From Batrachochytrium dendrobatidis JAM81 (lineage: Eukaryota; Chytridiomycota; Chytridiomycetes; Rhizophydiales): a DNA stretch of 64,000 nucleotides. The position numbers and the translations under genes were made by a program. The DNA is taken from contig NW_006281105.1 of assembly GCF_000203795.2 (NCBI RefSeq), positions 310,001 to 374,000 of the forward strand, in the 5' to 3' direction. This document shows, in pieces, positions 1 to 64,000 of this stretch (position 1 is the stretch's first letter; each line of letters opens with the position of its first letter). The notes under the pieces are model-generated. The model had not been told where the DNA came from. It worked only from the letters and a program-made list of their open reading frames with translations, and made no database searches.

Positions 1-881
1 TATATACTTGATAATAGCCGTTGCTTTTTAAAGTGACCATGGGTTATTTGATACTATTCATATTGGGATTTACTCTACAGTCTTATCTGATGCAAGTATA
101 GCTGAGGGTCGACAAGCCAGGCTTGCTTGGTAAACTTAATTGCAAGCATTTCCATACATTTGGTTTGTCTGCTGTTATATCCCTACAAATATAGCTGTCT
201 TGTTTGTCAATTTCACTACATCCTGATAGATGCTATATATATAATTACTATTAATGAGTGTTGTACAGCCGTAATTTGAATGTAATAAGGATTGCTGTTC
301 ATTTGGTGCATGCGGTTTTCTTTGGCATGTCCAGATCTCCGCCTTACATCATAATGTCTGGTTTCCAAATACAATAAAGCTACTGGATCTGCATTTTCAA
401 CTTGACCCTATTGCAGCCCCACGCGTATCCATTATATATATACTAATTGCTAGCTTTATTCATTTGTTTAATCGTATTCTAGCACATATTTGAACTATTC
501 AGCAACATATCGTCCAATCAAATAGCCGTATCTGCAACTACTTACAGTACATCAGGCCAGTTCTGGTAATCTTGACAAGACTCGACCATTTGCAGATTTT
601 CATCTCAAGCTTAATTTTATCTCATCATTATATAATTATTTGGGCAAGTCTAGCTGTATTTCATCCAATCAGCACCGGCTCTCAACTTGCTCTATATCCC
701 ACTTGATTAGTATACATTCATTCCTATTCCATTCTATTTTGTTCTACTATACCAATACCCTCTGTCGTGCTTCACTACATTTTACTCCGAAATTCCATTT
801 ACAGTAACACCTTTTGACAAACTCCTACATCTGCATTGTTTAATATCCAGTCTGCACTCCAACATCAAACGCCATTCCACA

Positions 882-3240
882 ATGTCTTCATTAATTACTG
901 GAAAGTCACTAATTAGTGAATCAAAGCTCCCAACACCATCTGTCAACATAAGGTCAAGTCTTGTTCATCATACGCAATCTCGCAATCATAATAGCCAGCC
1001 CCATCACTCATCTCAGCCCATCATCACATCTTCATTGTCCACCACATGCTCCAACTCTGCCACACAATTGTCCAGTTCATTGCCAACCTCATGCACATCT
1101 GCTATTTCCACCATGTCTAATGTGTTCACTACATCTGATACCATCAAATCAAAAGTATCTTTTGCTATTTCCCCACCCATAGAAAATATACGCCAAGGGT
1201 CCAGTATTAACTTGCAACCCATTCATCATGAAGTCGCGTTGGTATCTGGCCCACGTGTAAAGTCTTTGACTCAGCGATTGTCTGGACAATCTTCAAGTAT
1301 GGATGAAATTCCCAGTGCAACTACAGCTGTCGGTACCACAGATCTTACTTTTCCTGCATCGGTCAGTTCTCATGTAGTAGTTGTATCCAATCGCACGACT
1401 GCCAGTCAAGCTGCTTCTACTTTAGCTGCTACCAGTATAAATGCGGCAGTCAAGCCTTTATCAGCTGCTCAAAAATCTGTTTCTACTAATTGCTACACAT
1501 CATTGCCAGTAATGATTGATGCACGTCCTTCACTCACACAATCGTCCCAAAGTACTGGTTCCTCTAGTGTGCTTGGTTTTGGCACTATCGGAGATTTGCA
1601 AGAATCTTCACCTTCTTTGATCTCAGCAACATGGAAAAAACCTGTCAAAGCAATCACCGCATCGTCTGTTTCATCTTGCAGTACAATTGAATATTCTGAA
1701 AACAGCGCTGGCCGTCACTATCCTCATACCAAGAGCATCTATAGCTACATCAATAATTCCAATAGTGCTCATATTCACTCCGATATACACAATCAAGTCA
1801 ATACCAGTGTTGAAGATTCTTATAATGACCATAAACTGCAAGATTTAGGTCAAACAAATCGTAGTTCTCGACACAAATTTGTTCCTCTCACTCCTCAGTC
1901 TGAATCATTTCAACCTTTTTTGCAACATGGCAGTACTTTTAGTACTACAACTGCATCTACTCTTGGACTGATGACTCCGGCATCTATAAGGTCAGAAAAG
2001 TCCGATGCAGCTAGTACACGTATAGATTTATCTTGTGTGAATACTTTTTCAATTATTGGCCAAAAAACTACCAGTAAGCAATCTATAAAACGTTTTGCCA
2101 CACTGGATTGATTTCAACTCATGCGACTTGTTTTTCTATTTCTGTATCAGGTGCTACCAGTGCGGTTTCTTTTTCTGACTATAATGCAAGTCCAATTATG
2201 GCTGAAAGTAGTGTTCGTGAATGCAAATTATCTGCCAAAAACAAGTATTTATTTTCATCCTCAAAATGTAAGTATAGTGTAAACTTTTCAAACTCAAACT
2301 TTAAAGCTTACCACTGTTGACCGGATTCGTAAAGCGACATCAAGCTTTTAATGATTGTAGTATTGACACTCTTTACTATGATCATGATTAATTTTTCTTG
2401 GTTATGTTTAACATGGCAGCTGTTGAGTTTGCTTCAACAGCACCGTTGCTATTTTCTTTGTCTAAACCTGGCATTTTGTCGTCGTCAAACGAACCAACAA
2501 AACATCCAAATGCGCTGACTACTGCTGAAGACAGCGCATGCGACAAATTTTTGGCCAACTTGATGTCTCGGCAACCTCTTTCATCAACTATATCGCGAAC
2601 CAGCAAGGATAGATCATCCGATACAGTGTGTGGTTTAAAGCGTGGCCAAGAATGCATTTCATCTGGATCTGACAACGACGAAGTCTCAAATATGCGGATG
2701 CCAGGTCCAGATGCAGACATGATGCTTCATGGATCTCGTCATTTATCAACGCCTTGTTTTTCTAATTGTAGTTCCAAAGAAAAATCAGCCTATGCATATT
2801 ACCTTGAAGATTCAACTGCTCCCTACCCCTTTGATGGACTTCCTCACGCACAAACATCTTTGAAAACTCCTAGTTTGCAAGTCGCTATTAAAAAACGATC
2901 CATTGATCATGCTTCTTGCTGTAAACCTATACCAAGGCATCCTAATTTTACCCCATTCTCGACTGCCTTTTCCTCTGCGGCTACTTTATCAGTTACAACT
3001 GCTGATATGGTTAAACATTCTTCTATGCCTGGAACTCCAATCTCAGTATATTCTAAAGTTTCCAAAGATGAATGTGGTTCTGTATTAAACATACCAAATT
3101 TTACTGATAATACTGAACATCCGAAACCTGCCAAGCTAATTCAAGAAATTGAAAAATCTGCATCTATGCCTCATGGTGGCTTTCATTTTAAACTATCAAT
3201 GGCCGATGCCCATACTAAATTGCCTATGCAGCGCTACTGA
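882..3240 (+). CDS. Uncharacterised Ser/Thr-rich protein, three exons
   Basis: I do not recognise a family. The reconstructed gene has exons 882-2073, 2151-2267 and 2420-3240. The introns start GTAAGC and GTAAGT and end TATCAG and GGCAG, and codon phase is preserved at both joins, giving about 709 residues. The ATG at 882 is the first in the long open frame. The protein is very rich in Ser, Thr, Ala, His and Asn, with no membrane segment or catalytic motif that I can see; this looks like a long disordered regulatory or scaffold protein. A poly-A signal follows the stop. The next gene starts 295 bp downstream on the same strand. Function is unknown. Exon 1 alone is strongly coding; the two downstream exons rest on phase-compatible splice sites. 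Confidence 0.7.
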
Positions 3241-3273
3241 GTATACTTTTTATTATCTACCTTTTTATTTTCA

Positions 3274-3279
3274 AATAAA
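3274..3279 (+). terminator. Poly-A signal AATAAA
   Basis: A consensus AATAAA lies 33 bp after the stop codon of the Ser/Thr-rich gene, within a T-rich stretch. Position relative to the stop is typical for a fungal 3' end. Confidence 0.4.
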
Positions 3280-3535
3280 CAAATCTATCTTTTACTTTAC
3301 CTATTTATCTTGTTTTGGCAATAGCTTGAATGCGATATTAGCTCAGTCAAATATTGGAGTATTGGGAAGCCTGTTCACGCTAGACCAAAGCAGTATATAT
3401 TGAATGTCAAAGCAGCTAATGTAGTGTTACCATTACAATGAGCCTATAATCTAGCAAACTCGACAGATTTGGATTAAAACCAGCTGTTTTCTACTTTCAC
3501 AAAGTAGGATAAATTGTCAAGGCAACTCGCAGAAA

Positions 3536-6269
3536 ATGGAAACTCGCGACCATTTACTGAGCAATTTTGAAACCATCAACCACCAAAGACGGCATCCATT
3601 GGGTCTTGAACAGATACCGCAATGGCCAACTGATTCTCCAAAAAAAATGTCTACTGCTCCAGCCACGCTACCTCCCCTAAATGCATCCGTCACTTGTAAA
3701 GGCTTTTTAGCCAGCTGTACACCAACAACTTCCACACTGCAACCGTTGCCTTCTCGTTTTGCCGACCTGACCAAGTCTGGATTCAGCGATGAAACCAAGC
3801 CTATATCCACTAATGAAAAACACTTGCCGGATTATCCAAGTACGGCACCAGCAGATTTATTTGGGTCCTTGACACACTATCATCAGCCAAAACGGTCCAA
3901 CTATATCACAACATCCATGTCGCTCGCAACGCGTCGGCAGAACCAACACATGTCTGCCATTCTTGCAACGATAAATGGGCAAAACGCAAACAATCTAACT
4001 GGTGATCACTATTACCGCCATACGGCTGGACTAAAAGATATGTGGCGAGATATTGGAGATGATGGAGATGCGTTGCAAGAATCGGCTGATATGAAGGCTG
4101 CATTCGACCGCAATTTGCAAACTATTTATCGAATGCTAGGTAAGTTATCAACCACTCACTCTTGTTGAATTGATACTTGACTGTTTTAATATGTAAATCA
4201 ATTGAAATAGTTTCAAATGCCTGATTTAACACGATTGGTGTTTTTGGTAATTTGTTTTATTGACGCAAAATGATATGGTTTATAGAAACTGCCAAAGGCA
4301 TTGAAGCAAAACCTAACCAAGAAACAGACGATGTTGTTCAAGCACTTCAACGGGATGTGACAGATCATCCCAAAAAACGACGAGAAGGGGGGCTAGATCC
4401 ATCTGAAATCAACCGACAATATTCTGTAATGCCATCTTTTCAACCCTCCTCACAATTACAACCCTCTTCTCATACTCCAGCAACAAACACGGGCATACCC
4501 CAATCCACTGCCGCCAACCCAGTCGATCCAAACAATTCAAACCTTCGAGCTCTTGCAGGTCGAAAACCCATGCGAGTCATAATGCAAGATCTAGCTAAAC
4601 GCATTCAAGTTTTAAAAACCAACCCCACTGAATGGGAAGCTCTTGAAACAAAAATTGCCACATACAAATTCAACACCATTCATCAAACCCGTATGGACAA
4701 TATGAATATTGTCAAGATCAACAAACAGACTGCCTATACTTTATTCCCCGAAGTCAAGCGTGCCTTGATTGCTACACGTCGGGCTAAAAATGAAGAACAT
4801 CGGTGTCAGGTACTGGTAAAAAAGAAACGGTTGGATGAACGAGCACAAATACGGAAAGCCAAAGATATACAGCAAAAGGAAGAAATTTCTGCTTTGCATC
4901 TGTTGAGAGATCGAGAGGGTGATGGTCGTACTCAAGCTATCCAGTCTAGATGGTTTCAAATTATTATTGTTGCATCGAGAGTTAGTGCAATATGTACTGC
5001 TTTGGAAACAGTCCGAAAGGAAAAATTGGTTTATTTGAAACAGTTGCACGCAGCTATTATTATCCAACGTGAATATCGACGGTATAAAGAGTCTCGTTTA
5101 AAACAATTGCAAAAGGCATCATTACGGATTATTTCAAGGTATAAAAATATTGAGTAACAGTCTATACATGTACAAATAGTTACAGGATTGACTGTTTTTT
5201 AGGTGTTTCAAAAAGTTTTATCCAAAGTGGAAGTCTGCTCGTTTGCTAAAGGCATCCGATGTCATTCATTCATTCTTTAAAGAAGTATATGACACATCCA
5301 AAATCAAACATCAGATTTTAAAATACCGCTCTTCAGGTAATTTAATACTTTTATAGCCTTGTCTTGACATGTGCAAATTTTGTGTAGGATGGCGTATCTG
5401 ACAACTTTCATTTATTCAATATCACTGTAATTGATTATATTTGCAGTTGTATACGTTCAAAAATACACAAAATCGTTTTTACAAATCCGTCAAGCACAGT
5501 TGAAGGTCATCGATATGTATTGGACACAACTCAGCAATGCGTGGTTGATTCACTATAGCAAAGACAACCCATTTGATGTAGACGAAAAGCGTGCTAAAAA
5601 GAAAAAAGCAAAGTCAAAAAAAGAGGAAGCAGTGGCCATTGAAAAGGCTCTGGCAAGAATTTCCAAGTGAGTTGAGCATGCAAATGATTAAATTTTATTT
5701 TTATTTTTATTGAATCTGAATTTACTCGATTGTTGACATGATTTTGACAATCAAATATAAAATGCCATATATGATTTAGTGATGCCAAAACCGAATTGAT
5801 TTTTGAAAATCTAATATTCCGACGCAAAAATCATCGAAATGCATTGATGAATTACAAAACTGCACTTGCTGCCCATCATGAAGATATCAAGGTAAGCACA
5901 TTTAATTTTCATGTCTAGCCAGTGATATTATGCATTAAACATGCGCTTATTATAAACTGCTAAATGGTAATCATGTTGATAGAAACGATCATATCTGTCC
6001 AAAGATAGATCGTATGCGGCCTCTCAAGCAATCAAGCGTCCCATTTTCAAAGTATGCTCGTATCAAAATAACAGCGATTTATTTTAAACCTACATTGCAT
6101 TTTTCATTTCAACTTGGAATGCAAATATCAATATACTGTACTGACTTGTATATAAAACTATTTCGTAATGTATGACTTGTCAATATTTTAGCTTCTTCCT
6201 TCTCGAGAAACCATGTTTGCCCTAATGGATGTCGCATTTGCAAAAGAAATCGAAAAGCAATCCATCTGA
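3536..6269 (+). CDS. IQ-motif coiled-coil protein, seven exons
   Basis: Seven exons can be joined with correct phase: 3536-4139, 4286-5138, 5203-5336, 5447-5666, 5780-5891, 5983-6051 and 6192-6269, giving about 689 residues. Most donors are GTAAGT/GTAAGC/GTGAGT-like and every acceptor ends in AG. The N-terminal third is polar and probably disordered. A central charged, helical region follows, and near residue 460 there is an IQ-type motif (IIIQREYRRYKESR) expected to bind calmodulin or a similar light chain. A second basic, aromatic stretch (CFKKFYPKWKSARLL) lies about 40 residues later, and a Lys-rich segment (KRAKKKKAKSKKEE) precedes the C-terminus. IQ proteins of this layout are common in flagellated organisms, and chytrid zoospores are flagellated, so an axonemal or basal-body role is possible but inferred. 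Confidence 0.75.
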
Positions 6270-6509
6270 TCTATTCAAGTTCATTGGCATTAAAAGTACA
6301 ACCATTTTACTTTTATGAACAAGATCAAGGTTGACACAGTTTTTCAGCCGATGCCCTGATAGATTTATTTATCCTTGTCTGCCTTTGATAGGATGTGCTG
6401 TCGCAACTGACTGCGTTTGGCCTGGACCATTAATTTCAAAGTATATACCACAATAAATGCCTATACATTTAATCATAATAGTTGATACACCAAATTAACT
6501 CTAGTATAA

Positions 6510-7277
6510 TCATGGTGCTGTCAAATAAATCTCAGGATTTGATTTAAAAAGAATATATGCAACACGTTTCAAACAACTATCCCAAAAACCTACCAATGCA
6601 ACCAAGATATTGACAAGAATGGGCAACGCAAACATGGTAACAACAAATATTCCAGATTTATCAAAGTAGTTTTGTTTTGAAAATAACAAGTAGTGACTGT
6701 TGGCTAGTGCATTGATTGGTTCACTCAGTAGTGCCATAACACCTAGTTCAAGATCACAAAATATTAGATTGGGATCGATCAATAAGGTCAAGATTGAAAA
6801 TGTTCATATCTAGCATTATTGAATTTCAACAACTCGAATACCTAAAATCATGACTGTCAGTATCAATGTGATTTGGCGACTACGAGAAATGAGGATCCAT
6901 ATAAATACAGTCAGATGGAATGCAGCTAGACCCATGATAAACGACTCATCCCAGTCTACCTAATGATCAGCGAGTTTGGATAAATTGTCAGCCATCGTTT
7001 GACAGATTCAATAGTTCAAGGCACTACACACTCGCTCATTCTCCAAAAACATACAGACAATCATATTCCTTACTGCATGTATAAACTGCTTCAAGTCTTG
7101 TGATAGTTCTGTCCATGCTTGAGTTATCAAAGCGCTCCAGTCCAGATCCAGCAATTGTTTAGGTAAAAGTGAGTGAAGCTGAGTTGAAGAGTTCAAGAAT
7201 ATTGGTGTGAATAAAGCAGTTCAATATCATAGTAATGCACGGATATTGGTCAAGATTCATACCATTTGGTCAATCAT
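6510..7277 (-). CDS. TMEM18: TMEM18 family membrane protein
   Basis: Small multi-pass protein of the TMEM18 family, reported at the nuclear envelope/ER in animals. Reading the minus strand, the well-supported exons are 7178-7074, 6959-6842 and 6742-6510. Introns are GT-AG and phases agree. Family hallmarks are visible: DWDESFIMGLAAFHL in the first membrane segment, the Arg-containing loop SRSRQITL, then FSKQNYFDKSGIFVV (matching the family's FS-x2-QYFDSRGMF) before the last hydrophobic segment. An ATG-bearing 15-bp first exon at 7277-7263 (donor GTATGA) would complete a 156-residue protein, close to the usual ~140, but this tiny exon is uncertain. The gene is convergent with the IQ-protein gene, with 240 bp between the two stops. 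Confidence 0.8.
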
Positions 7278-7410
7278 TCTGGTCGAATCAATCTAATGCG
7301 ATTCAAAGGGTTAAACTTGGTTAATCGTCTAATCCAGATTTTTACAACTTTTTTTGCTGGCACTTGTTTGACCATTCAAATACATTCCATCAAATATATT
7401 GATTTAAACT

Positions 7411-7992
7411 ATGCCTGGATTAGTGCTGAAATGCTGTATAAATTCAGGTCGATCTGCTGCTGGCACATTTCTTCGTTCAAGACAAATGAGAATGTCATTT
7501 GGTACTACCAGCAAGAATCTTTTTGATATTCAGTACAAACCAACTGCAGCTGCTTCTTTTTGTCTTGATAGCATTGTGCCTTGTTCACAGACTCATGCTA
7601 GCTTGGTCAACATGGCTATAAACATGAAATCTTGCAATTCACCATCCACACATGCTTTCAGCCAGGTATTTCTCCTTGCTTTAAATCCGATCTATAGGCA
7701 TAATCTGCTAGCTTCTTGATAAACTTATAGTAGCGCAGCATGTCTTTGGATGGGTAGTGTCGTAATGGTTACCTTGAGACTATTTTTAATCATTTCATTA
7801 TACTTTTTATTGCATTAGAACTCATACAACTCTGCGCTTCCCGATATGGCATCTACACCAGCATCATCAATTGGTTCTGAAACATTGGCCGGATTGGATT
7901 CAATGCCAGATTCGCTATCAGCATTGATTGCTGAACTAGATCGCATTCGACTAATTTGCTTTTTAGGAAGTCAAATGAGCGATGATTGCTAG
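7411..7992 (+). CDS. Small unknown protein, two exons
   Basis: Exon 7411-7665 and exon 7819-7992 join in phase across a 153-bp GT-AG intron, giving 142 residues. The family is not recognised. The first 40 residues are basic, Ser-rich and without acidic residues (several Arg, Lys, Gly and Ser), which would suit a mitochondrial presequence; that is inference. The second exon is rich in Ala/Ser and ends with a short helical, leucine-rich segment (DSLSALIAELDRIRLICFLG). It lies between TMEM18 (divergent, 134 bp away) and the heme lyase gene. It may be a real small gene or part of a larger one whose other exons I failed to find. Confidence 0.4.
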
Positions 7993-8416
7993 CATTGGGA
8001 GTTTGCTATGAAATAAAAGCATATGCCTAGAAAAGCCAAAACTATTGGCTGTAAATACAAACTTTGTAATGGATTTACTGTATGAGATTCATTGAACTGG
8101 TGTCCAACTATAATTGCTATTCTCGAGGTTTCTTGATTCGTTATTCTATAAGTGTACATCTTCACTCTCATCTCTTTAGCTGTGACCGTTACATTTCCGT
8201 GTTACAGTCTTCATAATTGTTCATACAAGTATCTGCTTGACAGATTGCTCAAATTCATCTACATATTGCCGTGTATAATTACATTCGATATAATTACTCT
8301 GTATTGTGTAGCCATCGGAACAATACCCAATACTATAAAATATAAAACCAAATCTTGGCATGTTTGATATATTATTTTTGCATAATAATATTGGCGTGGA
8401 AATGAAACCAGTGGAT

Positions 8417-9525
8417 TCACCATAATCCAGTACCAGTTTTCCAGAATTTGAACAGCCTGTCAGTTATTCCTTGATAGCTAATTGCAGGTCGGACGTCCAG
8501 GTAAAAGGCAAGATCGGTTGGACTACTAGATTGGCCTGTATAGAAATCTACCACGTATGTTACAGTGGTTCCGCATCGATCAACAGTCCAGTCGTGTCGA
8601 TCAAAAGGAAGCTTATATCTGTTGTATTGTTAAAAACACAAGCAGTCAGGTTATATTGATTTACAAATATAAAAATAGAATCAATTGTACAGTCTATTTT
8701 GTATCAACATACCCAAGAAGTTGTCGAAATCGAGCTTTTGGTGAATAGTCCTTTGGTCTTCCTTGAAATTTCAATAGTTTTGGCTGGGAACATGTGCTAC
8801 CAGACATGATTAAAGACAGATTTGCAAACATAAGAATACTTGCCCATAAGTTTAACGACACCAGATTAAGAATAAAAATACCTTGAATGAAGCGACTCCC
8901 ATTCCAGAATTTGTTTCCAACATCGTTCATTCACAGCGTTATGAATCGGCACAATGACTTTCATATCGTCTTCCTTGGCATCCCAGCTCTTACGACGCAT
9001 GGCATTAAAAAACATCTACATGTTTAAAAGAAATTAATATCCAATTGAAATCAGTCAAACACATGGTTAATAGCATTGGGTTTAAACAGCTCATAAGCTT
9101 GCCTGTTCACTTGGATAAATCCAATTGGATCCACTATGCGACCCACCCATAGGAATTGTACTGACTTCTCTGTCTGTGTCTAATGGTTTTGTCTGATTAG
9201 GTGCAGGCGTTTGATTAGGTGCAGTCATATTGTTCAGTGGATTGATTGCATCCGTCTGATCAGAAACAGAGTGGTTATGTTTTGCAGAGCCATCATTTCT
9301 TTCATTAGCTAGTTTTTGTTTATTCTCTGTCGGCTTATCGATAGGAAGTTGATGCCTGAGTAAAGCAGTATCTATTGTGGATTGGTCTGATTCGTTTAAT
9401 GAAGGCTTTTGTGTAGCCGTTTGAGAATGGATATTAGTGTATTGCTCCCATAATGGATGATTCTTGTCCATATTACTGTGGTCAACAGGACATGTAGGTT
9501 GTTCAGAGTCTAGTGGTTCAACCAT
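8417..9525 (-). CDS. HCCS: Holocytochrome c synthase (cytochrome c heme lyase)
   Basis: Attaches heme covalently to the CXXCH of apocytochrome c in the mitochondrial intermembrane space. Four exons on the minus strand: 9525-9103, 9015-8882, 8796-8713 and 8618-8417, all in phase, giving 280 residues. Visible family features: a heme-binding Cys-Pro motif (CPVDH, residues 12-16), the conserved block [16 protein letters not shown] spanning the first intron, the heme-ligand His in IHNAVNE (about residue 166), then [13 protein letters not shown] and the C-terminal [14 protein letters not shown] and LDVRPA blocks. The N-terminal 120 residues are Asn/Thr/Gln-rich and poorly conserved in appearance. 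The first intron uses a GC donor (CAG|GCAAGC) with a normal AG acceptor. Whether it serves cytochrome c or c1 cannot be decided here. Confidence 0.92.
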
Positions 9526-11121
9526 TGTATGAATCCTTTCGATTGTGCTGATTGCTGGATGGAAAGTTGGTCAAAAAGTTTTGTCAAACAGTCGATCGAG
9601 TAAATCTTGTAGTTATGCAACCCGATATGAAGTTTGGTGAACTTTGTAATAGTCTGGCTTGGCTAGGAGAATATTGAGTTGAATCAAGAGCATTTGAAGA
9701 CATTTCCATGCAGATGATATTCATGTCTAGTGTATTCAACTCTAGTTTATCTGTTGGAATACTTTGATACAAGTCATTCAAGATTTCCTGTTAGATTTTA
9801 CAGTTTAAATACATGGCAAACTACACAAATAAGTTGTTCAACTTTACAATATAAGCGGTAGTTAATCTAGTACACATTTATAAACCATTGTTTTATACAT
9901 GCCATATCTGTAATGCTTGATACTCGATTCTAGAGTAGTATTCGTACGAAATGGAACATTTGTACTGATCTTGCATTCACTGCCTTTTCGGAATAAATAA
10001 TATTCAACCATCTGTTGTGCTTACTATTAATTGGTTTTAGGGATTATCAATTCTTTAATAAACACGATATCCATCATATAATACTCAAATGATAGTTTTG
10101 AACTGAGATTATCCCCACTTGACATTGCCATATATTGTACGATCACCATATTCATCCACCGCAATCGATATATTGGGGTTGACTGGTATCATTCAAACCC
10201 TGTATAAACTCCTGTTTTGAATCTCATATGTTCGCGATTTAGCTCAACAAAAATCACACATTAGGAATACAACTATATATGCCAATCACCAAATAAAGAC
10301 CAGTAAAAAGTTCAGATGACACTTGTCCAGTAAATTGACACCAATCGTTCCATGAGACTGTCCATCATGTACTTTGACACTCTTTAGATACCCATAAACT
10401 GTATCAAAGCAAAAATTGTTGGAAAAGACAAAACACAACCCTTTTATTGCAACAGACTTCTAAAATTGGATATTGGTGCTTGGACAACAGCAAATTGTTA
10501 TCATCTGTGTCAAAGAGTTGAATTACATGAATATATCAAGTTTGAGATTGCACAGATGACTCACAGTATGGCTCAGGACAAAAGATGAATTGAATTTGAC
10601 AATGATCGATATTACCAACGTTTTAATCTCTTGATAACACTAGCTGAATTGTAGATTTTCATTTTACAAAGCAATTTTCAGCCAATTGGCGAGTGGGAAA
10701 TTAGTTGCGCACTACACTGAATACAAACCAATACCGGCTGCTCGTGTGGATAGATTAGCACGCCACAGTGGTGATTGTGTGTATCAGTACCCACATTGTG
10801 AATACTGCCATAAAAAGCCATGTCGATTGTTTTCAAGACACCGCTTCATCTCGAGTATTCATGTGATTGGGGTATGTTCAAATTTTCGGCTAGAAACATG
10901 CTCGCTTATCACCCACTAATTGGCTTACTGTCTAGCCAATAAGCGCAAAGCAAAATCAACGTGGGAATAAACTCCTACTAGACACAAAGGTACGTCTGCC
11001 GTATAGCTATCCATTGCATGGAGTCAGTAGAATGTATTCATTGCCTCTCTGAATACAAATAGACCGACTTTTCCCCCAAACCTGTCTTTTATCCACCAAG
11101 ACTCCTGTTGTAATAGTTTAC
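9526..11121. other. Intergenic, no supported gene
   Basis: AT-rich sequence between the divergent heme lyase and phosphate transporter genes. Only short open frames are present (a 65-codon one at 9584-9781 minus and a 77-codon one at 10686-10919 plus, the latter without an ATG start), with no recognisable motif. The final ~150 bp before 11122 should contain the promoter of the transporter gene; I see no clear TATA box. Confidence 0.5.
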
Positions 11122-12785
11122 ATGGACCAAAAAGAAATTACCAAAACCATCAGTGCTGGTGAGCGTCGTGCACAAGCTCTCGCTCATCTTGATGATGCCA
11201 AGCTTGGCTGGTTTCACATGCGTGCTGTTCTTGTATCTGGTGTCGGATTTTTCACTGATGCTGTAGGTTACTTTGATCTAGATATACTCTCACTAACATG
11301 CAAATACAATTTATTTTGCTCAATATTAACTTGGTTTCTGTCACTTTTAATTGTCTATAATTGTAGTATGATATTTTTGTCATCTCTCAGGCTATTGGTA
11401 TGATTGAAAAAATATGGTATCCCAAAATCAGCTTTGGTTCGGATCCCTACTGGAAGCACATTGATGCACTTATCAAAGCATCCACTTCGTGGGGTAACCT
11501 TATTGGTCAACTCGGCTTTGGTTACCTTGGTGACAAGCTTGGTCGTAAGCAAATGTACGGTATTGAGCTGATCATCATGATTGTATGCACAATTGGTTCT
11601 GCCTTTTCTGCTTCTTCTCTTCGTGGTATCGATATCCTTACTGTTCTTGGCATATGGCGATTCTTTCTTGGTATCGGTATCGGTGGAGACTACCCCATGT
11701 CCGCCATTATAACTTCAGAATTTGCCAACGTGCGCTACCGTGGTATGATGATGTCTGCCGTATTTGCCATGCAAGGCATTGGTATTCTTGTTGGTGGTAT
11801 TGTCACTGTTGTTACTCTTTCCGCCTTCGAGTCTAGCATACGTCAAGACATTATGTACCTCGACTATGTCTGGCGTATTATGCTTGGTTTTGGTGTCATT
11901 CCTGCCATGTTTGCTGTCTATTTCCGTCTTACTATTCCCGAAACTCCTCGTTATACTGTCGATGTACTTGGTGACGAGGAAGCTGCCGAACGCGACGTGT
12001 CCAAAGTTCTCGAGATGAACACCAGTGCCAATGTTACTTCTTCATGGGTTGCTACCAAAGACTCCAATGAGGTTTCTCAACCTGTTCAGGTCAAAGAGAA
12101 TACGTTTGCCGACTTCAAATCCCACTTTGGGCAATGGAAGAACTTCAAGGTTCTATTTGGATGTGCATATTGTTGGTTTGCGCTTGATATTGCCTGGTAT
12201 GGTCTCTCCATTAATCAGTCGGTTATTCTCACTGCTATCAACTATGGTGGTTCCAATACCAAGATTGTATACGAACAGTTTTTCCAAAAGTCTATCGGAT
12301 ATATCATTATTGCACTGATGGGAACTGTACCAGGCTACTGGGTAACTGTTGCCACTGTTGAAAAGCTTGGCCGTAAACCCATTCAGTATCTCGGATTCGC
12401 TGTCATCACAGTGTGCTTGATCATTCTCGCTGCTGGATGGCAATACATGCTGACCAACACCACTGTCTTTATTGTTATTTACACCATTGCTCAATTCTTT
12501 TTCAATTTTGGTCCCAACACTACTACCTTTGTTATTCCTGGTGAAGTTTTCCCAACTCGTTGGAGATCGACTGGTCATGGTATTTCCGCTGCTACTGGTA
12601 AACTTGGAGCCATTATCGGTGTTCAGGCCGTTACTCCATACTTTTCTCAGGCCCCTCAAGCCGTGCTTTACACCTTTGCTGTTGTCATGGCCACTGGTTT
12701 CGTTGCCACCTATCTTGTTCCCGAGACTAAGGGCAAAACTTTGGAAGAGCTTTCCAACGAAGATGATGTTGTCATTCATGCTTGA
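11122..12785 (+). CDS. PHO84: PHO84-type phosphate/H+ symporter (MFS)
   Basis: Plasma-membrane inorganic phosphate uptake by proton symport, major facilitator superfamily. Two exons, 11122-11262 and 11367-12785, joined in phase across a 104-bp GT-AG intron, give 519 residues, near the usual 520-590. The intron splits the conserved first membrane helix exactly between FFTDA and YDIF. Visible signatures: the MFS loop 2-3 motif GDKLGRKQMYG, the phosphate-symporter signature GGDYPMSAIITSEFA, the IPETPRYT motif before the central cytosolic loop, VEKLGRKP in the second half, GPNTTTFVIPGEVFPTRWR, and PETKGKTLEEL at the C-terminus. About twelve hydrophobic segments are evident. Codon use is more C-rich at third positions than in neighbouring genes, suggesting high expression. 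The N-terminus is short compared with yeast Pho84. Confidence 0.95.
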
Positions 12786-13808
12786 ACGTCTTCCTAATAT
12801 AACGCTTTTTTGCATTCCTATCCCAAGGCTGCCTAATTATAGATTTTTACAAGCAAATAAATTCATTAGTCATGTTTACTATTATATTCTTGGATGAAAA
12901 CAAGGTTTTGTAAAGCAAATACTTGAAAGCTTGGACAATCCACTTTCTGCAACTAAAATACCGGTAATTGGTCACAACTTTAATCAATACCCCATATTGA
13001 TCGAATACACACTACATGACACATGTCAGGTTAGCGTATACATTCCACTATATATCACATCATGTTGCTGATACCACGCATTGTGATTCAACAGTCAATC
13101 TGTAGTCGAGTTCAACTACAATTGATCGTGTTAATCATAATATACACGACCAATTGTAGTCGAGTTGATGTGACTGAATAGAGTCCGAGTCATCATGTTC
13201 ATATCAAACCATTGCAAACCATGACAAGTCTATTGCACAACTCCACTCGTGTTGATTACAACATGCTATTCATAAATGTATCATATTGTCCTGTAATGAC
13301 TGTACATGACTGTACATGGTTGTTTGGAACCAGTAACTCCGTCGATTGATATCCACAATATGATCCAGTAGTCGTCCAGATTGTGTGTTGTATTTGGTGT
13401 GTTGGGCGATGATATCAACCTGTAGTCAAGGTTTGACTATCTGAACATGTCGGTAACTTTTTACCAACTGTGTGCAACTCGATGTCCAATATCGAGTCAT
13501 GTCATTGGTCAATTGATTGGTTCAATTCATCAGTGGGTTTGCTGGATTCATGTGGTGTGCAGCACTTTCAAGAGTATGTTGAATCTGTTTCAGTACTGGA
13601 ACTTTGTAAACGGATCAACATACTAACCTGATCATGACTGTGGTGGTTATTGCAGTCGAGTCGTAAAGCTTATTCTGGCAATCATTGATGGTTTGGACAA
13701 TCGTTTGAATAATCGTTTGGATGTCAGGTTATGGTATTCTGATTGACAACTCGACTCAGATACAACTTTGATTTGGACAATTACTGATCAATGAATTGAT
13801 CAATGAAC
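12786..13808. other. Intergenic boundary region
   Basis: About 1 kb with no gene that I can support. It separates the unique core segment from the duplicated segment that starts near 13,809. It contains an imperfect hairpin (13,115-13,160), a short tandem duplication of GACTGTACAT near 13,297 and many GTCGAGTT/AACTCGAC words that recur throughout the repeat-rich part of the window. Confidence 0.5.
13115..13160. repeat. Inverted repeat (hairpin)
   Basis: Arms ACTACAATTGATCGTG (13,115-13,130) and CACGACCAATTGTAGT (13,145-13,160) are complementary at 15 of 16 positions around a 14-nt AT-rich loop. No adjacent gene end is close enough to call it a terminator. Confidence 0.5.
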
Positions 13809-16800
13809 TAGCAATCAATCAACACATTGACAGATTTGTCATTCCAAATGGAAACAACGACAATCCAGTTGTAATCCATATTGAGCCTTGAATTCAAACA
13901 GTCGTGAATCAAATCATTAATAAACTACAAAAACAGTCCAATATGCCAACTCGCATTTATCCACAACTCGATACGTGATGTTCAAATGTCTAATATTCAG
14001 ACTGTGCTGATTGCAATTGTGGTTGTAATTGTGGTTGTGTGTAAATATCAATCCAATACTCGATTCAATACTTGATTCAACTTGAGCATGTCCAGTTTTG
14101 TAGTAATCCATTTGATCACATTGACAGAATCAAGCAATGATCTGATTCAACAACACCGAATGATGCATCCATATCACTTGTATCAATCAATTGTACACAA
14201 TCAGTCAATATAATCAACAGTCACTGTCAAGATTGACATGATTGATTCGATACATTTAATTGCATAGATCTGACTGGCATTGCAACTCATTGTTGTAAAA
14301 TCACAACCTCACAATTCACTGCCAAGGACCAAGATTATACACCTGCTCATATATGTATTCGTTGTATACTCTTATGATTTGAGTTCGGTCACTTGTCAAT
14401 TTATCTCGATGGTGTTTGGTTTCAGCTGGTGATTGAACACCTTGAATATACTGCGTGATATCATTCCACAGTTCAGGCGGTATGGGTGCCTTATCAAGAC
14501 TCGAGTTGTACCATTGTGGTTGTTGCGGAGCCACATGTGCAGTCGAAACAATCCGACAAGATGGATTCACTACAAAAAATGTCAGAATCTTGCAGTGTCC
14601 TGGTTGAGTTGGATCTGCAAGTTCAAATGATTGTTCCTTGTGTTGATATCGATTGGGATAAACTGCACATCGACCATTTGGTACTTCAAGCGATCCTATA
14701 TACTGATTGCGTGGTGATTCTCGATCAATGTCGTACACATCTTTCCAATACATATCAGATGCCATTTCATATTCAAAACGATCAACAGCCACGCGGAAAT
14801 CGAGTTTGGGTGTGGTGATATTTTCCACGTCGTAGTAATACAGTCCAGTTGCAACAATCGATTCGTTAATTAGACCTTCAATGTGCCAGTCTCCCTCGTC
14901 GTATTTAGGTTTGGATGGTGTCAGTTGAATGTTGGTGAGTTTGACAATGACTTGTAGATTACGACCACGCAGTGACACTGGCTTTGCTGATTCATATTTG
15001 GATTCAAAGTGTTCCGGAAGTGTTGGTACATACACGGGACGAATGACTTGAGTGTCTGATTCCATACCACCATAGTCTGAATGCCTTGATGGTTCATATC
15101 CCTTTGTGCCATTGCGAATATCAATATACTTGAACATTGGATCCATCGTCCTGAACAGACTTTCAAACATTGGGACAAAATATTTGAATATTTTGGCAAT
15201 GCATTTGTACATGTCTCGATGCCATATCGGATTCAGATTGTTGATGTATGAGTTGATGGTCACACTGCCATCCTGTTCGACACGGAATTCACTCGGAAGA
15301 CATTGGAACCTGCATGATATAAACTCGGAATCACCTTCAATGATGGGCACATTTGAAACAAGTCGAGTCGATAACAATATATCGCATGGTACCATTGTGA
15401 TGTATTTGAGTCGTATACTCAGTGGTGCAATCATCGTTTGTCCATATACAACACTGTACATTGATGCATCAATCAGATTGTGCACCATTTGACCAGTGTT
15501 GTGATTTGATCCATGTTCAATATCCGATACATTTGTCATCAATCGCGTGTATACATTGTCAGGTATGCCATTGTCCAGTATATACGTCAGTTCAACAGGT
15601 CCTGGTACAATTGTGCCCAATCCATCACTGCCACTACAAACAAGTTGTTTGACAAAAACCCCGAGTTGTTCCAACGCAAGATTAAATGTTGATGGTGATA
15701 TATTCCGATCGAGTGAGTCGGCCCTCCATTGCTCCACAATATGCTGGTTTGTGATATCGATCCACCACATGGGTTTGCAAAGTATATGTTGCAGATACTG
15801 GACATACCGCATCTCGACAAGTGTGCGTACCTCTCCATGTACATATCCGGCCATTCCAGAACTCATATCAATTTCGGCATTGTCCTTGTATGGCTGAATG
15901 TCCGAATTAGCAACGTGAACCCGATGCTGAAAACACGTTTTAATGATCCGGCCAGCAGCCCTCTTGTTTGTGTAGTCAGCAGTATCCGATTTTACAATAG
16001 CCGTTAGATTTTCAAATATCATGCCTTGATCCAACTCGGTACGTATTGAACTGTCGGGATGATTGTCGGCAAAACCAGCAAATGTTTTGAGTAGGTTTAC
16101 AATACCAGTACCGGCATTATTACCATTATCATAATCATACAGATCTATATCTCTGCGTAAAAGAGTAATGTTGAGTTGCTTTACAATTCCATATTCTCGA
16201 AACACCTTGATCATCTCGTCCTTGTTTGTAGATTTCTGAATCATGTCGTTGACATAATCAAACAGGCGCAAACAGTCACGTATATCGACATCACACATCG
16301 ATATCGTCAATTGCTCAAAAACCAACGACCGTACAAGTGATACAGGAAAGTCGCGCATACCAGATACAATTGTTCCAGCTATCCAGATTATGCGTTTTTT
16401 TTAGTTCAAGGTCGTCGCTGTATCTGATACACAAGTCGTTCAGTGTTTGAATCAAACCCGATCTTATAAACTCGGCTGAAACTATTTCACAATCTTTATA
16501 GTTGCAAAAATTCCAAATAGTATAAATACTTTGACTAATCACTTTTCGATCGACACTCCTGTATTCATGTCATATCAATCCAACCATGTCAAATTTACCA
16601 ATTGTGATGACTGGACACACATTCATGCATAACACCACATACCCGAGCGTATTGACCAGTGCTGGAATGATGCCACATCCTGCTGCTTTTACCGAGTCAT
16701 GACGATGAATACTCCAAAATATGGTTTTGATATTTCTAATAAACCCAACAGCAACTAGACCATTGGATGATTCCAGTCGTGAAACAAGTCTTGACAACAC

Positions 16801-18365
16801 GATGCCAAACTAATGATATTGTTCAATATCAAGTATACAATTAGATCAACAAGACATGACATGACACTGTCCAAACTGATCCAATATTGTATTGTTGTAA
16901 ACATACATTCCAATCGTCAACCTCACTGCAAACGGTCGAGAACAGGCCAATTGCCAATCTGAGCACTTCTTGATTGGACTCATGAACAATAATATCAACC
17001 ATTGGCTTGATGTCAAATCCATCCTTATTGCTCCAGAATTTATGGCTGAACTTTATACATGCGTTTATTGCCTATATGCATATTGACACTAGATGAGTTG
17101 AATGTCAATCATTTGGTCAATATCAATCATGACTTGCCGCCATTTTGACTTGACAGTTTGGTGATTGCATGAGTTGTGCAAATTGGCTGTTTAGTCGATG
17201 TGATACTTTGAACTCATTATTACTGTACACCATTCTCAAAAACACTGCAGTAAATTCCATTACTTTGACCTACACAACACATGTTGATTAGTTTAGTCAT
17301 GAACAACAATCCATTATTGTTACAATATATGAATACCTGTAAACTGGGTCGATTATACTCCAAATACTTGATTATAATATCTTCCAGTCCAATACTCTGT
17401 AAGTGCTGCATTACATATGTATATCATGCCATTTCAAACCAACACAAAGTCAGCAATGGTTTGAATTCATCAATAATCCAATTGCTATTAAACTTACTGT
17501 AATTCTGTTCTTCCAACTCCATTATCAATTCAAGCAGTCTGTCTCATATTTCATCAGCCTTGTATAGTTGGGCATCCGTTGTTAATAGTTTCAAATCCTC
17601 CAGGTGTTTGATAAACTCTTTCATGATATCAACACAATCCATGTTTGATAAAATTAGTAAAGTTGAATTTTGATGACAATTTCATTCATGCGAATGTCCA
17701 ACAATTGCCGAGAATTGTTCATGTTTGGATTGTTGTAAAACACACAAACGAGTTGTTCCATTTTAGTATTGTTTTGATCAGTTTTTTGTAACAAAATTGG
17801 ATTGTTATCAAACATGCATTTAGAAATACTGTAAATTAATATTCTGAATGTGATCGTTGTAGATTTGGTTTAATAAACAAGTTAGTTTACTACAACACAT
17901 GGTAATGGATTACTAAACATCATCATAAATCAGATGGACTGGACTGGAATGAGATGAGATCAATGACAATCGCATTACAATGTGTTGTGATTAAATCATC
18001 GAGTATTTCCAAATACAAACTTGAATGAAAAGTCTTGCCACAAGACTAATCAACTGTATTACTGTTTACACTGTGGTACTATTGATGTATTGGAATATTT
18101 GGTGATTAGATACACAATGATAATGGTAGTACAAATCATGGCAGTTGTACAAACCAAATGTGATTAAAGCCAATAATAATGTCAGACAAGATTGGATAAT
18201 GAATTAGCGTGTAAATCATCAACATTGACCAAGATTGATTGAAATGGTGAGATTGAGTTGGATGGTGATAAACACAACAAATGTGTGTACATAGTTGTAT
18301 TGACAACATTGACAGTCAAACACAATACATGAATGTGGGTTCAAATTTGATGACCATACAATGTA
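13809..18365. repeat. Inverted duplication, copy A
   Basis: This segment matches 48,930-53,483 in the opposite orientation over its whole length. The homologous stretch includes the DUF4246 gene and about 700 bp upstream and 500 bp downstream of it. It starts at GAACTAGCAATCAATC (matching the complement near 53,480) and ends beside the word GTCATACATTGT near 18,365. The two copies differ by scattered substitutions and small indels. Confidence 0.85.
14316..17642 (-). pseudogene. ARM-like + DUF4246 protein, copy A (broken)
   Basis: The C-terminal 680 codons (16358-14316) are open and carry the fungal DUF4246 domain: SYINNLNPIWHRD, then RGRNLQVIVKLTNIQLTPSKP, DWHIEGLINESIVATGLYYYD, and YPNRYQHKEQSFELADPTQP. 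The spacing His-x-Glu ... His ... basic residue resembles a 2-oxoglutarate/Fe(II) oxygenase core, but this is inference. Upstream exons encode helical repeats resembling armadillo repeats (AAGCGIIPALVNT; FCNYKDCEIVSAEFIRSGL). Compared with copy B, this copy has an extra T in a run of eight T (16,395-16,402), shifting frame just before MRDFPVS, and two in-frame TGA codons in the N-terminal exons (17,546-17,544 and 17,426-17,424). The N-terminal part is therefore unlikely to be translated intact; the DUF4246 part alone could still be expressed. Confidence 0.75.
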
Positions 18366-19728
18366 TGACTACCAAATGTGTCGAGTATCCATGCAGAATA
18401 CTAAATGGTAATATGTGATGATCCAAGGGACTCGTATCACCAATGTTTGTGTGCCATAATTCCACTATCTGACTTGGTAAACAATATGAATTACACCTAT
18501 TGATCAATTTACTTTTCTGATTGCTCATCATACATTCTACTTGTTTGTGTTGGAATATCCAGACGGATACTCTTAAGCGGTAACCTGTGGCAAAGCTAGT
18601 TCTAAAAAGCGCCAAACTTAAACACAAGTTAAATCCTTTCATCACCAAAAATCCATGTGCACAGTAACTCCATTACACTCATTTCTAGGACTCGAGCTCT
18701 CTATAAACGGGTAGACGATGCCATTATTAAATTTACTAACTCCAGAAATCAACACTATTGGTTGTAACTCTCGTTTACAACCTCTCATCATCAAACGTGT
18801 TAATTGTTCGTATCACAAGACACAAACAATCAACTACTATAAAAGCTAGAATGCTTACACTTATCAATAAACAACTCTTCAAAACTATTTCATCTGTCTA
18901 ACTACCTTATCAAACCCTTTTCACTACGGTTGAAAAGACTAAGTTTGCTGATCTTGATTTCAAGTGCAACTTCCTCTTGAACTTCTGATTTGTTCTCTTC
19001 TGATAACTACTAACAGTTACAGATTATACTTTATCTACTATACTACATACAAAAACAAATCAACGAAGCTCGAAATATTCTGACAAATACCATTGATTGG
19101 GAATAAAGCCAGAATCAACCCGCTGTTTATCACGTATGGCTATTTGATTCAATTCAGTTGCAAACAATTCTTTGTAAGAGTATACTTTCTGGTACTCCTT
19201 GTATCATACCAACATCTCTTGAAACAGCTGCTTTTGTGCTTGTAACAATCCCTGCAGTGTTTTATCAGCTGGGAGTTTGATTCAAGTTTGAAACCCGAGA
19301 CTATCGACTGGACAAATCCAATGTCAGCAAAACTGCTGTACAGTTTGGCAGTCAATTGATTGACCATAATTGTAAGCAACAAAACAACTTTTATTTGCAA
19401 AAGAAAAAGGAAAAGGAAAACGCAGTTTGTTCTTGAATCAAAATATTAGTTTCAAAACTGTATGGTGAAAAACAGTCTTGGGATATGCAATTATTTACAA
19501 GAAACTATAGGTTTCAAAACCAAAACTATTAAATTACACGACTGGGAAGTTCCTGACAATGAAAGTGGTCATTTCCACAAAGTGAGGTTTGTTGTCCAAT
19601 GGAACCCATACGATATTATTCACCTTTAAGAAATCAAACGCCGTGTATTGTGTAGAACGAGGTCAAGAAACAGAGTTAGGATTAGCGTTATGCAGCCAAT
19701 AAAAATCATTGATTATAGTCTACATACC
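18366..19728. other. Intergenic, no supported gene
   Basis: No convincing gene. A 110-codon minus frame at 18316-18648 has no recognisable features. A TATAAAAG word at 18,838-18,845, followed by ATCAATAAACAAC and a pyrimidine-rich stretch, resembles the start regions seen near 23,230 and 45,055. It may therefore be a relic promoter. Confidence 0.4.
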
Positions 19729-21423
19729 TTATTGATGAGATGGTTCAAACGTCAAAACAAATCGAGTCAACTTCTTGACACTCGCAATAGTATCGTTTTG
19801 TGACAACACTTGGCCATCTGTTCCGTGGTAGCTTTGGCGTGTAAAACAGGCAAAACGATCAGGAGGTACAACAAAATACAGTTCTGGTTTTGACGGATTA
19901 CCAAGTATTTCCAAAACATCACAAAGTTCAGTCTGTTTGCAAGGATGATCTTTGGCACCGGTCATTTGGAAAAGTAGATTTGGCTTGATGAACGAATCAA
20001 CAGATTCAAAAGTATTGCTAATGGGACGGAAATAGCAATTCGTTGCGTCTTGAACTTGAGAATTGTTGGACAATAACAAAGTAGTAAGATCCATCGGCAG
20101 TTGAAGTGTAGACTCCAGCTTGGTACGTAAATCACGAATCTTGAATGAACCACCTTTAGCGATGACTGTATGAGCGTGCTTTTCAAATAATACCCTATTA
20201 AGTTGACCAGTTTCACCAATTTCTCGAGTGACAGAAACGAATCTGATAAGATGATCTCGGTCTCTGACATAGACACGGTTGTAAATTTCATCAACCACAT
20301 AGTCAGAAGCAAACTGATAAGGACCACTGTGGAAGCCATCCTTGACTGATATATGAATCAAACAACTTGAAGCGTCTAGGTTTTCACCATATTTACCAAA
20401 AGACTTGACAACTGAATCGATATTGGAAATATTTAAAGCTTTGTCGAGAAAATCCTGTTGTTCTTTTACCAATGCATATTTAAGAACATAACGAGCAATT
20501 CCTCCCCACTTCAAATACAGACTTTCAACCAATTCTTGTGGAACTGTAGGAAACAGCATTGAGCGACAAGAATGCAATTCTTTTTTTGACCACACTGGCA
20601 TATACCGAATGTCGCAGGATCCCTTGCAAAACCGATGCCAAATTTCCCAACGAGGTAAAGTAACAAGAATGGTCTTGGCATCAACATCAACAGGTGCCGA
20701 GCCATCAACAATGTAGAATGTTGACGAGGAATCCAAGATTTGCCAAAAAGCATGCTTTCCTCCTTCGATTACACCATTGGGAGTAAGCAGATATCTTTTT
20801 TGATCAACTCCACTCTCATACACGACTGTAGCACCAGAGCGAGCAAGATGCAACAGCAAAAAGTAACCAAAATATGTCTTGCCAATTCCAGGATTTCCAA
20901 GGATGATCAAATGACGTATATCAGCAGATTGCACAATAGATAGTGATTTTTCAAGAAGTTTAGGATAACAAGGACGGATGTAAATGGATGATCAAATTGA
21001 ATGGTTTCCAAGGATGAATATGTCTGCTGGAAGTTGGACAACAGTGTTTCCTTCAAGAGAGTTAGGGTAGTTTGTGAAAGCAGTCCAAAATTTCAGTAGT
21101 GCGGTTGAGGCTGCAACAGATGTTGGACCTAGGTTAGTTTGAGTAGGTTGTCTTGAAGGTGGTGGTAAACAACCAATAACAACACAATAACCATCTTGAG
21201 TAAAGTATTATTGAGGAAGAGAGTCGAGTAAAGCCCAGGTGTTGATTAGTTGGTCCTTGTTGCTGTTGGTGTATAGTTGCAGTTGAGGAGCATCAATGTC
21301 AGCCATAGCAGGACCATACTCAGACTTGATAGCATCCTGAACTTCACTCAGGTCTTCAAAGTCAGTCACATCGATTTCAGTAGAAATAGTGTTGTATTCA
21401 ACATTGAGGAATCGTTTTGGCAT
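19729..21423 (-). pseudogene. RHS/CR-type Crinkler with P-loop NTPase, two in-frame stops
   Basis: One reading frame of about 565 codons runs from the ATG at 21423 to the stop at 19729. It is broken by TAA (21210-21208) and TGA (20994-20992). The first ~70 codons look like the ubiquitin-like CR header (SEVQDAIKSEYGPAMADIDA). A linker with QLPADIFILG and SSIYIRPCYPKLLE follows. The body then holds a Walker A motif GNPGIGKT, a Walker B-like strand FYIVDGSA, RYMPVWSKKEL, and WGGIARYVL where a sensor/arginine region would sit. CR effectors are secreted, and some act in host nuclei (established for oomycete Crinklers); here the role is inferred. The body begins at a GTG without a nearby ATG, so it is not an independent gene. 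Translation of the whole would need readthrough or splicing that I cannot find. Confidence 0.75.
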
Positions 21424-21581
21424 TTTATGAAAAGAAAAAAGAGTAAAAAAGCAATTTATTTGTCAAATTGTAAAACAAAAATCGACTTTTTAATCGAGTC
21501 AAAATAACAAAATTTTGGGATATTTCAAGACAATTCACACGATTGAAATATTTGGAAATTAGTCAAATTCACACCAGAATT

Positions 21582-21669
21582 AATGTCTCATTAATGTGAG
21601 ACATTACTAGTGTGAGAGTGTTGACTTGCATTGTGTGAGACATTAGTAGTGTGTGAATGTGAGACATTT
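21582..21669. promoter_or_regulatory. Cluster of TGAGACATT words upstream of the RHS-type gene
   Basis: AATGTCTCATTAATGTGAGACATT (21,582-21,605) is an inverted repeat with 9-bp arms. Two further copies of TGTGAGACATT follow (near 21,633 and 21,658). They lie 160-250 bp upstream of the minus-strand start at 21423. The TGAGACA core is shared with the inverted repeats upstream of the M-E-N-K Crinkler genes. Confidence 0.4.
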
Positions 21670-21858
21670 CTGAATAGTTTAACAATCAAAAGCCATCAAC
21701 AATGACGTTTGAACTGGAATTCACATGACTTTCTTGGTTTCTTCCATCTTATGAACACACTCATTTTCTTGTTAATAAACAACACAATCGAATATTGATT
21801 CATTCATTCACATCTTCAATCAACTGCAACACACTTGACAATAATGACAACCATCAAT

Positions 21859-21890
21859 ATGCCATCATATGTCTACGATCCTCACAAGTA
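21859..21890 (+). pseudogene. Orphan gene start (M-P-S-Y-V)
   Basis: An ATG followed by codons for PSYVYDPHK, then a stop in frame or a possible GTAATA donor. The preceding sequence (TTCATTCATTCACATCTTC and AATAAACAAC) matches the leader region at 23,260-23,340 and 45,085-45,165. It looks like a dead first exon of a repeated gene family. Confidence 0.35.
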
Positions 21891-21908
21891 ATATGAACTC
21901 AATTGCAA

Positions 21909-23900
21909 ACGCTGTTATTAGCGCATTTGGTCAGTTGCAGAGTCAAACCAATGACATTGTTGCCATGATGACCAAACACGACAATGTCATTTGATCATTA
22001 CTGGGACAGATCTTGGTCAAACTGGACTCTGGTTGCTCACCAACACATGCAGTTGTTATACCAGTTGCGGTATTCGAAACCATTTCCACGACTGTAAACA
22101 CCACCGCAACAGTGACTGTGTTTTGTCCACAAAGTCAATCCAAGTTGTTCATATGCGACAACAGCACGTTGCACACACACGCAGACTGTCGATACGGAAT
22201 GCCAAGCAACAATCAACTCATTCCGTAATCGTGCAATTGTTGACATAAATACCATTGCGGTCAATGCTGTATCGACTGGTGTCGAACCTTGAATGAATGC
22301 TGCAACTCGCATTTGTTTATTGCGTTTTGCATCGAATGCAATGTGCACACTCAATAAACTTTGTGGTATTCTGGTCACATTCTGTATCAATCTGCAACGG
22401 ATTACCAACATCCATACAATCAACAACACGATCAGATTATTAGTAAATCAATCTATTGCTGTCAAACTTGTAGTCATGACACAACTCGGTACAAATCAGG
22501 TCAAGTTTGATCCAGAAACTCCAACAAAAAACATCAACCCGACCACTGAGCTGGCTGCTCGTTGATGATTTGCTGGTTATGTGGGTTTACTGTTGATGGG
22601 TAAGCGTGTAAACTGTCGTACACGCAATTTATACTGCGAGTTGATGGTCAAGTCTGACAATCTGTATTCGCAAACTTGTGTGCAAGCAGTGTTTTGTTGG
22701 ATCTCAAACATCCTGCAACTCGCACAGTTGTTTGCACAGTTGTTCGTCTATCAATCCAACTGGATCTGCAACTCTGTCAAGCAAATCCGTAGTGCAACCT
22801 GCTGATGTTGATGTGACTACAATAAACACGAAACTCACCGAAATAACACTTGCTGATCTGACAGGTCAATGAGTGACACTCTAACCATTAATACCAAACA
22901 AACAACGTTTTGAATCAACAATCAACTGTCATGACAATGGGTAACATTCGTGGTCATTTGGCACCCATCTCAAACCATCACATCAAACACATTTCCAAAA
23001 TCGATTGCTGGACAACTCAACTCGGTGCACGAGTCCGCATTACTGTATCAGAGTTGTTAAACATTGGTAATGTGAAATATCATAAATAACGAGATATTTC
23101 AGAGACTCGTACACGACGCATATATGTTTGAGGAGATGTCTATCGCAGCCATCACTTGTGCAATAACAAGAGACTTTCTCAGCTATGACGTCTAATTCAC
23201 GGATACGCATAACCGTTATTTACATTCTTATAAAATGATCAATACTTTCTTTTATCAATAAACAACACAATTAACTCATTGGTTCATTCCTTCATTCTCA
23301 TCTTTTACTTCTGATATTCCTCCAAAACTATACTACATTAATATGTTGTCATACGTCCAAAAGCAACAGTATTGTTGTGGTGTAATATTAGCAACTACAC
23401 ACAACTTGACATGAATGACAATGTTGATGTCGAGGCTGACAATGTATTACAATGTATTGGTCAACAGTGACTGCAATCAATGACAATATTGCAGTCGATC
23501 CAACCCATGTGTTGATTGGAACAATCATTATCCACTTGTCAGATTCAGCATGTAAATGAATGTCTTGTAACACATTTACCAATCCAACAATTGACTGATT
23601 AACAATAATTGAATATTAAAATGTTGAGTAAGACTCGAGTCATTATATGAATGACGTAATCAATTGTTGAGTTGAATTGACACTTGATTGAACAATACAA
23701 ATAAACACATGACAAATGTTTAATTTGACAGTTTTAATTTCACACAAAAATGTTTAAACTATTCAAAGTGTGAATTTGTCTCACATTGTTCACGTGATAT
23801 CGAGTTTTGAATGTGAGACAAATTCACGTTTTGATCTTTTTTTGTCATTTCATTGTTCCACTTTATTCTATTACTCTATTCTATATTCTATTTCATTCTA
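21909..23900 (+). repeat. Direct duplication D, copy 1
   Basis: Matches 43,736-45,715 in the same orientation. The offset is a constant 21,826 bp from 21,909 to at least 23,827, so there is no net insertion or deletion across 1.9 kb; only scattered substitutions are seen. It carries a 5'-truncated copy of the coding sequence found at 43,736-44,631 (broken by several stops here), an orphan gene start at 23,343, and the CRN upstream element at 23,770-23,827. It ends just before the CRN header at 23,944. Confidence 0.85.
23770..23827 (+). promoter_or_regulatory. CRN upstream inverted-repeat element, copy 1
   Basis: Arms GTGAATTTGTCTCACATT (23,770-23,787) and AATGTGAGACAAATTCAC (23,810-23,827) are perfectly complementary over 18 bp around a 22-nt loop that contains CACGTGATATCGAG. 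It lies 117 bp before the header ATG at 23,944, followed by a CT-rich tract. Confidence 0.6.
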
Positions 23901-23943
23901 CTCTATTCCATTTCTTTTTACCATATCTCTTTTACAAACTCTG

Positions 23944-24132
23944 ATGGAGAACAAAGCATTCTTTGTTCAATATCTTACAAACCAACCTGTAAAGGTTGAT
24001 ACCCATATCAATAATGAAAGGACTGCTTTGCGGCCTTTTCCCCTTGATAATGTTGGTGACCCGGTTGGTGCTCGCAATGGGGTCCCAGGAATTATAGCTA
24101 GTCTCCACTCCATCCATCACATAATGGAGTGA
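23944..24132 (+). pseudogene. Crinkler header fragment, plus strand
   Basis: Starts with the M-E-N-K header codons typical of the CRN genes here and follows the header to about codon 41. It then runs through GTTGGTGACC into reverse-complement header sequence and stops at 24,130. No effector body follows. It is a truncated gene created at the junction of the palindrome. Header domains of this type are ubiquitin-like in the CR effector family. Confidence 0.7.
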
Positions 24133-24310
24133 GGTCTCCAACAAAAGCAAAAGCAAGAGGAGAGTTGGGAAGTGCTTGGAAAGCAGCAACCAGGTCAGCA
24201 ACAGTAAACAGGGTTTGAACCCAGACAAAAGTATTGGTGTTGAGAATATGAGTTCTCAAACCAACTGGCTGATTGTCAAGGTACTGAACAAAGAATGCTT
24301 TGTTCTCCAT
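24128..24310 (-). pseudogene. Crinkler header fragment, minus strand (frameshifted)
   Basis: Header starting at ATG 24310 (M-E-N-K-A-F-F) and continuing to VGDLT. There it lacks two bases relative to the intact header at 59,191-58,900 (CTCACTCCATTAT instead of CTCACTCTCCATTAT), so it shifts frame. The same two-base lesion is present in the CRN at 45,733. The frame collides with the opposing header fragment and no effector body follows. Confidence 0.7.
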
Positions 24311-24429
24311 CAGAGTTTGTAAAAGAAGAGATATGGTAAAAAGAAATGGAATAGAGTAGAATGAAATATAATATAGAATAGAGTAATAGAATGAAGTGAA
24401 ACAATGAAATGACAAGAAAAGATCAAAAC

Positions 24430-24487
24430 GTGAATTTGTCTCACATTCAAAACTCGATATCACGTGAACAATGTGAGACAAATTCAC
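24430..24487 (-). promoter_or_regulatory. CRN upstream inverted-repeat element, copy 2
   Basis: Mirror image of the element at 23,770-23,827 with the same two 18-bp arms. It lies 120 bp upstream of the minus-strand header ATG at 24310, again separated from it by a purine-rich (CT-rich on the sense strand) tract. Confidence 0.6.
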
Positions 24488-25757
24488 ACTTTGAATAGTG
24501 TTTAAGCAATTTTGTGTGAAATTAAAACTGTCAAATTAAACATTTGTCATGTGTTTATTTGTATTGTTCAATCAAGTGTCAATTCAACTCAACAATTGAT
24601 TACGTCATTCATATAATGACTCGAGTCTTACTCAACATTTTAATATTCAATTATTGTTAATCAGTCAATTGTTGGATTGGTAAATGTGTTACAAGACATT
24701 CATTTACATGCTGAATCTGACAAGTGGATAATGATTGTTCCAATCAACACATGGGTTGGATCGACTGCAATATTGTCATTGATTGCAGTCACTGTTGACC
24801 AATACATTGTAATACATTGACAGTCTCGATATCAACATTGTCATTCATGTCAAGTTGTGTGTAGTTGCTAATATTACACCACAGCAATACTATCAACTTT
24901 CGATTCCTGTGATACACCGTTTCAACCATGACTGGATCGAGGTTGATCACTTGTTAATACACGGGTCAGTTGTATAATCGTACAACTGTTGGTTAACCAA
25001 TGTTTGACTGTCGATATTTGAATCATGAATATTGTCCAACATAATCGTCACTAACATTGTCGTTTGATTGCCTTGTTTTATGAATAATCATTGCAATGTC
25101 ATTTGTTCAGTTGTTGTTGGTTTATTGAAACCATGTCACAATTCTTGATATATTGCACGTAATCTTGTAATTGTTGGTGTTGTCTGTAGTAATTCTGTCA
25201 ATGTATACGAATGTCACTTGTTGCTAATTGGTAGTTGTTTATGATTGATACACGACCGATCAGGTTTGGTGACCATTCTATGCACATATATATTTGACAT
25301 CATATCGGACTGTTATGTTGTTTGATCCAATAGTAGTATATGTCAGTCATACTATAATACTACATGTTTGTTGCAATATCCATACAACCTATATCCAAAA
25401 CTGCACAAACACTGTCATTCAAGATTGATGAGTATGCAATCACAAATGAATCCAACGCATTTTTGCTGTATATAGTTGTATCAAATGTCGTGTCTGTTGA
25501 CTTGACTGTTGGCTTGACTAGATCTGATATTACACGGGCTATTCAACAATTGTATTGAATTCCGGTTAGTATTGAGTCATTTGAGTCGTTCAAGTAGTCA
25601 AGTTGCTTGGTTTGCAATGTGTTGTGTCCAAGAATCACTTGCAATCAAACCATCACCAAACCACAAGTTAACAACACCAAATGATATATGACTGGTTATA
25701 TTAACACATTGCAAACACTCGACGAATTAGCCATGAATCAGGTTCAATCATCAATTT
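24487..25757. repeat. Direct duplication F, copy 1
   Basis: Matches 62,200-63,425 in the same orientation (offset about 37,670). The match ends abruptly at GGTTCAATCATCAA in both copies. Each copy lies on the upstream side of a minus-strand CRN header. A 64-codon frame (25,364-25,558) is open in both copies, but no family is recognised. Its left 400 bp is also the mirror of sequence in duplication D. Confidence 0.8.
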
Positions 25758-27207
25758 CCAATATTGTCAAAGTGTGTATTCCTGGTTTGGTTGACGATGA
25801 TCCGAGTATGCGGTATTCGTCACAGTTTGATTTGGTCCAAACAGGTTTTGTAATGGTTTCAACAATATCTGATGAATGACATGCTACAATCGCAGTATAT
25901 TGATATTACCGCATGATACAACTGTTTGGCTGATCAACCGACTCGAATGCTGATGGATTATTATGTCAATCGACTGTTTTGACCTGATATCACCACACTT
26001 GACATGCCAACACATGCGACATATGATGGAGTGATGGAAATACTCGAAATACACACAATACAACTCTTGCAGCAGTGTATGAAACTATCAAGCATGACAT
26101 GGTATGACATGCCATGAAGGGTGTGGATTAGACTTGATAACAATGTGTACGATTTGGACTTTTAAATTTGAAAATAGCAGCTCTGTTCCAACATCACATT
26201 GATTGTAAATGTCGATGTTGTTTAACCTTGTACAAATGACCATTTCACATGCAACTTTAGCCTGATATCGAGTATTTTCAAATGAATGCAAGCTTGCGAC
26301 ACTCGCTTGACTCGTTTGGCTCGGATTCTGGTTGATATTTACGATATCGATGCAAAGTTGCATTCCAGAATGAACGTGTATAATCTGATGTGGTCAATCG
26401 TTTGGTTTCATTGTTATCAGTCATTGACACCAGTGATTGTGTTGATTGCAAATAGTAGTCCAAGTAATCCTGAATAAACAAACACCTGATAGTCACTGAT
26501 AAACTGATGGTATCCAATGTGTACATGACACATTGTATAGTCCCATTTAATTGCCAGCAATGTGTGATTGGATTACTCGAGTCATCAATCAGTTTTCAAA
26601 AACAATCAAGTCATGTCCAATAAACTGTCTGATGTGCAGGTGTTTTGGCATTGGTCCGTTGGTCCATTAGTACGATTGTTGGTTGGCAATTCAGACTTGT
26701 AAATGACAATTGATTCTTGATTGTTGCATTGGTGTCCATATGTGACTCATTGTATACGGAACAGGACTGACAAGTGTGTCTGAATTGATGACAGATGATA
26801 CAGCCTATCCAACAAAAAGTAATACATTGATCGTGTCTGCATGGAAATAAGCTTCATAACTCCCACTTCTGAATGCATGAGAATCAACATTCAAACAACA
26901 GATACGTCCAATGACTCTTGCAAATGCATTGATAGAGTGTTGAATAATTCGAGTGTTTACAAATCAGCATCACTGGAAATAGTTACTGTTATTCAGACAG
27001 TCAGTTGTCCAGACATTACAGTTGCAAACAATCAAACTCACACTTGCTTGTTTTTTGGAAACTTGATCATTCATTCGTCCAAATGTCTGAAACCAACAAA
27101 AAATACAACATCATTTGATATACAATGCTTTATCGGTGAATACAATAAGGTATATGTTTTTATTTGAAAATTGAAATGGCAATATCATGACGTGAAATTG
27201 ATTAGGA
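25758..27207. other. Intergenic, degenerate
   Basis: No supported gene. A 108-codon plus frame (26,841-27,167) encodes a Cys-rich peptide of unknown nature, with no signal peptide. It may be the remains of a larger gene; other frames are broken by frequent stops. Confidence 0.4.
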
Positions 27208-28893
27208 TTACATACTAGGATAAGGAATTTTTACAGCGTATTGGTCGATACTTGTTGGTGATTTTTTGGTGAAAGAATGGTAATGCAGTGGAGGAAGTAG
27301 CCAATACAACTTTTCGGCACCATCTCCAAGCATCTTTAAATCTTCTTCGGTACTTTTTTTGATATCATGTTTGTTACTAACAGTCGCTTGAAATGCACCG
27401 ATTCCAGGAATCCAAGCATCGATTGCTGCATAGTTTTTAGTTTTTGGCACATATAGCTGATTTGGAACCTGATTCGGTAAAACCTTGCCAGCAACTTGTT
27501 TTTTCGACAAAGGAATAAAAAGAAGCGTTTCTTCGGGCTTGGTTTTCTTGTTTCCATGCACCAACTGATGACTGTCAAAAACACCTCCTTTCTCCAGCAT
27601 TTCAACAGCATACGGTTCAAAAATATGCCCACACAATGCAGCAGCAAGAGGGTTTTCTTCGCACAAAACTAGGAGACTCGTCATTTTTCGCATGACGTCC
27701 ATTCCTTTGATTTCGATAATGATATCCAAGGCTGTTCGAGACGCAAAGGCAACAGATGATTCTGTAAATGGGTCAACAGATGTCATGTGAATCAAAGAAT
27801 GGGAAGCTTTGGAGTTTTCTGTAATAGTCGAGTTGAAGCTAATCTCTTTGATGCAATCATCAAGCTTGCATTGCCTACATACATTTTGAAGTAATTCTAC
27901 TGGATCACTACTTGTATCTTCCAAGACACGTCGAGGGATTCCACCAAGGACTTTGAAACGATGGCGCCAGTCAATATCAATGGCAAAATCGGGTGCAATG
28001 GCTTCCAATTCTGGTTTAGTCCATATCGGCATGTAAAAGATCTGAAGGGGAAGGGATTTTTTAAAGTCGTTGGTTAGTTCTCGTTTTGGTGAGGTCGACA
28101 CCACAAATGAACACCTTTCATAGGGAAGTGCATTTAGATTCGCCGAGTTCTTGCCTTTGGCGTCAAACAAACACCACAAGTCAGATGCCCAAAATGCGTG
28201 GTCAACAACTGATGGTAGACTAGTTAACTCAAACACACCGCCTTGACCATCGTAATAGATTTTGTCTGGATGATAAATAAACAACACTCGTTTTCCTTGC
28301 TTGATCAACTTCCACAATAAGTAGATGAGAAATAAAGACTTGCCAATGCCAGGAGTTCCTGTGATGATTGTTTTGTTGATGCCGGGCTTGATGTTTGATG
28401 CAATGGATTTATAACTGTCCCGAATAAAGAGTCGTTTTAACGTAGACGAGAAAATCTCTTGTTCAAACAAAAGCCATGTATCCTGTTCAACAGCGTTGCA
28501 TATGTTGTTGTAAAAAGGGATCTGACAGGGCAAGAACAAATCAAGTTGCATTGGATCTGAAGCAATAGCGGTAGCGTTGATGAGTGAAGTGGTTCTTGCG
28601 TCAATACCACTCTTGGATTTAATGATGAATGGATGGCCGTAAGAACCAATATGATTTTGAATGGAGGTTAATAGAGTATTCCTGGGAATGGCTGGACCAT
28701 TCACCATATAATGGAGAGTGAGCTCGTCAACAGGGATATTGTCAAGGAGGGGAGTGGTGGCAGTCTTGTAAGCTGCAATTAGTTTCGAAACACTATCAAT
28801 TGGGGTTCTTCTCTCTAGTTCTCCATCAAAGTGAGTTTCGATTTCCACTGACTGATTGTCAAGATATTTGATATAGAATATTTTGTTTTCCAT
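27208..28893 (-). CDS. Crinkler effector with P-loop NTPase body, intact
   Basis: Single-exon gene of 561 codons. I start at ATG 28893 (M-E-N-K-I-F) because the upstream in-frame extension has only a TTG. Residues 1-95 form the CR header (ubiquitin-like; DELTLHYMVNGPAIP, ending near PFIIKSKS). The body carries a Walker A motif GTPGIGKS at about 179-186, a Walker B-like WCLFDAKG, FYMPIWTKPELE and VLGGIPRRVLE, in the same order as in the RHS-type gene at 19,729-21,423. The C-terminal ~150 residues (SFTKKSPTSIDQYAV near the end) may be the effector tip; I cannot assign a nuclease or kinase fold to it. No classical signal peptide is visible, which is common for chytrid Crinklers. A half-site of the CRN upstream element lies 57 bp upstream of the ATG. 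Confidence 0.85.
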   Translation of the reverse strand: MENKIFYIKYLDNQSVEIETHFDGELERRTPIDSVSKLIAAYKTATTPLLDNIPVDELTLHYMVNGPAIPRNTLLTSIQNHIGSYGHPFIIKSKSGIDARTTSLINATAIASDPMQLDLFLPCQIPFYNNICNAVEQDTWLLFEQEIFSSTLKRLFIRDSYKSIASNIKPGINKTIITGTPGIGKSLFLIYLLWKLIKQGKRVLFIYHPDKIYYDGQGGVFELTSLPSVVDHAFWASDLWCLFDAKGKNSANLNALPYERCSFVVSTSPKRELTNDFKKSLPLQIFYMPIWTKPELEAIAPDFAIDIDWRHRFKVLGGIPRRVLEDTSSDPVELLQNVCRQCKLDDCIKEISFNSTITENSKASHSLIHMTSVDPFTESSVAFASRTALDIIIEIKGMDVMRKMTSLLVLCEENPLAAALCGHIFEPYAVEMLEKGGVFDSHQLVHGNKKTKPEETLLFIPLSKKQVAGKVLPNQVPNQLYVPKTKNYAAIDAWIPGIGAFQATVSNKHDIKKSTEEDLKMLGDGAEKLYWLLPPLHYHSFTKKSPTSIDQYAVKIPYPSM

Positions 28894-28949
28894 TGCAATT
28901 GTGAAAGAAAAGATACAAAAAAAGTGACTTGAATTCAAAATTTAATATT

Positions 28950-28971
28950 GTGAAGAATGAAACAAATTCAC
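28950..28971 (-). promoter_or_regulatory. CRN upstream element, half-site
   Basis: GTGAAGAATGAAACAAATTCAC retains the ATG-distal arm of the element (GTGAATTTGTTTCATT on the gene strand), followed by CACTTTGAAT as in the other copies; the second arm is absent. It lies 57 bp upstream of the start at 28893. Confidence 0.45.
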
Positions 28972-29188
28972 ACTTTGAATATTTAAACAATTTTGTGTTT
29001 ATTTGTATTGTTCAATTGAGTGTCAATTCAACTCAATCGATTACATTATAATAGTATATCAATCAACGAGACCAATTTTGTTGGTTGATATTCACTGATA
29101 CTCACTGATAGCTTAATGAAAATGTGTCAAACCATGACTTTTATGACAACACTGTACAAACTGTACGAGTTTAAAAGATTATTGGTGA

Positions 29189-30627
29189 ATGTTGTCCAAT
29201 TTGATTGTTGACTGCAATTATTTTGGTTGGTTCGAGTTTCATTCTTTTGTCAAAAAACATCAAATGAATATTGAAACAACAAACACAGCAACAACACAAC
29301 TGTTGAATGAATACTACCAAATCAGCACTCAAGCCATACCAACACAGAGAGTCAAGTCTGAATGGCAGGATGACAACAAACGAGGTTTGTTTTTGGGAAT
29401 CATCCAAAAGGGAGAAACCTCACACATCACTCGACTGCACAACCTGCTGACTGCCAACCAATTTGCAGAGCAGCAGGAATTCTCAACCAAGATCCAGTTG
29501 GCAGACTCAGAACATCCTCGTACATTCATTGATGACATGTTTGAGTATTACATACTGCCATTCCACAAAGACTACAACGATTCATCCAGCTGTCACTCCA
29601 GTTTCATCAAACCCAACATCAAGAACCAACTCTGCTGATGATCTGGACTATGTTGCAAAAGTGAGTGAGCTACAGCACAAGGACTTGAACAAGGCGGTTG
29701 AGAAGAGATACAGTCTGCTTGTTTTGCTGGAATAAGCTGTCCTTGCAAGGAGCACACATCATATCCCAAAAGAACATTGGAATGGCATACAACGAACCAT
29801 CCATATTGCTACGATCTGGTTTGACGCAGAAACATCAAATACAAAACGGACTGTTGTTGTGTATCAATTGCCATGACCAGTTTGGTAAACTAAAGCAATA
29901 TGTGGATGTAGTGGATGACAAACTGGTGATCAAAGTGATCAATGAGACGAATGATCTGACAAGTGACAAGCACAAGAAGTGGATTGAGACAATTGAAGAT
30001 TTGAAAGTTATCCGCAGAACAAGGCAAAAGAGATGGACTGACAATCGACAAACAGTCGAATCCAACAGTGAAATGACATTGTATTTCATTCACAACAATC
30101 TCACTCGACTACCAAACAGGAACGCACTAGAGTTACACAAGACAACATGTCTCATTTGGTGTATTGCTGGTGGTGCGGAGTTTGATGATGAATATTGTCC
30201 ATATGATGATGATGGCTGTACTCCTGTAGATTACCAGAGTAAGAATATCGAGAAATGGATGGAATCGAGTGCTACCTTGATCATTGAAATACTCGATAAA
30301 ATTGTGTATTCATTACAAGAGACTGGTTTCTGTTACAGCAATAGTTGTCATTGTAGTGAGTGTGAATACCAACAGTTGATGTTGACACTTTTGAATTCAA
30401 GCAATAATGAAAGCAACTCAAATGTCTCTTTCCATTGCAGTGAGACAGTTTGTCAACCAACAATGTCTCATCAATTGATGACACATTCAGATTCCAGTGA
30501 TGATGATATTGCTACCAATGATCGTGGAACTGATAGTGCAGTCTTTTTACACTGTGGTGAGACAACTCGGTATCATGTCAATCATGTCCATCGTTGTGGA
30601 AATCACTTGTTAATCTACTCTGAATGA
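29189..30627 (+). pseudogene. HNH endonuclease-like gene with frame breaks
   Basis: An N-terminal frame (29,189-29,638; alternative ATG at 29,264) encodes about 125-149 residues with no clear family. A second frame continues to about 29,700. A third frame (from about 29,698 to 30,627) carries an HNH nuclease signature: CLFC, then GAHIISQK, then NGLLLCINCHDQFG, a zinc-ribbon-like Cys pair plus catalytic His as in the PF13391 type HNH domain. The C-terminal ~100 residues are Cys/His/Ser-rich. Two frame changes separate the parts. A GT-AG intron at 29,661-29,713 would join the first and third frames in phase, but a stop at 29,636 precedes it, so I treat the gene as broken. HNH bodies are known among CR-type effectors; here no CRN header is attached. 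Confidence 0.6.
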
Positions 30628-30784
30628 ACAACTTTCTTTCAATCTGTGTATCGACTGTATCGATTGTATCGTCCAACATCAAACATTATGTCAATCAATA
30701 ATAGTCAAAATACAATATTATATTTTCTGTACGATTATTATAAATCACAATCCATGAAATCCATGTAAGCTACCAACTCCATCA

Positions 30785-31482
30785 AAACACTCACTTGCTC
30801 CATTTGCCATGAAGTTGTTACAACACTTTTGATTCAATGTCAGGATGCCAATCACTTTGTATATCCTGTATATCTTGAACCCAATGGAACTGTCCGATTT
30901 GTAGGACTGTCCAAGTTTTACACAACATGATGCTGGAAAGAACCATCAAATCACAAATGATTAATTGTGAGCATCATAATTGTAAAATATCAGTATTTCT
31001 GTATACAAAACACAACCATGACAAGAATTGCAGATCCAGAACAACAGGATGTGACTATTGTACACAACTTGCATCAAAACCTTGTTTGAAGACTTGTTTC
31101 AAAACTGGATGTAATGTATTCTGGGTCGACGGAAATGGATATTCAAAATCGTTGACCAATTGCATGAAAACAGGAATCACAATCAGAATTGAAATTGGAC
31201 ACATTAAAGTCATTTGTCATCATATCCCATGGCCAGATACCAGTATTCAAAATAGGAAATAGTCAATGGTTATTGAAAATAATCAATATTTGCCAAAATC
31301 CCAGCAATACAATCATGATAACTTACTGGCTACCTCAAATCAGCAAATCGTTTGAAAATAATAACACAATAACTATCAAACATACTTTGAATGTAATTGA
31401 TGATTCACCAACAATACCACTGGATGCGGTAGATTTGGAATATCAGATACAACAAGTCAAGTGTCAATATGGCAAACGATGA
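30785..31482 (+). pseudogene. RING/TRAF-like zinc-finger remnant
   Basis: The stretch begins with codons for CSICHEVV ... CQDANHFVYPVYLEPNG, a RING-like Cys/His pattern. It then continues, in a different frame, with CEHHNC ... HDKNC ... GCDYC ... CLKTC, the repeating Cys-x4-Cys/His spacing of TRAF-type zinc fingers. A last open part (31,189-31,482) has no clear family. At least two frame changes or stops (TGA near 30,928) separate the parts. I see no splice sites that would restore one frame. This is a probable dead ubiquitin-ligase-like gene; the assignment is from motif spacing only. Confidence 0.4.
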
Positions 31483-31550
31483 ACTGGATGTGTTTTTCCA
31501 GCATTTGCTTGACCCAATAAATGGTGCTGGGTTCCATCAAGATTACGGAT

Positions 31551-32189
31551 TCATAGTATGATATATTCAACATATTTGGCGTCTACATCGGCACTCATTA
31601 CCATTTGATACAATTTCTGCTGTAATGTGTGCTGTTTTCCCATCACTTTACCAAGAACATCTGAATCGCTAAATACATGATGAGCCATTCGGTCTACATT
31701 GATCTGAGCGTCCGTTACAGTGTGATGATGGCTTTTGATCAAAGTACTAAGCCAGAATGTAAAATATACATACAATACAATGTCTCGTAGTAACTCTTGT
31801 TCAGTAACTCATTGACTCAATGATAAAGCGACTTGTATTGATTTTGAATGATACTTTTCATCAAGGAATTGAATGTTTGATTTCAAGAGTTTGTTGGGAT
31901 CCACTTTGATTGGGTTGTCCGACTTGAGCATATATCGAGGTATGATTTCATGAGTAATAGGTTCAATATCATTGCACAAATAGTGGGTTGCTACTTTCAC
32001 AAGATGGTTGGTTAGATTTCGTTCAACAACATGATACTTTTGACCGTTTTTAGGTTTGATCAAGACCGAGTTCACGATCAAAGTTTGTAGATACTTGAAT
32101 CTTAAGGATGTGCTTGTGATGTGTAATGTCATTGAAGTGGTTTTGAATAAACCCAAGAAAATCCATTTTGGAATGGTATCAACAAACAA
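31551..32189 (-). pseudogene. Unknown reading frame with one in-frame TGA
   Basis: A single minus-strand frame of 213 codons, interrupted only by TGA at 31811-31809. No family is recognised. It contains a Lys/Tyr-rich segment (KPKNGQKYHVVERNL) and a His-rich one (KSHHHTVTDAQINVDRM). There is no ATG near the upstream end (it begins with TTG), so a 5' exon or part of the gene is missing. Confidence 0.35.
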
Positions 32190-32376
32190 TTGGATTGGAT
32201 TTACTTTCTATTATTGTTTAAACTCGTTGAAAATGTTGGAAACCTGTTACAAAGTAATTCTGATTTGAACAAAAATAGTGGTTCGATTGGCTCACACAGA
32301 GTCCATTACGAGATGCTCGGATTGAGTCTTGTCGTTGATTTATTGTTGCCATTAGGAAAACCCCAATAACAATATC

Positions 32377-32994
32377 ATGAAAATGATTGGATCAACGGTG
32401 AATATTGATGTTAAACTCGTCAAAGTCAAACTGCGGTTTACAAAACGTATCCAAGGATTCAGGAGTCGAGTTGAAGCAACAAAGGCGTACAAGCAACTGA
32501 TTCAACTACAAATAGAGCATTGGAACCAAGTAGGCAAGTTAAAGCGACAGTTTAATAGACATATCAACAAACATCCTTTCCACCCAAAATACAAAACAAT
32601 ACAATGCAAGGCACATGTTCACCAATGTGGAAGAGTTGATGCAAAATATACCGGAAAAATCACCAATCAAAACATTGGATATTGGCTTGATATTCAATTT
32701 GGGTATATGCTGCAAAATGTAGATACTGAAAAGACAATTCAATTTAATATTTCAGATAATACATTATTGTTTAATGGTAACAATCAATCCATGATTAATA
32801 TGGATATTGACATTATTTTGGATCTGATTGACGGAAATGATATTATTGAATGCCTGAAACGTCATAATTCAAAGTATATTGTTGGAAGTATCTATGAGTA
32901 TGCTATTCTTGCAAGTAACACTGGTTGTTATCAGGTCATTAATGTATATGGAACAAACTGTCAATGTATCAATCAACAATCCAGTAACTGTTGA
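32377..32994 (+). CDS. Uncharacterised 205-residue protein
   Basis: Open from ATG 32377. The N-terminal half is very basic and helical (KRIQGFRSRVEATKAYKQL; KLKRQFNRHINKHPFHPKY). A short Cys/His group (CKAHVHQCG) follows, then a more acidic, Ile/Asn/Asp-rich half. No domain is recognised. The basic half would suit nucleic-acid binding, but that is conjecture. It may be the surviving part of a larger gene, since the surrounding 3 kb contains several broken frames. Confidence 0.4.
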   Translation: MKMIGSTVNIDVKLVKVKLRFTKRIQGFRSRVEATKAYKQLIQLQIEHWNQVGKLKRQFNRHINKHPFHPKYKTIQCKAHVHQCGRVDAKYTGKITNQNIGYWLDIQFGYMLQNVDTEKTIQFNISDNTLLFNGNNQSMINMDIDIILDLIDGNDIIECLKRHNSKYIVGSIYEYAILASNTGCYQVINVYGTNCQCINQQSSNC

Positions 32995-33120
32995 TGTAAT
33001 ACCCAACACAATATACAATCAATAATATGGTTGTTGATCCATTCACAATACTCGATAAATGCCAATACATCAAAAAGTTTAAATTTATTCAAAATCGAAT
33101 CCATCATCACATCATCAACT

Positions 33121-33882
33121 CTAATTCGGTTCTTCAAATTTCAAACCCTGCCTTTTCATAAACCTTTTCAATTCTTGTCTGATACTGTATACTCTTGCTC
33201 CTGCCTTTTTATACTCTTGTTTCAATCGCTCTTCAACCTCTGGATTGTGCCTTGGTTCAGATATTTCTTTGCCCATTGCTATTCTTAACTGCTGACTGAA
33301 TTTGAGGTCTGCATATTCACGATATTCTTTGCGTTTTTTCTTTTGTACTATTTTAGACTCGACAAGTCTTTGTTTTATATCATCAAAAATTTCCTGATCT
33401 TTTTGGCTTAATACAGTCACTTGATCTGGGACAGTATTGGCAGACTCGTCTTGGTCGGAAATGGTTAAATCAATTACATCAATTGGTTGTTTTCGACTTC
33501 GTTTGGGGGCACTTGGACCGGGTTCGTCAATCGAGTGTTGCTGGTCTTGGTCGGATGTGGTTAAATCAATCACACCAATTATGCGTTTTCGGCCTTGTTT
33601 GAGAATATTTGGACCAGCTACAATCACAGTTGGTCGTTGACCTTGAGTGGAAGTATTTGAATTGGGTTGACCCATTGGCTGCCGTCGACTTTGGTTAGGA
33701 AGGCTCAAATCCATTGGCTTTTGCCAGTCGTTGGAAGTGCCTGGATCGGGTTCATCAGTCGAACCAGATGCTTGACTGGAAGTGCTTGATGCTTTGGGTG
33801 AACCATCGTTATCAGCCGGTATCAATATTGCATTAGCGGTTGCTGCTACAGTCAGTACAAATAAAATATCAACCAATTTCAT
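33121..33882 (-). CDS. Secreted low-complexity protein with two SIM-like motifs
   Basis: 253 residues from ATG 33882; I chose this start because a typical signal peptide follows directly (MKLVDILFVLTVAATANA, cleavage expected near residue 18). The mature part begins ILIPADNDGSP and is rich in Ser, Gln, Asp and Pro. It is built from imperfect repeats of about 40 residues. Two of them contain the motif VIDLT followed by S-D-Q-D acidic residues (33,541-33,577 and 33,446-33,481), which matches the SUMO-interaction consensus. A basic PKRSRKQ lies between them. The last ~85 residues form a charged, probably coiled-coil segment (IVQKKKRKEYREYADL). This signal peptide plus repeat plus basic tail layout is typical of lineage-specific secreted families in Batrachochytrium. 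Function is unknown. Confidence 0.75.
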   Translation of the reverse strand: MKLVDILFVLTVAATANAILIPADNDGSPKASSTSSQASGSTDEPDPGTSNDWQKPMDLSLPNQSRRQPMGQPNSNTSTQGQRPTVIVAGPNILKQGRKRIIGVIDLTTSDQDQQHSIDEPGPSAPKRSRKQPIDVIDLTISDQDESANTVPDQVTVLSQKDQEIFDDIKQRLVESKIVQKKKRKEYREYADLKFSQQLRIAMGKEISEPRHNPEVEERLKQEYKKAGARVYSIRQELKRFMKRQGLKFEEPN

Positions 33883-34289
33883 CAGATTAGTCAATGTATT
33901 TAAACGATTAATACAAAAATAGTCTCGATTATAAAGTTGAGCATAATCGATTGTATTTATATTCTTGTATAGCAAACCAACCCTTTTAGATTAACCAATT
34001 ATACAGGGCTACTTGATTGCTTGTAGTGGGCCAATATCAAACTAGATAGTATGTTACTCCCTATCCACAATATCATATTGATCAATTTGATGGTCATGCC
34101 GATTGGATGATGCTTTTACGACCCTTTGATCAGGTATATTGAAAAGCACACCCTTCAGGAGTGTCGTTTAACCGCAAACGCTTTGTTTTACAACCGTATT
34201 CATGTAAAATGGTTCACTCCAATATTCATCCAACAATGTCTGTATTCTGAATTGCAATATACAATGATTACTACACATTGACTGTATTG

Positions 34290-34742
34290 TGTGTTCAATA
34301 TACAACGATCATCATATGACACACAATCAGACTATAATGTTGAATCTACACTTTGTGCACTCTTAGTAATCATACATTGTACGATCACCAAGTTTGAACC
34401 CACATTCATGTATTGTGGTTGACTGTCAATATTGTCAATACAACTCTGCACATTTGTTGTGTTTATCACCATCCAACTCAATCTCACCATTTCAATCAAT
34501 CTTGGTCAATGTTGATGATTTACACGCTAATTCATTATCCAATCTTGTCTGACATTATTATTGGCTTTAATCACATTTGGTTTGTACAACTGCCATGAGT
34601 TGTACTACCATTATCATCGTGTATCTGAACACCAAACATTCCAATACATCAATAATACCACAGTGTAAACAGTAATACAGTTGATCAGTATTGTGGCAAG
34701 ACTTTTCATTCAAGTTTGTATTTGGAAATACTCGATACTGAG
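34290..34742. repeat. Third copy of the A/B flank
   Basis: Closely matches 48,885-49,315 (same orientation) and the complement of 18,010-18,365. It begins around ACACAATCAGACTATAATG and ends at the AATACTCGAT word. Beyond this point it continues with different sequence, so only the flank and not the DUF4246 gene was copied here. Confidence 0.8.
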
Positions 34743-36039
34743 CAAATGATCGATTATGTTGTACAAACGGGTTATTAGCAGTGAATGGGTAATCAACCAG
34801 ACTGTCTATAATGTAATCAGACTAAATACATACAATACTGTCAATCTATGCAACAAACATATATCAACCAAAATAACAGGCATTTCTAAAACCAACCCGT
34901 GATAAAGGACGGATTGGGTTGTCATATATATGGTTGCATATCTACCAAACAGATACAGGCCGTACCATTATGCATGATATTATCCTGTTGTAGTTCAGTT
35001 ATATCCGCAACATTGTGTCTAATACACATCCAACCCTCAACGCGCCAGAATAAAATTGAAACCACTTGCCAATAGATTTATGGCGCTGTACTAGCGTATA
35101 CGCTTGGTCTGATGGTGACTAGTTGTATGCCAAACATGAGAGCATCTAGCAATCAACCCTAGATGTTGTGCACATTTGGTGAATACAAGTACAGTTGGAT
35201 GTCACGGATAGCAACGATCGACATGACAGTGGACACTATTGGACATGTACACTTCAATGTGACTGTCAGCAACCATCACCATCAGTGTGTATCATGTGTT
35301 TAAAAAGTACTCGCATGCATTGGATTCAACACCACGTTTGTGATCGGATTTGATTTGTATTGTGTTGGTGGTGTTGTATTGCATATACCAGTAGATTGTG
35401 TGCTGATTTGAATGGCATGATCATCCATTGTGGTTCATGTACACGATGACAATCTGATCTGTTGACACGGCCAGTTTGTTGAACGACCTGCCAGTCTACA
35501 ATTCAATTATAGTACAACGTCACTCATTCAGTATATCAACGACAGATTGCCAAGTTTGATGTTGATCATGTTGTGACACAATCAGCAGTGTTTGATGTAT
35601 ACAGTCTACACTAACCTAAAATGACCATGCGGTCATACCAACGGAAAAGTCATGGTTTTGAAATACTGCAACAACAGGCTGTTGGATGCTGTTGTTTGAA
35701 TGATCAAATACATGACCAATTGAACAATCAGTCAAACATTTGGTATACAGTGACAGTATGTGTTGTAGTAATGGATTGTAAATGTGATGATAACTATCCA
35801 TAATCAGGGTGACAATCTGACACTACCTGATCACTGGATGCATGACCGCAATTGGAGAGATCAACACAGCATACTACTGAGGTTGATTATACACCAACAG
35901 CGATGCTTGTATATTGATTCACCCTACAGTGTGATTCTGGGTTTGTTAACCCTACAGGGTGTATTTGTGTCTTCTAAATATACATTTGAAAGTTGCCGAC
36001 TGTCACCCTTGAAGCTGCCGTCATTATAAAACAGCAGTT
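34743..36039. other. Intergenic, no supported gene
   Basis: About 1.3 kb without a convincing coding frame; only short 60-80 codon frames with no motif. It includes the upstream region of the protease-like gene. Confidence 0.45.
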
Positions 36040-37729
36040 ATGTATCAGATTCAAACCATTTTCATCACACTACTCTATACAATGCTGATTACTATAGAAT
36101 GCGTTATACTTGCGTTGCAGGCGGTTGCTGCAATTCGACTTGCATTACACTCACCTTTTGAAAGTGCCAGTCCATCAAACAATAGGCTGTCAAAACGATC
36201 ACCCGTTGAATTGGGTGGTGATATCACAAAATGCTACACAATGAGATCCAATGTTAATGGAGTCAATGTATGTATCATGTCATGCATTGTAGTTTGATAT
36301 CAATTTGCACCACGTTGAATCAATCTCACACTTGTTTAAAATAGTTGAATTTGCAAGTCAACTCAGCAGCTCCTGGTATAATTGCACCACTTCCTAGTTC
36401 AAGCAACTATGCAGGTTTGGCTCCAGAAAGTACTCCAAGTGGAGAACCTGTTGCTATAAATTACAAAGGCGAAGAGTATAGAGGATTTAGTTCCACAGCC
36501 GTTGTGACGATTCCGGGTACTAGGATAACTGGCATCAATTTACCAGTAATCTTGGTTGAAAAACAATCACCAGATCTAGTTGGTATCAATCCAAAGTTTG
36601 ATGGAGTATTTGGGTTTGGCTATCTTTCGTTGTCAAGCCATTACACATCAGTCACCGCGATGGATGCTTTGTACAGTTATGGTGTCATTCCTAATAACGA
36701 GATTAGTATTCAACTATGCTCATATGATATGCTGCAAGATAGTTTCATCAATATAGGAAACACGGACGTAACTGCAAAATGTGGAACGGATGGAAAAAGT
36801 GTTGCATGGGTAAACTCACCAATAGCCGATCAATTTACTGTCGACATCAAGAGTATACTAATCAATGGCAAAAACGTAAATCTACCTGCTGAATTTCAGC
36901 AAGTTGTGGAGAATGGACGTACTTTGTATTCAGTCATGGAAACATGCCTTACATATATGTTTTCCCTGAAATAGTCGTGACAATGCTGATTGATGCTATC
37001 CTTGATAGTGGTGCAATCACTGTCAAGAATACTATGCTCAGTAACGATTACCTTGACAAAAGAAGGATTAAAAAAAGATTAAAAGAAAATCGGTTAATGT
37101 CCGAATCCACTTATAATATCAATTGGGACAAGATGCCGACAATTTCAATTACAATGCATGCTGAAACTCCTGTAACTTATGACAATAGCAACTCTGTTGT
37201 AACGATTGAATTGGGTCCTAGAGACTATATGCAGAGAATTGACTCTAAATATGGTAAATATTTGACAATTGTATGCAATATGTGTCGCTTGATTAACCTA
37301 GCTGACATACATGTTGTATTATAGTGGTGTTTGCTGTAAAAGTTGGTCCAAATTACAAAGCAACTCTTGGTATATCATTTATGACCCGACTTGGGTTGGT
37401 ATTTGATCGAAAGCATGCACGCATTGGGTTTGGTCCTGGATGTGGATGCAAAGTCGTGACTGATGGATATCCTATTATTTCAAACAGTGATCAAGTGCTC
37501 TGGTCACCATCACAGTAAGTTGTTTGATATTGATGTGTGCATGTGTTGATTGATATTGATCATGAATTTGATGCATACTGTTAGATTGCCTGAACAACCA
37601 AGTGGTTCAAGTTCAGATGGCACATCTACTCTTAGGAGATCATTGTCGCGACTTGGTAGTACTCTCCGTGATAGTATTCGTCGTGGTAGTAGGCGGTCAA
37701 AGCCTAATTACGAGAAATTTGAGGACTAA
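36040..37729 (+). CDS. Pepsin-like aspartyl protease homologue lacking the first catalytic Asp
   Basis: Family A1-like secreted protein. Exons 36040-36267, 36345-36918 (junction uncertain), 36975-37253, 37325-37514 and 37585-37729; phases agree, and the 36919-36974 intron (GTACTT...AATAG) is the weakest. The N-terminus is a long hydrophobic signal (IFITLLYTMLITIECVILAL). At the place of the first D-T-G-S, the sequence reads LNLQVNSAAPGIIAPL, so the catalytic Asp is Asn and the glycine is lost (36,360-36,371). The second site is present as AILDSGAITV (37,004-37,012). Family strands FDGVFGFGYLSLS and FINIGNTD are recognisable, as is the late ISFMTRLGLVFDRKHARIGFG block. The tail is Ser/Arg-rich. 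It is probably an inactive homologue or a decaying gene. If the intron is not real, there is a frameshift instead. Confidence 0.65.
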
Positions 37730-39363
37730 ACAGATATATCAATAAAACTGGTTATTTGTTGCATGGATGGTGACCATGATTATGTTATAGTTGATATGAT
37801 GTACGTCAGGACTCTTGGTGTTAACAATTAACTACAACTGATCAAGTAGTTGTGCCTGAAAACACTCACCACGCTGTCAACAGTCACAAACAGACTCTCA
37901 ATAAACTCGATTGAATACAATTCATTAGTGACAAGCTGCTACTATATGCATATTTAATGTGGTGTGTTCATGTTTGATTGTGTGATATGTTCAAGCCGTG
38001 CATGTATTGGATCAGTCCAGTGTGTATTGTAGTTGTTTGGTACACGATGATCACGCATACTATTGTATTGGTAATACATGGCATGGATTAAATACATATC
38101 ATGATCGCATAGCTCGATCACGATCCAATTGACACAAACAGTCGAGTCGTGTAGTTTGGGTTCAGCTTGACACATTTGTATTGTCAATCTCGGACAAAAT
38201 GTCAAAAGTGAATCAAGATCAACTGAAACAACCAACAGACTGGATCTAGTATGTGTAGTTGAACTAGGCTGCATATACTGACCACAGTAAACAACTCGAG
38301 TGTCATTTTACTGGATCCAAGCAAGTTGTCATTCAACAAGTAGGGTCTTGCATTGTATTGTGTTTATGTTGTAGGGCACGATTGGATGTTGAATGGCCAT
38401 TTCAACCAATTGGTGTCGTTGGTATCAACGCCAAAGTGTAAACTGATGTTCATGTCCATGATTTCATGTAATGTTGGTTGAACTGCAGACTATACATTCG
38501 AGTATGATTAATTGTGTAATTCTGTAAAAACAACTGGTAAATCAGGCTGTTAATTACAGGATCAAGTAGGACGATAGAATGCCAGTCATTCAAGTATTGT
38601 TTGATCAAAGTATCTCATCGACTAAACAACCAGCTTGCACAATGCATGCAGATTGACCTGTTATCGACCGTTTGCAGTGATATTGACAATCAAAATGTAT
38701 GTTTACAATGATACAATATTGGACAGTGTGTCGAGTCATGTTGATTTGGCCGTATACTTGACATTGAACAATATCATAGTATTGACTTGATTGACGATTG
38801 AAATCATGCAATGGTTGGTGATTGTATCAGTTGACATGTATTGGATAGGTGATGGTACATAACATTGATCGTTGTATAGTTGACTGCCGTGGTTCAAATG
38901 ATCAAACATCATTGTCCAAGTTTGAACGACACTGTGATGTTTGACAACCTTAGTGTCCAACAATGTCCAATGGTGTCCAGTAGTTGTAGCTCGTGGACGT
39001 ATGTTGACATATTTGCGCTGTTCATAGTTTGAAAGTCATAGTAAGTAAAAAATGACAATTACTTTATTGGTTCATTCCTTCATTGTTATCTTTAAACTTT
39101 TGTGAATTACTTTTTAACAATGTGCAACATTAATATGTCGTTATACGTCCACGAGAAACAAGAACTGCATCTCAAGTCTCACTGTTGAGAGTTCCTAAAC
39201 ACTCTAGTTCTTGCATAAAGTGAGGTGATAGTCATTGTCACAAATAAGCTATACGAAAGGTGTAGCTTATTTGTTATACCATACACAATGCAAGTTAACA
39301 CAATACATATCTCTACCGTCTAAACCTTATTACAAAGGTCATACATTACCAATGTCTAACATA
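37730..39363. other. Intergenic, with an orphan gene start at 39,135
   Basis: No supported gene. At 39,135 there is an ATG with codons MSLYVHEKQEL and then a stop, preceded by TTGGTTCATTCCTTCATTGTTATC. This is the same leader and gene start seen at 23,343 and 45,169, and resembles 21,859. Confidence 0.4.
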
Positions 39364-40340
39364 CCCAACATGGAATTGTTTGATAGGCAGTATTGTAGTA
39401 GATCTGCTCGAGTGGGTTCAATGTTGTTTAGACATTGTGTTTTTAGATCATCAATCGACACACACAGCGCACCAACAAGACCATCACATTCCGTTACAAG
39501 AACATGTTTCAAGGTCTCATTGTTCATGTTGTTTGGCAACCCAATAACGAGTAAATCCAGAAATTCATGGAATTCATGGAATTCACAGAGTTTGGCTGGA
39601 ATAAGTAGAAAATCACTTTTCAAGACCTGAAAGACTACCGAGTTCAACAGGACTTGAAATTCCTCCAACAAAAAGATGGTTTGATGCAATGATAAATCGC
39701 ATGCTTAATGGCAACCAACTCAGCGATGCTTTGATTAAAAGTCTCCATAAACTTGTGTCTTGTAATTACTGTTGAGCATCATCAAGAAACAACAGTTTTA
39801 CTTTTTCCAATTCTATCCGTTGTTGTTTGGAACAATCAATGCATTCCCAACAAAAGTGTCGTGCAATCTTGTCCAAGAAACAAATCCAAATGACATTTGT
39901 TTGAGACTATGTTGATACATATTAATGAATATAGGTTTTGCAGAATCAGATGAACAAGTCAATATGACAAACCGATACTCAAACCAAGTATGTGAGTTTG
40001 TCAAGTTGAACAGGTCTTTTGAGATGATTTGTAGAAACATTGATACCATTGATCTGGATAGTTTTCTTGAAAGGATTGTATGAACCAGTGATTGTTGGGT
40101 TTGAGCCAACATCATTCTTGGATTTGATGATGAGTGGACTGGATCCAACAGTCCCGTTTGTTCCAAGTGCAGCAAGCGAGTCCCATGCGTTGTGATTGAT
40201 CTCGACTTGATCCACCAGAGTGGATATTCAGTTAGTGTATCGACCAAAAGTGATCCTGTTTTGTAATCTGCGACCAAGCCAACAGGTTCTATTGCTGAAC
40301 AACAGCCTGTTGTTGACTTGGTCGCAACCACCATCATTGA
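39339..40340 (-). pseudogene. Crinkler remnant, minus strand (in copy E1)
   Basis: Minus-strand frames encode CRN header sequence (NAWDSLAALGTNGTVGSSPL, then IIKSKND) followed, after frame changes, by body-like segments (WFEYRFVILTCSSDSAKPIF; LIPAKLCEFHEF). The parts lie in at least three frames, so the gene is dead. The initial M-E-N-K type start is missing. Confidence 0.6.
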
Positions 40341-40873
40341 GACAACTAAAAGGCTTGTTGGTATTCCAGTCGACCATCAACTTCTTACTTTCCACTTTGT
40401 TGTTGATGGAGTGGAAATAACTTGCAATTCATGGTATTGTCTTGCTGTTCTTGGACTATATTGAACCACTGGAACTGATCCACTCATCAAATCCAACACA
40501 TTATGCTTGGTCAAACTCTGTATCATCAACACTAGACACTGTAATGGACATGAACTCACTTTACAAACCACTCTTGTGAACCTTGTCCAGTCGATACACT
40601 TGTATGATGAACACAACTGTTGTGTGTCCAACATTCAATCAAAACCATTCATCTGGATCAAACCATCATGAACATCGACATCAAAGACATTGACACAATC
40701 CCTAATGTTTTGTATTCAAAAGTCTATTCTGGCAACATACAAATCAGCATCGAAATGCCAGTCGACAGACTGACAACTACACAATATTGTCATGATCGGT
40801 GTCAGTGGATGTGAACAACAACCTGCTATGGTTTGTGTCAACATTGTGTATTTGACTGTTTTATCGACCTGAT
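39364..40873 (+). repeat. Direct duplication E, copy 1
   Basis: Matches 53,970-55,479 at a constant offset of 14,606 bp from start to end, hence no net indel in 1.5 kb. Both copies begin at the word CCAACATGGAATTG and end at TTATCGACCTGA, after which the sequences are unrelated. It contains two back-to-back Crinkler remnants. Confidence 0.9.
40270..40325. repeat. Interrupted inverted repeat between two CRN headers
   Basis: GCGACCAAG (40,270-40,278) pairs with CTTGGTCGC (40,317-40,325), and AACAGG (40,281-40,286) pairs with CCTGTT (40,306-40,311), across a short loop. An identical copy lies at 54,876-54,931 in E2. It sits exactly where the two divergent headers meet. Confidence 0.55.
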
Positions 40874-41671
40874 TTCAGTGCGATGATTGACAAGTTGGCA
40901 CAGTTGGCACCTACCAAAAAGACGGACAAGAATCAATCAGTCTTTGAATACCAATCTGAAAGACTGATCCAGTGTTTGATTTCTGCTCGTATTTTTGTTC
41001 TGAAAACACTCCGTGAAACAAATCCCGATCTCAAGCCTTTTACATGACTATGCATTCAAACAAGTATACAAACTGGTGTACTCTTTTGTAAAATATTCAA
41101 ACATCTATCTAAGCTTCCTTGGTCTGCGTTTGGTAAAGTCTATCAAGAGTTGAAATCATGGTTCCTAAAAGATGGTCGTGTTATATTTGACGAATCGCAG
41201 CATATGCCAAGTCTTTTAAAGTCGGACTATCGTTCAACAACAATCCATCAACACTGCTGGACAATTTGATTTTCCTCTGTCGTTGTTTTCGTTTTTGACC
41301 AGGACTATTATCCAAGATGGCTTCAACAATATATGGTGCGGAACACAAATGCGAATCTGCATTATGGACTTGACATACTCTGCTGCTGGACTCAAACCAG
41401 ATAATATATTGATATTCACCGACTTCAACTACTTGAAATCATCCGATATTTTCAAACTACTATTGATGTGTCAAAGAATATTGACCTTCAAGAAATCTCA
41501 CAGTCTCTTCAAGGTCGTCCAAGACTTTTTGTTTCATTTTTACACAAACTGATTGACTCGACTGACATCAATGATTGTTATTGCGGCTATATACAGGAAA
41601 TGACGTCAAAATCTGGCATGTATTTGCCTCATTCATCATTTTACTGTTTCTGGGAGGATCGAATTGACTAG
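40342..41671 (+). pseudogene. Crinkler remnant, plus strand
   Basis: Plus-strand codons from 40,342 encode a CRN header part (HFVVDGVEITCNSWYCLAVL, then TTGTDPLI after a stop). From 40,860 to 41,671, beyond the end of duplication E, body-like sequence continues in broken frames: FLKDGRVIFDESQHMPSLLK (DE of a Walker B-like strand) and LQGRPRLFVSFLHKL. Several stops and frame changes are present. Confidence 0.5.
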
Positions 41672-41940
41672 AGTATCAAACCCATTGAAAATGCCGACTA
41701 TTGTGCTGCTGAAACTAGATTGGTATTGGAGATACTTGTCCATCCACTTATTGATCCAAAACTCAGATCTGATTGTTTCCCTTGTGTATTTTGTTAAACA
41801 GTCATACACACTACTTGTTTGAACGTATTAGTTTGCAGCAACTATTGCAACTATTACAACTGCTACCCATATTATTGTTATCAAGTTTCGAGATCAACTC
41901 GTTTTACATTTCCATTTCCTGACACCCTACAACACCAATA

Positions 41941-43200
41941 ATGAATTCACTGTGGTCCCGTCTCAACATCTTATCTGCTCTTTCTCCAAAACAGTCTTGC
42001 CGTAGTGTGCAAAACACTATTCCCCAACCAACCAATGCTTGTGAAAATGCACCACACCTTGCCGAAGCAAGCATGAATCCAGAAAGGTATGCAGTACAGC
42101 ATTTGTATTATAGTTGTGCATCTAAATATTGTATTTTGGTTACACAGCACATTGCTAACATGGCTGTTTACTTGCATGTTGTATTATTTACGATTTGATG
42201 ATTGCATTTACGGTATTTTGGGATGGACTCGAAACGTTGCCGAATTTAATTTTGTTGATTCGACTCCGACTACGCGACTTTGATGGTAATGATTTTGACT
42301 GTTTTTGATGCTATCTAATGTCATCGAACGTCATTCGATGTGTATCAATTGTGATTTGTGTTGGTTGGTATGATGTACTGGTTGATTATTATTTGGGATT
42401 GAATTGGTTGATGCCTAATTTGATTTATGGGACAATGGGTTGAATGCTACTTTAAACTTTTACTGTTGTTTGTGCATAATTTTGTAATGTTGTGATTGAC
42501 TAGTTCAAATCAGGAAAACATATATACTGATATGTATACATCCAGTCCAGTCAGTCCAATCAGTACAGTCAGTCCAATCAATGATCCAAGAATCCCTGTT
42601 TCACCAAGTAAGTGTGTGATTTTGTATCAATTTCTCACGAGTTTTGGATGTGAATGCATGTGAATGCATGTATTGTGGATTGTTTAGGCTGTAGTGTGTT
42701 GATGGTAACTATACTGATTATATTGACTGATGGATTGTTTTAAAACATTTACATTATAGTCTCGTCCCTGATTGAGGCAGCTAGGATACTGCAGTCTGGA
42801 AAGCAATGCGACTCTACAGTATCAACCATATATACTGCAGAGTCCATTGCACCAGATTCAGCAGTGACTGGTCATTCATCAGGACCCGTTGAGCATTATA
42901 CCGATGCTCAAGCATCTATGCTGTCATACAGCTATGCTAAACGGGTTTTGGCGTGTGACAAACCGCCTTTTGAAACTCGGTATAAAGTAAGTTGGTTGTA
43001 TTAGTATAAATCTTGGGTTTAGCTTTGAAATTGCACAAGCTGTGCTGGATTGATACAATTGTATAGTTATGGTTGACTAATGTTTTATTTATTGGTATGT
43101 GTCAACTATTTATATTTGACAGGCTGACCAGATGCAGTACACAAGCAGTAAGCTTCCCGGTGAGGTTGATAGATCAAAAGTGTGGCAGCCCATGTCATGA
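41941..43200 (+). CDS. Uncharacterised protein, four exons
   Basis: Exons 41941-42086, 42504-42607, 42760-42986 and 43123-43200 join in phase with GTATGC, GTAAGT and GTAAGT donors, giving 184 residues ending at TGA 43,198. No family is recognised. It has a basic N-terminus, then a Ser/Pro/Thr-rich linker (TSSPVSPISTVSPIND) and a mixed C-terminal part. The frame remains open for another ~57 codons after the TGA, and a strong coding frame follows at 43,371, so the stop may be a recent nonsense change in a longer gene. A GTAAGC at 43,148 is an alternative donor, but I could not complete a consistent model with it. Confidence 0.45.
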
Positions 43201-43370
43201 CTGAGTGATTGTATCAGTCTCTGTGAGTATGTGCGCGAGTTACAAATTTCTGGTTCAACAATCGTTGATAACAAAACATCCATTACAGTCAAAAATAAGA
43301 CCCAATCACGGTACTCAACCAGATCCTGTTCAGTGTTTGCAGTCTCTGCAGTGGTGACTGGACCAAACTC

Positions 43371-44054
43371 ATGATTGCTGAAAACATGGCAAGATCACCG
43401 TATCAATCAACCAGTACCGTTTACTCGACCACCCAATGCATCCGTGACAAATGTGAGGTGTTTTCGATTGATCCAGACAGTGCATCTGCGTCTGATGCAA
43501 CTCGACTGATATATATAGTTGGATCTGTGTGCATGCGATTGATCAACAGCGATTTGTCAGTGTACACGCAGACCAACAATTTATGTGGTATCAGTCCAAT
43601 CCAAACTACTGGCAGGGCAACTCGAGGTAATATGAACTCGATTGGAAACGTTGACTTTTTCATATCGATGGACGAAATGCGACAAACAGTCAAATACCTC
43701 ACCATGCAAGCTGTATTCCTGAAAACTGATATGGCCGCTGTCACTAGCGCATTTGGTCAGTTGCAGAGTCAAACCAATGACATTGTTGCCATGATGACCA
43801 AACACGACAATGTCATTCGATCATTACTGGGACAGATCTTGGTCAAACTGGACTCTGGTTGCTCACCAACACATGCAGTTGTTATACCAGTTGCGGTATT
43901 CGAAACCATTTCCACGACTGTAAACACCACCGCAACTGTGACTGTGTTTTGTCCACAAAGTCAATCCAAGTTGTTCATATGCGACAACAGCACGTTGCAC
44001 ACACACGCAGACTGTCGATACGGAATGTCAAGCAACAATCGACTTATTCCGTAG
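43371..44054 (+). CDS. Uncharacterised 227-residue frame, probably the 3' part of the preceding gene
   Basis: Open from 43,371 to TAG at 44,054. Near residue 100 it has an amphipathic stretch (SIGNVDFFISMDEMRQTVKY) and, later, Thr/Val-rich and Cys-containing sequence. Unknown family. The last 107 codons lie inside duplication D; in copy D1 the same sequence survives without its 5' part. Further coding-like frames follow to about 44,631 (KLVVMTQLGTNQVKFDPETP) but are separated by stops in both copies. Confidence 0.4.
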   Translation: MIAENMARSPYQSTSTVYSTTQCIRDKCEVFSIDPDSASASDATRLIYIVGSVCMRLINSDLSVYTQTNNLCGISPIQTTGRATRGNMNSIGNVDFFISMDEMRQTVKYLTMQAVFLKTDMAAVTSAFGQLQSQTNDIVAMMTKHDNVIRSLLGQILVKLDSGCSPTHAVVIPVAVFETISTTVNTTATVTVFCPQSQSKLFICDNSTLHTHADCRYGMSSNNRLIP

Positions 44055-45715
44055 TCGTGCAATTGTTGACATAAATGCCATTGCGGTCAATGCTGTATCG
44101 ACTGGTGTCGAACCTTGAATGAATGCTGCAACTCGCATTTGTTTATTGCGTTTTGCATCGAATGCAATGTGCACACTCAATAAACTTTGTGGTATTCTGG
44201 TCACATTCTGTATCAATCTGCAACGGATTACCAACATCCATACAATCAACAACACGATCAGATTATTAGTAAATCAATCTATTGCTGTCAAACTTGTAGT
44301 CATGACACAACTCGGTACAAATCAGGTCAAGTTTGATCCAGAAACTCCAACAAAAACCATCAACCCGACCACTGAACTGGCTGTTTGTTGACGGTTTGCT
44401 GGTTATGTGGGTTTATTGTTGATGGGTAAGCGTGTAAACTGTCGTACACGCAATTTATACTGCGAGTTGATGGTCAAGTCTGACAATCTGTATTCGCAAA
44501 CTTGTGTGCAAGCAGTGTTTTGTTGGATCTCAAACATCCTGCAACTCGCACAGTTGTTTGCACAGTTGCTCGTCTATCAATCCACCTGGATCTGCAACTC
44601 TGTCAAGCAAATCCGTAGTGCAACCTGCTGATGTTGATGTGACTACAATAAACACGAAACTCACCAAAATAATACTTGCTGATCTGACAGGTCAATGAGT
44701 GACACTCTAACCATTAATACCAACCAAACAGCGTTTTGAATCAACAATCAACTGTCATGACAATGGGTAACATTCGTGGTCATTTGGCACCCATCTCAAA
44801 CCATCACATCAAACACATTTCCAAAATCGATTGCTGGACAACTCAACTCGGTGCACGAGTCCGCATTACTGTATCAGAGTTGTTAAACATTGGTAATGTG
44901 AAATATCATAAATAACGAGATATTTCAGAGACTCGTACACGACGCATATATGTTTGAGGAGATGTCTATCGCAGCCATCACTTGTGCAATAACAAGAGAC
45001 TTTCTCAGCTATGACGTCTAATTCACGGATACGCATAACCGTTATCCACATTCTTATAAAATGATCAATACTTTCTTTTATCAATAAACAACACAATTAA
45101 CTCATTGGTTCATTCCTTCATTCTCATCTTTTACTTCTGATATTCCTCCAAAACTATACTACATTAATATGTTGTCATACGTCCAAAAGCAACAGTATTG
45201 TTGTGGTGTAATATTAGCAACTACACACAACTTGACATGAATGACAATGTTGATGTCGAGGCTGACAATGTATTACAATGTATTGGTCAACAGTGACTGC
45301 AATCAATGACAATATTGCAGTCGATCCAATCCATGTGTTGATTGGAACAATCATTATCCACTTGTCAGATTCAGCATGTAAATGAATGTTTTGTAACATA
45401 TTTACTAATCCAACAATTGACTGATTAACAATAATTGAATATTAAAATGTTGAGTAAGACTCGAGTCATTATATGAATGACGTAATCAATTGTTGAGTTG
45501 AATTGACACTCGATTGAACAATACAAATAATCACATGACAAATGTTTAATTTGACAGTTTTAATTTCACACAAAAATGTTTAAACTATTCAAAGTGTGAA
45601 TTTGTCTCACATTGTTCACGTGATATCGAGTTTTGAATGTGAGACAAATTCACGTTTTGATCTTTTCTTGTCATTTCATTGTTTCACTTCATTCTATTCT
45701 ATATTCTATTCCTTT
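43736..45715 (+). repeat. Direct duplication D, copy 2
   Basis: Partner of 21,909-23,900 (see there). This copy retains the 5' extension of the coding region (41,941-43,735), which D1 lacks, so D1 is the truncated derivative. It also carries an orphan gene start at 45,169 preceded by TTATAAAATG and a CT-rich leader. Confidence 0.85.
45596..45653 (+). promoter_or_regulatory. CRN upstream inverted-repeat element, copy 3
   Basis: Same perfect 18-bp arms and 22-nt loop as at 23,770-23,827. It is 80 bp upstream of the Crinkler start at 45,733, separated from it by a pyrimidine-rich leader (TTCATTCTATTCTATATTC). Confidence 0.65.
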
Positions 45716-45732
45716 CCTTCATAAACTCCAAA

Positions 45733-48148
45733 ATGACCAGGCTTTATATTCAATACCTTGAAAACACTCCGGTATCATTATTTACTCAAAAGTTGCCTGT
45801 CCCTGAAGGAGAAGAGCCTAATATTTCTGACCTGGTTGCTGCTTTCCAAGCACTTCCCAACTCTCCTCTTGCTTTTGCTTTTGTTGGAGACCTCACTCCA
45901 TTATGTGATGGATGGAGTGGAAATGACTTACAACTCCTGGGAACCCATTACTGTTCTCAAAACAAACGGAACTGTTGGTTCTAACCCACTCATTATCAAG
46001 TCAAAGAGTGATGTGGAGAGTGGTGTGAATGTTGTAAAGTTTTCCAATCCAAACCAAATTCCCATGACTGCCACTGGTCTCTTGGAATGGCTTTCTGGGT
46101 CGAATAATAGTTCTACAGTTGATTTGCCTGATAAACAAATTCTATCTCAGCAGCAAACCAATCCCAATCAAAAAGTTGTATTTCCGCTGGCTGGTCGAGA
46201 GAAATCGCTCCAACACATTGCATCATGCTTTATGGCCACCCATCGACACCGCAGCAATATTGATCGGAATTCAAGACATATTCCTGTTTGTACTGGTATA
46301 CCGGGATTGGGAAAAACTCGACTTATGACAGAGTGCTCTACCACAGTTTTAGACATGACAAAGATCCAAGGCAAACGACTTTCGGCAATTGTTTCTTTTG
46401 GAAATGACGGGAGTGCCTATGGCGAGATTGACAAACTCCTTGGAATCAAATGTTCATTTGCCTGGAGATTGCTCCATTCGCTTTTCAAGGCGCAATACAA
46501 GCTCGATGTTTGGATGCGTGAAAAGTCACCAAAGAACAGAAGCGAGCTCACAATGACATTAGTTTTATCGACCATTGAACTTTATTGGAGTCGGGAAACT
46601 CAAGACGACATACTTTTATTTGTCGGAGTCGACGAGTATCAAAAACTCTGTCAAGATGAACTGAGTTCTCTGCTGGATATCTTGTGTGATTCTTCTCATT
46701 GTTCTACAACGTCAAAGCTTACATTTTTCTGTATGCTGGCGGGAACTGACCTGAACATGACTCGTATTGCTCGATCATCACACCCTAATACTAAGAGAAC
46801 GCCGATCCGGTTTCTAACTCACATGGAATCAATGGAAGCTATTGGTCCTTTTATTTCGGATACACATTGTGGATTCGTGGTCAGTGAAGCCTTTGCTCGA
46901 AATGTCTTTTATCTAGGCGGAGTGCCAAGACTACTGACTGAGTTTGCAGAAGAAGTTGTATCCATGAAACTGGCTGATCTAACCGAACACAATTTTCAGG
47001 AGGCAAGAATGACTGCGCTTTCAAATTTGCAATATCCTCAATTGTCACTCGCTGATATTTTGAAGCTACTGGCGACTTCTTTTACAAACACGCCTGTTGC
47101 AAATATACTAAACTGTCCGTTTTCTGAATCATCGCTATCTTCTGCAAGAGACCTTACTTGGAGTCAAATGGTTTCAAACGGGATGTGTCAGCTTCAAAAT
47201 AATGGTCGAGTGATTATACCGTTCCATATTGTTACTCAGGCTTTGGAGAGGTCATTGAATGAAAGGGTCAGTCTAAACCAATTTGAAGCGGCACTCCTAT
47301 CATCGTTGAATGGTTTGTCGCTTGACGTTGAATATCCATTTTCCAACATGACTCGTTGGTCATCATGGGAGTATTTTGGTGCTAGTTTCTACTGTATCAG
47401 AATCAACTCGTTTCTTGTATTGGGAATATCGATACTTTCTTTGTCTGATATACTGCATGGATCGCAGTTTAACCCAGGTATTTTCAATACTCAAGTTCAC
47501 ATCAGAATCGCCAAAGTTTTTCGATCAAACGAGCAATATGGACCTGATATGCCACGAATAATCACTCGGAAAGACAACAGCTATTATTCCGTTGACTGGG
47601 TTGACAGCGAGACATTGCAAATTGTAATCAATGGTGAGGATGGACCAGGAGTGGATATATACTTTATTCTGAAATGCGCAGAACAAGACTCTGGCTATAT
47701 CATAGTTTTGGATCAACGAAAACGACTTGGTTCTAATATTACAAACTCGGATCTGACCACTTTCCGATCAAAATTACCGAACCCGCCAGCATTTTTAAAC
47801 GGGCTCAAATTGGACTCTGTTTTTGGTCTGATGAGCGTATATTCACAGATTAACATTAGCCCTGTTCCAGATTCAACGTATTTTGTTTCTGCATCAAATT
47901 CTCCAGGTTTTCATGGTTCACTCTATGATCATCCAGGTTGTTCTGTGGCCATTGATGCTAATTCTGCATTGAAAACATCGATTAAACAGATATTCTGCGG
48001 TACCAATCATGAGCAAACGAATTTGGCAAACAAGGTCATTGAACAGCGCTACAACAAACGCATTGCAAACTATGATGAGCTTGAATCATTGGTGTCAGAA
48101 TGGGGTGGAAAGTTGAACGAGTCGGCTCGTGCAAGAATCAAGTTTTAA
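45733..48148 (+). CDS. Crinkler effector with P-loop NTPase body; header frameshifted
   Basis: The header starts at ATG 45,733 (MTRLYIQYLENTPVSLF) and follows the CR header to VGDLT, where two bases are missing relative to the intact header at 56,894-59,191. The remaining ~750 codons are open in the other frame to 48,148. In that frame an ATG at 45,758 opens a 796-codon frame whose first 45 codons overprint the header and include eight consecutive leucines. The body has Walker A GIPGLGKT (near 46,295), a Walker B-like ILLFVGVDEYQK and FYLGGVPRLL. The last ~300 residues have no recognised fold. Since the body carries no other lesion, the gene is either freshly broken, translated from 45,758, or read by frameshifting. 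CR effectors act in host cells; here this is inferred from the family. Confidence 0.75.
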
Positions 48149-48884
48149 AAACCTGGCTAGTATTTACATTTTACTATTTATCAGCCATAAATGTAGAAGG
48201 TGTAAAACATGAGTTCAAGTATTGATTTTATCGAATTCAGCAAGTTATTGATTGCAATAAATGAACGCTGACTAGATGTTGGCATGCACTACACAAAATT
48301 CAACCAAATCATTGCAACTTTCAAGTACCATTTATTCAGTTTCAGTTTTAATGGCATTGATTCATTTTTACAATCTTGGACAAAATATAGCAGTGATTAT
48401 GGGTGAATCTCATCAATTGTGTTCATTCGAGTCAGAGCATGAATCTGGCACGGTAAGCAACCAATCATTTCAGGTCATCCACTATTGTACGCCAAGTCTT
48501 TTGTCCAGGATTGCACATCTCGAATAAACAGTGTGTGACAACTATGGACACATTTAGCAGTAATTGACGGTCAAGAAACTGATATCAATGTTCCATGTAT
48601 ACTACCAAAGTGTGTAGTTTAATTGTGGTTGTTTGATTGGTACATATTTGTACATATTTGTATGACTGAATGATATGGCTGCAGTTATTTAATCATTTCA
48701 GTACAGGAATGAAACCTTGAATGTATATTGTAAATCCAAACTTTATATTACAAATATTGTTTAAATTGACTCTTGGAATTGTCAGTCCAATAACATGCCA
48801 TTAAACGATCATTCGTTGAGTTGAGTGGTGATATTGGCTGTATTGGTTGGATAAACACTGTCGATTCTTGAATCAACACAACAA
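48149..48884. other. Intergenic, no supported gene
   Basis: Only an 83-codon frame at 48,276-48,527 without a recognisable feature. The duplicated block B begins immediately after. Confidence 0.4.
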
Positions 48885-51800
48885 CCATCATATAACACAC
48901 AATCAGACTATAATGTTGAATCTACATTTTGTGTACTCTTAGTAATCATACATTGTACGATCACCAAATTTGAACCCACATTCATGTATTGTGTTTGACT
49001 GTCAATATTGTCAATACAACTCTGCACACATTTGTTGTGTTCATCACCATCCAACCCAATCTCACCATTTCAATCAATCTTGGTCAATGTTGATGATTTA
49101 CACGCTAATTCATTATCCAATCTTGTCTGACATTATTATTGGCTTTAATCACATTTGGTCTGTACAACTGCCATGAGTTGTACTACCATTATCATTGTGT
49201 ATCTGAACACCAAACATTCCAATACATCAATAATACCACAGTGTAAACAGTAATACAGTTGATCAGTCTTGTGGCAAGACTTTTCATTCAAGTTTGTATT
49301 TGAAAATACTCGATGGTTTAATCACAACACATTGTAATGCGATTGTCATTGATCTCATCTCATTCCAGTCCAGTCCATCTGATTTATGATGATGTTTAGT
49401 AATCCATTACCATGTGTTGTAGTAAACTAACTTGTTTATTGAACCAAATCTACAACGATCACATTCAGAATATTAATTTACAGTATTTCTAAATGCATGT
49501 TTGATAACAATCCAATTTTGTTACAAAAAACTGATCAAAACAATACTAAAATGGAACAACTCGTTTGTGTGTTTTACAACAATCCAAACATAAACAATTC
49601 TTGGCAATTGTTGAACATTCGCATGAATGAAATTGTCAAATCAAAATTCAACTTTACTAATTTTATCAAACATGAAGTTGGATGATATCATGAAAGAGTT
49701 TATCAAACACCTGGAAGATTTGGAACTGTTAACAACGGATGCTCAACTATACAAGGCTGATGAAATATGGGACAGACTGCTTGACTTGATACTGGAGTTG
49801 AAACAACAGAATCGCAGTAAGTTTAGTAGCAATTGTATTATTGATGAATTCAAACTGTTGCTGACTTTGTGTTGGTTTGAAATGGCAGAGTCTACAGATG
49901 TAATGCATCGTTTACAGAGTATTGAACTGCAAGATATCATAACCAAGTATTTGGAGTATAATCGACCCAGTTTACAGGTATTCATATATTGTAACAATAA
50001 TGGATTGTTGTTCATGACTAAAATAACCAACATGTGTTGTGCAGATCAAAGTAATGGAATTTACTACAGTGTTTTTGGGTATTTTATACAGTAATAATGA
50101 GTTCAAAATATCTCAACGACTAAGCAACCAACTCTCACAACTCATGCAATCACCAAACCGTCAAGTCAAAATAGCGACAAGTCATGATTGATATTGATCA
50201 AATGATTGACATTCAACTCACACAGTGTCAATATGCATATAGGCGATAAAAACATGTACAGAGTTTTACAAATATAAACGCTGGAGTCAAGAGTATAAAT
50301 TTGACATCAAGCCAATGGTTGAGATTATTGTTCACGAGTCCAATCAAGAAGTGCTCACATTGGCGATTAACCTGTTTTTGAAAGTTTGCAGTGATATTGA
50401 CGATGGAAATGTATGTTTACAGTGATACAATATTGGATCAGTTTGGACAGTGTCTTGTCATGTCATGTTGATCTGATTGTATACTTGACATTGAACAATA
50501 TCATTAGTTTGGCATCGTGCTATCAATACTTGTCTCACGACTGGAATCATCCAATGGTCTAGTTGCTGTTGGTTTTATCGAAAATCTTAAAACCATGTAT
50601 CTGAATATTCATCGTCATGACCGAGTAAAAGCAGCGGGATGTGGCATCATTCCAGCACTGGTCAATACGTTCAGGTATGTGGTGTTATGCATGAATGTGT
50701 GTCCAGTCATCACAATTGGTAAATTTGACATGGTTGGATTGACATGACATGAATACAGGAGTGTCGATCAAGAAGTGATTGATCAAAGTATTGAAATTAT
50801 CCATAATTTTTGCAACTATGTAAATTGTGAAGTGATTTCAGCCGAGTTTATAAGATCAGGTTTGATTCAAACGTTGAACGACTTGTATATCAGATACAGC
50901 GATAATTCTAGACTAAAAACACGCATGATCAAGATAGCTGGATCAGTTGCATCCAAAATGCGCGACTTTCCTGTATCGCTTGTACGATCGTTGGTTTTTG
51001 AGCAATTGACGATATCAGTGTGTGATCTCCGCATGGGTTACTCTTTGCGCATGTTTAATGATCTCAACGACATGATTGAGAAATCTACAAACAAGGCCGA
51101 GATAATCAAGGTGTTTCAAGAATATGGAATTGTGAAGCAACTCAACACCATTTATTCACGTACAGATATACGTTTGTGTGATTCTGGTGGTAGTACTGTA
51201 AAACTACTCGAAACACTTGCTGATTTTGCCGACAATCATCCCGACAGTTCAATACGTACCGAGTTGGATCAAGGCAGGATACTTGAAAATCTAACGGCTA
51301 TTGTACAATCAGACACTGCTAACCACAGAGACAAAATGGTTGCTGGCCAGATCATTGAAGCGTGTTTCCAGCATCGGGTTTACACTGCTAGTTCGAGCAT
51401 TCAATCATACAACGACAATGCCGAAATTGATATGAAATCTGGAATGGCCGGAGATACACATGGAGAGGTACGCACACTTGTCGAGATGCGGTATATCCAA
51501 TATCTTCATTCTATACTTTGCAAACCCATGTGGTGGATCGATATCACAAACCAGCATATTGTGGAGCAATGGAGGGTTGACTCACTCGATCGGAATATAT
51601 CACCATCAACATTTAATCTTGCGTTGGAACAACTCGGGTTTTTTGTCAAACAGCTTGTTTGTAGTGGCAGTGATGGATTTGGCACAATTGTACCAGGACC
51701 TGTTGAACTGACGTATATACTGGACAATGGCATACCTGACAATGTATACACGCGATTGATGACAAATGTATCGGATATTGAACATGGATCAAATCACAAC

Positions 51801-53483
51801 ACTGGTCAAATGGTGCAAATCTGATTGATGCATCAATGTACAGTGTTGTATATGGACAAACGATGATTGCACCACTGAGTATACGACTCGAATACACCAC
51901 AATGATACCATGCGATATATTGTTATCGACTCGACTTGTTTCAGATATGCCCATCATTGAAGGTGATTCCGAGTTTATATCATGCAAGTTCCAATGTCTT
52001 CCGAGTGAATTCCGTGTCGAACAGGATGGCAGTGTGACCATCAACTCATACATCAACAATCTGAATCCGATATGGCATCGAGACATGTACAAATGCATTG
52101 CCAAAATATTCAAATGTTTTGTCCCAATGTTTGAAAGTCTGATCAGAACGATGGATCCAGTGTTCAAGTATATTGATATTGGCAATGGCACAAAGGGATA
52201 TGAATCACCAAGTCAGTCAGATCATGATGATATGGAACCAGACACTCAAGTCATTCGTCCCGTGTATGTACCAACACTTCCGGAACATTTTGAATCCAAA
52301 TATGAATCGGCAAAACCAGTATCACTGCGTGGTCGTAATCTGCAAGTCATTGTCAAACTCACCAACATTCAACTGACACCATCCAAACCTAAATACGACG
52401 AGGGAAACTGGCACATTGAAGGTCCAATTAACGAATCGATTGTTGCAACTGGACTGTATTACTACGACGTGGAAAATATCACCACACCCAAACTCGATTT
52501 CCGTGTGGCTGTTGATCGTTTTTATCAAGGAGCATCTGATATGTATTGGAAAGATGTGTATGGCATTGATCTAGAATCACCGCATAATCAGTATATAGGA
52601 TCGCTTGAAGTATCAAATGGTCGATGTGTAGTTTATCCCAATCGATACCAACACAAAGAACAATCATTTGAACTTGCAGATCCAACTCAACCAGGACATT
52701 GCAAAGTTCTGACATTTTTTGTAGTGGATCCAGCATGTCGGATTGTTTCGACTGCGCATGTGGCTCCACAACAACCACAATGGTACAACTCGAGTCTTGA
52801 CAAGACACCCATACTGCCTGAACTGTGGAATGATGCCACGCAGTATATTCAAGGTGTTCAATCACCAGCTGAAGCCAAACACTATCGAGATGAATTGACA
52901 AGTGACCGAACTCGAATCACAGCAGCATACAACACATACAGATATGAACAGGCGTATAGTGATTGGTGATTGATTGTGAGGTTGTGATTTTACAACAACA
53001 AGTTGCAATGCCAGTCAGATCTATGCAATTAAATGTATCGAATCAATCATGTCAATCTTGACAATGATTGTTGATTATATTGACTGATTGTGTACAATTG
53101 ATTGATACAAGTGATATGGATGCATCATTCGGTGTTGTTGAATCAGATCATTGCTTGATTCTGTCAATGTGATCAAATGGATTACTACAAAACTGTGCAT
53201 GCTCAAGTTGAATCAAGTATTGAATCGAGTATTGGATTGATATTTACACACAACCACAATTACAACCACAATTGCAATCAGCACAGTCTGAATATTAGAC
53301 ATTTGAACATCACATATCGAGTTGTGGATAAATGCGAGTTGGCATATTGGACTGTTTTTGTAGTTTATTAATGATTTGATTCACGACTGTTTGAATTCAA
53401 GGCTCAATATGGATTACAACTGGATTGTCGTTGTTTCCATTTGGAATGACAAATCTGTCAATGTGTTGATTGGTTGCTAGTCC
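48885..53483. repeat. Inverted duplication, copy B
   Basis: Inverted partner of 13,809-18,365; its first 430 bp also match 34,290-34,742. It ends at GGTTGCTAGTCC near 53,483. The two copies face outward from a 30.5-kb interval that contains most of the CRN loci. Confidence 0.85.
49672..52969 (+). pseudogene. ARM-like + DUF4246 protein, copy B (one-base frameshift)
   Basis: Exons 49672-49977, 50045-50180, 50262-50410, 50508-50674 and 50759-52969 join in phase. The total coding length is 2,969 bases, one short of a multiple of three, matching a single-base deletion at about 51,815 (GTGCAAATC where copy A has GTGCACAATC). With that base the protein would be about 989 residues. The N-terminal ~480 residues are helical and armadillo-like (AAGCGIIPALVNTF; IIHNFCNYVNCEVISAEFIR). 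The C-terminal part is DUF4246 with FQCLPSEFRVEQDGSVTINS, WHIEGPINESIVATGLYYYD and FELADPTQPGHCKVLTFFVV. Unlike copy A, the N-terminal exons contain no nonsense codons. The deletion falls inside the DUF4246 region, so the separate frames (50,775-51,824 and 51,836-52,969) are both long. Confidence 0.8.
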
Positions 53484-53893
53484 ATTGTCCAAATAAGAAT
53501 CAATTCCACCAGCAATAGTGTCCGTCACATTCGAGTTGTTGGGAAATACTTTTGATAGTTTTGGTTAGATTGAACAGTCTGGTTTAGTCAAGTAAACCAA
53601 TATCTCCATAAACATGTGCTGTGAAGTTGTTTCATTTGGAAAACCGCATGACGAAACAGATTCCAATACATTGGTCGATATTGATGAGACAACATTGCGT
53701 ATGAGTTTTTGAAGAGACAAATGTTGTGATGGAAAGCAGTTTGTGAATGTCCATTTGAATAGTATTTTTTGACCAACAGCAAAGTAAAAGCAAGTTCAAG
53801 GTCGAACGACTTCATCAATATTCCAGCCTTTTGAGTGATGAATAAGATTCCATATTTTGCTGGGTTTCCAAGTTGTCCAATCGATGATTTTTG

Positions 53894-54946
53894 TCAGACA
53901 TTTCTTGAGTAACAGTTTAAAACCATTTCCAACAGATCTGAATGGTCGCTTCCAAAACAACGAGTCATATCCAACATGGAATTGTTTGATAGACAGTATT
54001 GTAGTAGATCTGCTCGAGTGGGTTCAATGCTGTTTAGACATTGTGTTTTTAGATCATCAATCGACACACACAGCGCACCAACAAGACCATCACATTCCGT
54101 TACAAGAACATGTTTCAAGGTCTCATTGTTCATGTTGTTTGGCAATCCAATAACGAGTAAATCCAGAAATTCATGGAATTCATGGAATTCACAGAGTTTG
54201 GCTGGAATAAGTAGAAAATCACTTTTCAAGACCTGAAAGACTACCGAGTTCAACAGGACTTGAAATTCCTCCAACAAAAAGATGGTTTGATGCAATGATA
54301 AATCGCATGCTTAATGGCAACCAACTCAGCGATGCTTTGATTAAAAGTCTCCATAAACTTGTGTCTTGTAATTACTGTTGAGCATCATCAAGAAACAACA
54401 GTTTTACTTTTTCCAATTCTATCCGTTGTTGTTTGGAACAATCAATGCATTCCCAACAAAAGTGTCGTGCAATCTTGTCCAAGAAACAAATCCAAATGAC
54501 ATTTGTTTGAGACTATGTTGATACATATTAATGAATATAGGTTTTGCAGAATCAGATGAACAAGTCAATATGACAAACCGATACTCAAACCAAGTATGTG
54601 AGTTTGTCAAGTTGATCAGGTCTTTTGAGATGATTTGTAGAAACATTGATACCATTGATCTGGATAGTTTTCTTGAAAGGATTGTATGAACCAGTGATTG
54701 TTGGGTTTGAGCCAACATCATTCTTGGATTTGATGATGAGTGGACTGGATCCAACAGTCCCATTTGTTCCAAGTGCAGCAAGCGAGTCCCATGCGTTGTA
54801 GTTGATCTCGACTTGATCCATCAGAGTGGATATTCAGTTAGTGTATCGACCAAAAGTGATCCTGTTTTGTAATCTGCGACCAAGCCAACAGGTTCTATTG
54901 CTGAACAACAGCCTGTTGTTGACTTGGTCGCAACCACCATCATTGA
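53894..54946 (-). pseudogene. Crinkler remnant, minus strand (in copy E2)
   Basis: Same broken header and body segments as in E1 (header part NAWDSLAALGTNGTVGSSPL), distributed over several frames. The upstream leader and M-E-N-K start are missing. Outside the E boundary the frame continues about 75 bp further than in E1 before a stop. Confidence 0.55.
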
Positions 54947-55479
54947 GACAACTAAAAGGCTTGTTGGTATTCCAGTCGACCATTAACTTCTTACTTTCCA
55001 CTTTGTTGTTGATGGAGTGGAAATAACTTGCAATTCATGGTATTGTCTTGCTGTTCTTGGACTAGATCAAACCACTGGAACTGATCCACTCATCAAATAC
55101 AACACATTATGCCTGGTCAAACTCTGTATCATCAACACTAGACACTGTAATGGACATGAACTCACTTTACAAACCACTCTTGTGAACCTTGTCCAGTCAA
55201 TACACTTGTATGATGAACACAACTGTTGTGTGTCCAACATTCAATCAAAACCATTCATCTGGATCAAACCATCATGAACATTGACATCAAAGACATTGAC
55301 ACAATCCCTAATGTTTTGTATTCAAAAGTCTATTCTGGCAACATACAAATCAGCATCAAAATGCCAGTCGACAGACTGACAACTACACAATATTGTCATG
55401 ATTGGTGTCAGTGGATGTGAACAACAACCTGCTATGGTTTGTGTCGATATTGTGTATTTGACTGTTTTATCGACCTGAT
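53970..55479 (+). repeat. Direct duplication E, copy 2
   Basis: Partner of 39,364-40,873 at a constant 14,606-bp offset. It begins about 490 bp after the end of inverted copy B. After 55,479 the sequence continues with a different Crinkler body fragment than after copy E1. Confidence 0.9.
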
Positions 55480-55879
55480 CCTGATTCCAATCCCGATTTG
55501 AATGCAACAATAATCCAGTCCGATTCACAAGGCTCGACTTGAGATTGAACATCAAAAACACTTGGGTTGCTACAAATATGGTTTGGAAATATCAGTTTTA
55601 CAAAACTGGATTCAAGCAACACTACTTGGATGTTGTTCAGTCTGGTAAAACTTGACCATATGATGCATCTCGGATCAACTGGTAATGCAGTGGTTTGATT
55701 CGGTTCGTTCTACAATGTTGTATTTCGATGATTGTCACAATCTGAGCATGGTACAGTTGCTCAAGATTCTGGTGCTGAACAACAAACTCTTGAACCAGAC
55801 CCGACACATTGTTGCAGCTCAAAGTGGACCATCAACAGTCTCGAGTAGGATATGCTACAATCCAGCGTGTATTGCATGA
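54948..55879 (+). pseudogene. Crinkler remnant, plus strand
   Basis: The header part (HFVVDGVEITCNSWYCLAVL) continues one codon further than in E1, because the E1 stop is a sense codon here (LDQTTGTDPLI). After the E boundary, body-like codons follow: WKYQFYKTGFKQHYLDVVQS and, at 55,685-55,879, YFDDCHNLSMVQLLKILVLN with HIVAAQSGPSTVSSR. The latter resembles the conserved NLS-x-KDF...VASQSPT block of oomycete Crinkler bodies. Frame breaks occur near 55,650 and 55,690. Confidence 0.5.
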
Positions 55880-56893
55880 TGGTTTACTTATTTATCTTGC
55901 ATTCAATCTCATCCATTCAATAACATCATTCATTACCAATACAATGACACGACACGACATGGCATGCTTGAATTGATCATATTGCACTAATCACTACTAT
56001 ACACTGAATTGATCTAATGGACCCATCAAAACTCATATATTTGTGATTGATCAACATTACGATATTCAAAATGTACTGTTAAAAACAGCTGTTTTTGTGC
56101 AACAGCAACCAATACAACTAGGTTTACTCATCATGTTCAACATCACTGTTTGTGTTTTTGTCGTCCGATTTACAGCTACCAGTAGTATGTGATTCAATGA
56201 TGATCCCAATATACTTGTAGCAACGTGAACAATAGTGCTGTTTTTGTTCCATAGCAAGCGTGTTGTGCATTTTGAATGTAGCGGTATTCATGTTGGAAAT
56301 CAAAGACTATTGTGAAACTAGAGACTCGACAGGTGTAGTAATAAAGCTGGTTGTTTATTACAAAGGTATGCATTGATCCATTTATAGCCGATATGATGTA
56401 CGTCATTGCGCACATCATCCAACTTTGTGTCGTACATTGCAGTGGTTCCATAATGCAATGTTCTCAATATACACTACTTGAAACACCAGAACTGTCAATT
56501 ATAACAGTGTAGACAGGCACCAAATGATACCAGTTTTGTTGGCCAATAATTACTATTAGATTTGTCCAAGCTTGTCAAAAACAACAATCTACCAAAAATA
56601 GGTCATTATGGACAAAAGTCTCGAGGTGCAACAGTGGATAGTCTGTAGTTTGAATGATGGATAGTTTTGTGTAATATTCATACTCGATAGCACAATGAAC
56701 ACAATGAACACGATTGGATTGTTGTATATCTTGCCCATAATTGTAACAATATCCTTGAAACTGGATAGATTGTTAAATGATTGTGTAATCATTACTGATA
56801 TTTATCCAAAAACAACTTGCTCAATTCGATCGAGTTATTATAGATTTGTACAAGTTGCTAAATATATTTATTGGGAGGAAATATCAATGCTCA
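55880..56893. other. Intergenic, no supported gene
   Basis: About 1 kb of AT-rich sequence downstream of the Crinkler at 56,894 (minus). It contains only short frames (60-85 codons) with no motif. Confidence 0.4.
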
Positions 56894-59191
56894 TTAAATA
56901 ATAAGCTTGCCATTGATCTCAAAGAAAATAACAACTCCATCCATATCAGGCTGGTCGCACGGAAGACCCTCGATTGGTTCAAGCAAAGTCTTGGGCTTTG
57001 AAGCGTCAATCTTGTAGTAAGCCTTTTTCAGAACATGGCTTCTTTGGAATTGAACTTCAAACGATGGAGCTGGAGGATTAAAGTACGAATCTTGAAGTTT
57101 TCGTGTAAAAACTAGTTCCACCTTTGCTGCTTTAGGAATCCTACCAATGATATTCACCATTGTTTCAAGGCTGATTACACCTTTGTGATCTTTGGATTCT
57201 CCAAAAAGTCCACAGGAAGTCTTCAAATCAATACCTTCCGAGTTTCGAGTTCTTGATAACCAATCAAAGTTTGAACCAGGTATTTGAACAAAATCGGGCC
57301 ACTTTTGGTTTGGCGGTGAAAGAAAAGGTACAGTAAATGTTATACCATCGAGCCTGTTCAGATCGAGTATAGAGACGTCTTCGGAATCAGGTTTATCAAT
57401 CTGAAGCTGGTATACCAAATTCAACAGAAACGGTTTTAGACCAATTCCCTTGACGCCATTAGAATGTGAAGCCAAACAGACTGTCGAACATAGCAAAGAC
57501 TCGAGAAACATTCCATCATTGCTATCCTGTACAGCATTCGAAAAGTATAGAATATGGCTGCGATAATCCGGATTACTCTTGGCTTTCATCAAAAAATGTG
57601 CATATGGCACCTGCTTGTTATCCCCTGTATAACAGGCGGAAAATCCCTTTCCACCCATCAACAGCAGGTAAAGCAAAATGTCGCTCTTTAGCTCTGGAAA
57701 CACCGAAGACGGTCTCCAAGAAGCAGAATGGTTTTGAATACATCCATTGTTCATCAATATAAAGTTTTTTTCTCCATCTAGCTGGGCAAAGTGTGAGTGA
57801 ATCAATGGAGTCGATTGGTTTTTCAGATTGGTCGATTGGCTTTCCAAATCGGTCAGTTGACAGTGAGCGTTATGAAGCAGCCGAACCTGTCCAAGTTGTC
57901 CGTAAAGATTTCCAAATATCTTTTTGACTGATTTCAGTTTAATAAACGCTGCTTTCATCAATTCGTCAAAATCTGAAGCATTGTTTGCGATTTCTTCTGC
58001 GACAAACTGCGCAAAAAGTGGCCTTGAGTTGAGTATGATAGATTTGAGATATCTTGGTAGTGTTTGTGGCAATCCTGTTAGTTCTAGTTTTACTGCTGGA
58101 AATTCCCCAAACACATGGCACCACGGTCTTGGAATCTCACTTCGACTGCCATTGTCAGTGGTGGGTTGCAGTTTGGCTGCTCTGGAATCTGTTCCCATCA
58201 TAACGAGTCCCAGACCCAATGAGCGGAAGCAATTTCGCACAAATCGCACTTTTTTTAAGGACTGGTCTGAAATAGCAATACACTCGTCCAGAATAAACAC
58301 TGGTCTGCATTCATTGATTCCTTTGGAAGTCATCAGCTCTTGAACATCTTTGCCAGTCTTTGGACCAATACTGACTGTGGGTGGTTGAATTCTGTTGGAT
58401 AGCAATTCAAAAATAAATCCATACATGTATAGACTTTTTTGAAATAACGAACCACAGCTTGGAGATAAATCCTCAGTGCTGCACATGTGCTCATCTTCTA
58501 CACAACACTTGCTGAACAACTTTGAAGTGTTTCGAAAGTTGCGGTAGATTCTTTGTGATGTTGGACCGGGAGGATCGAACAGGAAATAATGCACTTTCCT
58601 CTCACTACCGATATTGGCTTTGATATTAAAGCCCATCTGACTCTTTCCTGAACCAGACGAGCCCTTGAGAAATACAAATGGTAAATTTTTGAAGCTTGAC
58701 TCGGAAAATTCTCCAGCTGTAATCGAAAGGAGAACATCTACGATTTGCACGACACAGTTGTCGTTTTTTAAAGAATCGGCAATATGGCAATACTCTGAAA
58801 GTGATGGATTTATAGTTTCTTCAGATGTTCCCGAAACCAGTCTGATATTCGCATTCATTGACGCTCCTGATACTGCACTAGCGACGCCTTGCCTGGTACT
58901 ATTGTTGGCCTTGATAATGAGTGGACTGGAGCCAACAGTCCCATTTGTTCCGAGAGCAGAAATGGGGTCCCAGGAGTTGTAGTTGGTCTCCACCCCATTC
59001 ACCACATAATGGAGAGTGAGCTCGTCAACAAAGGTAGAAGCAAGAGGAGAGTTGGGAAGTGCTTGGAAAGCAACAACCAGGTCACCAACGTCAGTCAGTG
59101 GCCTTCTTCTCTCCAATTCTCCATTGAAGTGGGTTTCGATTTTCACTGGCTGGTTGTGGAGGTATTGAATGTAGAATGCTTTATTTTCCAT
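56894..59191 (-). CDS. Crinkler effector with P-loop NTPase body, intact, 765 residues
   Basis: Single-exon gene from ATG 59191 (M-E-N-K-A-F-Y). Header residues 1-95: FNGELERRRPLTDVGDLVVA, DELTLHYVVNGVE, ending SSPLIIKANN. It then has a variable linker and a P-loop body: Walker A GSSGSGKS at 177-184, Walker B-like RPVFILDECI at about 296-305, and a sensor-like LGLVMMGTDSRAAKL at about 325-340. The body differs in family from the GxPGIGK type seen in the CRNs at 19,729 and 27,208, and has a longer spacing between Walker A and B. The last ~250 residues (FTVPFLSPPNQKW; VELVFTRKLQDSYF) may form the effector tip, but I recognise no fold. No signal peptide is evident. The header keeps the CTCACTCTCCATTAT sequence that is two bases shorter in the CRNs at 45,733 and 24,310. 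Confidence 0.85.
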   Translation of the reverse strand: MENKAFYIQYLHNQPVKIETHFNGELERRRPLTDVGDLVVAFQALPNSPLASTFVDELTLHYVVNGVETNYNSWDPISALGTNGTVGSSPLIIKANNSTRQGVASAVSGASMNANIRLVSGTSEETINPSLSEYCHIADSLKNDNCVVQIVDVLLSITAGEFSESSFKNLPFVFLKGSSGSGKSQMGFNIKANIGSERKVHYFLFDPPGPTSQRIYRNFRNTSKLFSKCCVEDEHMCSTEDLSPSCGSLFQKSLYMYGFIFELLSNRIQPPTVSIGPKTGKDVQELMTSKGINECRPVFILDECIAISDQSLKKVRFVRNCFRSLGLGLVMMGTDSRAAKLQPTTDNGSRSEIPRPWCHVFGEFPAVKLELTGLPQTLPRYLKSIILNSRPLFAQFVAEEIANNASDFDELMKAAFIKLKSVKKIFGNLYGQLGQVRLLHNAHCQLTDLESQSTNLKNQSTPLIHSHFAQLDGEKNFILMNNGCIQNHSASWRPSSVFPELKSDILLYLLLMGGKGFSACYTGDNKQVPYAHFLMKAKSNPDYRSHILYFSNAVQDSNDGMFLESLLCSTVCLASHSNGVKGIGLKPFLLNLVYQLQIDKPDSEDVSILDLNRLDGITFTVPFLSPPNQKWPDFVQIPGSNFDWLSRTRNSEGIDLKTSCGLFGESKDHKGVISLETMVNIIGRIPKAAKVELVFTRKLQDSYFNPPAPSFEVQFQRSHVLKKAYYKIDASKPKTLLEPIEGLPCDQPDMDGVVIFFEINGKLII

Positions 59192-59308
59192 TAGAGTTTA
59201 CTGAAGAGAATTGAAGGAATTGAGTAAAAGAAAGAGCAAAAGGAAATGTAATAGAATGGAATGAAGTGAAGTGAAGAAAAAAAAGAAAAAAAAATTCGAC
59301 TTTAAATC

Positions 59309-59348
59309 CAAAACTCGATATCATGTGAACAATGTGAAACAAATTCAC
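59309..59348 (-). promoter_or_regulatory. CRN upstream element, half-site
   Basis: CAAAACTCGATATCATGTGAAC plus AATGTGAAACAAATTCAC: the loop and the ATG-distal arm of the element are kept with one substitution, while the ATG-proximal arm is lost. It lies 118 bp upstream of the start at 59191. Confidence 0.5.
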
Positions 59349-59364
59349 ACTTTGAATAGTGTTT

Positions 59365-60371
59365 AGACATTTTTGTGTTCATTTGTATTGTTCAATCGAG
59401 TGTCAATTCAACTCGACAATTGATTACATTTTAATATAATGACTCGAGTCTTTTATTCAACATTTTAATATTTAATGTTCAGATCAAAGTTTCGAGTCAG
59501 TTTCATTCATTACTGTTTAATACAACAAGTAATGAAGAAATAATTGAAATTAAGTTCATAATCCCATGAAAACTATTGGTATTCTTTACCACTTTGGCTT
59601 TCACAAATCACAGGGGTTCGCTCGTGGTAACACTGCATACATTCATCAAAAATAAGATGTTCCATTTAAAGCATCAAGTATGGATCTGACACAGATCTCC
59701 TGATATTTCAAACTAATAAACTCCCATTATAATACCCCAAGGTTTTTGACCTGAATTGCTTATGTCCAATAACTTTCTATTTTTGACAACTTTGGACAAA
59801 ATTTAGTGGTAATCATTAGTCAAGAAAACTGGTATCATCCAGTGCTCTATCCATACTACTCATGTCCAAACTCGAACAAAAATCTTGATAAACTTTCTCA
59901 ATCTGGCTCCATCCCTAACTTGCTTGCTACTTGTTTTCGTGAGTTTATTTCCCCCGGATCCCTCCAACTGGTTTGGTCTTTTTTCTGTGCTGGCGCTTTC
60001 GGATTTTTGTCAGATCTGGCTGCTGTTGTTTCCAAATGTTGTTAGGATTAGCAATATTACAAGCATATCAAACGTATCAACTACAAATGTCCCTAGTTGC
60101 CAAAGGAGTCAAGGACCTAATCCGCCGCGTGACAGTAATGTGTTGGCATGAACGTGGCATTGCCAACTACTTGATAGTTTGTCGCTCCTGTTTTGAAACT
60201 GGCATATCATCTGCTCATTTTGGCAAAAATAAATAGACATTAGTTCAAAGTGTAAATTATTAGGAGCCTTCTGTGCTTAATTCGTACCAAAACGAATTTG
60301 AATAATATTAAGAAATTCAATGTTACAAATGACAATAAAAATAACCAATTAGTTACATGAAACCCAACTTT
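59365..60371. other. Intergenic, no supported gene
   Basis: Overlapping plus-strand frames of 79-88 codons (59,806-60,236) are hydrophobic but occupy all three frames. None has family features, so I do not call a gene. The first 100 bp match the CRN upstream cassette (CGACAATTGATTACATTTTAATA). Confidence 0.4.
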
Positions 60372-62072
60372 TTATTTAATCTCTGCTTTACCAAAATCAA
60401 TCAATTTGATATCCCCATCATGAGTTAAAAGCACATTTTCTGGTCTCAAGTCCTGATGAACCACGCCAACCGATTTCAAGTCTCGAATAACACGATTCAA
60501 CTTTTTCTTCAATTCACTGTTTGCTCTCCAATCACAATGGTTTCCGGGAATATAGTCCAACGCAATGAAATGTTGCCCATAATATTCGCACTGTCCATAA
60601 TAACGAGGAATATACTTTAGATTGAGTGGGGAAAGCTTTTCGTAAATTGATATTTCGTTCTTCAGCATTTTGAATCCTTCAGGATTGTTATAAGAATCAC
60701 ATTGCTTCACAACAATGTTGCTGTCCTTGAGTCGAATGACTTGACCAGTTGCTCCAGATCCAACCACGGTACCGTAATGAAGAGAATCGAGATTAAGGTT
60801 ATATTTTGTTCCTTTGCTCTTGTCCAAACTATAATTTGTTTCTTTTCCCTGGCCTGCGGTTGAATAGTTACTGCCTGATTCTGATTGTTCATCCGCATTA
60901 TGTTCATCAGTATCCATTTCATTGCTGGCGTTAAGTTCCACAGGCATATCAGAGTCCTTTGGATTGGGATCTAGCGTTTGTTTTTTATAGTCTCGTAAAG
61001 CAAGCTGAACAAAGTAATATAGTGCTTGAAGAAGACTAGGCGAATGAGAATTATTGAAAATGGGATGGCTGATAAGAAGAGTGCTTCTCTTGGGTCGCCA
61101 AAGAAAATATGTAACATCATAACAAGTTACACACCCATAGATCAGATTGTTCAATGAGAGATATCCGTAAACTTGATCAATCACTGTGCACACATCCATA
61201 CGTCCAATGTCCTCACGGGTTATTTTGCTTTGTTGGTATTGTATATCTTCTTTATACATCTCCAGCAAATCAAATGGGTTTCCGCTTGCAAAATGACGAG
61301 CCGGCAAATCATTTGGAGTCTTTTCTTCAATAAATGACAACACTTTGGAACCAAGAGTGAGAACGTTATCTGGAACTCCAATAAACTTGATAGACTTTTC
61401 TGTTTGAGTTGGTGTTCCAGAGTTTAAAGGGATAGCAGTGGGTTTGGTTTGGAATCTGTGCGTCTTTCCTTGGTCTTGAAATATTCTGTTGAAGTTATCC
61501 AAATGGTTTCCAACAGCCCTGCTGACATCTCTTTCCAGTGTGAATGCAACTCTCCTTGTAACAGGCAAAACAACATCACTCCCAACATGAGTAGCAGGAT
61601 ATTCATATGCTTTTGCATCTGTTGAAAAGCTTTCCCACCGTCCAACATGCGAAGGTGTTTTAGGATAGTTTCTTTTGATTTCAGTAGTAGATGACTCTGA
61701 AAGATTTTTTTCAATATTTGCCAAAGTGTTTGATAAAAATTTATCGAGTCTTACTGTAAGATGATTGACAAGACTTTGGCCAGAATCACCTTTTGATTTG
61801 ATTATCAGTGGATGGTCGTAAGAACCAAAAGAATTTTGAATGGAGGTCAGGAGCACATCCACAGCAATGGCTGGACCATCCACCACATAATGGAGAGTGA
61901 GCTCGTTGACAGGAATAGCACCAAGGAGGGTAGTGGTGACAGTCTTGTAAGCTGCAATCAGTTTTGAGACATTGTCAAGCGGTCTTTTTCTCTCTAGTTC
62001 TCCATTGAAGTGGGTTTCGATTTTCACTGGTTGGCTGTGGAGGTATTGAATGTAGAATACTTTATTTTCCAT
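60372..62072 (-). CDS. Crinkler effector with REase-like region and C-terminal protein kinase
   Basis: Single-exon gene, 566 residues from ATG 62072 (M-E-N-K-V-F); the frame upstream has no ATG. The header is residues 1-95 (FNGELERKRPLDNVSKLIAA; VNELTLHYVVDGPAIA; HPLIIKSKGD). Residues ~120-360 resemble the restriction-endonuclease-like region that precedes kinases in fungal CR effectors (IDQVYGYLSLNNLIYGCVTC, then YDVTYFLWR). An acidic Ser/Asn-rich linker follows. The kinase is at about 434-566: glycine loop GSGATGQV, lysine in NIVVKQCD (~456), catalytic loop VVHQDLRPENVL (His ~539) and LIDFGKAE (DFG ~559-561). It ends five codons after DFG, so there is no activation segment, APE motif or C-lobe helices. 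The combination matches the REase-kinase class described for CR effectors; the activity here is inferred. Confidence 0.85.
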   Translation of the reverse strand: MENKVFYIQYLHSQPVKIETHFNGELERKRPLDNVSKLIAAYKTVTTTLLGAIPVNELTLHYVVDGPAIAVDVLLTSIQNSFGSYDHPLIIKSKGDSGQSLVNHLTVRLDKFLSNTLANIEKNLSESSTTEIKRNYPKTPSHVGRWESFSTDAKAYEYPATHVGSDVVLPVTRRVAFTLERDVSRAVGNHLDNFNRIFQDQGKTHRFQTKPTAIPLNSGTPTQTEKSIKFIGVPDNVLTLGSKVLSFIEEKTPNDLPARHFASGNPFDLLEMYKEDIQYQQSKITREDIGRMDVCTVIDQVYGYLSLNNLIYGCVTCYDVTYFLWRPKRSTLLISHPIFNNSHSPSLLQALYYFVQLALRDYKKQTLDPNPKDSDMPVELNASNEMDTDEHNADEQSESGSNYSTAGQGKETNYSLDKSKGTKYNLNLDSLHYGTVVGSGATGQVIRLKDSNIVVKQCDSYNNPEGFKMLKNEISIYEKLSPLNLKYIPRYYGQCEYYGQHFIALDYIPGNHCDWRANSELKKKLNRVIRDLKSVGVVHQDLRPENVLLTHDGDIKLIDFGKAEIK

Positions 62073-62184
62073 TAGAGTTTGTTTAAATAGAAAGGAATAG
62101 AGTAGAAGAAAGAGCAAAAGAAAATGGAATAGAATGAAGTGAAGTGAAGTGAAGAAAAAAAGAAAAAAAATTGGACTTTAAATC

Positions 62185-62224
62185 CAAAACTCGATATCAT
62201 GTGAAGAATATGAAACAAATTCAC
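62185..62224 (-). promoter_or_regulatory. CRN upstream element, half-site
   Basis: Same arrangement as at 59,309-59,348 (CAAAACTCGATATCATGTGAAG followed by AATATGAAACAAATTCAC), with two further substitutions. It lies 113 bp upstream of the start at 62072 and is likewise preceded on the sense strand by ATTCAAAGTGTG. Confidence 0.5.
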
Positions 62225-63425
62225 ACTTTGAATATTGTTTAGACATTTTTGTGTTCATTTGTATTGTCCAATCGAGTGTCAATTCAACTCGACAATTGAT
62301 TACATTTTAATATTCAATGTTCAGATTGAGTTTGATTGTTGGATTGGTAAATACGCTACAAACCATTCATTTACATACTGAATCTGACAAGTGGATAATC
62401 ATTGTTCCAATCAACACATGGATTGGATTGACTGCAATATTGTCATTGATTGCAGTTACTGTTGACCAATACATTGTAATACATTGACAGTCTCAACATC
62501 AACATTGTAATTCGTGTCAAGTTGTGTGTAGTTGCTAATATTACACCACAACAATACTGTGTCAACTTTTGATTCCTGTGATACACCGTTTCAACCATGA
62601 CCGGATCGATGTTGACCATTTGTCAATACACGGGTCAGTTGTATAATCGTACAACTGTTGGTTAACCAATGTTTGACTGTCAATATTTGAATCATGAATA
62701 TTGTCCAACATAATCGTCACTAACATTGTCGTTTGATTGCCTTGTTCTATGAATAATCATTGTAATGTCATTTGTTCAGTTGTTGTTGGTTTATTGAAAC
62801 CATGTCACAATTCTTGATATATTGCACATGATCTTGTAATTGTTGGTGTTGTCTGTAGTGATTCTGTCAATGTATACAAATGTCACTTGTTGCTAATTGG
62901 TAGTTGTTTATGATTGATACACAACCGATCAGGTTTGGTGACCATTCTATGCACATATATATTTAACATTATATTGGACTGTTATGTTGTTTGATCCAAT
63001 AGTAGTATATGTCAGTCATACTATAATACTACATGTTTGTTGCAATATCCATACAACCTATATCCAAAACTGCACAAACACTGTCATTCAAGATTGATGA
63101 GTATACAATCACAAATGAATCCAACGCATTTTTGCTGTATATAGTTGTATCGACTGTCGTGTTTGTTGGCTTGACTGTTGACTTGACTAGATCTGATATT
63201 ACACGGGCTATTCAACAATTGTATTGAATTCCGGTTACTACTAAGTCATTTGAGTCGTTCAAGTAGTCAAGTTGCTTGGTTTGCAATGTGTTGTGTCCAG
63301 GAATCACTTGCAACCAAATCATCACCAAACCACAGGTTAACAACACCAAATGGTATATGACTGGTTATATTAACACATTGCAAACACTCGACGAATTAAC
63401 CATGAATCAGGTTCAATCATCAACC
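62200..63425. repeat. Direct duplication F, copy 2
   Basis: Partner of 24,487-25,757. It contains the same 64-codon frame (63,033-63,227) and ends at the same GGTTCAATCATCAA word. A nuclease-gene remnant begins exactly at the end of the duplicate. Confidence 0.8.
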
Positions 63426-64000
63426 GCCGACGTTGGCAATAATTTGTCCTGCGGTAAACTATTCATCCATTCCAATATCCACTTTTTGTTATTTCCTCCT
63501 AATTCAGTGAACATGCTTGGTGAGCTAACATCTTTTTTGTAATCCAGCCCTTGTTTAGAGCAAAAATCTGCGACATTGACGCCTGGAAAGACAGACATCA
63601 ATCATAGCACTTGTTACCATTCTCTCCAGAGCGCACTGGACACCCTTCAAAATCAGCGAATTCGATGTCAAGAATTACCATGAGATTATCAACAGCAGTA
63701 ATGGCAGCATCCATATCAATGGCTTGTTGTTGGTTAAGCTCAGATATACATGTATTTTTGGATTTCAACAAGCTATTTTCATTGATCTCTTTTTCGCTTT
63801 CTATGTATTTTTTGATGGTCATTGGTTTGAGCAAAGGGTTCAAAATCTTGAGTTTAAACTGTTTCGTGTCTGACTCGTATAAGAATCAGATGTGTGAATT
63901 GTCGAATGCAAATTCGAACGGTTTGAACATCAGTAGACCGTTGCGTGGATTATCGATGTCATCAAAATCAAGATGGTCTTGACAAGATGCAGCCCAGCAC
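63413..64000 (-). pseudogene. HNH nuclease-like remnant, runs off the window
   Basis: The minus-strand frame from the window edge reads CWAASCQDHLDFDDIDNPRN followed by GLLMFKPFEFAFDNSHI, then TGA (63,888-63,886), then continues in the same frame to a stop at 63,598 (LKILNPLLKPMTIKKYIES). N-G-L-L followed by a hydrophobic AFD block is typical of the C-terminal half of fungal HNH domains of the PF13391 type; the catalytic His region would lie outside the window. A further frame, 63,601-63,413, may be its 3' part. The TGA suggests decay, unless an intron removes it. Confidence 0.5.

What the first reader, a model, noticed from the sequence alone, without database searches (positions are those of the whole stretch)
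23770..62224. A shared inverted-repeat control element upstream of Crinkler genes
Perfect 18-bp arms (GTGAATTTGTCTCACATT / AATGTGAGACAAATTCAC) flank a 22-nt CACGTGATATCGAG-bearing loop at 23,770-23,827, 24,430-24,487 and 45,596-45,653. Half-sites occur at 28,950, 59,309 and 62,185, 57-120 bp from a CRN ATG and on the same strand each time. A related TGAGACATT cluster lies upstream of the RHS-type gene (21,582-21,669). The same position and orientation before bodies of unrelated families suggests one regulator for the effector set, or a transcribed hairpin in the 5' leader.
Basis: seen in the sequence. Interest (0 to 1): 0.8.

Follow-up and report, generated by a model that had tools for sequence, protein, structure and literature searches.

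The report
Shared promoter box of Crinkler genes
In what is very probably the frog-killing chytrid fungus, a short DNA sequence sits at nearly the same place in front of most genes of two large families of suspected effector proteins and rarely elsewhere in the genome, so it is probably the switch by which one regulator controls the whole set.

Summary
The arm word GTGAATTTGTCTCAC occurs exactly 55 times; all 55 lie just upstream of a Crinkler (CRN) header of the 'MENK/YIQYL' class (53, two read). A distal arm with at most 3 mismatches is in 68 of 73 such upstream regions read. The full palindrome is not general: 26 of 73 have the inverted second arm, and the spacer varies, so a transcribed hairpin is not the shared feature. 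The core TGTCTCACATT (171 copies, reversed control 6) also marks the other CRN class, MPKR[YF]LNVEY: 93 of 100 listed AATGTCTCACATT sites lie 165-257 bp before such a start, all in one orientation. The two N-termini are not detectably homologous by sequence. Best reading: a proximal-promoter box bound by one DNA-binding protein that co-regulates both classes; binding and regulation are inferred. No report of it was found in the searches made. Two of the window's three full sites precede bodiless header fragments in a large inverted repeat.

The parts
23770..23827 (+). Full palindromic (P-type) element: distal arm 23770-23787, 22-nt loop, proximal arm 23810-23827
   Evidence: exact 18-bp arms
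23944..24102 (+). MENK-type CRN header fragment served by the 23770 element; short open frame, no body follows
   Evidence: (C31:333944-334102, open frame 124 aa)
24430..24487 (-). Full palindromic (P-type) element, mirror copy of the one at 23770
24128..24310 (-). MENK-type CRN header fragment served by the 24430 element; faces the fragment at 23944, no body
   Evidence: (C31:334128-334310, open frame 145 aa)
23368..24891 (.). Large inverted repeat (arms 23368-23980 and 24273-24891, 97% identical) made of two facing promoter-plus-header pieces
45596..45653 (+). Full palindromic (P-type) element
45733..46003 (+). MTR-type header (MENK class) behind the 45596 element, matched in two overlapping frames (45739-45897 and 45881-46003): header start and body (ORF 45908-48148) are not in one open frame in this copy
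28957..28971 (-). Distal arm only, 2 mismatches; 63 bp from the ATG at 28893 of the CRN ORF 28893-27208
59334..59348 (-). Distal arm only, 1 mismatch (N-type promoter); 142 bp from the ATG at 59191 of the CRN ORF 59191-56894
62210..62224 (-). Distal arm only, 2 mismatches (N-type promoter); 137 bp from the ATG at 62072 of the kinase-bodied CRN ORF 62072-60372
21656..21682 (-). Composite box TTAAACTATTCAGAAATGTCTCACATT of the MPKR-type CRN promoter (first core site 21656-21668)
21593..21605 (-). Second core site AATGTCTCACATT, 63 bp from the first and 170 bp from the ATG
21217..21423 (-). MPKR-type CRN header of a copy whose reading frame is interrupted downstream

Best explanation
The element is a proximal-promoter box of the Crinkler genes of this chytrid. 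Its core, TGTYTCAC(ATT), read in the gene's direction in the distal arm, is most likely the binding site of a sequence-specific DNA-binding protein that co-regulates the set. In the MENK/YIQYL class there is one distal site, within about 165 bp before the header start, inside a conserved block (TATTCAAAGTGTGAATTTGTYTCACATT) and followed by a pyrimidine-rich stretch up to the ATG. In the MPKR class two copies, mostly 63 bp apart, lie about 170 and 233 bp before the ATG, the far one directly behind TTAAACTATTCA, which some MENK promoters also carry. The varying spacer (13-28 nt between 15-mers) suggests that the two arms are separate sites rather than one rigid dimer site. Shown: position, orientation, near-exclusivity, conservation, presence in both classes. 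Inferred: the protein, its binding and the effect on transcription.
For: All 55 exact 15-mer sites lie beside a MENK-class header start (53 of 55, 37-163 bp away, some starts extrapolated from the protein match; the two at C12:1198000 and 1198043 lie beside a start at C12:1198155 that my list lacked); 33 of 34 one-mismatch sites too. Reversed-pattern control: 0 for the 18-mer. 68 of 73 upstream regions keep the distal arm with at most 3 mismatches; none of 65 has a second distal-type site within 1 kb. With about 13.8 effective sequences, the ten most informative 15-column windows of the aligned 230 bp upstream plus 45 bp of header all lie over the distal arm and the block just before it (about 1.6 against a median of 1.08 bits per column). 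In the 156 pairs whose sequence 150-500 bp further upstream is below 0.50 identity (shuffled control mean 0.48, sd 0.13), arm identity is still 0.93. Core 11-mer: 171 copies against 6 in the control; of 100 listed rows 62 are at MPKR starts (all in gene direction), 22 at MENK starts (12 in gene direction, 10 as the inverted second arm), 16 at neither. AATGTCTCACATT: 108 against 0; of 100 listed, 93 lie 165-257 bp before an MPKR start, 93 of 93 in one orientation, covering 48 of 53 headers. Composite 27-mer: 55 against 0, 49 exact, at 50 of 53 MPKR headers, exact also at headers only 47-64% identical in protein to the query. The two N-termini are not detectably homologous, so a common header does not explain the shared core. 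Published expression is compatible: CRN genes as a group rise in frog skin and 13 of 16 are higher in zoospores (PMC3502224, passages).
Against: No binding, expression or transcription-start data were available. Many copies are recent duplicates; the effective number of independent MENK promoters is about 14, and the fixed 169/232-bp spacing in the MPKR class may partly reflect recent copying or gene conversion. Many MPKR copies have only short open frames (81-119 aa), so the box also stands before probably dead genes. Whole-promoter local alignment of the one MPKR promoter read (the window's) with the 73 MENK promoters does not beat shuffles (0 of 73 above the highest control), so the kinship of the two promoters rests on short words. 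The arm-identity test is biased upward because sites were chosen with at most 3 mismatches. TTAAACTATTCA is less specific: of 89 exact copies 49 are at MPKR and 10 at MENK starts, 30 at neither. Five of 55 composite sites have no header hit nearby, and the two places that I read (L098, L099) showed none. Seven of 100 listed core 11-mers are unexplained. Five of 73 MENK upstream regions lack a recognisable distal arm. One published data set reports 92% of Bd CRNs lower in advanced infection (PMC5364385, passages), so the direction of regulation depends on stage.
Confidence: 0.7

Rival explanations
1. Hitch-hiking: the box is simply part of a promoter that was duplicated together with the CRN header. 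It is an ordinary core promoter of the family with no dedicated regulator, and looks conserved because the copies are young or homogenised by gene conversion.
For: The window's copies share up to 1975 bp at 98%; only about 14 effective promoters; recombination among copies is evident.
Against: The arm stays at 0.93 identity where sequence 150-500 bp upstream is at shuffled level; promoter type and header reassort: C31:155904 (N) and C6:619951 (P) have headers 0.98, 0.97 and 0.98 identical in three segments but different promoter types, and 9 type changes, at least 8 forced by well-supported branches, are needed on a quick header tree of 64 rows (P against all others, and a tree of mosaic sequences, so a weak number); the core is shared with the MPKR class.
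Confidence: 0.17
2. Transcribed hairpin in the 5' leader that controls translation or stability of the mRNA.
For: In the three P-type copies of the window the RNA would form a 25-bp stem, -33.6 kcal/mol, z -6.57; some elements end about 40-50 bp before the ATG.
Against: 47 of 73 upstream regions are not P-type; the three half-site copies fold like shuffles; the arms hardly vary, so there is no covariation to support RNA pairing (seen, not formally counted); the pyrimidine-rich stretch between element and ATG (mean 79%, n = 53) looks like a start region downstream of the element (inference); no Rfam match.
Confidence: 0.05
3. The palindrome is a mobile or recombination element (miniature transposon end, foldback element, or break site for shuffling promoter and header cassettes).
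For: Facing promoter-plus-header palindromes exist (C12, arms at least 699 bp, 100%; window, 619 bp, 97%; C4, 984-column self-match, 83%); headers are mosaics; promoter types P and N occur with near-identical headers.
Against: All 55 exact sites sit at header starts, so it does not insert elsewhere; the single distal arm, not the palindrome, is what is kept.
Confidence: 0.08

Closest known systems
Effector-associated promoter motifs of plant-parasitic nematodes (DOG box, STATAWAARS)
   Same: A short motif upstream of effector genes that predicts effectors and goes with expression in the effector-producing tissue (PMC6062891, abstract and outline read; DOG box papers seen in the search listing only).
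   Different: Here it is a fungus; the motif is longer and close to exclusive, may be doubled as an inverted or tandem pair, and marks two CRN classes; nothing is yet tied to stage or tissue.
The two N-terminal CRN classes of B. dendrobatidis (MPKR[YF]LNVEY and ME?[TN]..FYI / YI[QK]YL)
   Same: These are the genes that carry the box; motifs as given in PMC5364385 (passages read).
   Different: That paper defines the classes by protein; the words promoter and upstream do not occur in the held main text. The shared DNA box is an addition.
Stage-specific promoter motifs and CRN recombination in Phytophthora
   Same: Motifs tied to spore and infection stages are known there (PMC3597505, search listing only); CRN header/body and fragment recombination, and near-identical 0.2-kb upstream stretches in duplicates (PMC3726527, passages).
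   Different: No sequence relation was tested or is claimed; there the upstream identity was described for duplicates, here the box outlasts the divergence of its flanks.

Membership tests
Effector-associated promoter motif | Strong enrichment upstream of effector genes against the rest of the genome | tested here: met
   55 of 55 exact and 33 of 34 one-mismatch 15-mer sites; 84 of 100 listed core 11-mers at CRN headers
Effector-associated promoter motif | Fixed orientation and proximity to the start | tested here: met
   Distal arm in gene direction 37-163 bp away; 93 of 93 MPKR sites in one orientation
Effector-associated promoter motif | Motif carriers share stage- or tissue-specific expression | not testable with these tools
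   No transcript data at hand; group-level reports only
Effector-associated promoter motif | A protein binds the motif | not testable with these tools
   No binding data
Structured RNA leader | Stem kept across the family | tested here: not met
   26 of 73 have both arms; the three half-site copies folded give shuffle-level energies
Structured RNA leader | Match to a described RNA family | tested here: not met
   0 gathering-level matches in window 20000-63000
MITE or other transposon end | Copies scattered independently of the genes | tested here: not met
   All 55 exact 15-mer sites at header starts
MITE or other transposon end | Target-site duplications | not tested
   No insertion boundaries defined
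CRN genes (carriers of the box) | N-terminal motif of one of the two published Bd CRN classes | tested here: met
   Compared by eye: window headers MENKxFYI.. and MPKRFLNVEY against the motifs quoted; relatives by header search
CRN genes (carriers of the box) | Pfam Crinkler domain PF20147 | tested here: not met
   Not hit in 6 window ORFs scanned, 3 of which begin with the header; PMC12204190 reports the same failure for Bd (passages)

The most novel reading that the evidence does not exclude
Batrachochytrium CRN genes form a combinatorial cassette system under one dedicated switch: an interchangeable promoter module (palindromic or single-site, with the same core) joined to an N-terminal domain built from about four exchangeable segments and to a diverse body. 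Header-only copies, including the facing promoter-plus-header palindromes, would serve as donors of segments, or as sources of double-stranded RNA that tune the whole family.
Probability: 0.2. Interest if true: 0.85.

Novelty: new member of a known kind. Interest (0 to 1): 0.62.

Why it matters
In one comparison the CRN set shows the highest expansion among the putative pathogenicity families of Bd relative to its saprophytic relatives (PMC12204190, passages), and I met no account of what switches it on. A nearly private 11-nt core makes that directly testable: fish for the protein that binds it, predict unannotated members, and ask whether the two CRN classes are one regulon. No report of such a box turned up in these library searches: Batrachochytrium with Crinkler and promoter, with Crinkler, upstream and motif, with crinkler, expression and zoospores (15 of 21 listed), with promoter motif, with cis-regulatory and transcription factor binding, with CRN, mosaic and recombination. 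I saw listings, and scanned the main texts of five Bd papers for crinkler, CRN, promoter and upstream: no CRN promoter is described in the passages shown. Subscription papers and supplements were not visible.

Tried and rejected
RNA hairpin as the common function: rejected. Rigid dimer across both arms: unlikely, since the distance between 15-mers is 13, 17, 19, 20, 22 or 28 nt. Remote homology of the two headers as the cause of the shared core: not detected by BLASTP or by profile comparison of 11 MENK-class headers with one MPKR header (probability 3.6). Whole-promoter homology between the classes: not above shuffles, low-complexity stretches dominate. Relatives in viral contigs: none. No tool gave DNA of other chytrids, so the test across species is open. 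The C at arm position 11 is kept in 26 of 26 P-type and 19 of 42 other arms (Fisher p = 6.5e-7, not corrected for relatedness); I do not lean on it.

Rows dropped or limited: of the hits (128; 84) I used those whose match begins in the first 8 header residues, plus C12:1712504 (residue 30), 83 starts in all; C7:520174 and the internal fragments were left out. Five weak hits of one repeated 96-aa frame (C10:205679, C27:1178107, C33:208140, C4:168059, C5:355504) were then excluded because, by eye, their upstream DNA is unrelated. Of the remaining 78 header starts 73 were read; of the five unread, three have a one-mismatch site by coordinates (C21:1018712, C21:1030091, C27:148688) and two have none listed (C27:129242, C27:312740). 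Of 54 MPKR hits 53 were used, one internal fragment dropped. Searches list 100 rows of 127, 108 and 171; proportions refer to the listed rows. Of the MPKR class only the window's promoter was read as sequence. One search used 60 loci, 64 rows, 64 rows of which 42 were fully classified by segment types that I defined after looking at the sequences, ten chosen headers.
Full report
WHAT IS IN THE WINDOW. The three palindromes are exact and stand at the stated places: 18-bp perfect arms around a 22-nt loop that contains CACGTGATATCGAG. The half-sites (28957, 59334, 62210) keep the distal arm with 1-2 mismatches but not the gene-proximal arm; the two at 59334 and 62210 keep the loop nearly unchanged. 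Twelve matches with up to three mismatches compare with 4.69 expected. The window's full sites are not independent: 23770 and 24430 are mirror copies inside a 619-bp inverted repeat, and 45596 shares 1975 bp at 98% with the 23770 side. The first two precede header fragments that face each other and have no body. Behind 45596 the header is matched in two overlapping frames, so header start and body are not in one open frame in this copy. The bodies do differ: a protein kinase passes Pfam's cut-off at 60372-62072, while nSTAND3, AAA_22 and NPHP3_N matches of three others stay below it.

WHICH GENOME. The window is contig C31:310001-374000 of a 23.49-Mb genome in 33 contigs. Its contig lengths 1838334, 562684, 1484462 and 1082576 are those listed for proteins of Batrachochytrium dendrobatidis JAM81, so it is very probably that genome (inference).

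The 18-bp arm has 45 exact copies, its reversed control none. The 15-mer has 127 copies with up to two mismatches against 44 in the control; 100 are listed. Of the listed rows, 53 of 55 exact and 33 of 34 one-mismatch sites lie 37-163 bp before a MENK-class header start (some starts extrapolated from the protein match), but only 2 of 11 two-mismatch sites do. The two exact exceptions, C12:1198000 and 1198043, lie before a header start at C12:1198155 that the protein search had not listed. So all 55 exact sites are at CRN headers, and background appears mainly at two mismatches.

HOW GENERAL IS THE PALINDROME. Of 73 upstream regions read, 68 have the distal arm with at most three mismatches; 26 have the inverted second arm (P), 37 have another proximal sequence around GGATTTAAAGTC (N), 10 neither. 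In P the distance between the 15-mers is 13, 17, 19, 20, 22 or 28 nt. The distal arm is thus the conserved unit and the palindrome a variant. In an alignment with about 13.8 effective sequences, the ten most informative 15-column windows all lie over TATTCAAAGTGTGAATTTGTCTCACA, ahead of every window in the first 45 bases of the header. Pairs whose sequence 150-500 bp beyond the arm is below 0.50 identity (shuffled control 0.48) still match at 0.93 in the arm, 0.70 in the 60 bp before it and 0.69 in the 45 bp after it (sites had been chosen with at most three mismatches).

A SECOND CRN CLASS HAS THE SAME CORE. The cluster at 21582-21669 contains AATGTCTCACATT in gene direction. That 13-mer has 108 exact copies, control none. 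Of 100 listed, 93 lie 165-257 bp before an MPKR-type header, all 93 in one orientation, mostly as pairs 63 bp apart; 48 of 53 headers have one. The longer box TTAAACTATTCARAAATGTCTCACATT has 55 copies, 49 exact, control none; 50 of these stand at 50 of the 53 MPKR headers, with exact copies also at headers only 47-64% identical to the query. Five have no header hit nearby; at two of these I read the expected start and found none. The 11-mer TGTCTCACATT has 171 copies against 6 in the control. Of 100 listed, 62 are at MPKR and 22 at MENK starts; 16 are elsewhere. Of the 16, five belong to header-less MPKR boxes, four lie at two places where the stretch read on one side looks, by eye, like MENK-type upstream sequence, and seven are unexplained. 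Both classes also share TTAAACTATTCA: 89 exact copies, control 0, of which 49 are at MPKR and 10 at MENK starts and 30 at neither. The headers are not detectably homologous, and the window's MPKR promoter does not align with MENK promoters better than shuffles; the common part is short words in the same order and orientation.

MECHANISM. The likeliest reading is a binding site for one protein that co-regulates both CRN classes. AATGT-CTC-ACATT is itself a near-dyad, so a dimer on each core is plausible, and the doubled sites (inverted in P, tandem in MPKR) would raise occupancy; both points are inference. The stretch from element to ATG is 79% pyrimidine on average (n = 53), as expected of a fungal start region (general knowledge), which would put the box upstream of the transcript. 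A leader hairpin would be strong where it exists (-33.6 kcal/mol, z -6.57) but most genes lack it. Published data fit co-regulation without proving it: CRN genes as a group rise on frog skin and 13 of 16 are higher in zoospores (PMC3502224, passages); CRN expression rises when zoospores are incubated two hours with host tissue, and 92% of Bd CRNs are lower in vivo in advanced infection (PMC5364385, passages).

IS IT HITCH-HIKING? Partly, since many copies are young. But promoter type and header are exchanged: C31:155904 (N) and C6:619951 (P) have headers 0.98, 0.97 and 0.98 identical in three segments. The header itself is a mosaic: 21 four-segment combinations in 42 classified headers, and all 10 combinations of the last two segment types occur; for example C12:1193264 and C12:1201082 are 0.99 identical in segment 1-2 but 0.65 and 0.63 in segments 3 and 4. 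Through this shuffling the core box is the constant.

NOVELTY. Effector-associated promoter motifs are a known kind (nematode DOG box and STATAWAARS). The two N-terminal classes are known. I found no account of a shared CRN promoter box in Bd in the searches and texts named. I rate it a new member of a known kind, of fair interest because it is nearly exclusive, spans two N-terminal classes not detectably related and makes their regulation directly testable.

Noticed in passing
MENK-class headers genome-wide, e.g. L060 (C12:1193264), L062 (C12:1201082), L077 (C31:155904): The CRN N-terminal domain looks like a mosaic of about four exchangeable segments: 21 combinations among 42 classified headers, with DNA identity jumping from 0.99 to 0.65 within one header pair.
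   Followed up: partly
L061 (C12:1197519-1199155); window 23368-24891; C4:80870-81819 (L040/L041): Long palindromes of two facing CRN promoter-plus-header pieces without bodies: arms at least 699 bp at 100%, 619 bp at 97%, and a 984-column self-match at 83%. Whether they are donors, dsRNA sources or debris is open; the 100% one could be an assembly artefact.
   Followed up: partly
Window 40120-40491 (element at 45596); similar pairs 5-6 kb upstream of elements on C1, C4, C9, C10, C11, C15, C21, C33 and of C31:156014: Pairs of CRN header fragments in divergent orientation recur 5-6 kb upstream of ten elements, nine of them P-type, by the coordinates, as if a larger block had been copied with the gene. 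Other such pairs (for example C31:364726, C31:146553, C12:1798476, C32:1229267) do not fit that distance.
   Followed up: no
L060 1149-1526 and L062 1157-1522: A 114-116-bp tandem array (3.2 copies) of the upstream part of the CRN promoter before two CRN genes; in L062, which was read, the outer copies lack the TGTYTCAC core.
   Followed up: no
Window 13801-18375 and 48939-53487: A 4.6-kb inverted duplication at 92%, one copy of which carries a DUF4246 gene (the other was not scanned), with a further partial copy at 34302-34736.
   Followed up: no
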